Shown: one piece after another, positions 1 through 64,000 of the stretch
How positions within the stretch are numbered: the stretch's first letter is position 1
Layout of the letters: each line of letters opens with the position of its first letter
Position numbers and translations under genes: made by a program
Origin: Steromphala cineraria
Lineage: Eukaryota > Mollusca > Gastropoda > Trochida > Trochidae
DNA: 64,000 bases
Reading direction: 5' to 3'
Assembly: GCA_916613615.1 (NCBI GenBank)
Contig: OU744730.1
Location: forward strand, 31,096,815-31,160,814
The notes under the pieces: model-generated
The model's database searches: none
Told to the model about the DNA's origin: nothing
The model's input: only the letters and a program-made list of their open reading frames with translations

Positions 1-140
1 TCCAAAGGATCATAACAAGAATGGCAAACAATTACAGACAATGATAAAGATCTTCAGGGGTGTTATTACTTCAACTCACATAAAGACTGACTCTCATTGA
101 CTAGGGATCGTAAAAGGTCAAATACGACAGAGCTTGCAAT
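1..140 (+). repeat. Dispersed repeat fragment, paralogue of 21195-21330
   Basis: The segment around CATAAAGACTGA, including the AAGATCTTC-like and GTTATTAC stretches, matches 21195-21330 over most of its length. The family is unknown. From 141 to 1690 I see no gene or repeat. Confidence 0.55.
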
Positions 141-1693
141 CTAAAGAAGAGCTATTTACTTGTTTTTCTAGTTTCCTACAGTACAGATTCGTTAAAGAAA
201 CCATTGTCTGTGAAGGTTAGATCAACATCTTATGTTTATAAAACTTCATACTTTCATAAGACTTTAATTTCATTTCAACATCTTCTGACCAAAAACATTT
301 TCAAAAAGTTATTTAAGGAGACCCATGGGTATTTTAAAAGACATTATGCTTTGATTAAATGAAATTGTGAGCACTTCTTCACAACACACGTTTCTATCGT
401 AGGGTTTCAAAGTCGCATTCCAGTGACCACAGGATTTATTATACTATCAGAGTGAAATCTAACATCAAACTTTATTCCGCTGAATTGTTTAATTTTTTTG
501 TTTTTACTTAGCACCAAGAATGCAAAGAAAATTCAAATAACGTATCACTCAAATCAATGTTTTCTCTTGTAAATACCATACAAAAGTGTTTTTTTTAAAT
601 CAGGATGTTTTGCGAGTAATTAGTTCTTTGATTGGAAATAAATACATAAATACAAAGGGCATAATTTCATAGTATTCGTAATCGTGGTATTTGATCAATA
701 ATTGCTACATGTACCAAAGCACTATATTTTTACATCACACTGTTTGAAAATAACTTCAAGATAGACCTGGTTATTCAATCAAAATAACGGCTTCGAGGGC
801 TTCATAAGTTTCGACCAGGGAGATAAAAAAAACCCACAAAATACTCATAATACAATACACATATTACTCCTTTGCATTTTTAATAATATGCTTCCAAAAT
901 GGAACATCTCTAATGTTATGAACGTATATATGCAGAATGCAAACATATTAAGTATATTAGTTTAGCAATCAAGTTATGTGGTAAATGTACATGTACATAA
1001 GTCTTTTTGAAACGTCAACAATTTAATTAAATGTTGCAAACAAAAGAGACACCGACCGTAATAAAATGAATATTGTGAAAAGAGAAAAATATTGTGTGAA
1101 AGAGTTATTTTTGTCGAAAATTATCTAAGTCTTATCTTATAATGATAACTTATCTAGAAAAGTTCTTAATTGTATAATTTCATGGTATTCATACCTGAAA
1201 TATTTGATTTGCTTAAATGTATAAACCTGAAGATGAGTTTTAATGGACATTGTACCAAATAAACCATTTACCCGGGGTTTGGAGCCATACCTTATACTAT
1301 ATACTCAGTACTAAAAGTTAAGAGCCACGAGAATTTAAATTTCAGTTTAACAAATAAACGTAACTCACATGAACTCCTGATAATAGAGATGTATAAACTG
1401 GTATCCAGTGGTAATAAGGGTGTGTCGACTTGAACAAATTGACAACAATAAGTGGATGGCCTCTCATTTTACTCTCTGTAGACTAAATTCAAAACAGTGA
1501 GTTTTCCAGCAATTGTGCAATGAAACAACTATACCCATACATGTAGCTGTTATTGCGGTCGATAAAAAATAATGAGACTCTCTTAAAAGATAACATTGCG
1601 GCCTGGAGAATAGAGTAAAGCAGTGTTAAGTGTTACGAGTGTATGACCCTTGTACATTGATGACTTGATTGACCCTCCTCGACATGGTACGCA

Positions 1694-2440
1694 TCAGTCT
1701 CTGTATGACTTATTGAGGAATTTGCTGCCACTCTTGATGTAGGCTGCAACAGGAGGGTCTCCTCTACGTATATGGCGACCAATAATATCCCATATCGGGT
1801 TCAAGTCGGAACTGCAAACAGGCCATGGTAGCATTGTTATGGCTTCCAGCTGTAGAATGTGTGTTACCACTCTGGCTCTGTGAAGTCTAGCATTGTCATC
1901 CATGTAAACCGGACTTATACGAAGATGGTGGTTGTCAGAATTTGGAATTCCCACAGGGAAAAGATGTTTTTATCTCGATATTTCTGAGCATTGAGTGTAA
2001 CTTGAAACGTCACAAGGTCGAGTTTACAACAGTAGGAGACACAACCTCATATCGTCATAAAGTCACTACCACACTGGTATGTTGGTCGGATATGGCTTGG
2101 TGCGAAAGGGATCTTAGCTTGGCACCAAACATCCACAATATGCAAAAGCATGCTACACTCATCAGACCAATGGATCTGGCGCCATGATGCCAAATTTCAA
2201 ACAAACCTCGCTCTACACCACCTTAGATGTTCGTTCATGTGCCGTGGTGTTAATTTAACACGTTTACCTGGTATAGGTGCCCTATAACCCGCCGTTCGAA
2301 GGCGATTCCTAACGTTTGATATGATGATACCCCAACTGTCTAGCAAAAGCTCTACAGGACATTCTTATCCAACATACCAATAATTCGCCAGTTCTCCCCT
2401 ATTGATAATCTACGCCTTGCCATAATTGTATCTCAAACAC
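1694..2440 (-). pseudogene. Tc1/mariner transposase pseudogene
   Basis: Minus strand. The N-terminal signature RRRLSIGENWRIIGML lies near 2440-2390. The DDE-domain remnant DDNARLHRARVV, then LPWPVCSSDLNPI and WDIIGRHIRR, lies at 1880-1750. These match the usual DNARxHxA and SPDLNPIE motifs of Tc1 transposases. Between them the frame shifts repeatedly and contains several stops. SSDLNPIWD lacks the family's third catalytic acidic residue and its flank. It is dead. No terminal repeats were found. Confidence 0.85.
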
Positions 2441-2528
2441 ATATGCAACCATTTGTTCGAGATAACAGACGATATAGTTGCAATTTAAAAGAAAATGACT
2501 TCTCCAAATACACGAGCTCATGCTTTAA

Positions 2529-2825
2529 AGGGGAAGTAGCATATTTTTGGGGTGAATATAAGGTAATGTCAGGAAAATGAAAACTAAATGGAGCAGTAAT
2601 AATTTAAATATATAAGGTAAAGTTTAGCCATGCGAATTCTTATTCTTACACAAAATGAATTAAAGGTGTTCACACAAAATGGCCGCCAATGGAGTTATGT
2701 GTATCTTAATACTTTGTCCTCTGACTATGGATGATTGGCTTGTGTAATGAGATTTCTGACATTCACTGTCAAAATGACACACATAGCATTAACTTATGAT
2801 CACAATTTAAGTTTGGCCAGATTTA
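2529..2825 (+). mobile_element. piggyBac-like MITE, degenerate copy
   Basis: Flanked on the left by TTAA (2525-2528). The body carries the family markers (GTCAGGAAAATGAAAACTAA, GGAGCAGTAATAATT, AAAATGGCCGCCAATGG, CTTTGTCCTCTGACTATGG). The right end has lost the terminal repeat, so the boundary is approximate. 2826-3682 holds nothing recognisable. Confidence 0.7.
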
Positions 2826-3682
2826 TGATATGATTGACCCTAGTTGAAATGTGATCATTAGTATGAATTTCCCGTGATTATCTGAAAAAAATCCTTCAAC
2901 CTCAATGCCTAATCAATTTGGTTCAAAAGGGTAGTAGACCATCACCTTTTTGTCAGAGCAGTTCCAAAAAACCTCAGCAATTACTAGAAATAGCTTTTTT
3001 GAATAGGTAAAATGCTTCTGACTGCTAGGCTGACCCTTCAGTAGTCTGAGAGGTTTGATCTTTCCATATCCGGAACGACAAAGACCTATATGGTGCAGGA
3101 AACTACTTCTTGTTAACAGAAGGTGGAAGAAATGAATGTCTGTGACTCACATTTCCGATTCTGTATACTAGTTACATTACTAAGCTACTTAACTCGTCAA
3201 AGACCATTCAATTTACTATAAATATCTGAACGATTTGATTTGGACAATTATAGGTATTAATATATCTTTTAAACATACGTACATCTTCGAAAGTGACACA
3301 AATTAAAAGGTGTTATATTTTATCTGTGTACCTCAAGAAAACTATCATCGATTGCATGTACTTAAGGATTAGTAGTTTCTTTTAAAGAAACAAATACATT
3401 GACCAGCTCATGTTTGATTTAATAGAGGAATCTCTGGAAAGAGTAAGGAACATCTTGTGATCTGCAGGTTCAAAGAAATGCAACAACTGCAACAACATAA
3501 TTTTATTATGCCTCTGTCAATTTTGCCGTTTAGATGAACTTTATATAGTTACATGTAAATTGCCCAAACCTTCAGACTGACAGATGTTCTTTGCATTAAA
3601 CTCTTGAACGTTTCAATCTTATTTCAGTGGTGAGAAATTATCGATTTATAGGAGACTTTTTAAAGATATTTAACTATGCATT

Positions 3683-4002
3683 CATTCTCGCCTTACAGAG
3701 GCTGATCAAGTCATGAAATGCTGATACAGCCTCTGTTATATTACGTCGAAATCCGTGGGTTCCGGCAGTTTCCCCTGGCGGAAAAAAATTGCACAACAAT
3801 CCATTTGAATTTATTTATCAAATAACAACGCTTCACGCATGGAAAGTTTTGGTTCATATCACAATGCTTTTGCCATGATTCAGTGGCCAAAATGATGATT
3901 TCAGAACAGCGTCGCTGATTGCACAACTAACTCCAATCAGGCATCTCCCATTCTATCCCACAAAGTCGGCGTAATAGAACAGAGGCTGTATCAACATTTC
4001 AT
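3683..4002. mobile_element. Mutator-like MITE, copy with damaged right end
   Basis: Same family as 14483-14788 and 28904-29251: CAGAGGCTGATCAAGTCATG near the left end, inner GCCTCTGTTATATTACG, a central GTGGGTTCCGGCAGTTTCC, and the inverted GGCGTAATAGAACAGAGGCT at the right. The right terminal repeat diverges after CATTTCATGA, and no target duplication is visible. Confidence 0.75.
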
Positions 4003-4680
4003 GATGCTGATACACTTAAGTAGTTTCCACACCGAAGACTGCTTCTCTGTCTGGCATGTACACTAAAATGACGATGGTGCTTCTGATAGAAGATTGTGTA
4101 TGTTTCTTCTGATACTTCGAGTGAGTGAGTTAGTGATTGAGTTGAGATTTAACGCGTTTCAGCTATTTATTTAAGAGTGACAGATCAGGGATCAAAAGGA
4201 TGACGGAAATAAAGGCATAGTGAGATACAGAAAGCAAAGCTGTTGTCCGTATTGTGTGTCTACATTCATAGTATTTGATCGTTGCTTCTCTTACATGTAT
4301 ATTCTTACTGATATTTACAAATAACAAGTCGGTTATTATTCTATTCGTTTATTCAATAAACAATCGCTGCTGCAGCCTTTTCTAAAAATGTGTTTTAAAG
4401 TTCATAAAAAAGGTGTGAAAATGGCATATAAACTGCTGCAACATTGTCTTAAACCTATGACTTGTATGAAAATAGAAAACCTTTCTGGTTAAAATATCAC
4501 AGCTTCTTTGTCCTTGCATCATGATGTTTACATTCAGTAAACATCCTTCGTGACGTAATATAGATATCTCATACATCACAATCGTTATTACGTCAAGAAT
4601 GTGTCTCTCACTTGATAATCTGCATGACATCATAAATCTTTGCCTTGTGATGAAATTCTTTTTTTGGTAAACAATTCTTA

Positions 4681-4688
4681 TGACGTCA
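4681..4688. promoter_or_regulatory. CRE-like palindrome TGACGTCA downstream of the gene
   Basis: A consensus cAMP response element in a stretch (4550-4815) that also holds several half-sites (TGACGT, TGATGTCA, TGAGGTCA). It may be a chance enrichment or a regulatory patch; no target is evident. Confidence 0.35.
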
Positions 4689-4746
4689 TGATCTACCACA
4701 GTAACAATGTGGTTTGACTTCGCCATGAGGTCATGCAACTTTTCCT

Positions 4747-4756
4747 TTTATTTATT
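4747..4756 (-). terminator. Polyadenylation signal of TIR-TMEM268-like gene
   Basis: Two overlapping AATAAA hexamers on the minus strand, about 50 nt downstream of the stop codon, give a compact 3' UTR. This supports 4807 as the true gene end. Confidence 0.65.
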
Positions 4757-4806
4757 TTGTCCAGCAAAGTCATGGACTTTTCTCTATATTTGCAATTACT
4801 ATGATG

Positions 4807-5073
4807 TCATGTGTCTTGCAGGCTCTGAATCTCTCGTAACTCCCGGACAGTACATAAAGCGTGGAGATATTCTGAAAACAGTGTTATGAGACCTGCAGTG
4901 TTTTCCTTGGCAACACAGTGAGTATAAAGAGACACGCATTCCTCAGTAAACTGACACAGACACAACTGTTGTTCAACATGGCGTTGTTGTGGCGGAACCG
5001 GAAGTTGATGTCGGGATAGTTTTAAAGCGTAGGGTGCCGCCATCATGACTGTTAGTCGCTCCGCTAAGGAAAC
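4807..5073 (-). CDS. Exon 12 of TIR-TMEM268-like gene, C-terminus and stop
   Basis: A 267-nt terminal exon with acceptor CACTTTGGCAG and stop codon TGA. RLTVMMAAPYALKLSRHQLP then QLCLCQFTEECV parallels the C-terminal domain of TMEM268 (R-L-x-V, then a C-P-C-Q-L-I-E-like stretch). It runs about 40 residues past the vertebrate end with an amphipathic tail ending EIQSLQDT. Confidence 0.85.
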   Translation of the reverse strand, partial: VSLAERLTVMMAAPYALKLSRHQLPVPPQQRHVEQQLCLCQFTEECVSLYTHCVAKENTAGLITLFSEYLHALCTVRELREIQSLQDT

Positions 5074-8000
5074 CTGCCAAAGTGACAATGAAATACGTAT
5101 TTAATGGGCATGAATATACAAAGATAAATAAATTAGATGAAAAAATAAAAATCATTGTGTTCGTTTAGTTGCAAATTGTTTACTCCCAAACACATTAAAG
5201 CTTCTGATTCTGCCCGATAAAAACATGAATACATACTTCACAAATGTACATTGGTTATCGATCAACATGTTTATCTACTCCATATTAATTAACAATTATT
5301 GCCAAGAGGGGCTGAGACTTTGTTGACAATTAAATGACTCACCTCACTTAGATAGTCACAGTCTTTGGTATAGACTTTAATTAGCTGACACAACTTGTCA
5401 CAATCTTCATCTAAACAACTGCACAGAAGTAAGTTCACATCCTCCTGTAAAACATACACACGAACTAGATATATAACACGCCTTTTTTACATTTTCATTT
5501 CATAATAAAATATTACTTTAATGCAGTCATCATGAAAGGTGCATCTAATATCATATGGTGGGTGGTTGAAGTCATAACCATAAGTAATATTTCAGACCAG
5601 CTAGGTACCGCAAAACTAGGTGCACTATAAACTTGTTATTTAATTCATTTCTTTTTTCAAGATCATTACACAAGAAATATGATTTGTTTTATTAATTTTA
5701 AAAATCTAATGAAATTTGTTTAATTTGCAATCCATGGGAGTTACTTATCAAGAATAATGTCAACATTAAAGTTAAGAATACTTACAAAACAATCCATCAT
5801 CACAAAATAGTAAAAGTGAACCTGCATCAATTAAGGAAACATCAAAGTTGAATGGGCTTTCTGACACATTACATTGCCATACACTATGGGTAATAATTTG
5901 TCTTTATCAAACATTGTTTATAAAGATATCTTAAATTTCTTACATATTAATGAATATAAAAAAGGCAACGTTATTTAGATAGCAAATGTGAAACATATCA
6001 CATACAATACATACAAAGATGTTTATCTTAGCACGACTATCAATAATTGTCAAAGGAAAGATATAAGCCCCGTGCACTGTCTAAAACTGAAACGGGAAAA
6101 TGGGCCAATTGCAACAGAGTTAACCTTAGTCGTTGGAGCTCATACCCTACATTTTGCTAACACTGGGGTAATATCCTGATCACCTACAAAGACAAGTCTC
6201 TGGCTGTAAAGGATACAGTAAATCTGGCTCCGTTTTCCTGTGAAACCGTGAGTATAAGAGGTCTATCTTCCAGGTAGAGAGCGCTGTTGATATGTAGGCA
6301 ACGACTTAACATTCGTTTACATAACTGGAACAAATAAACTCTGTCATGATTCAATCTCGAGTAAGATATAAACAAGATATTGGAGACAATGTTCGTTTGC
6401 AAACTTCTAATAAAGATTTATATATGTACATTGATCGATATTGAAAGATAGATGTTAATAGAGTTTTGAAGATAAATGTTCAAGTATGAGGACAAATACA
6501 TTTAATCTCGAAACCTGTTTTCAGTTTTGGAGCGCCTACTTTATTTAAACGTTAATTTTTCATGCAGCGTCAAGTGCATCACAAACTTTTTGCTACAACT
6601 TCCTACGCAAAGCCTGTTGTTGTTGTTGGGTTGGAGTTTAACGTCTTCTTTCACCTACCGGTGATGTCGCCGACGTGTACGCAAAGCCTAAAACACCTGT
6701 TTATCATATTATGCCTTGCTTCTGAACCTTTACTTTCTTGTGCTGATATCAGCGCCCCTACATGCAAGAGCAGCAAGGCACAAAAGTGACATTTCGGAAA
6801 CTAGCGCTTTAGGCATTGCGTAGGAAGATGTTTATCTATAGCCGAGTTAACTTCTAGTGTTAAATCTATTGTCATCATGTAGAGTTTTCCTACCATTCGT
6901 ATATGTCGTCTCCGTCTCCACCTGACAACGTACACTCCAGAGATCAACAAGAGAGGGAAGACAAAGGTGACGAGACGAACAGTGAGGATGTCTGAAACAA
7001 AGCAATGTAATTGTGAAGAGTAGCTTGAATGTTTAGAAGCCTTTAAAACTGATGATTCTGACATTTGATAACGTTTATCAACTGGCTTTTTGCCTTTCAA
7101 TGAAGTACTAAAAATCCTTAGCTTCAACAGGAAAAGTCGTTTGTCAACTGGCAACATTACGAATCCTTAGCTGTAACAGGAACAGACGTTTGTTAAGATG
7201 TATTAAGTCTTTTAATGAAGCACTAAGAATCCTTAGGTGCAAAATAGTCGGTTATTAACTGGCTTTCAGTCACCAAATGAAGTACTAAGAATCCTTAGCT
7301 ACAACAGGTAAAGTCGTTTATTACCAGGGTTTTAGTCTTTCAATGAAGCACTAAAATCCTTAGCTGCAACAGGAATACATGTAATTGTTTATTAACTGAC
7401 TTTTAGTCTTTTAATGAAATACTAAAAATCCTTAGCTGCAACATGAATAGTCGTTTATGAACTTGCTTTTAGTTTTTATGGATGAAGTACTAAGAATCCT
7501 TAGCTCCGAAAGGAATAGTCGTTTATTAACTGGCTTTTAGTCTTTTGATAAAATAATACAAATCTTTAGTTGCAACAGGAATAATCGTTTATTAACTGGC
7601 TTTTAGTCTTTTAATGAATTACTAAGAATCCTTAGCTGCAAAAGGAAAAGTCATTTATTAACAGGTGTTTAGTCTTTAGATGAAGAACGAAGAATCCTTA
7701 GCTGCAAAAGGAATAGTCATTTATTGACTGGCTTTCACGTGTAAATGAAAAACTCTATCCTCCAGAATAGTTGATATGCGAATAACATCAACAAGCCGAT
7801 TGATATCATTGTATTATGATTAAATGGAGCATTAACATTTATTTTTTCAAGTCTGAATTTGTAATTGAATTACATCCGATGAACATAGAATAATGGTAAA
7901 TGTAACCATAGTCATACTCGAACAAAAAAATTGTTATATTTACAATAGGCCTAGCAAAATATTTATATGTGTAAGAAAACTGAAGTCAATCAGAAACAGA

Positions 8001-11000
8001 GTAACCTTGCTACTACCATGGGAACATTACACACTTATCTGATAAGGCATATGATTGAATAATAATATAATAATATCGGGGAAATCCAATTGGCTACATA
8101 TTACACAATACATAATTAAATGAATTTGATTTTACATTTTACTTATCAGCATCTTGAACGAGATTCAGATAAAATCCAGCTCATTATTTCTTTCGATTTG
8201 TTAACACAAAATCCTTTATTAAAAATCAGATTTCAGGAGGAAGCACATGTAACTTAATTGCCAAACATGTTACAAAAGTAAAGAAAACCTTTTCAACTTT
8301 TTATTGGGTTTTGAAGAGTGTGAACCAAACAGCTGTCAAATCTACTTGAGTTCATATAAAAGTACAATCGTGTTCAATTTCTGATGAATTTGCAAAATAG
8401 TGCTATTTTCGTCCTCTTCAACACCTGTTCACGATGCGCTACATTTATAACTACAAAAAGTAAAGGAACGAAAATACTGAAAGAAAGCATTATATTGATT
8501 ACGTTCGGTATGGCACGTCCATGTATTTGAAATTTGTTGACACGAGATATTGATTTTATTTCAAAGATGTTAAGAAGTCTGTGCAAATGATTTTAGCATG
8601 TTTTTTTTAGAGAAGAACGTGAACAGTTTTAAAGGTTGAAGTCCATATTAAAGGTCAGAGCCCAACCAAATTTATAATTCATAAACCGATATCCCAAGCA
8701 GTAAAGAATATCTAAGCCCTTTTGTTCTGAAGAATATGAAAAGGGGATACCATTATATAAGACTACAATGGCGATTATTAATTCTAATCGACAAAAGGAT
8801 AACAAAATCTACAGTTTCTGAAGACAAGTATAATGGCAAACAATTCGACAGTCTGTAAACAGGAATCTTTAGGAGAACAATCGATGGTAAATATCTAAAT
8901 AAGTTTCTCATAAACAATTGTCATCAAGATTATTTTATGGAATAATTTGGCAATAACGGCAAGTATACACTTTCAATCGTTTTCTACTATTAACAGAAAC
9001 ATTTCGTTAAAAAACCACACACAGTTTGGACATCCACAATTGTGAAAATGGAAGGTAGCGAGACGTATCTAATAGCCCGTGGGATCAAACGATTTTACAC
9101 TCCGATCATGACACACATTAATTTACACAGGACATTTTGTTAACTGCTTCACATACTGCAAACGATTAAATGGAATTGCCTTCTTTGATCTGGAGATTAA
9201 CACAATTCTTATATTACAGAGCGAAACATCTATTTCATCACAGGTAATTGTTTGGAACAGGGTGTACAGGAAAAATATATAATAAAATATCATATCGATA
9301 AAACTTACAAAACGCGTTAAAGAATAATGTTGTATAAAATGATATCAAACATGAAGCGCTGTGTAAGAAATTGTTGGAACGAATCTGAACAGCCAAACTT
9401 CCGAGGGAATGAATTCCTTAGCTTCTAGATATGTAACATACGATACTTGATTTCCAGTGTTACCGTATGTGATTTTGTAAATTGCATTTGCATACCTTGA
9501 TTCAGAACTTCATCATAGACATGTATCAACATCATTAAGAAGTTAAGTAAGGTCGTAATAAAGCACAACATAATCGTTAGGGTATGCATGTCTGCTTGTT
9601 GTCCTTATAAGAGGTCACAGGGTCACCAAGGCTATAAATTTTAACCCTAACTAGTCCATGAGTCAGTACAGAAGATACCAGCTTTCTAGGCATTTTGCTT
9701 CTGGAGAACAAAGATTAAATTGGTGTTAAGGTCATGACACCTGTTGCACTTTTTGGGGCCACAGGGTCAACAGGGTATATTATACTAAAACGCCAAGGAG
9801 TCTGTACACAACAGTTCAGCTTTCTACGCAATTTGCTACTTCAGAAGAAGTTTAAATGTACATCCTTTTCGGTCTGACGGAAGGACGGACGGGCGGACGC
9901 CGGACACCATGGCATAAGCCAGATGAAATCGAAATGAAAAAATGTGCTTATCGATCAGGTGTCATGTTTAGCGTAAAAACAAAGTCTTCATTATTATTTG
10001 ATGAATATGAAAATCTCAACACTTCTTACCTCCATGCATTTTTTCTCTCTTAAACACCTTATGGGGCAATGCTCTATTTTTAAACAGCCATCAAGCATAA
10101 ACTAATGACATGGTGATATTGATTTTGTTACTAAAAAATTAAAAGCAAACCCATCAATTTGAAGTTTGTTGACACAAGACCGCAGATTTGAAATTAATTG
10201 CCAAGAAATGAGGAAATGACGCACACTATCAGCACATGATTGAACTGTAACAAGAAATACTCTTTAGCAAACATCTTGCAAACTACTTTCGACAGACAAA
10301 CTTATTCAAGGTTTCAAAATGTAATTAAGCTCTTGCTCTAGCAAATTAACTATACTCTTTGTCACACACATAATTATAGATATTGGCATAGTCTCTTTTT
10401 GGACTCGCATGATATAAATCACTAACAATTTCAGAGTATGCTAGATCATAAATTGTGCATTTCGATATTAACTACTGTCAGAAACCTTTGAAAATGAAAA
10501 CAGAAAAGTAAGATTACTAGCAATAGTGATGATAATTACCACAATAACTGACTCATATTTGAATAGTTGAAAATAAATCATGAGTGTTCATGATAAGAAA
10601 ATATTGTCACTTTCCCATTATCTTTAAGTTTATAACAGACTATCGTTCAAATATCACTCATATTTTATTTCGCCCGAAAAGAAAACACGTGACTGCAACA
10701 AGGGTAGCCAATATCCCAAGGGATCAGAAGCTTAGAAAGAGCCACTGCTTGAGTTGACAGAGGTCGTACATTTGTATATGCGAAATTTAACCAATAGTGT
10801 AATATGATCGACCATTGAAGGAAAGAATCATTTTAAAACTAATTTACGTCATTTAGTGACAACAAGGAGGTTTGAATTCTTTGTGATCGAGTATCGGACA
10901 TTGACGGGTATTAATACGCATAGCAAAGCAAAGCAGTATATGATATGTAACTTATTGCACGAGACATTTTATTGAATTAGACATAAAAAAACACTATGTG

Positions 11001-14000
11001 AAACGAAGTTATGACCGCAGAATTTAACATGTCTGTTATTTGTAGCATTTATAAATGCGTTACTAACCATTTGGGTAGGTTCAATATCCTAAACACAGAA
11101 GAACAAATCTTGACTATTTTTAAATATCCAAAACACGCAGTTTTGAAACAAGAAAGATTTTAAGAATATGACCAGTGAATACGATTATTCAGTTTAAACA
11201 TAACAAGATATCGTATCTAAAAGTATAATAAGATCTATTTTTCGATTAAACAAATTGAAGTCTTTATTCGGCGCCTCAGCAATGAATACCTGAAAGCTAA
11301 TGATAGCTGCAGGCCTTCAATGCCTACCAAATCACTGTAACAATTACTTTTGATGTACTCGTAGATTGAATAGAAACATTCCCGAAGGGTTTCAATTTAA
11401 TTCCATTACCTTAAGATGCAATTGGTTCTAGTTTCTATAAAGACATTGTTAGTAACCATCCAACTTCATTGGTTCTGGTACCATAATATAACAAATAGTC
11501 TACCTGCTCTGTTTGTGTCTACAAAGACGACGATGATGAGGATAAAAGCAAGAGTCCACACCCCAAAGGCAGACAGCAGGACTATAGCGGGCTGCAGGGA
11601 GAAGACCCAGGGAGCTTGTGTAGACCCGTGGTTCACCTGGCTGATACTCTGGAGCATGTCCCAGTACTCACTCTGGTCCAGCTGCAGAAAGGGTCATTTC
11701 ATATTATTGTAACATGTCTCAGGGGAATTTTTCATTCATATCAGTTGATTTGAAAATAATTCATTCAAATATTGATAGACAATGTTCACGTGAATATTGA
11801 TTTGAGCATGTGATACAAAGTGATTTTTACTATTTTCATCACGACCTGATTAATGTCCTGGAAACTGAATTATTCAAGTCGTCATTGTAGTTTTCGGAAT
11901 TGTGTTGATGACTTTAAAAATACTTAGATTAGAATGAACGATTTCATATAAATTTGTCCAATAAGTATTTCCTTAGTATAGCTGTATAGCTGCATATACT
12001 TAGGCTATTGGATGTGTGTCTGACAAGCATGGTAATATTATATCTACAATAATGTCAACTACTGGAGGGGCCAAGGTATAACAAGTACCCGTTAGGTTCT
12101 TCCAATAACAGCTGGACAGCTGAAAGATGCAATGCAATTTCCTTTGATTATTAGACGCCTGAGGGGCAGCTCGGGTTATTCTCGCATAGTAAAAGAAGGG
12201 CTCACGTATGATTTATTCATTGATATCGTGACCTTAAATTGTCCATGTACGATAGTGTATACTTGCGGGAGAAGGGATCAGGTGTGAGAAACACATACAT
12301 TGATATGGTAACTTAATAACGACCAATGTACGATAGTGTATACCTCTGTGACATCTTACGAATGGTTAACAGACCAACATTGATAATAATAATAATAATA
12401 ATGAACATTTTTAAGCCTAATATCTATTGCAAGCACTGCTCATTGACTGTACATTATTTCCCTGAAGGAACTACTTTCAAAGCCGCTACTAAGCGCTTCG
12501 CGCGACCACATAGGTCCGTACTTCCCGTATTCAGGTACCCAATTGTACAGCTGGGTAGACTGAGTGCAATGTGGATGAAGTGCCTTGCCCAAGGACACAA
12601 CACGGTGTAAAGCCCAGGTCACAAATCTTTGGTGTCTCCACCTGGATTCGAACCCGGGTCTTTGGCGTGATAGGCCAGCACGCTAACCACTACACCACCG
12701 CGCTCCAATACGTCGGCACATAGTTCACTGATTGATTAACCAACATGGTAGTATATACGTACATTGATGCCGTGACACCGGAGTGGACCAGGTATATCCT
12801 CATCCTTCTCATCAATCATCAGGTGTGCCTGCAGGTATCCACGTATCTCGAACTGGACGGAGGCCAACACCTGGCCGTTGACGAGATCTGACACAAAAAT
12901 CAAACTTATTAATTTAATAACAATTTATATAAAAAATATATATATGTTTATAATAATTTAATATTTTTTCAAAATAGAATTCTGTTACTCTACTAAAACA
13001 TCGCATCAATGATGAGTAACTCCAATTTTGTAACTTATTAGATCACATAAAAGTGAACTGGGACTAGTATTTTAAAAGCTTTGAAACGAATTTGCGATTG
13101 ATTGAAATCTGTAATTATCTATAAAATTGCTCAGTAGTTTCAAAAGTTCTGCTACAAATGATTTCGTCTTAAAGTCTGCAAGTCTTTAAAATATGCATAT
13201 TTTTTCATGTATAGATTGAAATATAGATATGTAGAACTTAATGAATAAAAACATGCTCACTTGCCCGTGTGGACAACACTGCTGCTATATCACTGCTTAT
13301 TGATTCGCTGCTTCGTGGTAGGCGACCTGAAGAAAGATATTTCCTTTTTAAATGAATGAATACATACGTGTATACATGAATATTATCGGTTTCTCTTTAA
13401 ATAGAAAAATCTGTTTAAGGACGGTATGGATATAGGTAATTCTAGCATGTCATGAAGTTTCGTGTAATGTTTATTTGTTGGAATAGAAATACTTTGTTTT
13501 TGGCATTACGTGTTAGCTTTAATTGGTTGTTTGTATTGGTTACGTGCCTCAGAGATAAAGTGGTAGACCTAAGTATCTAAATCTACTCTTGTGTTTCATG
13601 TTGAAAAGCCTGTCAGTCTGGATTGATGTAAAGTTAACATACTGGGGACATGTATTGAGTCACACCAGTAGCCTTTTTGCTAATCCCTCTTAATCGCTGG
13701 TTATCATTCGCGTTAATCATCATTTTGATACAAAATACATTATACTCTTTGAACCTAAATATGAAACGTTTCTATTATACACCAGTTTGAGAGTAACATG
13801 TTCTAGTTTCAGTAAGAGGCATATGCTCTATTGCATTACTTCAACACATTCCTCTTAAATATTCCGTATAAGTTAATGTTCGAATAACTCTCCATTGCAA
13901 AATAACTAATGGACCCTAGGGCCCGAGGCTCATTATCGTTTAGGAATGGAGAGAATAACGAGGATATTAACCGACATAAATTACACTTAACATAATGCCT

Positions 14001-17000
14001 ATTCAAAATCATAAAATAAAATAGTTACAAAAATTAAATTTCAAGTGAAAAACTTGATGTAACATACAACACTCCATTACTGAAAAATAATGGCGCGTGA
14101 GAACAATAGGCTGACGTCACAAGTGTAATTCAAAGACCTATTGTTGTTAATTTGTGTTCGGGATTTACTTCTGAATACGGTAGAGCATTTCTAAAACGCA
14201 TTAACATTGTTTGTTTAAACTTACAGCAGCTGTCGCATGGATTTAATTTTTTACTATGTGATGAACGAAGCAATCGATGTAACAACCTTTTTTATGTACT
14301 GATGAAAATACTTGAGTAAAGAGATTATTTACATTTTTCTTCTATTTTTTTCTAATTTCCAAAGAGTTTTTACAGAAATGTTAAAAATGTTGTATACCTA
14401 TATCTGTCATTTTTATCAATGAACATTTTAATTTGTTTGATATAGACGTTGATAATCAATTGAAACTCATCAGTCTGATGTGCATTCTCTCCCCACAGAG
14501 GCAGATCACGTCCAGAAATGTTGATACAGCCTCTGTTATATTACGTCGAGTTTGTGGGATAGAATGGGAGATGCCTGATTAGAGACAATGAAAGTTAGTT
14601 GTACAATCAACGACGCTGTTCTTAAATCATAATTTTGGCTAAGAAATGATGACAAAGGCATCGTGATATGATTGTGGTGCAATTTTTTCTCCGCCAGGGG
14701 CACTGCCGGAACCCAGGGATTTCGGCGTATTAGAACAAAGGCTGTATCAACATGTTTTGACTTGATCTGCCTCTGTGGGGAGAACGTGTCTGATGTGATG
14801 GACGAACTAATCAAAGTGGCAACATCTCTTGTACTTATTCAAATATTCGAATAAAAATATTAGACAAAGAATTGTTTTTTATTTGAAAAAAAATCCAATG
14901 ATTTTGTACAGAAATGTTGAACATGTTTCCTTAAATATATCTGTGATGTCTCTGAATGAACACTAATAATGCTTTATATAGACATTTGACAATCAATTAA
15001 AACTCAACAGTGGGGCGCTTCCGTTTAAGAATATTTCAGCCAGCTGTACTTTTCCAAATGAATAGAAATTCTTGTGAATACAACGCATTCACTCCAAGCT
15101 CTAAATTCGGATTTCCTGATTCTCTTTTATCATGAATATGTTTAAAGGTAAGCAAAAGAGTGCAGAAGAGTGTTTTAATCAGGGTCTATTTCTGAACAAA
15201 AATAGATTAAGAACAAATTGTGATTTGTGATTTTGTCTTAATGATAGTTTATAAGTTAGAAGCTAAAAGCAACACAAGAATGGCGAATGGATGGCGAAAC
15301 GGGCAAGTTAGTAAGTTACTCGTATGGTAAATGTAATTGGTGGCGGTGTGTCTGACTCTGACGGTGTGGGTTCGAATCCCGCAATGGGCGCGGCCCGAAA
15401 AGGTACAAGAATCTGTACTATTGCAAATAATGTAAACAAAATATATGATACAAATTTTATGGAATTCTTTTAGAATACAGTAGTGTCAATAGGTGTTCAT
15501 GTTTTTAGTTTTTCAGGATATCCTAATCTTTCAAACAATTCTGTATGTAAAAGTGCCAAGTTTGACTAACCCGATTCCTCGATCTTCAATGGAAGCGTTT
15601 ATAGATACTTTACATATTGATCTCTAGTATGGAGATGCTGATAGTTACAATTTCAGTTTATTTTGATGACGTATTCTAATTGAAGTGAAAGCCGATCAAT
15701 GAAGTGATACTTGAAAATTCAAGCCAACAAAAGATGCCATCGAAAGTCTGAAATGAAACTTTACTATTTTCAAAACGAGAAATGGCATACAGTTGAATTT
15801 ACCACAGACATCAAAGAGACTAAGCAATAACGAACAAATGATAGCATACAAGTAAATAATGTTTTTATTGCTTTTCACTATAATGTTTGCAATGATTGCA
15901 GTCTTGAAAAAGAAAATATGTATTATATATTTTGCATATCTCTTATATATTTTGCTTATCTTTTACATTTATTTTCTATCAGTTTTATAACGTGAATGTA
16001 TTTTGTTGAAATCTAGATATTTTGCAACATAATGTTGATAGACAGATTGCAGGATTTGAATAACACGTAAAAAAACGCCTGAGTAAATTCAAAACTGAAC
16101 AAACAACTCAATACGGATTCAGAAGTTGTTAATCGGATAATTTGTATACTCTGATTTAAGAACCAGTTTGTAAACCGTTATTGCCCCTGCAATTGTAAAC
16201 GTTGCCTAGATCGATTGACTTTGATTTGCGTGAGACTTGATAGCGAACAGTCTGGGTTCAACTGTCTGTTCGATTACATGGCTTAATACATAACGTGATT
16301 AATGGTCCGGAAGGATATTTGTAGGGCGTTAGCCACATCTATAGGAAAAGCAAAGACAATGAATTAAGCTCTTCGTAAAAGACTTTGACAGACAGATTTT
16401 GCACGCAATGCATCTTGACTTAAGTTGAGAATGGTGTCTGGTTTGCTTGAAGAAACACTTAAAGTCGAAAGTTTTTGCGTACAAAAAAGTTGAATTCAAT
16501 GCTCGTTGTATTTAACACATACTAGATGAATCAAAAGTTGAACATTATAAAAACATTGTAAGAATATTTGAATTCGAATGGTCATTTACATGTGTGCCAT
16601 GGATGATGATAGCATAACTGTGTCACAATTTCACGTCAACATTCGACCAGGCCACTTCTCTTATAATAAACATTAAGTTCTTTTAACATAACTTTAAAAA
16701 ATAATCTTATCAATTTTTTTTGCATGTTGACCCACACGCTGTAATGGTATATTTAAAAAAACATAACTTTTCTTATGAATTGGTCAATCATATCTTTATA
16801 CAATAGTAAAGGTAACCGGTCGTTTTACTTAAACGATAATAAACAGAAGAACGTTTTTCTCTTAAACTTATATAGCTATAGATTAGCCATAAATTGTTAT
16901 TCTTCCCTCTGTGAGATCCTTATATAGTGAGATGGGAAGACAGTTAAAGCCTGTTAGTAATTACTTTACTTCCGATGTGAGACACACTTGTGTTTTATTC

Positions 17001-20000
17001 TGTATCATTTCTTGATGATGAAACGGATATCCAAAGATTTTAGTTAACATCGATCAAATTATTTTAAAAGTATTGTCAAAGGTGTGTTGACATCATGAGA
17101 CAATATCATTACAATCGAAACTTTATATTCTTCAGAAAACGTAATCATATAGCAATCCGAAGAACTATTTGGGTATCAAAATCAGTGCATGCAGCAAATG
17201 TAGTAATTCATTGTTTAAATGTACAAAATATATTAAGAAAATTCTTGCTCATAAAAGTGTAACTTGACTTATAATTTATTAATTTATCTTATTTGGTACT
17301 CTACTTGCTATATTGTGAATTACATTCCAATTGTACTTGGGCCAATGACCTACAAAACCGAAATATAAATGGATTGAATCGAAAAAGTCAAAACAGTGCC
17401 AAAACGTTGTGTGCCTAAAACGCAGCAAAAATTATAATCGTCACTTAATGCTATAAATGTATTGCTTACCACTTTTCAACCTGCTTGCAAATAGATGAAA
17501 GAATCCTGGCTCTGTTGCATCGAGGTAACTACAAATATCCAATATCTCAGGAATTTCACACTCTTCTGTCTTAACCACCAACATGCGTTGTTTATGAAGA
17601 CTCGTTGCAGTCAAACTCTTGAGGATATCCTGAAACTCTGGCCAGGTCTCCTCAATATACTTCTTTGATAGCACCAGCACAACACGTTCACTTAGCATCA
17701 CTGCACACAGGAGGTTCTGGGTAATACTAAGCCTCCTGTTGAATTTCTCACACAAATGGTAGGTCTTGTACTTGTAGGGTGGACTCTCCAAGCTATCCAC
17801 GGTATTCCTGACCCAGTCCACGTCAGACGGGTTGTGAGAGAAGAATATGTGGTACCTGAATAGGAATGGAGTTTTTAGTCAAAAGAGACAAATACAATGC
17901 AGAGCACTAGGCATTTGTATTACTTTATACTTCAGGGTGTAAGTCTGATATATCACCCCCATGAAGCGCATGCTGCGTTGTTATTATTTCCGCCTTGAAT
18001 TAGTGTAGTTCTAAATAATTATGAATTTTATATACGTTTAAAATTCAATAATGGCACAAGATGGCACATGGCAAATACAAAATCATTTAGAAGATTTGTG
18101 GTAACTGAACGTGGAAAGAGGTTTTAGTCCAAAAACACGACCGATTCATAACCATGAAGAGCATGAAGCATTTGCATCATCATATACCGCTGGGTATAAG
18201 TCTAACAAAGTCAAACCTTGTGAAGTATGTTGCATTCTTATGATTTATGTTTCTAAGGAAAGGGTGATATTTTCAAAACCAAATTCAATGATTTTGGTAA
18301 AGGGTAGATCTTAGATACGATTCTTTTAAGTTTTTTAAGTAAGACATAGATACAGAGAACCAATTCATCCTTTAATCTTTGCTTAACACAATATCAAATA
18401 TATTTTTTCTAAAGAGAGATGTTTGATTGTTCATTTGCATACCCCTTAAATGGAACCAATGGATTGTAAACATAAAAATAGTTGTAAATATTTAGGTAAT
18501 TTGCTTTATCCTTGAAACTACTGTTATTAAACCTCTTCTAGAACTTCTTTACCTATAGAGGTCATTAAGGGGCGGTGCTTCGAGCTGAACATCGTCCTCA
18601 ATGTCCACATAACTGTCCACACAGCTGTCCACCAGGCTGTCCTCAGCCAAGGACACGTCCTCCCTGTACAGCTGGTAGCCATTCTCACACTGGTAGTCTC
18701 CCGTCAGGTATAGGGTGTCCTCGTGTGGGGTGTCTCGTGGTATTAGGATCTGGTGGTCTGCAGAGAGAAGAGCCAATTTAAAAGAAGTTGTATCATGGAA
18801 TGAATTGAACGTTAAAGAGCCTCTCCGTGATTTACGTATCCTTTTCTTTTGCTTTGATTCGGCATTTAATTGACATTAGTCACGACATAAATTCAATAAA
18901 TTCCACATACTCATTGACAAATGGCTTCTATATTTATCTCAGTATAACTGGTATAGACTCCAGTACCTTGAAAGGCGCAAATGTTTGAATATGTTTATTG
19001 GACAGAAATCTGAAGTCGCAGTGTAGATGTATGATATAGCCCCATGCTGCTTTTCAAATAGGATAACCAATCTTCATGTTTCTTTCGTTTTAGAAGTGGT
19101 CTACTCAAAATGATCGACGTCTCTAGTCACTTAGTTTAAATTAATTCACTGTTGACATCCACCGATCAACTCATTAGACTAAACTGCACTGAAAGCATTA
19201 AACATAACTTTCATTCTTTGAAGCCAAAGACAACCAGGACATAAGTAATTGTAAATTTTGTCATTGCATCTTTTGTTATTTAACAGCTGCTTTTCACAGC
19301 ATTACAATACCATTCATGGACGAAACCCTTCCCTTCTCCGACCTGTTGTTATATATACACACAAAAATCAAAAGTGACAAAAAAAAACCCTCATAAAAAC
19401 AAAAGTAATATTTGCAAATATAATCCGATTATTTTGAGCCGTATAATGCAACATACCTGAATATGGTAACAAGACATTCTATATTCTGCATTATTCACTG
19501 TCCTTAATTAAGGCAACATCTGGTACGTTTGTTCAAAATCTAGAGTTTTGCATACCAATAAACTAATATTCAACTTATCATATTTCTATCAGTAAACAAC
19601 AGGTTTTATTCATATGTCAAAATGAATAGCTGTACGTGTTCGTTTCTTGTTCGTAAACGATTATTAAAAAATACACAATAAATAATGGAACAGCTTGATG
19701 TGCCAAAATCATGAGCAATAATACTACCATTACGTCATTTTCGTAATATTCTTCAAATAAGAGAGGTTTAAAATAATTTCTAATCTAGGTAAAATGTAAA
19801 TACACTGGGATAACCGTTTTTCTTTTTATCCGCTTTTACCGAATATCAATGTAGGACATAATTCTCCCATGATCAGATTTATGTTAACTCTCAAGCATAT
19901 CGTAAAAAGAAAGATTGAGCAAAATCAGTTCTTCTTTACTTTAATCGTTTGCATCAATATGTCTATGGATTTAATACTGACAGACCTCAAGGTCTAAGAC

Positions 20001-23000
20001 CATAGGGGTCGAATATATGTAATGTTACAACTGACCTTCACTAAATGTCCTAGACAGGCAGAGTCTTGTATAGCAGACGGACATAATAGGAACAGTTAAC
20101 ACGCTGTCAGATCAAACAGAGAGTGAGAATGGAGTTATATTAATCGTGGCTCCTTTGGTACTTTGTGTCTCCTTAACAGTTTATAGCTGAGAAGTCACAT
20201 TGATGGTCGAATGATATAAGCAAGGCATATCCATGAGATATCATTCCGCAATGTAATGTGTGACTGAGAACCCAATCACGAAACATTCAAAATGTATGCT
20301 TCAAAAGGCATAGTCACCATGAAATAAGAACACTAAACTAGTGATGGTCGAATGTTGTAAGCAAGGCATATCCAAGAGATATCATTTCATAAATCTTTAT
20401 CTGGACATGTTATGTGTAACTGAGAACACAATCATGAAACATTCATGATCAGTTGAAACCATCAAAAGGCATACTGTATTCATTTTGTAATAAGAACACA
20501 GAACCACTACTTATGTTCGCAGTTAGATATGCCATGGCCTTAGAAGGATATTGACAAGTGTGAAAAGAAAGAGCATCCCATATCAGTCAGTCAGAATGTC
20601 TCGAACATAAGAATGTACCAATAGCACAAACATCTTCAGATTCTTTAGGACAAACTGTGTCTCGTTAGAACGTGAGTTGACGGGAGACAACCAAAGCAAT
20701 GTCCTCAACACATAAAACCATCAGTGCCAATGAAGGTAGCAGGAGGCATATCCTGACACAAAGAACATTTCCGAGATCGTGCCAGGAGAAAAAGCACCCT
20801 TCATCACTTCACCAGAATACCGTGGACTTGAGTACTGTACCAAGAGCACACAGTTCTTCAGACACTCGGGAGAGAAAACATATCCTCATCACATTAAGAA
20901 ACAGTGCAAACTTAAGCAACATTAGTCCTATCCTCGACGGAACATTGCACATCCCTCCGTTGGCCTATGTTTGACTTAAATATGGAGCACAAATAACCCT
21001 CGAACACTTTAAATCGATCCAAACTTCTCAAGTTGACTGCCAAGTTGAAGAAACGTAAGTCTTGTGCCGTGTAAACATGTTGAGAAATCAGTGCCAATTA
21101 TGGTAACAGAAGCTCTGTCTCTGAAGAACTTTGACAAACTGCTGTGAAGTGAAGACCTTTTACAACTCTGTCTGGTATGTTTGACTTGACTACCGTTCAA
21201 AGAGCACAAACAAGATTGGCAGACAATTACTGGGGATGATTGAGATCTTCGGATGGGTTATTACATTGTCCCCCGCACATAAAGACTGATTGTCATCGAC
21301 TGAAAACGGTAAAAGGGTTAGCAACAATGGTGCCTCATATTGGAGGAAGACCCAAGACGTGGTGTATGCTTAATCAGGTAGCGATATTGGCTTTATTTTT
21401 GGTTTCACTTGATGTAGGAAGTCCTTGATGTTTCTTGTACCTGATTTTTGCAGTGATTGATAAGTTCAAGCTCTTTTAAGTAAGACTTGTGATTGCAAAT
21501 ATGGCCAAGCAAATATGAAAAGTGAAGTGTCAATTTGAAGTGAATTAATCAGGTTCAGAGTTATGAAGTTTATAGCCAGACTGACAATTTCTTCCCTGCC
21601 AGAATGTATAGTAGATCATTTGCGTATATATATTCATGAAATCTTATGAAAGTGAAGGGTTTTAAGTACTTTTGTAACAAGTCTGTATGTAAGTTGTTTA
21701 TGAATATACAGTACATGTTTATGTACTAACTCTTTGTAAACGTTTTCTTTATCTGTTACTAAGTATCGATGCTTTACTCTGTACATTTACTATATAAGGC
21801 ACAATTACATGATCCCTGTCATCTTGAATTTACATGAACTTTCAATTAACTTGAAATAAAACAGAGAAAAAATATGTTCTTGGTAATCAGGTATCTCGAT
21901 ATAGAACCTAATATATTCGCCAACATGGTTAGCATCATTTGCAACTCTAATGTCAAAGTCAAATATAAGGAAAGAAATATAATAATTATAACTTTTCTTA
22001 GTGGAGAAAACCACTTATCAATGTGATATATTTGTTGTTGCACCAGAACGTTGCCTTGCCAATAAGAAGTTGGAATAATTGTTCTATAGGTGATTTCACA
22101 GAAGAATTATTTTATAAAATCTTCCTTTAAAGTGAATGATGTACTAGAGGTCATTTGATCTTTGTTTGATATGTAAGAAGCTAAATACATATTATCAAAA
22201 TCATGTCAGTTCGGACATCGGAAGTCATACAGGGTAAAAACCGTCAGTGATAAAACTTACACATCTAAAATTCAAGAATACTTATGAATTGGTTGTTGAT
22301 TAAAGGGGCAGTAGCACGTTTTTTTTTGGACTATAAGGTGGTATCAGGAAAATGAAAATAAATGGTTCCAATTGAAAGACAAAAGTGCTACTGCCCCTTT
22401 AAGGAGGATGCTTATTTGATGTTTCTTTTCCTTTGTGGTTTAGGATCAGGGTGTTCAGGGTGAAACAGACAATAACATTTTGATGAATTGTCTTTATCAC
22501 ATTAAATAAGCATAACGATCATAAGTTGTTTTGAAAGCAATGCTGTAAGTCAATTGTTTAAGTGGAATCGCCTTGAAAATGGTGTATTTAAGCCAAAATA
22601 AATCAAGTAACTATGATGTCAAATCTTCCTTAATTGGTTCCCGATTTGTCGAAAGTTCCTGGCAGCTTCAGGAATCAAAGTTAATCAATACTCGTATTAT
22701 TTTGTGAAAAAAGAGATAGTTGTCCATGTTCTTTTAAAATCTATTAAGAGGAGATTTATCCAATAAAAATCAGGTTATAAAAGAACGGTGACACGCACTT
22801 CATAGGGATATTTTGACAACATTTTCTGGCATTCTAATCTTAGTTTATCCTTTCCTTAGGGAGAACGATCAGCAGCTAATGGATTTTTTTTTTTTTTTTT
22901 AATTTTTTATTTTTGTTTCTCCATCATTACAAGTCATTTATACAGTTCATTTCATAACAACAGTAGGTCAAAGAAACATTGAATATGAAATACAGGTTAA

Positions 23001-26000
23001 TAAACAATGTGAACACAAGCAGTACATAGGTATTTACACAATCACGTTTGTGGTTAGGTACAATAATAAAGTTGAGAAAAATCAGCAGTATTCAAAAAAG
23101 ATTATGACATATGGACCAGAACTTAGTGAAATCATCATATTTGCACTCTGAATACGAATTATAGCGGTCAACGAAGTACATAGTTTTAATATCTTCCTTT
23201 ATATGTTTCAAGTTTGGCAATCTTTCCCTTTGTTTCATTTTGAAAATGTTATATTTTACAACTGATGTGATGAGATTTAAAACAAAGTTTCTCTTTTCAC
23301 AATATCCTAAGATAATATTTTTGCTGGAAAATGTAATTATTGTACCGGTTTTTTCATATATCCATTTTTCTATTTCTTTCCATATACTCTTAACGAATTT
23401 ACATTCGCATAATAGATGTAATATTGATTCTACATCGGATTTGCAAAAAGAACATTTATTAGATTCTATGTATTTCATTTTCATAAGCAAATCATTTGTT
23501 GGCAGAAACCTATGAATTATACTGTATTGGAACCAGGATAGCTTAACACTGTTAAACGGTTTAAAGGATATTTTTTCAATTTTTTCCCAAGTTTCTTCCT
23601 CAATGTGTTCTTTCAGTTCATTTTGCCATTTTCCTCGGTATGTTAAAGGTTTTATAGGTTTTGATGATATCAGAATATCGTAAATTTGTCTACATCCTTT
23701 TGGATCCCCTACAATATCTTGTAATAGATAGGGTAGAATTGGTGCTTGAATTTTCTTTTCAATTTGAACTTTTATAGATTTGTAGTAGCTAATGGATTTT
23801 GCTGATTCCGGGAAACCATTCCTTTTTCTAAACGAAATAACAGTTGACAATGATTTTAAAGGGGCAGTAGCACGTTTTTTGATTATTTTATATATAAAAC
23901 ATTTCACTGATAATTGTAAGTTAATGTTAAATGTATTATTTTGACAGTGTCAAAAATCCCATTACACAAGCCAATTATCCATGATCAGAGGACAAAGTAT
24001 GAAGATTCACGTAAAATTCATTGGCGGCCATTTTTTGAGAACACCTTTAATTCATTTTGTGTAAGAAAAGGGAATCGCATGGCTAAACGTTACGTTATAT
24101 ATTTGAATTATTACTGCTTCATTTCCATTTTCCTGACATCACCTTATATTCCCCCTAAAAATGTGCTACTGCCCCTTTAAAGGAGACGGCCCTTCTTCTA
24201 CCGCCTGTTAAGTTAAGATATATCTGTAAAGGAAATCTTTTTACTTACTGGTTAACTTCATATTTCTGCTTTAAAAACAGCAGAAGTTTCACATTAACCT
24301 ACATTTCAAGTCCTCATTAATTGTAGTTTCGATTCATGGATATATGCTACTCACCGTCATCCATTGCTAAAGCCGTCGTCCTGGCTTTAAGTTCCTTGTT
24401 GTAGACATTGCGACAGTCTGTAAGCAAATAAGAAATGAATGAGGGAAATAACGTCTATCAGTGTGTATAAATAGAGGATACTAAGGGACCTATCATTTAA
24501 TACTATTTTTATTAAACGAGCGAAAGCGAGTTTGATACACAACCATTCACGAGTTTAATAAAAATAGTATATAATGGAAGGGTGTTCAGTATTCTGTTTA
24601 TGACTTGCCCTAAAAACCAAGCAAACTTGACGACAATGCGATTAAATATCCTTTCCGCAACTCGGCAGCCATTGTAAGTTTGCTTTTACAATGTGACGTC
24701 ATGCTTGCTTTATGGTATTACACTAGTTGGATGTTGCCGGATAAATATTACACTGCGATATCTTACGAGTAATAAAGTGATGTTTTGTATATGATGGTAA
24801 TTTGCAAAGTTAATATACCAACATGATCATATCAAGAAAGAATCCTAGGTCTTCTTGTTGAGTCAGATACTCTACCAATTCATCAAAAGGGATAACCTAT
24901 TACCGAATACATTAGGATTAGGTATGTATCTCTTTCTTTCAAGTAAAACAATATTTACCAAGGTGGAATTTCTGAAATAGATAACAACCTTTCATAATCA
25001 GAAATTATCAAATTATTGATAAAAACGCAAAATAAGTTTAGACAGTAGTTTTTGTAAGAGGTCAAACATCTGCCATTTATCAATAAAAAAATCGTATATG
25101 TTATAAAAGTGATCTCTTGACATACTTTAACACGGATGTAGAAAAATCAAGTCGATACATATCTTAATTTAACCAACTACATGTTCAGAAGATTGAATAC
25201 TGACACAGAAAATCTTAATTATGATGTACTATTCCACAAGTAATGACTCGGCCAAAATTATTAATGCAGATGTCTAACTTTGACATACATCACATGGCAC
25301 ACATTATTTACCAATGTTTGACCCAATTAGTTAATGTAACCATTACATAACTCCCGACAACCACAATTAATAATATAATATACGCGTAACACGCGGATAC
25401 ATACAAATACTGGCCTTTACAACTAGGGCTCGAGAAATCAATAATTTACGCAGAAACTCAATTTCACAGGAGTTTATGAAAATCCAACAAATGGCCATGT
25501 ACACGCGTTTTTATTCCGGTTACACAAGCCTTAGCAAGTATCAAAATACAGTGGCATTGTTAACAAGCTATTCAAGATATTTAAGCTATGTCCGGACCAA
25601 ATACTCGTTTATCTAGAACCGAATGCCCCCATGCTTCACACCATACCACCCCTAGGGCTTTTCGTAAGGCAATTCTTTCCTAAGAAGTCTTGAATATTAT
25701 TAAAAACAAGATATACCTAATGAAAAGTAAAAACAAGACATAAATAAAAAAACGTGTCTTGGTATCTATGTTAATAAATATTCTTTGTTCATTTATAAGC
25801 AGGGCTTTGAAGTAAACACAGAGTCCTGTCATTAAGGAGGTTGAGAACACGAAAGAGTGAGGTAAATGCTGGAATTGCATATCAGTTTCTTTTTAGAGGT
25901 TTGCAGGACCATTTGACCTAGACCTCATGGAGTGGTAATTTCTTACAGATTTTACTGATGAGTTGTCCCAGGGCTTATTCAGCGTAAAGCATCCAACATT

Positions 26001-26782
26001 TGCTCCTCAGTAATCACAGATCCATACAAGTAGCTAAGCATCATGTAAAATCAATATGTTCTGTCAAGTCAAACTTCACCTTATACAACCTTAAACAAAT
26101 ACCAACACATGCGATGACAATGGGGTTATTTAAACGACAGCAGCTTTCCAATGAAATATTTATCAACAGACGGTCATATACAAATTTAGTCGCTTAAACT
26201 TGCAATGAGAATATCATGATCCCAATTTGTCTCTTGGTTAACACGTGTTAATATTCATGTCAAAATTAGTTCTGTATTCATAAAGGTATTGATTTACATC
26301 CAACTATTTGAAATGGAAATCTCATTTCAGTGAAAAGAAGTATATGAATTAACCAAAACCCAGCACAATGGTATGATGCAATGCATGACAGCATACATGT
26401 ACATGTATAAACATATATTTTTATCATCTGATTATGAAAATAAACCCAAAAGTTATAACCGAAAACACAAGTATATGGAAGAATCAAACAAATGTGTAAC
26501 ACTCTGTGACATCGTCGATTTGAAGCAGTGGTACAACCTGATACTGAATATCTATCCTCGGACAGTTGAAACCCTGAAAATGCCTCCATATCTAAATTCC
26601 TAGAATCAACACACCTCACGTGTTGACAGTATACGAAAGAACATCATTATATAAATACATCTTAACAAAATAATCACAAATAACCTACTCATAGCATCAT
26701 TATGTAAATACATCTTAACTAAATAATCACAAATAACCTACTCACCGGCCGACATGGTCAAGCTCGTAAAATCCATGTACAT
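4807..26782 (-). CDS. TIR domain fused to TMEM268-like (DUF4481) two-pass membrane protein, 12 coding exons
   Basis: Joined minus-strand exons: 26782-26746, 24417-24355, 18757-18553, 17855-17470, 13326-13261, 12887-12763, 11681-11504, 6991-6894, 6324-6217, 5821-5786, 5444-5343, 5073-4807. They total 1671 nt (556 aa plus stop), with every junction in phase. Order of parts: acidic leader (1-101), TIR domain (103-230), linker, NGQVL motif (about 257), two transmembrane helices (about 330-385), RWRRRR turn, C-terminal domain. Family knowledge: TMEM268/DUF4481 proteins share the NGQVL motif, paired helices and Cys-rich tail; their biochemical role is poorly known. TIR domains act in innate immune signalling or NAD cleavage. 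By inference, both termini face the cytosol and the protein is a membrane-anchored TIR adaptor. The start is the first ATG after an in-frame TAA; ATGs at codons 3 and 10 are alternatives. The exon 8 and exon 9 donors are the weakest calls. It could be two genes misjoined, but phase continuity argues against that. Confidence 0.85.
5343..5444 (-). CDS. Exon 11 of TIR-TMEM268-like gene
   Basis: A 102-nt phase 0-0 exon with acceptor TGTTTTACAG and donor GTGAGT. It encodes EDVNLLLCSCLDEDCDKLCQ and on to DYLSE. Five cysteines occur in 34 residues. It follows the microexon in the TMEM268 alignment. Confidence 0.85.
5786..5821 (-). CDS. Exon 10 of TIR-TMEM268-like gene, 36-nt microexon
   Basis: A microexon encoding VHFYYFVMMDCF between acceptor TTGATGCAG and a perfect GTAAGT donor, phase 0-0. 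It aligns with the hydrophobic, aromatic IQLWFVYFDLEN segment of vertebrate TMEM268, which is otherwise missing. It is easily lost by automatic annotation. Confidence 0.78.
6217..6324 (-). CDS. Exon 9 of TIR-TMEM268-like gene
   Basis: A 108-nt phase 0-0 exon with acceptor TTTGTTCCAG. INSALYLEDRPLILTVSQ resembles the TMEM268 segment after helix 2. The donor ACT|GTATCC is weak, but using it makes the protein run without gaps along the vertebrate family into exon 10. The open frame continues ten residues past it before a stop, which would give a truncated form if the intron were retained. Confidence 0.75.
6894..6991 (-). CDS. Exon 8 of TIR-TMEM268-like gene, second transmembrane helix
   Basis: Acceptor TTTGTTTCAG. 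It encodes ILTVRLVTFVFPLLLISGVY and then RWRRRR, a cytosolic stop-transfer turn. The donor is uncertain. ATG|GTAGGA at 6894 (98 nt) and GAA|GTTAAC at 6852 (140 nt) are both phase 0, giving proteins of 556 or 570 residues. Reading on into the intron gives a further 16 residues and a stop at 6801, a possible short isoform. Confidence 0.8.
7072..7736. repeat. Minisatellite of about 66 bp, roughly 10 units
   Basis: The marker AATCCTTAGCTGCAACAGGA recurs at about 66-bp steps (7115, 7164, 7230, 7292, 7357, 7429, 7497, 7629, 7695). The second unit has an internal deletion. It lies in intron 7 just upstream (in transcript order) of exon 8. Confidence 0.9.
7740..9580. other. Intron 7 interior with no recognised feature
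   Basis: AT-rich intron sequence. A hydrophobic ORF at 8374-8586 (minus) includes IFVPLLFVVINVAHREQ after a CTTTCTTTCAG acceptor-like site, but its phase does not fit the gene. It is not annotated as an exon. Confidence 0.5.
9590..9915 (+). mobile_element. Helentron/pearl-like remnant with GGAC microsatellite
   Basis: Two diverged copies of a unit of about 145 bp (around CAGCTTTCTAGGCATTTTGC at 9680 and CAGCTTTCTACGCAATTTGC at 9820) end in a GGACGGACGGGCGGACG tract. This is the same layout as the better-preserved element at 45468-46161. It sits in intron 7. Confidence 0.55.
11504..11681 (-). CDS. Exon 7 of TIR-TMEM268-like gene, first transmembrane helix
   Basis: A 178-nt exon with acceptor CCTTTCTGCAG and donor GTAGAC. 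DQSEYWDMLQSI matches the DQYRSL region of TMEM268. It is followed by a helix of about 23 hydrophobic residues around SAFGVWTLAFILIIVVFV, then the polar loop DTNRA. Confidence 0.9.
12382..12706 (-). mobile_element. tRNA-derived SINE, reverse orientation
   Basis: Minus strand. The tRNA-like head has box A (GTGTAGTGGTTAGCG) and box B (GGTTCGAATCC). The body carries the conserved TGTGTCCTTGGGCAAGGCAC segment, and the tail is (ATT)n, seen as (AAT)n at 12382-12403. It is in intron 6 of the TIR gene. A second copy lies at 28083-28338. Confidence 0.88.
12763..12887 (-). CDS. Exon 6 of TIR-TMEM268-like gene, NGQVL motif
   Basis: A 125-nt exon with acceptor TTTGTGTCAG and donor GTACGT. It begins NLVNGQVL, the signature at the start of the DUF4481 body in vertebrate TMEM268. 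It continues with a beta-rich segment (SVQFEIRGYLQAHL) and an acidic loop. It ends in phase 0. Confidence 0.85.
13261..13326 (-). CDS. Exon 5 of TIR-TMEM268-like gene, linker
   Basis: A 66-nt exon with acceptor CTTTCTTCAG and donor GTGAGC, phase 1-1. It encodes RLPRSSESISSDIAAVLSTR, a Ser-rich linker between the TIR domain and the TMEM268-type body. It is small but matches the phases of exons 4 and 6 exactly, so it is the critical bridge for the fusion. Confidence 0.75.
14483..14788. mobile_element. Mutator-like MITE with 9-bp target duplication
   Basis: The ends are CATTCTCTCCCCACAGAGGC and GCCTCTGTGGGGAGAACGTG, with long inverted terminal repeats and an inner repeat GATACAGCCTCTGTTATATT. 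It is flanked by the direct repeat TCTGATGTG at 14474-14482 and 14789-14797. It has no transposase, so it is non-autonomous. It is in intron 4. Confidence 0.88.
15345..15405 (+). repeat. tRNA-like SINE head fragment
   Basis: Box B-like GGGTTCGAATCCCGC follows a degenerate box A. A full cloverleaf cannot be drawn and no tail is visible, so this is probably a SINE relic. Confidence 0.45.
17470..17855 (-). CDS. Exon 4 of TIR-TMEM268-like gene, complete TIR domain
   Basis: A single 386-nt exon carries the whole domain. Box 1 reads YHIFFSHNPSD, the equivalent of the (F/Y)DAF(I/V)SY strand. The box 2 region runs from LCEKFNRR through the hydrophobic strand VVLVLS to SKKYIEETW. The C-terminal helix region ends with GFFHLFASRLKS, matching the box 3 FW position. 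Oddity: the S-x-W-C-x-x-E motif that carries the catalytic or structural Glu in many TIRs reads ETWPEFQ, so Cys and the Glu at the usual spacing are missing. This favours a scaffold over an NADase role. Acceptor TTCAG, donor GTAAGC. Confidence 0.9.
18553..18757 (-). CDS. Exon 3 of TIR-TMEM268-like gene, acidic leader
   Basis: A 205-nt exon between acceptor CTCTCTGCAG and donor GTAAAG. It encodes an Asp/Glu-rich, probably disordered cytosolic segment, including a run of VDSCVDSYVDIEDD type. The region is locally GC-richer than the flanking introns, as expected for a real exon. Confidence 0.85.
20196..20505. repeat. Two-copy tandem repeat of about 140-165 bp
   Basis: The segment starting TGATGGTCGAATG and AAGCAAGGCATATCCA, with ACTGAGAAC, CAATCA and GAAACATTCA blocks, occurs at 20200-20335 and again at 20341-20505 with insertions. 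It is in intron 2. Confidence 0.7.
21195..21330 (+). repeat. Dispersed repeat fragment, paralogue of 1-140
   Basis: Matches 1-140 in order and orientation (AATTAC, GATCTTC, GTTATTAC, CATAAAGACTGA, CGTAAAAGG-like blocks). It is in intron 2. Confidence 0.55.
22304..22398 (+). mobile_element. piggyBac-like MITE, 95-bp internally deleted copy
   Basis: The ends are AGGGGCAGTAGCACGTTTTT and AAAAGTGCTACTGCCCCT, flanked by TTAA on both sides (22300-22303 and 22399-22402). It retains only the left part of the internal sequence. It is in intron 2. Confidence 0.9.
22884..23786 (-). mobile_element. 5'-truncated LINE retrotransposon copy
   Basis: Minus strand. It contains the C-terminal part of a reverse-transcriptase ORF (23092 to about 23786) and a 17-A tail (T run 22884-22900 on the plus strand). 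The direct repeat AGCTAATGGATTTT at 22873-22886 and 23787-23800 fits a target-site duplication from target-primed reverse transcription, with the tail side overlapping it. The open frame runs on by chance into flanking DNA up to 23907. Confidence 0.8.
23092..23786 (-). pseudogene. LINE ORF2 C-terminal fragment, zf-RVT domain
   Basis: About 230 residues are open. The motif IHRFLPTNDLLMKMKYIESN then KCSFCKS, ILHLLCECKFVKSIW matches the reverse-transcriptase zinc-binding region (C-x2-C, HL, C, W) at the end of LINE ORF2 proteins. The polymerase and endonuclease are absent, so it is inactive although the frame is intact, suggesting a fairly young insertion. Confidence 0.85.
23860..24176 (-). mobile_element. 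piggyBac-like MITE, full length
   Basis: The terminal repeats AGGGGCAGTAGCACG and its complement are flanked by TTAA (23856-23859, 24177-24180). The internal sequence is reversed relative to the copies at 47905 and 51030. It sits 60 bp from the LINE copy and 180 bp from exon 2. Confidence 0.92.
24355..24417 (-). CDS. Exon 2 of TIR-TMEM268-like gene
   Basis: A 63-nt exon of phase 1-1, with acceptor TTTGCTTACAG and donor GTGAGT. It encodes a short polar segment (CRNVYNKELKARTTALAMDD). It has no recognised domain; it is called from perfect splice sites and phase continuity with exons 1 and 3. Confidence 0.75.
24504..24575. repeat. Foldback: 18-bp inverted repeat
   Basis: ATACTATTTTTATTAAAC and its exact complement GTTTAATAAAAATAGTAT enclose a loop of about 36 nt that contains GAGCGAAAGCGAG. 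It lies in intron 1 near exon 2 and may be a small foldback element. Confidence 0.6.
26642..26747. repeat. 53-bp tandem duplication touching the exon 1 donor
   Basis: Two copies (26642-26694 and 26695-26747) of CATCATTAT..TAAATACATC and AATAACCTACTCA. On the minus strand the copy edge includes the GTGAGTAG donor of exon 1. The second copy carries TGAGTAG without the GT donor. Confidence 0.85.
26746..26782 (-). CDS. Exon 1 of TIR-TMEM268-like gene (start codon)
   Basis: Encodes MYMDFTSLTMSA plus one base of a split Asp codon, ending at a strong GTGAGT donor. An in-frame TAA lies about 50 nt upstream. A possible 3' splice site (CTAGTCTACAG, exon side starting at 26876) could join this to a distal non-coding first exon. 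An out-of-frame upstream ATG opens a short ORF that stops in exon 2. Confidence 0.7.
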
Positions 26783-26959
26783 TAGAAGAACGTCTATCCA
26801 CTGAGAGCTCGCTGAACATTTGTCTGGTTAATTAAGCTGGGAGCAATTATTCATTCTGATGGAACTCAGTGGGTGTCTGTAGACTAGGGAAACTACCACA
26901 GCTGTTACAGTGGTATAGAGCGACCTTGTGAATGTACTGGCTCATCACTCCAGTAATTG

Positions 26960-28080
26960 ATATTTCAGGAGTGTCATATCCAGCACTCCATAAACTGGAA
27001 TATCCTGGACATCCTACATTATTGAGCCATCTTCAATATGCTTCATTGAGGAAGTGGTATATGGATCAATTTAGATATTTATAGACCTCCAATTTGAAAT
27101 ATCCTGAACATTTTGAAGCAATCTTCAACATGTGTCATGGACGATGTTATATATTGTTAGATATTTATAGAAATCCGTAAATTGACATTTTCTGAACATT
27201 GTATCTTCCATTAAGAAGCAATCTTCAACATGTTTCATTGAAGATGTGGTATATGGATCAATTTAGATATTTATATAACTCCAATTTGAAATATCCTGAA
27301 CATTGTGAAGCAATCTTCAACATGTGTCATGGACGATGTTGTATATTGATAGATATTTATAGAAATGCGTATATTGAAATATTCTAAACACTGTGTCTTC
27401 CATTGAGGAAGTGGTATAGGGATCAATTTGAATAACTCCAATTAAAAATATCCTGAGCATTGTATCTTCCATTATGAAGCAATCTTCAAGATGTGCCAAG
27501 GACGATACTATATATTGAATTCTTCTTAGAAATGTATAGAACTATATTGAAATATCCTGAACATTGTATCTTTCATTATGAAGCGATCTTCAAGATGTAC
27601 CATGGCCGATGTGATATATTGAACCGTTTTAGATACTTATAGAACTCCACATATTGAAATATCCTGAACATTGTATCTTTCATTATGAAGCAATCTTCAA
27701 GATGTGCCATGGACGATGCTATCTATTTAATCTTTTTAGATATTTATAGAACTCCATATATTGAAATATCCTGAACATTGTATCTTCAATTATGAAGCAA
27801 TCTTCAAGATGTGCCATGGACGTTGCTATATATTTAATATTTTTAGATATTTATAGAACTCCGTATAATGAAATATCCTGAACATTGTGTCTTTCATTAT
27901 GAAGTAATCTTCAAGATGTGCCATGGACGATGATATATATTGAACCTTTTTAGATATTTATAGAACTCCATATATTGAAATATTCTGAACATTGTATCTT
28001 CCATTATGAAGCAATCTTCAACATGTGCCATGGACAATGTCATATATTGAACCTTTTTAGATATTTATAGAACTCCAATT
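26960..28080. repeat. Satellite array of about 107 bp, roughly 10 units
   Basis: The unit holds ATATCCTGAACATTGTATCT, TATGAAGCAATCTTCAA, ATGTGCCATGGACGATG and TTTAGATATTTATAGAACTC. Unit starts fall at about 107-bp steps (27557, 27664, 27770, 27878, 27985). Degenerate units continue after the SINE to about 28560. The array begins roughly 180 bp upstream of the TIR gene start. Confidence 0.9.
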
Positions 28081-28082
28081 GT

Positions 28083-28338
28083 GGAGCACAGTGGTGTAGT
28101 GGTTAGCATGCTGGCCTCTCACGCCAGAGACCAGGGTTCGAATCCCGGTGGAAACACCAAAAATTTGTGACTTGGGTCTCATCCTGTGTTGTGTCCCTGG
28201 GCAAGGCACTTCATCCACATTGCACCCAGTCCACCCAGCTGTTAAAATGGGTACCTGTAAAATGGATGTACTGACCTACGTGGTCGTGATTAGCGCTTAG
28301 TAGCAGCTGTGAAAGTACATTCCTTCGGGGTAATAATG
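28083..28338 (+). mobile_element. tRNA-derived SINE inserted in the satellite array
   Basis: The head has GTGTAGTGGTTAGCATGC (box A) and GGTTCGAATCCCGG (box B). The body has TGTGTCCCTGGGCAAGGCAC and GATTAGCGCTTAGTAGC, and the tail is TAATAATG. Same family as 12382-12706, on the opposite strand. Satellite sequence resumes on its right. Confidence 0.88.
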
Positions 28339-28903
28339 TAGCGTAATGTCCTATATTGAAATTTACAGAACTCTGTAAAACGGAATATCCTTGACTTCGT
28401 ACAGCCTTAAGTCATCGTTGACATGTGTCATGGATGATGTCATATATGGATAATTCAAGATAATGAGACAACTCTCTATATCGGAAATTTCTACTGCCTC
28501 TTATGAAGCCATCTCAATCATTGATTTGCTTGGGATGGTGTATAGAGGTCATTTAGGATATTTAAATAAAGCTTCTAACGTCCGCTACAAAAACATCTGA
28601 AATGTTTGATAAGAGATTTATAAGAAAGGTTGACCAATACATCTTTTAAATTGAAAATGTTTTTGACATCAGAAAAAAGTAAAATTTTGAATTTAAGTAT
28701 AATTTTGTGTATAACCTTGGTCACATTGGGAGAAACTTGTATTCAATGTCTGTTTCATATTTTAACCTTTCCATTGCACGTTTTAAACATGATATTCATT
28801 TTAACCTTTAGCCTTAAACGGAAAGATCATAATGAAAATGATATGTTAATCTTTTATTCCGTAGTCGTGTAATTAAAGAATACACTCAATATCAACTCCG
28901 CAT

Positions 28904-29251
28904 CATTCTCTCCCCACAGAGGCAGATCAAGTCATGTTGATTTAGCCTCTGTTCTATTACGCCAAAATCCGTGGGTTCCGGCAGTATCCCCTGGCGGAAA
29001 AACCTGCATCACAATCAATTTGAATTTCTTTATCAAATGACAACGCTTCTCGCATGGAAAGGGTGGTTAATATCACAATGCTTTTGCCTTGATTCAGTAG
29101 CCAAAACGATGATTTAAGAACAGCGTCGCTGATTGCACAACTAACTTTGATTGCCTCCAATCAGGCATCTCCCATTCTATCCCACAAAGTCGGCGTAATA
29201 GAACAGAGGCTAAATCAACATGACTTGATCTGCCTCTGTGGGGAGAGAATG
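28904..29251. mobile_element. Mutator-like MITE with perfect 60-bp terminal repeats
   Basis: 28904-28963 is the exact reverse complement of 29192-29251. The flanking direct repeat ACTCCGCAT (28895-28903, 29252-29260) is a 9-bp target duplication. There is no coding capacity; an open frame at 28957-29160 is a shadow. Identical ends indicate recent insertion or gene conversion. Confidence 0.93.
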
Positions 29252-30097
29252 ACTCCGCATAGGCTGACTAACCGCCAACTTCCCCTAGAGAACGAAACGT
29301 CATAGGCAAACCGTGATGTCAAAGCATTGTTAAACATGAGGTCACAAGGAATAAGTGATATGTTGCCCTAGGGCATCATGTGATAAAATGAACCCCGATG
29401 AGACTGCCCTCGAAGGTAATACGTATGTGCTTAGATGACCTTCCATCAAATAATAAACAACATGCTCAAAGGTTTTACCATAAAGTTATTGTCTGTCGAG
29501 TGTAAAACATGTTGTTTGAATACTGTTTGTCTTTCATCCTGAATGATAAAAAATTACCTTTCGGTGATCAGTGAACGATAAAGATATTACAAAATTGGAC
29601 AAGATTACTTAATGCAGATCTTGTTATGGATGACATTTGATGTAATAATCCAGTCTTGCTTTCGATATCAGTTTGTGACTTCATCTTCTATAATAAAGGA
29701 ATATGTAATTCAAAAGATATTCTTTGAGACAACTACGTCAAAGAGATTCTAAAGATTAAAATCTTTGAAACATTGCCAATTCACTTCTAAGAATGTTAGA
29801 AATGAAACATGAAACGGAAAATTTCACATACGAAGTCATCATATGAGAGGAGAAACAGATCCTTTCGTCTGTGAAGCTTATCTTCAAATTTCTACAAGAG
29901 ACTTTATCCATCGAGGAAATAATGCTTCGTAGCAAAGGTGATCCGATTGATTACTTTTGATGAAAGAATATGTAATCGCCGACGAATATAACATCATACA
30001 CGCATGCTGTCACATGTGATGTATAAATTGCGTGTCTCCACTCCAATGTAGTTTCTTGAGGTTAGATCCCGGTTACAGTGACATGGAAATATACGGC

Positions 30098-30565
30098 TGT
30101 ACTGAAATATGACATGTCCCGATTTAACATGTCATAAGATGTATTTACTCTTCCTTCATAATTAGATACATTTTATTCAATTCATTAAAAATAAGGGCCT
30201 GTTAAACATATTCGGCAACTGTAAGTGTACGTTCCTTTACATGTACACTATATTTTAGTATTTGGACCTTTAAAACCCCATCACAAACAGATTATCGTTT
30301 TGTTTGCTACATGTAGTACCATGGTTGTGCTGAAATATGACATGTCCCGATTTATCATGTCATAAGATGTACTTACTTTTCCTTAATAATTAAATACATA
30401 ATTTTGTATTATTCATAGAGGACCAAATAAGAGCCTTATACATGTTCAGCAACTGTAAATGTACGTTCCTTTACATGTACACTACATGTATATTTTATTT
30501 TTACGACCTTTAAAACCCTATTCACAAACAGATTATCGTTTTGTTTGCTACACGAAGTTCCGTTT
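30098..30565. repeat. Tandem duplication, 228-bp offset
   Basis: Two copies of the segment running from CTGAAATATGACATGTCCCG through TACGTTCCTTTACATGTACA to AGATTATCGTTTTGTTTGCT, starting at 30102 and 30330. The flanks 29261-30090 and 30570-31840 hold nothing I can identify. Confidence 0.88.
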
Positions 30566-31844
30566 CCGAAAACAATGTTAGATGTTCGATCACAAAACAC
30601 TAAAGCTTTCCTTTTCGATAATATTGAATCAAGTAACCTAAATTGGCAATTTGTTAAGGTCATTACTTCCCATGTGAACGATACCACAAATAACTCGATT
30701 TCATCCGAACAATAACCTGTCAATAACCTGTCACATGTCACGAAGTCAGTAAAAATAATGGTTTGTTCTTTTGACAAAGATGCAGCATACTAAACAATCC
30801 CTTTAATACCATTTTACTTCTTTTTCAACAAAACCAAAACATGAATCACGTGGTGGATATTCTACAACTTCCAACCAACAGAGTCTATCATATATATATC
30901 ATGAGCATGCCATTACCAGTTTAGTAAAAACGCAATAAACGTATACATCATTGCCCACGGCATTTCCTGTTAATCTGTGAAATATGGACCAGGATATTGT
31001 CATGAATATCATCCATTGGCTAGAACTATACCAAATCGCATCTCTGCCCATAAACGAAATAATCCTTAGAACGGAACACAGCTTTTTTATTTGTTAATTA
31101 AATGTAGACTTACGTTGTTTTTGTTCCTTATCTGACAGGAAATGAGCATCACATATTGAACTATGAGCATCACATAAAGTATACAACCCAATGCTATATT
31201 GAACTATACAAAACTATTGAACTATACCTGCATCATCTATGTTACCATTACACCATTATCGATACACATTTATCGTACAAAAAGTAATTGAACCAGAACA
31301 TGAAAAGAATTCATGCGTGTCATTGACAAAATCAATGCCTGTTGAAAAAAGGCATTCTAATTTACCGCAAAATCGTGTGATCATTTTCGTTCATAAAACG
31401 CCATTCACAAAAGGATTTTTATAGGGCATTGTCCCAAAGAATCGGCGGATCGATGCATCGATTATCCCATAAGACTACAAAGCGTTCTGCTCATTTGTTA
31501 TACCGACGTGGCGTGAGAAAGGTGTGAATAACAATGTCAAGTCTCCTGTTATATTAAGCATATCGATCTAGACTTAGGAAAAAATAACTGGAAACTAAAT
31601 CAGCGTTATACATAGACAAGGGGAAGTGAAAGAAGTTCATATAATTAAACATTTATATGAACCTCATGTTATGCAAATGCCCTTGTGTTTAATTGCAAAC
31701 AAAAATCTGTAAGAATTCACCCTATCAGTTTAGTCATGGTTAGGGAACAGGAAATTGGCCTTCGTACTTCACATCGATTACGTGTTGAAAATCGAGGGCA
31801 TATCATCATATATCGAAATGATAGACTGTATTGACAATGTGATG

Positions 31845-32290
31845 AATGTGATCAAGGATAGGTACCATTTTCTCCTACCATCCCCAAATTCCATCAACTC
31901 CCTCTTTTACAATGTGAGGAAGGCCATATCAAGGATGGGTACCATGTTCTCCTACCATCTCCAAATTCCATCAACTCCCTCTTTTACAATGTGAGGAAGG
32001 CCATATCAAGGATGGGTACCATTTTCTCCTACCATCTCCAAATTCCATCAACTCCCTCTTTTACAATGTGAGGAAGGCCATATCAAGGATGGGTACCATT
32101 TTCTCCTACCACCTCCAAATTCCATCAACACCCTCTTTCATAATGTGATGAAGACTATATCAAGGATGGGTGCCATTTTCTCCTAACATCTCCAAATTCC
32201 ATCTACTCCCTCTTTTACAATGTGATGAAGACTACATCAAGGATGGGTACCATTTTCTCCTAACATCTCCAAATTCCATCAACTCCGCTC
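31845..32290. repeat. 77-bp tandem array, about 5.5 units
   Basis: The unit contains AAGGATGGGTACCATTTTCT, CTACCATCTCCAAATTCCAT and CAACTCCCTCTTTTACAATG. The spacing is 77 bp, not a multiple of three, so ORFs across it are accidental. 32300-33460 shows nothing. Confidence 0.92.
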
Positions 32291-33464
32291 TAGATATTTA
32301 CCTTAAACATATTGTAGAAATCCAAATAAGGCTAAATCAATTTCCCCATATTAACATTACATTATGATCTAACAACATATGTAGTTACTTGTCGATGGTA
32401 TACACTTCAGAAAGTAGAAAAGCATATTGAATAACCTGTAAAGCAAAGTATTGATTCTTTGTATCCATACAACCTCAATATTCCTAGTTGCAGCATACGT
32501 TGTATGTCTCCTGGGGATAACCATATTTAATGATCAAAGACAATAAAATCCTCCCTGAGCAAGACGCCCGAAGCTTTTTAACAGACGATTAAACCTGATA
32601 TGTACATGGAACAGTATGATCAATCTTGATCAGTTCATTGTAATTTTAATAACTGACGTTAAGTTGATGAAGTGGTAAGTTTGAAGTGATTTGGTGAAAA
32701 CAATGTGAACATTCGTTGTTGAGAGCATTTTTAACTGATCTCACTTTTACATTTACATTATTTATTATGTACATTTCAGCACTGAAGTGAACAATGAAAC
32801 GCAAGAATTAATTCAATGCGAGCAGCTGTTTATTGAATCCGAGAGTCATTAATTATTCACTGAAATCTTCCATCGTTTCATTAGTTAAATGAACCGAAGA
32901 TATTAGCCTCGTTGTTCGTTCAAGCATGGAAACCACACAATGAGTATATACGCAAATGCAAACATTTACCAAAAAACACAAACTACAGTTTACAGTTGAT
33001 ATAGAATTTCATTTATATCATCATATATAGAGAATTATATGAATGAAAGCCATGTTCAACTGACACTCAAACTATAATAAACAGGATTCTACGTTTTAAC
33101 CAAAGAGTAGAATCATTAAGATAACGTTTTCATAACTGAAGTTGTTCACCTGGGTGAAATGTTTGACAAAATTCTACAAGAGTCAGAGATAAATTTCAAT
33201 GGATAATTTACTTATATAACTTTAAATAGTGTTCCATTGTAGAACAATCATAAGCAACCTGATACATTTAACGACAATGAAGAATGAAAGCCATAAACTC
33301 ATATATATATTATTTAAATTACAACAGACGTTAGAATCGAGCTTAAATTATCAGAATAATGTTCATATCTTAAATTCACCATCAACATAAGCATTTAAAG
33401 TTTCATAACAATGAATTGGATTGAACAGCCAAACCCATTTTATAATAAAACATAAATCACTTAC

Positions 33465-33745
33465 TTGAAACCAATTTCTGTGCAAACATTCGACACTCTT
33501 TGTATCCCTTTATATCCGTTTTTAAATCCAAATCGCTTGTATCTATTCTTAACTGATGGTGTCAATTGGAAATCGCTCCCACGCAGCCTACAGCCATACG
33601 ATCCAACATCCAATGTCTTCTGTGTAGTCCACTGTCATCATTTATAACATAAGTTGGTGATATTGATCCTGGGAGGTCTCGCTATCCTATCATGTAGCAG
33701 CGACATCGCCCATATACGAGTAGGTCAATTATTGTGCCTACCTGG
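33465..33745 (-). promoter_or_regulatory. Promoter/first-exon cassette copy 1
   Basis: Minus strand. The leader ends ATTGGTTTCAA at a GTAAGTGA donor (exon side 33465). It includes the shared GACAGTGGACT and CTACATGATAGGA blocks. The TATA position is degraded (GGCACAATAATTG). It is homologous to cassettes at 34.7, 40.6 and 42.9 kb. A paired downstream block (CTTTCAGGTAAACTAATGAG, 33921-34036) also recurs at 38551-38672. Confidence 0.55.
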
Positions 33746-34729
33746 TGTCTCAGGTGAAATAACAATTAACCTGGACGACGGCGCCTTTAACGATCCACAG
33801 TTGTATTAGAACAGGTCTTTGTGGTCATTTCTAAGGGACCGGCCAAGGTAAACTCATTAAGAAATGGAGCTGTTTTGCCTTTATGGTACTAGCCACAACG
33901 GGTATTTCCTTTCATTATGGCTTTCAGGTAAACTAATGAGTGTAGATGCAGGTGATTCCAATCAATATGCAACGGAAACTGTCAGGAAATAATCAGTTCC
34001 AGTTTGTCCACAGGATCATGTGTCTCAACTAACTAAGGTTGCTCTCTGCAGTGCATGCCCCCTCTTGTGTCCTGTGAATATCTGTCACGGGACTGTTGAG
34101 GGAATTTTGATGTTGCAATTTAATTCTGTTAGCACATTTGAAAGCAGAATATGGGAAAGTTGGGAAACACTTGATACTTCTACTTTACTCATGCCGTGTA
34201 CTAGATTCCGAATTGTTGTTATTTACATCCATTCATGGTTTAACTTTAACTAGTTCCTGGAAAACATTCAAACCTGCATAAAACATACAATGATTTGTAA
34301 GTTAGTTCTACATGTTCTTAAGATGCCTATATTTGAAAATAAATGTCGTTGTCAGGCGAATCAGGAATGAATCAGAGCATACCAACATTTTAGCCATAAC
34401 ACTTCCGACAATGCAATGACATCACATACTGGATGTCTGACTTCATATTATTCATCAAACACGTTAGGTTACAACTGCGTATTTCTTCATAAATGTAAGT
34501 CGAACTATGACAGAAAACGTCTTGACAATTGATCTCAGTAACTCTGTAATTTGGTTTTATCGCAATCTGATGTTAACCCTTGTTTTGCTTATTAAACTAG
34601 TTTCCATCTCTGAATTACATAGTTCATATTTTAAATATTGTCCAAAAGAACTTACTAGGGACACTAAAGTCTGAAATGAATATACATGAGTTATGTCAAT
34701 GATCAATGTTTCTATTTATCAAATAAAAA

Positions 34730-35011
34730 ACATACAAAATAACTTTAACAAACATTTGAGACAACTTTTGCAAATCTATATACCTTCTGTTCCCGTTTAA
34801 AACCTCGTTGGATTTCAAACTCTGAGTATCATAGATATAACTGTTTGTAGCATTGCAGCTGGCTTTCTGGTGTGCAATCAAGTGTCTTTGAGATCCATTG
34901 TCATTATGTATATAAAAAGATGCCGTTATTGATCAGTTGTGCTCTATAACCTATCATATGTCAGCATCATCGTGGATAAATGAGTAGCTCAATTAAGGCT
35001 GGCCTTTTTAA
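34730..35011 (-). promoter_or_regulatory. Promoter/first-exon cassette copy 2, donor lost
   Basis: Minus strand. The TATA-position sequence is TTAAAAAGG (35003-35011), preceded by the conserved GTAATTGTAATT block. Leader homology extends to TCAAATGTTTGTTAAAG, but the GTAAGT donor is replaced by TTTTGTATG. It is a decayed copy. Confidence 0.5.
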
Positions 35012-35984
35012 CTACCTGTATTCTCTCAGGTAGAATTACAATTACCTTGGACGACGGGGTCTTTCATCGCGTAATTGTACATTAGAAAAGTCCTTTGTAT
35101 TCAAGAAGGGACAAAGGTACGCTAATAAGAAAACAGGGCCAGTTTTTCATGTCCCAAGCAATACATCTTTTCTATTATTTTTCTTTTAGATAAACATGGG
35201 AGTCTGGATGTTCATGATTCAAAAAATATTTGTTGGACATAAGAGCAAATTATATTGTCTAAGGATCATTTCATTGAACTTGGGCTGTCCTCTTATTCGT
35301 GTCTCATACTTATCATATATAATGAAAAGTGTTCTTGAACGTAATTTGATACCTTTGTTTAAAGAAATAAGTTGGAATTTCTCAATCTATGAAATCTCAA
35401 TTTGACTTTTCTTCTCAAATTGATTGGTTGTGCTGAATAATAGTCAGTTCCATCTTTACTTCCCTGGAACCTTTTGCACCATGCCTTCATACATCGACAT
35501 GTACTCTGAATTATCCAAATAGCTACTTCAGATCTTATATTGAGTTATAACTATCATATTTTCTTCAGACAACGAAGTTAATTTTTTAACACACAGCATA
35601 TTTGTTTTGAAGCACTTGTCAAACAGATTTGTTAATTTGTTTTCATATTAAAAATCATTATCTACCATCCAATTAGTGGCCTGAGAATATTGTTGCAAAC
35701 AACCTTGGCAAATCTTTACAGTATTGAATAACGATACATGTATGTACATTGCGTTGAAATGGCAAACTCGGTTTATGAATACACTTTTTGTCATAAGTAT
35801 CTTCATCAAGATTTACGTTTCAGCATCAAATATACAAAGAGTTTTTCATTTGCAAGAAATATTTGTCTATCTCAGAATTTATATTAGTTATGAAGTCCGT
35901 ATGTTAGTCAATTATCCTCCCAGCGGTCACATTATTTCCTCAATGTTGGGTAAATTCTTTTACAAGTACCGGGTCGATAGTTCC

Positions 35985-36200
35985 CATGTGAGATGGATAT
36001 CAGATTTATTCAGACTAAATAGGAATTTAAGTATTCCAAGGAAAGCTAATGAGACACCAGGGCCTGTGACTGTCAGACAATGTGACTTATCTGTTATCGT
36101 CACTACCAAAGGTACATCTTCAAAGAAAACTGGTAATCTTCGGGAAAGATTGTCCTTTTACTTTAGACAAAGCAACGCAATCTTCGGGAGATATTGACCT
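35985..36200. repeat. Diverged copy of the GAGACATCAGGG module
   Basis: AAGTATTCCAAGGAAAGCTA, ATGAGACACCAGGGCC and GACTTATCTGTTATCGTCAC match the 94-bp units at 50 kb and single copies at 46.2 and 57.1 kb. A 157-codon plus-strand ORF (35724-36197) overlaps it but is not preserved in the other copies. Confidence 0.7.
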
Positions 36201-36610
36201 TTTATTTTTGCAACAGCATAAGAACAATATTTCTTTGAGATCCCTACATATACTTTAATATATATTCATGAAAAACAACATGTTATCAAAAAAGAAGTAT
36301 GAATTTGAATTTGCAAAATTGTTTTAACATTGTAATAGTCATATAACAATTGACATGAATAAGAGAGTTTGCAAATGAAAAGCAGATATGATTGGTCATA
36401 CCATGAGAAGTCTGTTAGAAATGCTCTAATGAAAAATATGTTTTATCATATTGTTTTAATAAAATGTTATTACGATGCCATATATGGTGAATTATAAAAG
36501 CATCAGCTGACATTAAAAAAACTTGTGTGAAGTGATTAGTAAAATAAATATAATTCATCTTGACTGAATATCGACACATTCATTCCATGAAACCATAGCA
36601 GATGAAACCC

Positions 36611-36811
36611 AGTGCCTTTCAAAGCTATTGGTTACCTTGTATACACCTGAAAACCACTTCTAGTTGTCATTGAAATCTAAAGACATCATTTCAGAAATAA
36701 ATGTAAGACTTAGTGCCTTTACACTGCTATTGGTAACATTATATTCACCTGAATATCCCTTCTAGTTGTTCTTGAAATGTAAAGACATCATTTTAGAATT
36801 TACTGTAAAAT
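36611..36811. repeat. Two-copy tandem repeat, 101-bp offset
   Basis: AGTGCCTTT..GCTATTGGT, CACCTGAA, CTTCTAGTTGT and AAAGACATCATTT occur twice, starting at 36612 and 36712. Confidence 0.8.
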
Positions 36812-37618
36812 TAATTGCATTCAGACCTTTGGTTTCCGACCTGCTTAATCATGATACCAGGATTGAATGATCTTCCATTCTTACCAGTTACATCAATAGA
36901 AGTAATTGATCATTGTCAAGTTAATTAGATAATGGAGATAGTGGCGGTCAGTGGTCAATTACAGAAGCTGGGTAGGTTATTCAGTCTGGTCGATGGCTAG
37001 AGTTACTATATTATGTACTTCACGATACACAACTTTAGCATGTAAATGGTCTGCATATAAAATATTTTTAAATACCTGCTGTTTATCAAGCTTGGATACA
37101 CAGAGTCAACTACAGATCTAAACAGAGTCCTCCAGACTTTTAGATATAATGGGGTTAATCTGTGAAACATTATAGCCAAAATACCTCTGATTCAATGTTT
37201 TGACTGCAGTCTTGGTCAATAAAATGAAAAATATTATCATTGTGAAAACCTAAACAACCCAAACAAAATTCAAATTTATTATTTTACATGCCTAAAATAT
37301 CATATATTCAACTGGGATATTCATATACATTTCTTGGGTGATGAACAATAAAAACGTTAAATCCTTGCTGTTTGATCGTGTTCAAATCATAACTATCAAC
37401 GTACCAGAATGGAAGACACACCAAACAAATGTATGAAGTCCTTGAATTATCTGCACAACTTGTTACGTTCAGGTGAAATGAAACAGTAATTTTCAATTCA
37501 GTGTTATCAGGTTTACACATTCTATTCGATTTGTCCTATTTTTATTTTATATTCTTATGACAAGTCTTAAAGTATTTATATCGAATGGTCATCGGCTTTC
37601 TGGCATCATTAATCTTAA

Positions 37619-37950
37619 AGGGGCAGTAGAACGTATTTTTCACTGATAATTGTAAGTTATTGTTAAATATACTATTTTGACAGTGTAAAAAATGTCATTG
37701 CACAAGTCAATCACCCATAGTCAGAGGACAAAGTATGAAGATTCACACAAAATCCATTGGCGGCCATTTTTTTTGAACTCCTTTAATTCATTTTGTGTAA
37801 GAAAAAGGAATCGCATGGCTAACCTTTCCGTTATATATTTGAATTATTACTGCTCCATTTAGTTTAAATACTTTGTCTTTCAATTGGAACCATTAATTTT
37901 CATTTTCCCGACATCACCTTATACTGCCCCTAAAACGTGCAACTGACCCT
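37619..37950 (-). mobile_element. piggyBac-like MITE, full length
   Basis: Flanked by TTAA (37615-37618, 37951-37954), with mutated terminal repeats (AGGGGCAGTAGAACG and GTGCAACTGACCCT). The internal GGCGGCCATTTTTTT and CCATAGTCAGAGGACAAAGT identify the family. Confidence 0.9.
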
Positions 37951-38550
37951 TTAATGTCAATATATGGCTGATATTAATCATTATTAGTATTTTTAATCTA
38001 TTTATATTTCAATTGTGACACATTCCGGTTGACGGTTAGAATAATATGTCTGGCTGTATGTGATAAAACATTAATTTGGATACAATGTTTCAAGGAAGAC
38101 GTTCTTATGTGAGATGAGAAAAATCCAACATCATCCATCATTATCTTGGACATATGCCAGACTACATCAATCAGGTCAATGTTTTGTTAGTTGTTTTGTA
38201 TGTAAATTCCTAATTGATTGTTTTGACAGCTATGTGAGAAAACACACGTGAAAAACAACAACGCAGTTAAAATATCTAGTAATTTCAAATTTACATTCAA
38301 TCATAGTTTCATATGCACACAGATGTATGTGATACATAATTGCAACTGAATATGAAGTATTACAATATCGATCAAAGGCTTTAGTACAGAGACAGGTGCA
38401 TGCAATGAACCGATAACAACATATGAATATTGACAACAATGATATGATAGTGATATTCCTAACAATAGTATACCAATAAGTAACAAGGTAAGAATTCTAA
38501 GGTTCGTGGACATTAAACCTTTAAACTTTTGGACTTTGGTGATGATATGA

Positions 38551-38672
38551 CTTTCAGGTAAACTAATGAGTCTAGATACAGGTGATTCCAATCAATATGC
38601 AACGGAAACTGTCAAGAAATAATCAGTTCCAGTTTGTCCACAGGATCATGTGTCTCAACTAACCAAGGCTAT
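38551..38672. repeat. Near-identical copy of 33921-34036
   Basis: CTTTCAGGTAAACTAATGAG, GGTGATTCCAATCAATATGC and AGTTTGTCCACAGGATCATG are shared with only a few differences. This is much higher identity than the rest of the cassette array, so it is a recent duplication or gene conversion. 38680-40600 shows nothing. Confidence 0.9.
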
Positions 38673-40604
38673 GCTATGTTCTAATCCTGTCTCCTGATGT
38701 TTATCAATAGGCTGTTAAGGTAACTCGAATGTTGCAATTCAACAGTCTTGGCGTATTTATTAACATACTAGACTCGAAGATCGGATAAAAATCAGTTTGG
38801 ATGCTTCAACCATATACTGTTGTGTTGTTATTTCTGAAATGTTTCTTTCATACAAACTACATATAAACTATGCGTTACTTTAATTTTAACCAAATTTCTG
38901 GCAACCTGAGGTTGAAGGAAGTCTGACTGAACTGCAGTCTGTATTCACAAGGATTCTGGATTATTGGATATTATCACTGCATATTATCACATATTTCTGA
39001 ATAATATCACTGCAGCTTTTTTTCATAATTACCATGTTATTAGTTTATTGAATAACAAGCACATTAAGGCTTTTGGTAGTAACTATTCTTTGTTAAAAAC
39101 ATGATGTACATGTATACTTCAAAATCTCTTTTGTCACAGTACTTTTCTGTAGATTGAGAGATATCTTTTTCTGAACCTGTAACTTTGTTTTATTATGTTC
39201 ACAAATGCAATCCATTTGAATGAAAGGACAGTGAATTATCATCCAGGATAAGTTTTCTTCCTAAATCCTATACTTTTCATAGAATACATTTTGCTAATGA
39301 TCAATCGACGTGGTATAATAAGATGAACCTTATCATAAAAAATGACATAGAGTAAATGTGAAGTTAAGACCTGATTCTACCAGTAAGCTTTCTGTTTCTA
39401 GTTACTTGCCCTGAACTCGGTGTTTTTATGATTTCTATCAGTTTGCGATCAACAGACAAATATCGTGCAAATGAACTCTTCTCTGCCTAAACATTGACTA
39501 AATGATTGCACAATAACGCTTTTTTCGTTTACATTTTTGTTATATTAGAATACCCAAAATATTGTGCCAAAAAAGCAACTTAATATTTCATACTCAAATA
39601 ACGTTTTGAACTTAATGACGATTCCAAATAACCGTTTTGAATATAAAATTTATCCAAGCTTGTTTACGATTCTCTGCTAAGAAAATAACATGTAATGAAA
39701 ACTATATGAAATGATGATAGAACTAGCTTACCCTAATTTTTTGTGAGTTTGCTTTGTGAGGATATCCAGTTTGAAAATCAACGACTTTGGTAGAAATATT
39801 TATGTTTCCGAACTTTGAGATTTGTCACCATGGATACGATTACTTCAATTACTAAACAAACCATGCCCGTACCTTACTGACAGTTTCCTGTTTGAATGTT
39901 AATTTTTGAGAATGATGCCATATAGATTATAACTAAGAAAAAACACTAAAAGAGGAAAGCATACCAAACACATGCATGGAAAACAATGAAAATGTCAACT
40001 AGATTAGAAATATAACAATATAACAAATGTACCTCATAAACTAAAGAAAACATATTCTACTACCAAGTGAAAAAAGCCAAAAACGTCCTTGGAGGACTCT
40101 TTGTTTTCTTAATGATTGATAGAGACCACGTGAGACAAGTAACTTAAAAGAGAATTGAAAAAGTTGAAAAATAAATAAAATAATTCCTAAACAAATATAA
40201 ACAACTCATAAATGATGCTTGTTCCATTCGTTCCATAAGAACTTGCTGTTAACTAAATGTTAATGGTAAGTTAGTTCTATCGAAACATCATCCTTCTCTT
40301 ATGAGTCCTTTAAGCATAGCTTGCAAATGTGCAATCGTTACAAATAACATGTCTACATTTCTAAAGTAATATAAACATTCCTAATGTAAAAATCGTCCGA
40401 GAACCATATGATTTCAGCCACAAAGATAAAGCAACAACCAAAAACCTTTAGTTTGTTTCTGCAAGTCAAGTTAACATGAAACGGAAAAGAATCCTAACTG
40501 AAAAAGGTCACGTGTCGTCTGTCTCGTGTTAGGGTTTGCAAGGAGAATTGCATTTAAGTTATACCACACTATTAAAAAAACCAAAAAACTTCAAAGGTAC
40601 TTAC

Positions 40605-40877
40605 TTGAAACGAGCTTCTTGACAAACATTGAGATCATTTAAGACCTTCAGAATATGTCAAATGTTTGAAACCTCTTGTTTGATAATTACGTCTAGAGTA
40701 TCATAAAAGTATTTGTAAGCATTCAGCTGGCATTCTGGTCTTCCATAAAATGTCTTTAAAAACCCCAGTGTCTTCAAACATAACAAAAGATGGTGATATT
40801 GATCTTTTGTGCTCTCTAAACTATCAAATAACAACATCGTGGATAAAAAGTAGCTCAATTACAGTTTGCCTTTTATA
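40605..40877 (-). promoter_or_regulatory. Promoter/first-exon cassette copy 3 with TATA box
   Basis: Minus strand. TATAAAAGG (40869-40877) is preceded by GTAATTGCAATTACG. A leader of about 240 nt ends CGTTTCAA at a GTAAGT donor (40604). A 66-codon frame in the leader is not shared by the other copies. On the plus strand, the CTTTCAGGTAAA block follows at 41025. Confidence 0.6.
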
Positions 40878-42901
40878 CTACCTGCATTACCTCGGGCGTA
40901 ATTGCAATTACGTTTAACGTATGGGTCGTACATCCCGTAAATATGTAATTAGAACATTACTTTACTGCTATTGCTTAGAACGGACTTTTTTTTATTAATG
41001 TCACCGACAAAACATTTTTCTTATTGAATTTGACTTTCAGGTAAAATAGTGAGTCTGTAAGTAGATGATGTCAAAAGTATCTTTAGCAAATAAACACCAA
41101 ATCGGTTTCAGATTATTTTAATCATTTTAATCATCATAGGCTGCTCTCTATACAACATCCAATTGGTGTATTTCATACGCATGTATAAATCAAATGATTG
41201 TTGACAGTTATGTGATGTAATTTGATAATTCTTTTCTTATAAATTTCTAGATTAATATTTTTAATATATAAGTTTCCTGTGACTCATGTCAGTTGCGGAC
41301 AGCCAAAATATATGTCTTGAACAGATATATGATTTCATACTTGATGAAAATGTATGGATACATTGTAGGCTTTGCTAAAAACTTTTATCAATTCTAGTCT
41401 GTGAAAATATATTTAATTGGCGAAGCATATACATGAATCAAATATATCATGTTTTTGTATGTGAAATATCATCATTTTGATGTCAAAACAATATTATCAA
41501 AGACATATCCCTACATCAAGAATGGCTATCGTGTTTTTCATAACATATAAATGGTGACATAATTCATTATTGAACTAAAGAAAGCTGTACTTTAATCATT
41601 CCTTATAACATATATTTAACAGGCTAATTTGTTAGTCTTGAAATAAAAGAAATATCTTGAAATCCAATAATGTCCGCATCAGACAGAATCATGACGTGTT
41701 TAATATAAGTATAATTGTCATCATGATGATCGTGAGTTCAACATCTTGCATTCTATAAACTGTTTCTGTTGTCCAAACTTAGTTGGTGTCTCTCTGGTAA
41801 CAAAAACATCGTGACATGTATCAGATAAAACTTTTAATTGACAGGAGCATAAACAGAATCTCTTTGTTATGATGGGCATGTATCTCTTTCAGATTGTGGC
41901 ATGCTTCTTGCAGATTATTCACTCTATTATCATTTCTAGCTATATTTACAGACTTACCCGAACAAAGATCTATGTTCGCCTATAGTTAAACCATTACATC
42001 TTTTCAGAAAGTACTTTTCTTATCATGAGTTAGATGTAAACAAGGGAATTGCAATGCTATCACCTATTGAAAACATAGAAAAACATAACTTAATAGATGG
42101 CGGTACCGGAATGGGTAGAATCTATCTCTGTGACTGTGACTTTGTAACAGGAACAAGAACAAATTTAGAAAAGTGACCTCAAAATGATGATGAATTTGAT
42201 AGACACAAAGATGTCTTGAGAGTACTCTGAAATTAACTGTCTGTTTAAATAATAGACTCTAATTAGCTACACCATTAAGTCATAAATTGTTTTTATAACA
42301 AATATCTTGTATCTTGTAAATATCCCAAAGCATAGAACTAGATACAACATTATATCTACACAGATGTGTGTTACATAATATAGCAACTGAATATGTGCTG
42401 CAGCAATATCAGTAATAAGTAACAAACTGACAATAATATATGAATATTGGTAACATGATAGAGAAATTGTTTTTACAAGTGTTATGCAGAAATAAGAAAG
42501 AAAGGAAGCTAAGATCCATAAAGATTAAATCTTGAAAGTGTTATAAATTCAAAAAGCTGAACATGAAATTTTACAATAATTTGTTTAATTAAATGAAACA
42601 TTTGTAGATTCGTATAAAATTCGTAACATGAACTGCAGCAATTTAACGATTAATCGCTATTAGTACTTCTTTATGTTTTTGTATTTAACCGACAACCGTG
42701 AAGCATAAACAGTATGGCAATGGATACACAACTTTACATGTTAAGAAAGATATTCTATCATTTTTGAAACATTACAGTTAACATACCCAAATATATGTCC
42801 TATACATGTTTGTATGTACATGTCATACCTAGGATGCAAATCAACATTAAATTTTTCAAAAAATCTTTCTTAAAAGCGTTCCTTATAAAGGCAAAACTTA
42901 C

Positions 42902-43141
42902 TTGAAATCAATTTTTGCGCAAACATCTGAGACCTTGTCACAACTTGTTTCAATTTTAAACTATTTGCAACAATTGGAAACCGTTGCTCGGATAGATGAG
43001 ACATCCTTGTCTAATCCAATGCTTCTATAAAGTCCACTGTCAACATCTTTAACATACGTTCGTCATATCGATCCTATTTGGTCTCATTCTGTCCTATCAT
43101 GTAGCGAGTACGAGTAGATCAATTATGGCTGGCCTTTTATA
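42902..43141 (-). promoter_or_regulatory. Promoter/first-exon cassette copy 4 with TATA box
   Basis: Minus strand. TATAAAAGG (43133-43141) is in GTGGTATAAAAGGCCAGCC, with upstream GAGGTAATTGTAATTCC. The leader carries CTACATGATAGGACAGAATG and GACAGTGGACTTTATAGAAG and ends GATTTCAA at GTAAGT. It is the best-preserved cassette. 41060-42890 shows no feature. Confidence 0.62.
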
Positions 43142-43511
43142 CCACTACCTGTATTCGCTCAGTTGGAATTACAATTACCTCGAAAGACGAAGTCTTTCAT
43201 CCCGAAAAATATGCATGAGAAAAATCAGTTGTGTCCATAACAATGGACGTAAAATGCAAGGCCATTTTGAAAGTGGGCTGTTATTTTCTCTATGTAACCA
43301 AGAACAAACAGTTTTTTTGTCATTTGAATTTTCAGGTAAACTAATAAGTGCAAGAAGGGCTGTCCTTTCTTTATGTTACGAACACAGCAAAAGCAACCTT
43401 TCTATTCATGTTAACTGTCGGGTAAAGTGATGAGTGCAATTCATGCAACGGAGGAGTGTCAAGGAGTAATGAGTTCAAGTTTGCCAATCAATTCAGGGTT
43501 TTCTATATATA

Positions 43512-43790
43512 AAGGGGGCGGGGTAGTGCAGTGGTTAGCGCGTTCGGCTTCGGTTCAAGAGGTTCATGTTTCGAATCCCGCCGGGGGGGGGGGGGGGGGG
43601 GGGGGCAATTTTGTCTGCAGTAGGGAACTGTTCTACACCCAGTCAGGTTTGGGTGCAATGCTACACTGAATTTCATCACAGAACCATTTACTTATGGTTC
43701 GTTAGTTCCAGCCGACGCTCGCACGTTTTACGGCATTGCATAACCACACTTAAGTGAAAACGGCGTTAAACCCTAGTTAAGCCCTCTATA
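43512..43790 (+). mobile_element. Second tRNA-derived SINE family with 23-G tract
   Basis: The head has GGTAGTGCAGTGGTTAGCGC and TTTCGAATCCCGCC, followed by 23 G residues (43583-43605). The body ends AACGGCGTTAAACCCTAGTT, a module different from the SINEs at 12.4 and 28.1 kb. The G run may be of uncertain length in the assembly. Confidence 0.7.
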
Positions 43791-43905
43791 TAGAACAATC
43801 AACGTGTCTCCTGTTACCGTACATACAATCAAAAGAATCATAAATCCATAATGAAAGACAATCTTTGATTAGTCCAATATCATCTTTCCCGATGATATAT
43901 CTTAA

Positions 43906-44225
43906 AGGGGCATTAGCACGCTTTTAGGGGGAACATATTAAGGTGATGTCAGGAAAATGGTTCCAATTGAAAGACAATGTATTTAAACTAGATTAAGCAG
44001 TAATTAATAATTCAAATATATAACATAAAGTTTAGCCATGCTTTCTTACACAAAATGGCCGCCAATGGACTTTATGTGAATCTTCATACTTTGTCCTCTT
44101 ACTATTGATGATGGGCTTGTGTAATGAGATTGTAGACAATGTCAATATAATACAGTTAGCAATAACTAACAATTATCAGTGAAACATTTAAGATATATAA
44201 TTATCAAAATCCTGCTACTGCCCCT
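43906..44225 (+). mobile_element. piggyBac-like MITE, full length
   Basis: TTAA flanks at 43902-43905 and 44226-44229. The ends are AGGGGCATTAGCACG and TCCTGCTACTGCCCCT. The family core includes AAAATGGCCGCCAATGG. 44230-45460 has no other feature. Confidence 0.92.
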
Positions 44226-45467
44226 TTAACAACAAGGTACATGTATAATATCAACATGATATTTTACTCTATTTTTACAATAGTTTTCAGCTATAAACGA
44301 AGAATAGAATTAATTTATTGGACATTTTATCCAACATAGATGCTAGGCTTACAATTTGTATGAAAATAACTGTTAGATTTCGATTAGCCTTAGTTTATCC
44401 TCAACAAATTATTGTTTACATACATGTAGGATATCTCAGACATCTGCAACCTCAAAACATTTATCAAATCAGTTATCAAATCAAACAAATTGAATAAGAA
44501 ATCAATAATGAAAGTTGTTCACATGGTAATCATGTTTATAATGTTCAAACGCTTATGTTAGTAAAAAAAATTACATTAGCAAGGTTTGATATCATCAACT
44601 GAATGTTCGTCATAAAAAATGCATAACCTTTAGATTTCATTTTACAGGCAAAATTTGCCATGCATGATCATAAACGGTATAATAATACACAAATTTGAGT
44701 TGCAACCATCAACAGAACAAGATAATGAAAATGACGCACATACCGCGACTAAGGGATTGCGAACATTTTATGCATGGTCTCAACTAAAAGCATTTGAAAA
44801 ATCTACACTCGTTTTAATGTAAAACTGTAAAATCTATACAAGAGCAAATGTACTTGTATTTTGAAAGTTGGATGATGTTAATGATTTGAAAATAGATGGG
44901 TTCTTATATCATCCATTCCTTTTGTTAAATATTAAATTTTGCAGAAACATCACTCTCTAAAAAGTGTTCCGTCGATTTAGAGTTCAGAATTTTGGCCTTT
45001 GTGAGGAAGTGAGAGTGTTACGACGTAAGATGTAATAACAGAGAGGGCTTAAATTGGAACTTGATTAGACATACATTATTCAAACACTCCTATTTATATG
45101 AAGATTCGTGTCTCGATGTGAGACTTTGAGAATTAGATATTGACATTGTATAAATTGTAGATTTAAGGTTTTCACAAGAGTTTGTCTGTTCAATGCATAT
45201 GACATATTTCAACAAGTTTCTGTCTTTTACATTCTCAATCAACATTGTGATGGTTATGTTATTAAATATTTTTAAAATATATCTATCGTAAACTGTAATG
45301 TAAAATCAAACTGAAAACATGCAATTGGGATAAAACAAGAATGTTCTCTTGGTTTCAAACATATATTATGATTAATATTTCACTCTTCTTTTGGTCAGTT
45401 ACGTAGTAAATACGCTGGTCATTTAAGTTCCCAGTGGTCTCATATTGTAACAAGAGTCACCAGAAGA

Positions 45468-46161
45468 TGACATATCCCACCGGTTCCACATGATCGTAAG
45501 ATGTAAACCTTTGAAAGATAATTGTAAATTTTTCAAGCAAGGTTCATAATAGTATGAGCTAATATATATGAAACGAAACCTTTCATGAACAGAGTCCAAA
45601 TAAGAACCGTTTCCATGGAATAATAAAAAATAAAATTTTCAGAAATGTGAAAATATCAAAAGGCACCACTTCAGTAGGTGGGCAATACACATGTAAAGTT
45701 TAAGAAAGATATGTGGACCGGTTTTTGAGTTCTGCTCCGGAAACGAAACCTTTCATGAACAGAGTCAAAATAAGAGCCGTTTCCATGGAAATAATAACAA
45801 ATAAAATTTTCAGAATTTGAAAATATCAAAAGGCACCACTTCAGTAGGTGGGCAATACACATGTAAAGTTTCAGAAAGATATGTGGACCGGTTTTTGAGT
45901 TCTGCTCCGGAAACGAAACCTTTCATGAACAGAGTCAAAATAAGAACCGTTTCCATGGAATAATAAAAAATAAAATTTTCAGAATTTGAAAATATCAAAA
46001 GGCACCACTTCAGTAGGTGGGCAATACACATGTAAAGTTTCAGAAAGATATGTGGACCGGTTTTTGAGTTCTGCTCCGGAAACGAAATGATTACGGAAGG
46101 ACGGACGGACGGACGGACAGGGTGATGACTATATCCCACGGTATTACATACCGGTGGGATA
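45468..46161 (+). mobile_element. Helentron/pearl-like non-autonomous element
   Basis: The left end is TATCCCACCGG and the right end is the complementary CCGGTGGGATA. The core is three tandem units of about 168 bp (45571-46083) with GAAACCTTTCATGAACAGAG, GGCACCACTTCAGTAGGTGG and TATGTGGACCGGTTTTTGAG. A GGAC tetranucleotide run follows, then a terminal hairpin around TATCCCACGGTAT/ATACCGGTGGGATA. This layout fits pearl/HINE elements of bivalves, which are Helitron-related. Confidence 0.75.
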
Positions 46162-46189
46162 AAAAGATGATGCACCAGTTTCAGGAAAT

Positions 46190-47890
46190 AGTCAACTATG
46201 TCATGGCGAGATGAAAATCGGAAATATTCAGACCAAATAGGACTGTAAGTATTCCCAGGAAAGCTAATGAGACATCAGGGCCCCCGATTGTCAGAAAATG
46301 AGACTAATCTCTTACCGTCGCCATCACAAATGTCCAACTTCAAACAGGTTTGCCAACTAGAAAGTCATCTGTGTTTCGTACATCATAAGACTGTTCGACA
46401 TAGCCGTTCTTTGAAGATCAACGTTACATCCTTTCAACATTAGTAAAGTTGGCCTTCGTATATGTTTATTTATGTTTTTTTATCCTGAAATAGATTAATA
46501 CATGTTTCTTTTGATTAAAAAATATAAATGAAACTTTAAACATAACTTTAAGCAAAAAAAGGGACTGTGTCATTGAAAAATGATTTAAACAATCACTATA
46601 AAGCAGTTAAATACATTATGACGATTAAGTCTAAACTTAACCAAAAAAAATTTAAATTACATCTTATGTACATTGAGTTATTTGTGGTATTGTTAATCAT
46701 GAAAGTGTTTTAAAAACCTAGGTAAGTTTTACAATATTATGTCTTAGATAATCTGTTTTAATTCTTGAAGACTGTCTTTGCATGTTGAAAGGAAGAATTA
46801 ACTTCCTCTATTTGTAAAACCAATTAGCTAATGGATAATGAAAATTAAGGATATATTAAGGCATTCGTAAACGGCTAAAGGGGGTCACTTGCTTAAGATC
46901 TGAGGTATCATGTCGTCCATGACTTGGTAAACGACCACAGAGAATGGTAAAAAAGTATTAATTTCTAATATCCATATCATATGACAAAGATTAAGAAATC
47001 TATAAAACAAATTTAACTCATTTAAACTTAACTAAACCTACAATTGTAACACAATTTTCCTCCTGAGAAATATCACGTGTATGTTGATTCCTTTACCTTG
47101 TTTAGGCATTTCCTTTGTGGTTCTTTATCTTGCGAATCACATATTGATTATTATAAAACTTGAAATAATGAACCTTTTATTCTTAAAATCTGTTCTGTGT
47201 GAAGATATGTGTCGCCATGTTACACTTACAGCACTGTTTTATCGACAACAGTTTCCATAAAAGGTTATGTTTCATCCTATGAAAGACATCTTCATATTAC
47301 AGTTCTTAAAGGTTACATGTATTTGTTAAATAATACACTAAGAGATGACACTCTGGATGATTACTGCTAACTCATGTTCAGAAGTAATAAGACTGAGTCA
47401 GCATATTCTATTTTTAAAGAGAACGATGACCAGGTCGCCATTATCTCTCCTCAGAGGCAGATTAAGTCATGAAAATTAATGTTGATGGAACCTCTGTTAT
47501 TATCAGACCACATCCCGGGTTTCCGGCAGTTTCTCATGGTGGAAGAAATTTCACCACAATCTATTTGATTTATTTATTAAAAACGTCTATTCTATCTCAA
47601 ATAAAGGATGGAACAAATAGTTTTCATTGTCCATATAAATGTACATGCAATAAGCGTTTTCCTAGAACAATTTGAGCCAAAATATAACTACCATGCTGCT
47701 CTTGTAAAATTCTTCATTGTCAGGCGTAAACAAAGCGAATTAGATAGAGAAAGACACATTTTATGCCTCTAAGGGGCTTCAACAAAAACATTGTTTTCAC
47801 TTCAGATGGATTTATGGGGCCACATTACTCATGTTAAGTTACCTGGCAGCGATGCAAAGGTTTTTCTCTATGATGATGGCAAGAAGAAAT
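46190..47890. repeat. Paralogous block A of the right-hand tandem array
   Basis: Contains single copies of modules also found in blocks B and C: GAGACATCAGGGCCC (46270), the GACATCTTCATATTACAGTT segment (47285) and the GATGATGGCAAGAAGAAAT segment (47870). The module order matches block B (49.6-53.4 kb). No open coding sequence is shared. Confidence 0.6.
47437..47600. mobile_element. Mutator-like MITE, truncated old copy
   Basis: ATCTCTCCTCAGAGGCAGAT, GATGGAACCTCTGTTATTAT and GGTTTCCGGCAGTTTCTC match the left half of the 28904-29251 element. The right half is missing. It lies inside block A. Confidence 0.6.
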
Positions 47891-47904
47891 AGCTTGACCC
47901 TTAA

Positions 47905-48260
47905 AGGGGCAGTAGCACGTTTTTAAGGGGAATATAAGGTGATGTCAGGAAAATGAAAATTAATGGTTCCAATTGAAAGACAATGTATTTAAACTAAATG
48001 GAGCAGTAATAATCCAAATATATAACTTCAAGTTTATCCATGCAATTCCATTTTCTTACACAAAATGAATTAAAGGTGTTCACACAAAATGGCCGCCAAT
48101 GGATTTTATGTAAATCTTCATACTTTGTCCTCTGACTATGGATGATTGGCCTGTGTAATGAGATTTTTGACACTGTCAACATAATACAGTTAACAATAAC
48201 TTACAATTATCAGTGAAAATTTTAAAATATAAAATTATGAAAAAACGTGCTACTGCCCCT
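47905..48260 (+). mobile_element. piggyBac-like MITE, full length
   Basis: TTAA flanks (47901-47904, 48261-48264). The terminal repeats AGGGGCAGTAGCACGTTTTT and its complement are intact. At 356 bp it is the longest copy and a good family reference. 48265-49560 shows nothing further. Confidence 0.93.
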
Positions 48261-50002
48261 TTAAATCATATTTAGTAGTATGTATTATTTCTCAAAAACT
48301 ATGCATTTGCGAAGTGGGTGTAGTTAGAGTGCTTTACATCCGACATGTAGGCACTACCACATGTATTATAACCACAGAAAAACAACATTCATAAGACGAA
48401 CAAACAAGACTCATCAATGACAATATAATGTAAGAATATAATAAAAAATATATAATCACATTGGCATGTACCAGTTTTGAGATCTTTTGATTTTCTATCA
48501 CCGGAAAATGACTATAGTCACTTGTTGAAATCTTAGATATCAATATTGAGAATATATTTCCAAAATAAGATGATAACGAAAGATCATTGGTACCACAGTT
48601 AGTGTAGAGTCTGTTTATAGGTGTTATTCCGAGAAAAGTCGTGCAAATACGATCAAGTTGGTATTTTATTGTCTCTACTATCAGGCATATCTGAAGTACC
48701 TACTTAAAGACATATCATCAACGTGTGTCAAAATTGTACATAAATTTATTACTACAATTACACAAAGGAAAATCACGATAGAAAGCATTTGATTTTCAGA
48801 ATAGACTACTTTTAGCAGTATGTTTAATTTAGTCAATCATTTACATTTATACAAATATCCCTAGATTCAATTTTTTTCTTTCATTCATGATTAAAAGAAA
48901 TTGACTCTGAAATTTATAACAAATATGAAAATCGCTCTATTATTCATATTTTCGTCTGAGGTACAGAAAGCAGGTACACTTTAATGATATAAGATCAATT
49001 TAAAGTCAAAGTTGAAACGAATCTACGATTGTGATCTCTGTGGTATACGTTGTAGAAATTAAAGTTTATTAGACTGTAATATCGATCCTCATCTTTCTTC
49101 AGACTCGTTTGTTTACATTTGTAATTATCTGAACTTATCACTGAAAATTTACCATTCTTATTAATATTTTCAAGTCAGACTATAACCTCTGACCTACAAA
49201 TGACAGGACTGAATTTAAAACTTGATAATTGATACATACTATTTTATCTGAAGATTTTGGTTTTGATGTTAAATTCTAAATAATATGTATTGACCTCATA
49301 AAATAGATTGTAGATACCTGGTCTATCAACATTCTGCCTTTCATATGTTAGTTTTCACACGTTTGTTTCATTTATGCTTTGTTTCAGTAAAGTAAAGCTT
49401 TCGTTGGTTTTTTGTTTGAAATAAAGATAATCTTAGTTTATCAATATATATATGAAGTAAATATAATTTAAAAATTAATTCCAAATTGCTAATTCAAAAT
49501 AAAATATATTGGTTAGTGACAATTGATAAAATGAGGAAGATATATCTACATGTATGCTGCCAGTCACTTACAAAGTCAATATTTTGGTCGTTTAGATTCC
49601 CAGTCGTCACATTTTTAAGTGTCCATGTTTCAAAACAAAGAGAACATTCCCTTTCGAGATGAAATCAGAAATATGCAAAATAAGAAGAAAAATAAATATT
49701 CTAAGGAAAGCTGATGAAACATCAGGATCCTTGGTGGTCACAAAATGAGACCTTTTATCTTTTTTAATTTCAAATTTGATTCAAAATTGAGCATTTATGA
49801 TAAACAAATTGTCATTTAGGGTATGTGACAGTTGATAAAGTGAGGAAGATATCTCTCCCATTAGTCATTGGCGTAGTCAATATGTTGATCACTTATTTGT
49901 CAGTTGTATCATTTGTCTATGACGGTCATGTTGCGCCTGTTTCTTGACAGGGCAAACTCCCTGGCGATATGAAAATCAGAAATATTTAGACCAAATATGA
50001 CT

Positions 50003-50395
50003 ATAAGTATTCTAAGGGAAGCCAATGAGACATCAGGGACCCTGGTTGTCGGAAAATTAGACTTATCTCTTATCGTCACCATCATAAATGTCGAACTTCA
50101 ATAAGTATTCTAAGGGAAGCCAATGAGACATCAGGGTTCATGGTTGTCGGAAAATTAGACTTATCTCTTATCGTCACCATCACAAATGTCGAACTTCAAT
50201 AAGTATTCTAAGGGAAGCCAATGAGACATCAGGGACCCTGGTTGTCGGAAAATTAGACTTATCTCTTATCGTCACCATCACAAATGTCGAACTTCAATAA
50301 GTATTCTAAGGGAAGCCAATGAGACATCAGGGTTTATGGTTGTCAGGAGATGAGACTTATCTCTTATCGTCACAATCGCAAACGACGAACTTCAA
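50003..50395. repeat. 94-bp tandem array, four units
   Basis: AATAAGTATTCTAAGGGAAG, CCAATGAGACATCAGGG, GTTGTCGGAAAATTAGACTT and ATCTCTTATCGTCACCATCA repeat four times with few differences. Other blocks carry only one copy, so expansion happened after block duplication. Confidence 0.92.
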
Positions 50396-51029
50396 AGAAA
50401 TTTGCAATTTTATGGTTACATGATAAGAAATATAAATTTGAAGTTCAACGACGCATCCTTTGGTTAAATGGGCCTTCACATATTTACGATCATGAACTTG
50501 ATTGATATATGCACATTCTGGTGTCTTTTGATGATGTCATAACAATAACACGTTAACATTATTTTAAGTAAATTTTAAAAAGGGACTTTTGTCAGGTTGT
50601 CTTCTTTAAATGAGGATCGTATTGATTATAATAAATCAGTTAAATACATAACGTGAAACTTAATTTATATGAAATTTGAATAACATTTCATTTTGAATCA
50701 CATAATCATAGGTAATGTAAATCATCAAGATGTTTCGAAAATCTAGGTACATGTAGGTTTATTCAACCTTTTTGTCTTGGATAATCTACTTTAATTCCTG
50801 AAGACTGTCTATGCATGTTGAAAGTAATTAGTTAATTTCCTCTATCTGTAAAACTAATTAGCCAAATTGTCGAGATGAAATGCATGTTCTAGTCTTATAA
50901 TCCGAGATTTCATGTTGTTCTAAGAAATGCTATTAAACATGATATTGACAATGACAATAACTCCCAATGACATCTAATAGAAATGCGAACTCATTGAAAA
51001 CTTGTAAAAAGCAACAACCAACACATTAA

Positions 51030-51383
51030 AGGGGCAGTAGCACGTTTTAGGGGGAGTATAAGTTGATGTCAGGAAAATGAAAACTAATGGTTCCAATTGA
51101 AAGACAATGTATTCAAACTAAATGGAGCAGTAATAATTCAAATACATAACGTAAAGTTTAGCCATGCAATTTCTTTTCTTACACAAAATGAATTAAAGGT
51201 GTTCACACAAAATGGCCGCGAATGGATTTTATGTGAATCGTCATACTTTGTCCTCTGACTATGGATTATTGGCTTATGTAATGAGATTTTTGACACTGTC
51301 ACAATAATACATTTAGCATTAACTTACAATCATAAGTGACAATTTTTGAATATAAAATTATCAAAAAACGTGCTACTGCCCCT
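51030..51383 (+). mobile_element. piggyBac-like MITE, full length
   Basis: TTAA flanks (51026-51029, 51384-51387) with both terminal repeats present. It was already in place before the local duplication, since its left half was copied to 52358. Confidence 0.93.
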
Positions 51384-52357
51384 TTAAGGCGCCTGATGTT
51401 GATTACAAGATATTGTATAGGCATTACCTTTTGTTCTTTATCATGAGAATCTGATATTGATTATTCAAAAATTTGATTTAATGAATATATTTATTTTTAA
51501 AACCTGCTCCTATGAAGATTTATGTCTCCATTTGTCACTTACAGAACTCTTATCAACAACAGTTTCATTGATTTCACATTACAATGCTAGACATCTTCAC
51601 ATGACAGTTCTTAAAGGTTGAACGCTTTTTCAAAATAAGACACTGATAGTGTTTTAGAGTTCAGTATTATCAGTGCTAACATATCATGCTAGTCCAAGGA
51701 AGTTAATGGCAAACATATTTTCAGAAAAGATAAAACTTGCAAATTTTTAAGCAGAACTAAGATAGGCTCAGTACATCATGACGATAAAAGCTGTAAACAA
51801 AACATATATTCCATATTTAAAGAAAACAAGTATTACACTCTCCTGAGAAATCCAATTAAAAAAAGAATATAAAGAAATATTTGCATCACCGAAACGTCGT
51901 ATCATCTGACCTGACTGTTATAGTTTGGTTATATCTTAAGACATGCAATAAGCCGTTTTCCGTGAAAATATGAGCTCCAAAATCACTACAATGCTTCTCT
52001 CGATTTAGAATTCATCACTTTGTCAAAAGTCAGCAAAGAGAAAAAACTCAATGATTTCAGGGTGGTTCCACACAGGGTTTTTTACACTTAGAATGAAAAC
52101 ATTGTCTGGGTCATAACACACGTGTGGATTTACTTTAAAGCCATGCAATTGTTTTGCCCTCTATGATGATGGTAAGGAGAAATAAAGGTTTGATCATAAT
52201 TCATTTTGAGTTATATACATGTATATAAACATATATATATGTATATAAAAAGAAATGCTATTAAACATGATATTGACAATGACAATAACTCCCAATGATA
52301 TCTAATAGAAATGCGAACTCATTGAAAACTTGTAAAAAACAACAACCAACACATTAA

Positions 52358-52520
52358 AGGGGCAGTAGCACGTTTTAGGGGGAGTATAAGTTGATGTCAG
52401 GAAAATGAAAATTAATGGTTCCAATTGAAAGACAATGTATTCAAACTAAATGGAGCAGTAATAATTCAAATACATAACGTAAAGTTTAGCCATGCAATTC
52501 TTACACAAAATGAATTAAAG
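52358..52520 (+). mobile_element. piggyBac-like MITE, left half only
   Basis: A duplicate of the left part of 51030-51383, cut at ACAAAATGAATTAAAG by the deletion in the second tandem copy. It has no right terminal repeat and is a passenger, not an independent insertion. Confidence 0.92.
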
Positions 52521-54060
52521 AATTTAAAGAAAACAAGTATTACACTCTCCTGAGAAATCCAATTAAAAAAAGAATATAAAGAAATATTTGCATCACCGAA
52601 ACGTCGTATCATCTGACCTGACTGTTATAGTTTGGTTATATCTTAAGACATGCAATAAGCCGTTTTCCGTGAAAATATGAGCTCCAAAATCACTACAATG
52701 CTTCTCTCGATTTAGAATTCATCACTTTGTCAAAAGTCAGCAAAGAGAAAAAACTCAATGATTTCAGGGTGGTTCCACACAGGGTTTTTTACACTTAGGA
52801 TGAAAACATTGTCTGGGTCATAACACACGTGTGGATTTACTTTAAAGCCATGCAATTGTTTTGCCATCTATGATGATGGTAAGGAGAAATAAAGGTTTGA
52901 TCATAATTAATTTTGAGTTATATACATGTATATAAACTATTGATTTTTCAAATTTAATTAGTCCACAAATTTGTAAACTGGTAAAGTTGGTGTACCTATT
53001 AGTTTCACAATGACATGTCATATTATGTTTAGAAAGTTTTACTCTATCAGGACCTTGCCATAATTTGATCAGAAATTTATTCTTTTTAAACTGGTAGATG
53101 CAAGCTGCGCCTTAAATTGACAGCCAAAGATCTCGAAGTCACCCTAATGTTTGCTTTCACAACCTTGGAACAATTCTCTATACACGCAGAACGGATTTGT
53201 AATTCCTTCTCCCCATGACTCGTGCCATGTAATCATTGTTACATCAACAACATGCTGTCATGCACAACATTAATTATGTTATCAGAGACAACAAGCAGTG
53301 ATTTAATCTTAATATAATAGAGTGAAACTTACACCTCCGAGCAATCATTTGTTAATCAGATGAATTTCGTCAACATAGGAACATGCTATTTGCACATATT
53401 TCATTATGTTTAAAGCTTATAATGACAATGGAAAGTATTATTTATGAATGGTAAAAGTTTGATATTGCCAAATCTGGACAAGTGGTAATCTCATCAAATT
53501 AACCCCAGTTATATTTAACCGAAAAGAATAACTATTTGTAACATATAATGATATAAAAATTATGCGATTTCAACAATTAGTCTAGCATTCAGGCCATGAC
53601 TTTTTGGTCTGTTTGATTAATGAATGAACTTACTGTTTTTCACCTTTTATGAATGCTGTGCCTACATTCTTGGAAACTTTGCACTTTCACATTGCATTGA
53701 TAAATTTTATTATCAACATGATCTTACTTTGCATATTTTTAAGTCGAATACTGTGTATTCTTAATCAAGTGGAATGGAGATTAATGTATTGAGGAATTAT
53801 GCATTCATGTGCACATTAAAAATGTTCTAGTACATGTATAAAAGACGAGATATACTTGACATGATATGAGGAACGTCAAATGTTTATTATGTTTCTAGTG
53901 TTATATTTGAATGCAAATGTTTACCATTGAATGAACATCGCTTGTGAAGTCATATACATTTATGTTTTATTTATGTTCATTCAGTGAGAATGTGGTTTTA
54001 AAAAATATGGCTTATATATATAATAGTGATATTAAAAATATGATACCCTACAGTGTCCAA

Positions 54061-54495
54061 GACAAGTGCTACTTTTCTTCTTTATCGATTAAGTAGGTAA
54101 TTACTGTCTGCTACTTCACTTCCATATCGATCAAGTAGATAATCGCTGTCTACTTCATTCCTTTCTTGATCAAGTAGGTAATCAGTGCTACTTCACTCCT
54201 TTATCGATTAAGAAGGTAATTACTGTCTGGTGCTTTACTTCTTTATCGATTAAGTAGGTAATCACTGTCTGCTACTTCACTTTCATATCGATCAAGTAGG
54301 TAATCAGTGCTACTTCACTCCTTTATCAATTAAGAAGGTAATCACTGTCTGGTGCTTCACTTCTTTATCGATTAAGTAGGTAATCACTGTCTGCTACTTC
54401 CCTTCCATATCGATCAGGTAGGAAATCAGTGCTACTTCACTCCCTTATCGATTGAGTAGGTTATCACTGTCTGCTACTTCTCTCCTCGACCATCA
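54061..54495. repeat. Tandem array of about 40 bp, roughly 10 units
   Basis: The unit is made of TTTATCGATTAAGTAGGTAA, TCACTGTCTGCTACTTCACT and short variants. Spacing alternates between about 38 and 42 bp, suggesting a higher-order two-unit structure. 53410-54050 holds nothing. Confidence 0.88.
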
Positions 54496-54889
54496 CGAAG
54501 GTAACAATTGTTTCTTCATCTATAACAATGATAATCTGAGTATATATATCGTCATTTCCACGTTCTGAAATATGCTCAAAGCACTACAAACAATGATTAC
54601 CCTGAAGAATTGTACTTTCCAAGATGCCACTTAACGCTTACTTACTGCCAAAACTGTTATCACTGTTTAGCTGCTTCTTATATACATCAGATGTAAGGAC
54701 AACTGAGAAGACCTTAAATCATTTATGTAACAGTAACATTGAAATGACAAATGTGTATCTTTTATTTCCATAATGTGACATGGTCAAACACAAATCACAT
54801 AAATAAGAAGGTGGAGATGATGAAGAAACGATGGTGCCAATCGGACAATTTATTATATACTCATGTTATCTTAGGATAGTAATACAAGG

Positions 54890-54946
54890 GTGCAATACGG
54901 AATACGTCTTCAAATTCCGTATTGCACTCCAGAATCCGTATTGCAC
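54890..54946. repeat. Short perfect hairpin plus third arm
   Basis: GTGCAATACGGAAT (54890-54903) and its exact complement (54914-54927) enclose a 10-nt loop. A third near-copy AATCCGTATTGCAC follows at 54933. Confidence 0.8.
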
Positions 54947-55197
54947 GCCTGCCGGTTCTACTTTTTTCAAGCTTCGGCAATTCTCGCAACTTTCCGTTCG
55001 TAACAATCATTTTCCTTATTAGAACACCGGATTTGACGTATCTCAACTGCATTTGTCACAAACCTACTTTTTAATATGATATTGAAGAATAATATAGTGA
55101 GAAACTAGTGTTATCGTTAGTAAAGAAACTGCAAAACACTATAAAATAGGAATCCTAAACAAAACTCCGAGAACATCGCCAGCGACACTTGGCCCTA

Positions 55198-55246
55198 TGA
55201 CGTCATAGCCTACAACGATTATGACGTCATTTCCATGGTGACGTCG
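55198..55246. promoter_or_regulatory. Cluster of three CRE sites
   Basis: TGACGTCA at 55198-55205 and 55222-55229 and TGACGTCG at 55239-55246 lie within 49 bp of AT-rich DNA. They are about 300 bp before the large inverted repeat at 55553. This fits a CREB/ATF-type element, but no gene start is visible nearby. Confidence 0.5.
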
Positions 55247-55552
55247 TTTGAAAGGATCCCGTCGCTCGGAATTCTGAACTTACGTTTATCATATTCAGAA
55301 CTTATAAATAATTACTAAGGATAACCTTTTATCACTGTATTTAGTTTTCACACTTGAGAAAATTGCCTCTTACGTTTAACTACGCAAAGTAATGAGAAAA
55401 TAAACAGATAATTGAGGTATCAAATCATCAGTCGAGCTTGTCATAGGTAATCGCCTTCTTTGCATTATGTATCAATGCGCAGTGCGACGTCTCGGATTAT
55501 TTAAGCAATTCAAAATTACTTTTAAAAAGGTTAAAAAGAGAGTATATAATGA

Positions 55553-55715
55553 ATACAGAACGTCATACGTGTGCATTTGGGTCGTTTGTATTGAACTCGA
55601 AGATGTCATGGACGCGGAGAAACAACTCGTTCTTCGAACTCGTTGTTTCTCCGCGTCCATGACATCTTCGAGTTCAATACAAACGACCCAAATGCACACG
55701 TATGACGTTCTGTAT
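55553..55715. repeat. Near-perfect 163-bp inverted repeat
   Basis: The arms 55553-55626 and 55642-55715 are exact complements. A short loop contains a further GTTC-TTC-GAAC stem. The arms are less AT-rich than their surroundings and open in several frames. It is a candidate hairpin RNA precursor or a foldback. It is too long and too perfect for a normal microRNA hairpin. Confidence 0.92.
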
Positions 55716-56929
55716 ATTTATACTACTGTAGAGTATCGTGTACATTTTTATGGAAACAATTGAAAACCTTGTTAACATGAACATGATTACAAACATTTGA
55801 AATGTGTGCTGTCTTTCTGAATTTAACCAAAATAGAAGAGTGTGAACTGTTCTAAAATAATACTTGGTTCGGCAAACTAAGACAGAGATAGTGAATTTTG
55901 TCGGTCTGGTATGGTGTTATGCACTACATGTACAAAACATATAAAAAGACTTTTTTGAAAAAAACTGAAACAAGAAAGTAAAAAAAGAGTGAAAAACTGA
56001 TTTAAAAAATTAAGTATTTATTCTATATTATCCTCTCTCCTTTACACCAATGTCTGAAATCCTGAGGTCCATTATGATATTTTCACTTCCTTGTAAAGAC
56101 AATTTGTCAAGCTGCCAAACTGATAGAAGATCAGCAAACATACCATTGTTGAGCTGTACTTGTTGGCCTCAATGAATGTGTTGATGATTGGATAAGTTTG
56201 AATATCAGAAAGTAATCTTGTCACTCAATCTGGTCAGAATTCATTCCTTCGGGGTATCAACCACATAGTCATGTAAAATCAGTCGACGAAATCAAACCTT
56301 AAATGAATATCTAATGTGATTGGTAGATTCGTCTCAAATAACATTTACAAAGCTTCGTTGTATCTAAGGGTTGTAAACAGTCATCAAAATTCCTTTTTAA
56401 CTCCTAATTGAATAAGAAGGGCCATTTGGAAAATGAAGGTTTTGTTTATGAATATGTTTGTTTTGTAATCATGTGAGTGATGCTGTTCTTTAAGCATCAA
56501 TACTAATCGTCAAATATTCTTGCTGAGACATCTAACCCTCAAATAATTTGCAACTGATAATATTATTTAAGATTTAAACATTTCGCCTAGACATACAAAT
56601 GTAGATTTGGAGTTCAGACTATTTCCCCTTGTGTGGAAAGGCCGGGCTTATTTAAATTAAAAACCTGATTAATGATACATTTAAAAAGTTCTATGTAAAA
56701 CAAAAATTCATTTTTTGATGTTGAACTTAAAATATGTTTTGACTTGCTTCAAATAACTTTCTGTTTTCATATGAACTTTTCATCAAGTTCGTATCAATAA
56801 TTCTCTGTATCAGCAATCAAAATATTTTATCGTCTTTATATCTGAAATATAGATAAAAAATCAACATGTAAAAAGTAAATGTCGATATCAAATTCAAATA
56901 AATAATGCGTAGTAATTATCAACCAAAAT

Positions 56930-58960
56930 TGTCATATTGGGGTTGTGACATTTGATAAACTAAACTTCTAGTCATTTACAGAGTCAGTATGTTGGTCATT
57001 TACCGTCCCAGGTGTCTCATACATTCTAAGGTTCATGTTCATGTTTCAAGACAGGGTCAACATTCCCTCGTGAGATGGCAATCAGAAATATTCAGACCAA
57101 ATAGGAATATAAGTATTCTAAGGGAAGCTAACGAGACATCAGAGACCCTGCTTGTCAGAAAATGAGACTTATCTCTTAATGTCGTCATAACAAATGTCAA
57201 ACTTCAAAAGAATTTTCACCATTACAAAGACTGTTATTTTAGGGGGTCGTGAGAAAAACATGTTCTTTAAGGGGTTTTTTTCAAAACATTTTTTCAAGTT
57301 CAATATTCAAAAGGTAGTGAAGTTGAATATTTTAAAAAGTATTTTGACTGTCTTCCTTCTATTTATATCAATAAATTTAAATTTGTGCTCCTCTAAATCG
57401 AAATCATGTTATTGCAAACATTTAAGCAAAACATAAATGTACTTATTTGCAGACTGTTTTCAATTTTTCACCCTTTTGACACGAAATGCATATATGTTAC
57501 TTCAGATATATTGTAAAGCCATTACCCTTTTGTTTTCCATCGACATAAAATCATACTTACTATTTAAAACCTGATTAAACAAATAATTAGGTTTTTATAA
57601 TCACCTCGAAATGAAGATACGTGTCTCCATGTGCCAATCACAACACTCTTAGTGGACGGCCGCTTCATCGATTTCACACAAGAAGTTTTATTTCGCTTTC
57701 TTTTGCAGTATTCAAAGTCATATTACAGTTCAGAAAGATTGTATGTCTGTTTGTTAAACTCCAACTACAAAATAAGAATTTTTTAATGAGACGTCTCTAT
57801 GAATATAAAGACAGACATAGTCCAACATAGTATCAACAGCTTGATCGCAATACAAAGAAACAAGACTAAACTATTAATAAAGTATCTTACTGGTGAAAAA
57901 CACTTTTGTTTTTTAAATGTAAAGGAATAACTGTAGTTGTTCACAGAATAAATCTAAAAATGAAACCATCAATAATTGTTTTGCTTTGAATAGTGCAACA
58001 TATGCGGTAATGTTCTCATATGAAGTCACAGCAAATACTATATATATATATATGTATTTACGAACTTTTGAAATTCTTTTGCTCAATCCCAGGTGATAAA
58101 CGTTGAATATTAATTCTTTCTCAATTAAAAAACGCTTTTTTGAACTATGGCCATGTACCTTAGATTGTTATATTTCAATGACTATATTATATCTGGTTTT
58201 AAAACTTTTGAAAATTACCAGAAATAGTGAAACTAAGTATGTGGTGTTTACCTCTCAATTATTCATTTGTACTACCTGGGTTTCTTGTTCAATGTTTCAC
58301 AGGAGACAGAGCTTTGAATTTTGTATAAATGTTCAAACATCACTGAATTGGTAATTTCAGGGTAGTACAATACTCAGAGATGAACATCTTATATTGAAAC
58401 TTAGTGAAAATTATATATAGAATATAACCCTCATTTCTTTGGAGAACAAATGTATCCGCACCCTTTTTATAAAATTAAAACACCTTACTCCTCGTCGGAT
58501 ATAGCTATATAAAAAAAGTTGGTGACCACCAAAGAAATACTAATTCAAATATTTATATTTTCTTAATAGATCACCTATTTTTCAAAAAACATTTTTGGAA
58601 GTCATTCAATCATGTCTTTTAAACAAATTAGGAAATCTCCTCTTTCCAAATTCAGTACAATAAGAAGCTGTACCCTAAATTGACAGCGAAGGCCATCGTA
58701 TTTGTCGAGTGATTTAACATTCATGAAATCAATTTTCTACAGTAGCTGAACGGAAATGTCATCCCTTCTCCTCATTACTTGGGTCATGTAATCATTGAAA
58801 CTAAAACAACATGCTGTCATGTTCAACATTAATTCTTTTATCAGAGACAACAAACAGTGATTTAATCTTAATATTTCATAGCGAAACATGCACCAACAAG
58901 TAATCATTTTTCTTTATCAGATGTACCATGTTAACATAGGGACATGACGTTTGCACATAA
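56930..58960. repeat. Paralogous block C of the right-hand tandem array
   Basis: Carries GTATTCTAAGGGAAGCTAAC and GAGACATCAGAGACCCTG (57110), the GATACGTGTCTCCATGTGCC module (57615) and the GCTGTCATGTTCAACATTAA module (58810), in the order of block B. Reading frames such as 57194-57436 are not conserved in A or B. 55720-56930 is featureless. Confidence 0.62.
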
Positions 58961-60075
58961 ATCTCTATCGATGCAGCAGATAAATATATATTCCTTTCTA
59001 AACGAAATGTAACAATTTCTTCATGTATTGGCATGCCAAACGTTTCGACAAAGATACTTTTTTGAAAAAATTATGTTAGTATGTGTTTCAAAACGTCACA
59101 ACACCGATTAAGAAATCCAAATCCCAATAGCGCCTCTAGCACAAAATAATATGAGTTTGTATGATTTAGTTAGAGCCTTATTTTGAAAAGTGACATGATA
59201 CTTCATGAACTGGTATTCAATCTCTTTCAGTCTCCAATTTTAAGATACTTCAACAATTCAACTTAAAGTTTTTCCTCATTTGCTCCACCTCAGCATTCTT
59301 CTGTATCAATTTGCAAATATCTCAACTTATTCCTGATAGACATTGATCCCAAATAGGTCATTTATATCCTTTTGCACCAGATTGTCTCGAGAAATTCCGC
59401 AATAACTGATAGAGACTGTGATCCCCATTTCTGATAATCTTGTACGTCAGCCGTATGTCCCCACACTTATACACCAAATTACTTGTGTCTGAAGGCCCTG
59501 GTTTACCACCATCTAAACTAATGTCGCTTTTATGCGTTACCTCTTCTAGCGTATGTCAGCGTATAAACATTTTCTATAAATGTAGCAACAGCTTGGTTTC
59601 AATCTTAGAGTGTCGTGTATATGTGAGTGAAATAATTAATTACTGTTTCTTGATATCATGAGTGTATATAAAAAAATCTATTTATATTTAATGCCTCAGA
59701 ATACACAAACCTTTGTCAAAAAGAATTACAAATAAGTTTTTTTAAAGATAATCATGTGATTCTTACGTACTGTTTCTAACACACTGATAGTTATCAGTAC
59801 TCTACCGTGATTTGATAGTTTTTCTTATAAATTTTCGAAGTTTATTTCACAGAAACTACTTTTCTAAATCATTATTGTGTTTTTAATTTAGAGCGGAAAG
59901 AGTTTCTCACATTTTAAGCAACATGTCCTTTCTTAAAACTAATACAACAACATTTTCTGTTGATTTTGTCTGTCAGTAAAGTATAATCAATTATTGAAAT
60001 AACGCAAACTGTTACCTGACTATCAAAGGCATGTTTTCTTCTCATGAGATGACAAGATCAAACACAAAAACATTA

Positions 60076-60390
60076 GACACTTTGTATGCAGTTATACCGC
60101 TGATCATCTACATTATCATTCATTCGACATCCCAGTACTTGAATGAGAAACTTTGTATGTAGCTGTATCGTTGATCATCTACATTATTTTCACTCGACAT
60201 GACAGTACTTGAATGGGAAACTTGGTATGTAGCTATATCGGTGACCATTTATATAATCATTCATTCGACATCACTGTTCTTGAATGAGAAACTTTGTATG
60301 TATCTATATCATTGATCATCTACATAACATTCTTTCGACATTACTGTACTTGAATGGGAAACTTTGTATGTAGCTATATCGTTTATCCTT
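60076..60390. repeat. 70-bp tandem array, about 4.5 units
   Basis: GAAACTTTGTATGTAGCTAT, CGTTGATCATCTACATTA, ATTCGACAT and AGTACTTGAATG repeat at about 70-bp steps (60125, 60195, 60264, 60335). Confidence 0.9.
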
Positions 60391-60399
60391 TATCAATTA

Positions 60400-63300
60400 C
60401 CTAAGATGAAAATGGTTTTCAACTTTCAAATGCAAATTGCATCATTATTCATACGATTTCATATATTTGTTTGCAATGGAATATACACTGCACACTCTTG
60501 CAATCATATACTACTTATTTCATTATGGACACCTGTCATATGAAACATCCAGGAAATTATGTATCCATGAAACGAATAAAGACATTATTTATTATTTGTA
60601 CAAGACGTTTCGGTATCGAAAACTATTTATGGATCCATTTAAAGACGTTATTAGCATTTCCACCTACATAGTGATCTCATTTGAGAGTTTGAAATCATAT
60701 ATTTGGACATTTTTCTCAATTAACCTGGTAATGTGAGACAGTGGGAGACGTGAGATCAGATCCATTCTGACGGAAAATATACTGATAATTAAATACATGT
60801 ATATAATAGATTTACATCACGAACATGATGATATATTTGGAAACGAAACGTCTTTGAAAGACATATTTCATTTTGTGTAAAGGTTACATGTTCATACACG
60901 AATTTGGATATTTTTTTGGATAAAAAACAAGACAATTATATAATTACTTTTAACAACTTCAGCCGCTGAAGTAAAGTTTATTCCCCTTCTCTAGATATTG
61001 AATGTAAAATCTTCATTTCTTTGAAATTTTCATCTAGTGAAATTTGTCTTAGAGGTTATGTGTCATTATTTGCATGGGAAATTATTTACATCTTAACATG
61101 CATTTAGATGCATTTAGTTGTTTTAAAGGTTGAAACTACAAATGTGTAATATGAACTACAAACAAACCAAAATAGACAGAAACATAATTATGGGATCCAT
61201 TAATGCCTGGCCTTATGACAACCTGTTTTTATATTTGTAGTTGTCTCTTTGTAGTCACATATCAATTAAATTTAAATAAACATTAAAAATCAATATTGTT
61301 GTAAACGTAGGGTACATTTCCATACATGAAATGAAGTATCATTGATTTGACAGCATTAAAGGGAAAGTCCTTTCCGAAATGTATAAAAGAATACATTTTG
61401 TAACTCAATTATTATTAAAAACATTTTGAATGTTATAAAGACAGCAATCTCTTTAAATGTGTCAAACACAAAACACCAAATAATGATGGTATTATTTAAC
61501 AATCGGATAAATATAATCTTGTCAAGGATCCATTGGTCAAAGTGTTAAAAAAATCTGTTTTTCCCCTTGCGATGTGATTTGTGTCAGAAAACGATTTTTA
61601 CATATACAAGTTCGAGGAATTCGATTTTAATACTGTCTGCTGAGATACATTTATTTGGACAATCACTCTCTTAAGGACAATATTTCTTGTCCTTTATCAA
61701 CTGCCTCTGGGTATTTCTAGTAAACAAGGTTTCTAATTCTGTTAGTTCCTCTTTGAACTAGATTGTCTGCAGATATTCTGCAACATAGCTACAAAGCTAT
61801 TAAGCTCTCAAATAGTGTGGTGATACCTGATACCTATTATTGAAAAATATGATGATGTCAAGTCTGACATTGATATACATGTACATGAATGTATTCAATA
61901 TATCAAAGTTTGTTTTTTCAAGTTAGTCCCTTGATGATTTTATTTGAAAAATTCCCGAAATACAATAGCTTTTGCTGTTAATGATTTATGATAGTGGTAG
62001 GTGAATTAATGTCGTTTAAGAAATCATAGTGATAGATTACAGATAACAAGATTGCAAAAAGTTGAAATTAAGCAGAATATTGACATACAAATCTAATATT
62101 GGGCGTTTGTTTTGCAAGTTCTCAATGATAGTTTTTATGGACGTGCATGAAATTCAAACCAAAAATCATTTTAAAAAAGATTTTAACAACTTGATAAAAA
62201 AACTTATAGTACAGTTATCTTTCCACTTTTTTCATATCTCCTTTGCAGCCAGTTCTGATTTCGAATGAGGAGGATTTCTGTTTCATTATCAAGTTTCTCA
62301 ATCAAATTGTCAAGCATATCAACAACTGCAATATCATGTATCAGTAATTATGGTCCGTCTTCGCTAGTTTCCAATTTCAATTAAGTATAAATTTATTTCT
62401 CATACATATATCTCCATTCCAAAAGGCAAATTCACAGGGAAGATAAAGATCTTTATGCCTTAAAATCACTATAACATACATAGCTAAGATCCCATATAAT
62501 TCTATAATTGCGCCTAGATGCGAAACAATTGCAAATTACTATTAGATAAATTACAGTCTTGACATAAACTAACAGTCAGCTGACATCTAGGCATTATACA
62601 TGTACTTAAATATGATATATACTTTTGTACAATAAATAAGTTGAAATTGTGTTTTATGAGAATCAAAAAACAAGTTAGTTTCATTGTGAGAGTTACAGTA
62701 ATCGAAAACTTTATTGTATGTCTGTTCCTAAACCTACATCTGATGTCACATTTACATCATGTAAACACATCAGACAATCTTATACTCTATTTATAGAGTT
62801 AAGGAAATTTGTGTATCTACTTTAATGTGTTTTCGCGAGTAAATAATTCTTTATTCTTGACTATCAAGCTTGTTTTATCACAATTATTTGTGGGTCATAG
62901 AGAGTTTGAGTTAGTTCTTGATTGCATTTTCAAACTAAATACAAAAAACTGCGTACTGAAATTAATAGCATGGTCACAACAAAATATCTATTCAACGAAT
63001 GTTGAAGTTTGATTTTGTACTATCTTAACATGTTTTTAACTCACAAATTATAAGTTTGATAGTCAAAAGACTGTGATTTATAATCACTATTGATAGGTTT
63101 CTATGCAAAATTAATTAGCAACACCATAACCATTATGTCATACAGTTTAGGAGTTTATGTTAAATATGCTTAACAAAAGAAAATGGAAAATTTGATCATG
63201 TTTGTGCTGTCATCCTTATTAAATATTATCCTTCCTTCACTTTGCATCAGAATTTAAGATCTAAAATGATGTTTTTGAAATCATTAAAGTATCCGGAATT

Positions 63301-64000
63301 TATGTTGATCTAAAAAAAATGTGTTTCAAAAAGAATCTCACTGACACTGTTCGCAGAGGCAATAATTGAATGATATGATCACTCTTATGTGTACTTCAGC
63401 AACAACATTATTTAGGAAGGAAATGTTTCCTTAATAACGCCAAGAGATTATTTCGAAGATTGCTTATTCTCGTGAAACCTGTAATATTTAATTAAAAGAG
63501 TCTTCAATGGTGATTCAATGGGCAATCCTTTGCAAAATAATGGTACAAACAAGGTGTATGAAGTAAATCAAAATGAAAAATAAACATTGCTCTTAAGAAA
63601 AAAAATCAATTAGATAATTATCATGATTTGTCTCATGGGAGACATTTGGAAGGAATAGATTGGAAGACAATATCTTGAACGTAATCTTGAAAGAACACAA
63701 GATTGATATCTGTTAACATTCAGAACGTCCTTTTTTGGCTTTCAAATGCATCTTTCATTACACCAACAGATTAGAAACCTCATGTTCTTTCTCAGTATTA
63801 AACAATTTCGATCAGACAACCCAATTTACAGCAATCTCAATGCATAAGTTTTACACGCAAAGACCTACTTATGTAGTTATGTAGGCCTGTTTTACACTCA
63901 AAACGTCAAACCTTCGTATTGCAAGCACATTTGTCTTTCATCTTGCTGTAATTCATCAATTCAAATGCATAAGCTGAATTGTAAATCATTGGACTGTTCA
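60400..64000. other. AT-rich region without recognised features
   Basis: No gene, RNA gene or repeat that I can support. Open frames here (for example 60437-60736 and 62062-62268) are Phe/Ile/Lys/Tyr-rich, lack domain motifs and splice context, and look accidental. Confidence 0.6.

What the first reader, a model, noticed from the sequence alone, without database searches (positions are those of the whole stretch)
4807..26782. TIR domain fused to a TMEM268 (DUF4481) membrane body
Twelve exons join in phase into one protein. It starts with a cytosolic acidic leader and TIR domain and continues as a complete TMEM268-like protein (NGQVL motif, two helices, Arg-rich turn, gapless 32-residue match across exons 9-11). 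The alignment is against vertebrate TMEM268 recalled from memory. I know of no described TIR-TMEM268 protein. It would be a new membrane-anchored class of TIR protein, possibly part of the expanded innate immune repertoire of molluscs, acting without leucine-rich or immunoglobulin ectodomains.
Basis: partly seen in the sequence, partly recalled or inferred. Interest (0 to 1): 0.88.

Follow-up and report, generated by a model that had tools for sequence, protein, structure and literature searches.

The report
Abalone TIR domain on TMEM268 anchor
An abalone gene joins an immune-signalling TIR domain to a two-pass membrane protein related to mammalian TMEM268, and the same unnamed combination is found in snails, oysters, mussels and octopuses, which suggests a conserved but unstudied molluscan immune protein.

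Summary
The fusion is real. On the minus strand of a Haliotis genome, 11 coding exons (not 12) join in phase with GT-AG junctions into about 530 residues: acidic leader, TIR domain, Ser-rich linker, TMEM268/DUF4481-like two-pass membrane body. Both halves, whole or in part, occur in 15 of 18 homologues and one more, from 11 named mollusc genera, so neighbouring genes wrongly joined is very unlikely. Pfam TIR passes its cut-off. DUF4481 passes in an oyster orthologue, not in the abalone protein, but a profile match to mammalian TMEM268 is collinear and beats shuffled controls. The membrane half appears single copy. The TIR lacks Box 2 (0 of 11 rows) and usually the catalytic Glu (absent in 11 of 13 rows), so a non-enzymatic scaffold or brake on a membrane's cytosolic face is likeliest. 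Mouse TMEM268 binds an integrin tail and supports phagocytosis; coupling integrin traffic to TIR signalling is the leading, untested mechanism. I found no description in print, but the main bivalve TIR survey could not be read.

The parts
26746..26782 (-). coding exon 1 (leader start; likely true ATG at 26755)
   Evidence: GT donor; weakly supported, 3 of 12 residues match H. cracherodii
18553..18757 (-). coding exon 2, acidic leader ending APPLNDLYR
   Evidence: 54 of 65 aligned residues identical to H. cracherodii
17470..17855 (-). coding exon 3, complete TIR domain
   Evidence: Pfam TIR_2 34.2 bits vs cut-off 28, TIR 23.6 vs 21.3 on the open frame that holds the exon; MyD88 TIR closest in PDB by sequence
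13261..13326 (-). coding exon 4, Ser-rich linker (66 nt, phase 1 on both sides)
   Evidence: present in 11 of 13 rows, absent in P0006 and P0010
12763..12887 (-). coding exon 5, start of TMEM268-like body (NGQVL)
11504..11681 (-). coding exon 6, first transmembrane helix
6894..6991 (-). coding exon 7, second transmembrane helix and Arg-rich stretch
6217..6324 (-). coding exon 8, stalk helix and first hairpin strand
   Evidence: missing with exon 9 in the P0011, P0012 and P0013 models
5786..5821 (-). coding exon 9 (36 nt), second hairpin strand
5343..5444 (-). coding exon 10, C-terminal helices
4807..5073 (-). coding exon 11, RH...CLCQ motif and stop
   Evidence: open frame 4807-5100 gives DUF4481 15.9 bits, profile positions 250-292 of 293 (below cut-off 25)

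Best explanation
An apparently single-copy gene, found in gastropods, bivalves and octopus, encodes a two-pass membrane protein whose N-terminal part carries a TIR domain and whose body is a divergent TMEM268. Shown: the gene structure, the conserved fusion, two hydrophobic helices, the absence of Box 2 and, in most rows, of the usual catalytic Glu. Inferred: both ends face the cytosol and only a loop of about 7-11 residues lies outside, so it does not sense ligands with an ectodomain. It most likely works as a membrane-tethered, non-enzymatic TIR scaffold or brake that sits on the plasma membrane or endosomes through the TMEM268 body, which by homology may bind integrin tails, and so couples haemocyte adhesion and phagocytosis to TIR (TLR/MyD88-type) signalling. 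The Ser-rich linker exon between the two parts is a plausible regulatory hinge.
For: 11 exons in phase, all GT-AG. By my reading of the sequences, 15 of 18 homologues carry both halves, whole or in part, the other 3 the TIR only; Argopecten P0021 adds one. P0005 is a 563-aa frame held on contigs of at most 2,798 bases, as a spliced transcript would be. Linker exon kept in 11 of 13 rows, octopus and mussel included. TIR: Pfam cut-off passed; MyD88 first by phmmer and by Foldseek E-value. TMEM268 body: 6 of 8 rows match DUF4481 at E<=0.1, C. virginica passes the cut-off, 27.1 vs 25, hhalign collinear over 240 columns, E=3.6e-4, score 35.7 vs at most 23.0 in 40 block shuffles and 15.6 reversed. 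Topology: 9 K/R in the 30 residues after helix 2, none in the 30 before helix 1. Box 2 in 0 of 11 rows of this family vs 15 of 16 other TIR loci of this genome. Function by homology: PMC11169502 (abstract, passages and section 11) and PMC6748091 (passages).
Against: The abalone protein itself does not reach the DUF4481 cut-off, nor does its H. cracherodii or Argopecten relative list DUF4481 at E<=0.01; hhalign probability is only 36.8. No expression, location or partner data for any mollusc. Integrin binding is shown only for mammalian TMEM268, aligned at 22% identity. Losing Box 2, a main TIR-TIR contact of TLR adaptors (PMC7075850 passages), argues against an ordinary activating adaptor. P0017 and P0018 end just after the TIR exon, so a TIR-only form may also exist. 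Three snail rows keep the Glu (P0004, P0006, P0016).
Confidence: 0.5

Rival explanations
1. The TIR is a brake or decoy: without a normal BB loop it binds MyD88- or TLR-type TIRs non-productively and holds them at the membrane, so the protein dampens TIR signalling instead of passing it on.
For: Box 2 is present in 0 of 11 rows of this family against 15 of 16 other TIR loci of this genome; Octopus P0013 carries a long low-complexity insert in that region; Tmem268-null mice show stronger LPS inflammation (PMC11169502 passages).
Against: Other TIR stretches are strongly conserved (LYRYHxFFSH, LSERVV), as expected of an active interface; no binding data.
Confidence: 0.35
2. A membrane-tethered NADase effector: the TIR cleaves NAD+ when the TMEM268 body clusters.
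Against: Position W+4 is Gln in 9, Arg in 2, Glu in 2 of 13 rows (several rows are close relatives), so the residue is not kept across the family.
Confidence: 0.05
3. Two neighbouring genes, TIR and TMEM268-like, joined wrongly by the reader and by gene predictors.
For: P0017 and P0018 stop after the TIR exon and P0016 lacks the membrane half; P0019 and P0020 hold only the C-terminal half.
Against: Same join in proteins of 11 named genera and same linker exon in 11 of 13 rows; P0005 on short contigs; P0017/P0018 tails look like read-through into the next intron (inference); P0019/P0020 begin inside the first helix or at the second, so they look truncated; P0016 is marked partial and keeps part of the linker.
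Confidence: 0.02
4. The membrane half only looks like TMEM268: a helical hairpin found by chance, not a homologue.
For: Low identity (22%), hhalign probability 36.8, abalone protein below the Pfam cut-off.
Against: Collinear motifs at both ends (NGQVL start, RH...CxCQ end), an oyster protein passes the cut-off, all 40 shuffles score lower; the rat model, of low confidence, shows a similar order of elements.
Confidence: 0.05

Closest known systems
TMEM268 (C9orf91, DUF4481), mammals
   Same: NGQVL start, two hydrophobic helices, C-terminal RH...CxCQ motif; collinear over 240 columns
   Different: No TIR domain; DUF4481 spans residues 38-328 of 342; 22% identity in the alignment
MyD88 TIR domain
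   Same: Closest solved TIR by phmmer and by Foldseek E-value; in the alignment MyD88, too, has Gln where the Gln of this TIR lies
   Different: Box 2, present in MyD88, is absent; attached to a membrane body, not to a death domain
Oyster TIR-STING (6wt7)
   Different: No STING match in the Pfam scan here; different body
ecTIR-DC families of invertebrates (Gerdol et al. 2017)
   Same: Conserved invertebrate TIR proteins thought to be adaptors or regulators (PMC6321704 passages)
   Different: The members that I saw described have ARM-like and death domains (family 6) or LRRs (family 14); the original paper is not held, so inclusion there cannot be excluded

Membership tests
TIR domain (PF13676/PF01582) | Pfam curated cut-off | tested here: met
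   TIR exon frame: TIR_2 34.2 vs 28, TIR 23.6 vs 21.3; whole protein: TIR_2 30.5 vs 28, TIR 20.3, just under 21.3
TIR domain (PF13676/PF01582) | TIR fold | tested here: met
TLR/MyD88-type signalling TIR | Box 2 / BB loop RDxxxG | tested here: not met
   0 of 11 rows of this family; 15 of 16 other genome loci and MyD88 have it
Enzymatic (SARM1-type) TIR | Catalytic Glu in the alphaC region (position recalled, from no call) | tested here: not met
   Gln in the window; 9 Gln, 2 Arg, 2 Glu of 13 rows
TMEM268 / DUF4481 (PF14800) | Pfam cut-off 25 bits in the window protein | tested here: not met
   Not listed for the whole protein; last exon frame alone 15.9 bits
TMEM268 / DUF4481 (PF14800) | Pfam cut-off in an orthologue of the same architecture | tested here: met
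   1 of 4 proteins scanned passes (C. virginica P0009, 27.1 bits); M. coruscus P0008 reaches 23.5, P0001 and P0021 list none. The precomputed column gives PF14800 for 3 of 18 (P0007, P0009, P0011)
TMEM268 / DUF4481 (PF14800) | End-to-end collinear profile match | tested here: met
   hhalign 2-261 against 38-330, E=3.6e-4, probability 36.8; score above all 40 shuffles
TMEM268 / DUF4481 (PF14800) | Two transmembrane helices | tested here: met
   Hydropathy peaks at 302-332 and 331-357; helices 316-338 and 346-396 in the orthologue model
TMEM268 / DUF4481 (PF14800) | Integrin-tail binding | not testable with these tools
   Shown for mammalian TMEM268 only
Toll-like receptor | LRR ectodomain | tested here: not met
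   Pfam scan at E<=0.1 lists no LRR; both helices lie C-terminal of the TIR
TIR-STING | STING cyclic-dinucleotide domain | tested here: not met
   No such Pfam match at E<=0.1; no dedicated test was made

The most novel reading that the evidence does not exclude
The fusion is a pointer to function: TMEM268 is an ancient partner of TIR signalling in animals, separate in vertebrates and welded together in molluscs, and it restrains or localises TLR/MyD88 output while it stabilises integrins for phagocytosis.
Probability: 0.2. Interest if true: 0.82.

Novelty: new variant of a known kind. Interest (0 to 1): 0.62.

Why it matters
An architecture kept from snails to octopus implies a job that is hard to lose. 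It ties a little-studied integrin-stabilising membrane protein, recently shown to matter for antibacterial immunity in mice (PMC11169502), to TIR signalling, and gives a direct prediction to test in mammals: does TMEM268 act with a TIR protein? It also adds a membrane-anchored TIR with no predicted ectodomain, no Box 2 and, in most rows, no catalytic Glu.

Tried and rejected
Twelve exons: no usable twelfth exon found; the 21-nt candidate 11088-11068 gives a stop (my reading). Upstream residues 1-34 of H. cracherodii sought in the window by tblastn: no convincing match (best E 0.46); the matching query from H. rubra ran too, but its rows were cut from the printout.

TIR-less TMEM268 in molluscs: none convincing; Littorina P0019 and Nucella P0020 lack the TIR but look truncated. 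One search was weak: it missed P0007 and P0010, whose membrane halves were in the query and whose lengths were in range. Whether other invertebrate phyla hold the fusion or a plain TMEM268 stays open: the search from human TMEM268 found 217 proteins and listed the best 120; those with a name are mammals, and the precomputed column gives DUF4481 without TIR. The other 97 were not seen.

Own-genome search with PF14800 found nothing, but it rang in none of the 14 control genomes either, so it says nothing. Rat TMEM268 model: mean pLDDT 35, used only for the order of elements. No solved relative of the membrane half by sequence: the profile gave none, rat TMEM268 one chance-level row at E 0.47. 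In the fold comparison the rows cover mainly residues 90-225, so the membrane half was barely tested.

Literature: no paper holds 'TIR domain' with TMEM268 or with C9orf91, one holds DUF4481, three hold ecTIR-DC. Of 34 papers that hold TMEM268, 20 were listed and I opened two. Searches listed 20 of 28, 15 of 20 and 10 of 50 papers; I opened only some. One search was badly posed and told nothing.
Full report
What is there. The gene lies on the minus strand of the window. Eleven coding exons, 26782 down to 4807, join in phase through GT-AG introns into a 535-residue model. The TIR domain fits into exon 3 (17855-17470), a 22-residue Ser-rich linker is exon 4, and a TMEM268-like body runs from NGQVL in exon 5 to the stop in exon 11. 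Exon 1 is the weak point: 6 of the 12 other rows of the alignment begin MADDH, MEEDH or MAEDQ, so the third ATG of exon 1 (MSADH, at 26755) is the likely start.

Is it one protein? The search with the model returned 18 proteins, all from molluscs where a source gives a name (only the 7,994 candidates sharing most words were scored). By my reading of the sequences 15 of the 18 carry both halves, whole or in part (P0002 lacks the first helix, P0003 the second, five lack the stretch of exons 8-9); three (P0016, P0017, P0018) carry the TIR only. A second search added three: one with both halves (Argopecten P0021, C-terminus missing) and two C-terminal fragments (P0019, P0020). Named genera with both halves are Haliotis, Gigantopelta, Physella, Pomacea, Saccostrea, Mytilus, Crassostrea, Pinctada, Magallana, Octopus and Argopecten: gastropods, bivalves and cephalopods (classes recalled). 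Every residue of exons 3-11 aligns to H. cracherodii without gaps. P0005, with 563 residues in one frame, is held on contigs of at most 2,798 bases from a source marked lgn, which I take (recalled, not shown) to be assemblies of sequencing runs; for a gene with introns that means a transcript. P0017 and P0018, also lgn, end right after the TIR exon with tails (SEYSF, SKL) that read like the donor site of the next intron translated (inference); they may be unspliced RNA or a real TIR-only form. Two neighbouring genes is therefore very unlikely.

The membrane half. The abalone protein itself misses the DUF4481 cut-off. Six of the eight membrane halves in A2 match DUF4481 at E<=0.1, best 1.1e-6, and C. 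virginica passes the cut-off (27.1 against 25); of the other three proteins in that call M. coruscus reaches 23.5 and two list no match. Profile comparison with nine mammalian TMEM268 proteins is collinear from NGQVL to CxCQ, E=3.6e-4, 22% identity, probability only 36.8; its score, 35.7, compares with at most 23.0 in 40 block shuffles and 15.6 reversed. The model of the H. cracherodii orthologue (mean pLDDT 69.7, pTM 0.54; ten-residue blocks from residue 251 on average 65-94; residues 1-93 and the linker below 50) shows a 23-residue helix, a short loop, a 51-residue helix, a beta hairpin and C-terminal helices. The rat TMEM268 model, of low confidence, shows a similar order. I call it TMEM268-like and probably orthologous, not a certified member.

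Topology and copy number. Nine Lys/Arg lie within 30 residues after helix 2, none within 30 before helix 1. By the positive-inside rule (recalled) both ends face the cytosol, so the TIR is cytosolic and only about 7-11 residues face out. In the 1.27-Gb own genome, every match that reaches beyond query residue 212 lies in this locus (60 matches, 81 of 143 candidates scored), so the membrane half appears single copy; a distant plain TMEM268 could be missed, and the follow-up search did not complete.

How it may work. Mouse TMEM268 work: it binds the CD11b tail through residues 1-152 and protects CD11b from lysosomal breakdown; knock-out mice have weaker phagocyte adhesion, migration and phagocytosis and do worse in sepsis (PMC11169502: abstract, passages and section 11 seen). 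They also react more strongly to LPS. Human TMEM268 residues 104-342 bind the ITGB4 C-terminal region (PMC6748091, passages). Putting a TIR on the cytosolic N-terminus of such a protein would place TIR contacts beside integrin tails on the plasma membrane or endosomes. That step is inference. Loss of Box 2 and of the Glu makes an enzyme unlikely and leaves two live readings, scaffold or brake.

Novelty. No paper in the library joins 'TIR domain' with TMEM268 or C9orf91. Surveys that I saw in passages list ARM-, Ig-, EGF- and TPR-TIR proteins for oyster (PMC4346834) and ARM-, EGF- and COR-TIR proteins plus 17 with only a TIR for Aplysia (PMC9334734). That Aplysia 'only TIR' class could include this gene, since DUF4481 is easily missed. 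Gerdol et al. 2017 is not held, so it may already appear there under an ecTIR-DC number.

Noticed in passing
window 28092-28148 (+) and 12472-12707 (inverted partner of 28082-28317): tRNA-derived repeat: Rfam tRNA 38.5 bits at 28092-28148, with an 85% inverted copy in the intron after exon 5; ARAGORN finds no tRNA gene. Looks like a SINE.
   Followed up: partly
window 28903-29252, 14488-14783, 3688-4005: Palindromic element, probably a MITE: the 28903-29252 copy has 61-base arms that are 100% complementary; two more diverged copies in the window.
   Followed up: partly
window 23092-23949 (-): Fragment of a LINE-type reverse transcriptase gene (zf-RVT, 44.3 bits) inside intron 1.
   Followed up: no
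window 1694-1969 (-): Weak DDE_3 transposase fragment (19.1 bits, below cut-off 28.6).
   Followed up: no
window 7161-7735, 27025-28077, 31851-32291, 45570-46087, 50003-50395, 54065-54480: Tandem arrays with periods of 42 to 192 bases; the first lies in the intron between exons 6 and 7, just upstream of exon 7.
   Followed up: no
P0011, P0012, P0013, P0014, P0015: Models from Mytilus, Magallana and Octopus lack the stretch of exons 8-9, which would remove the beta hairpin in phase; possibly a conserved splice variant.
   Followed up: no
P0013, P0014: Octopus orthologues are named 'histone-lysine N-methyltransferase' and 'serine/threonine-protein kinase pats1' in the public record; both names look wrong, perhaps caused by a low-complexity insert in the BB-loop region.
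   Followed up: partly
L008, L009, L011, L012, L013: Closely similar TIR proteins, each in a single long open frame (364-431 aa), on three other contigs of this genome, with Box 2 and WCxxE intact; may be intronless copies.
   Followed up: partly
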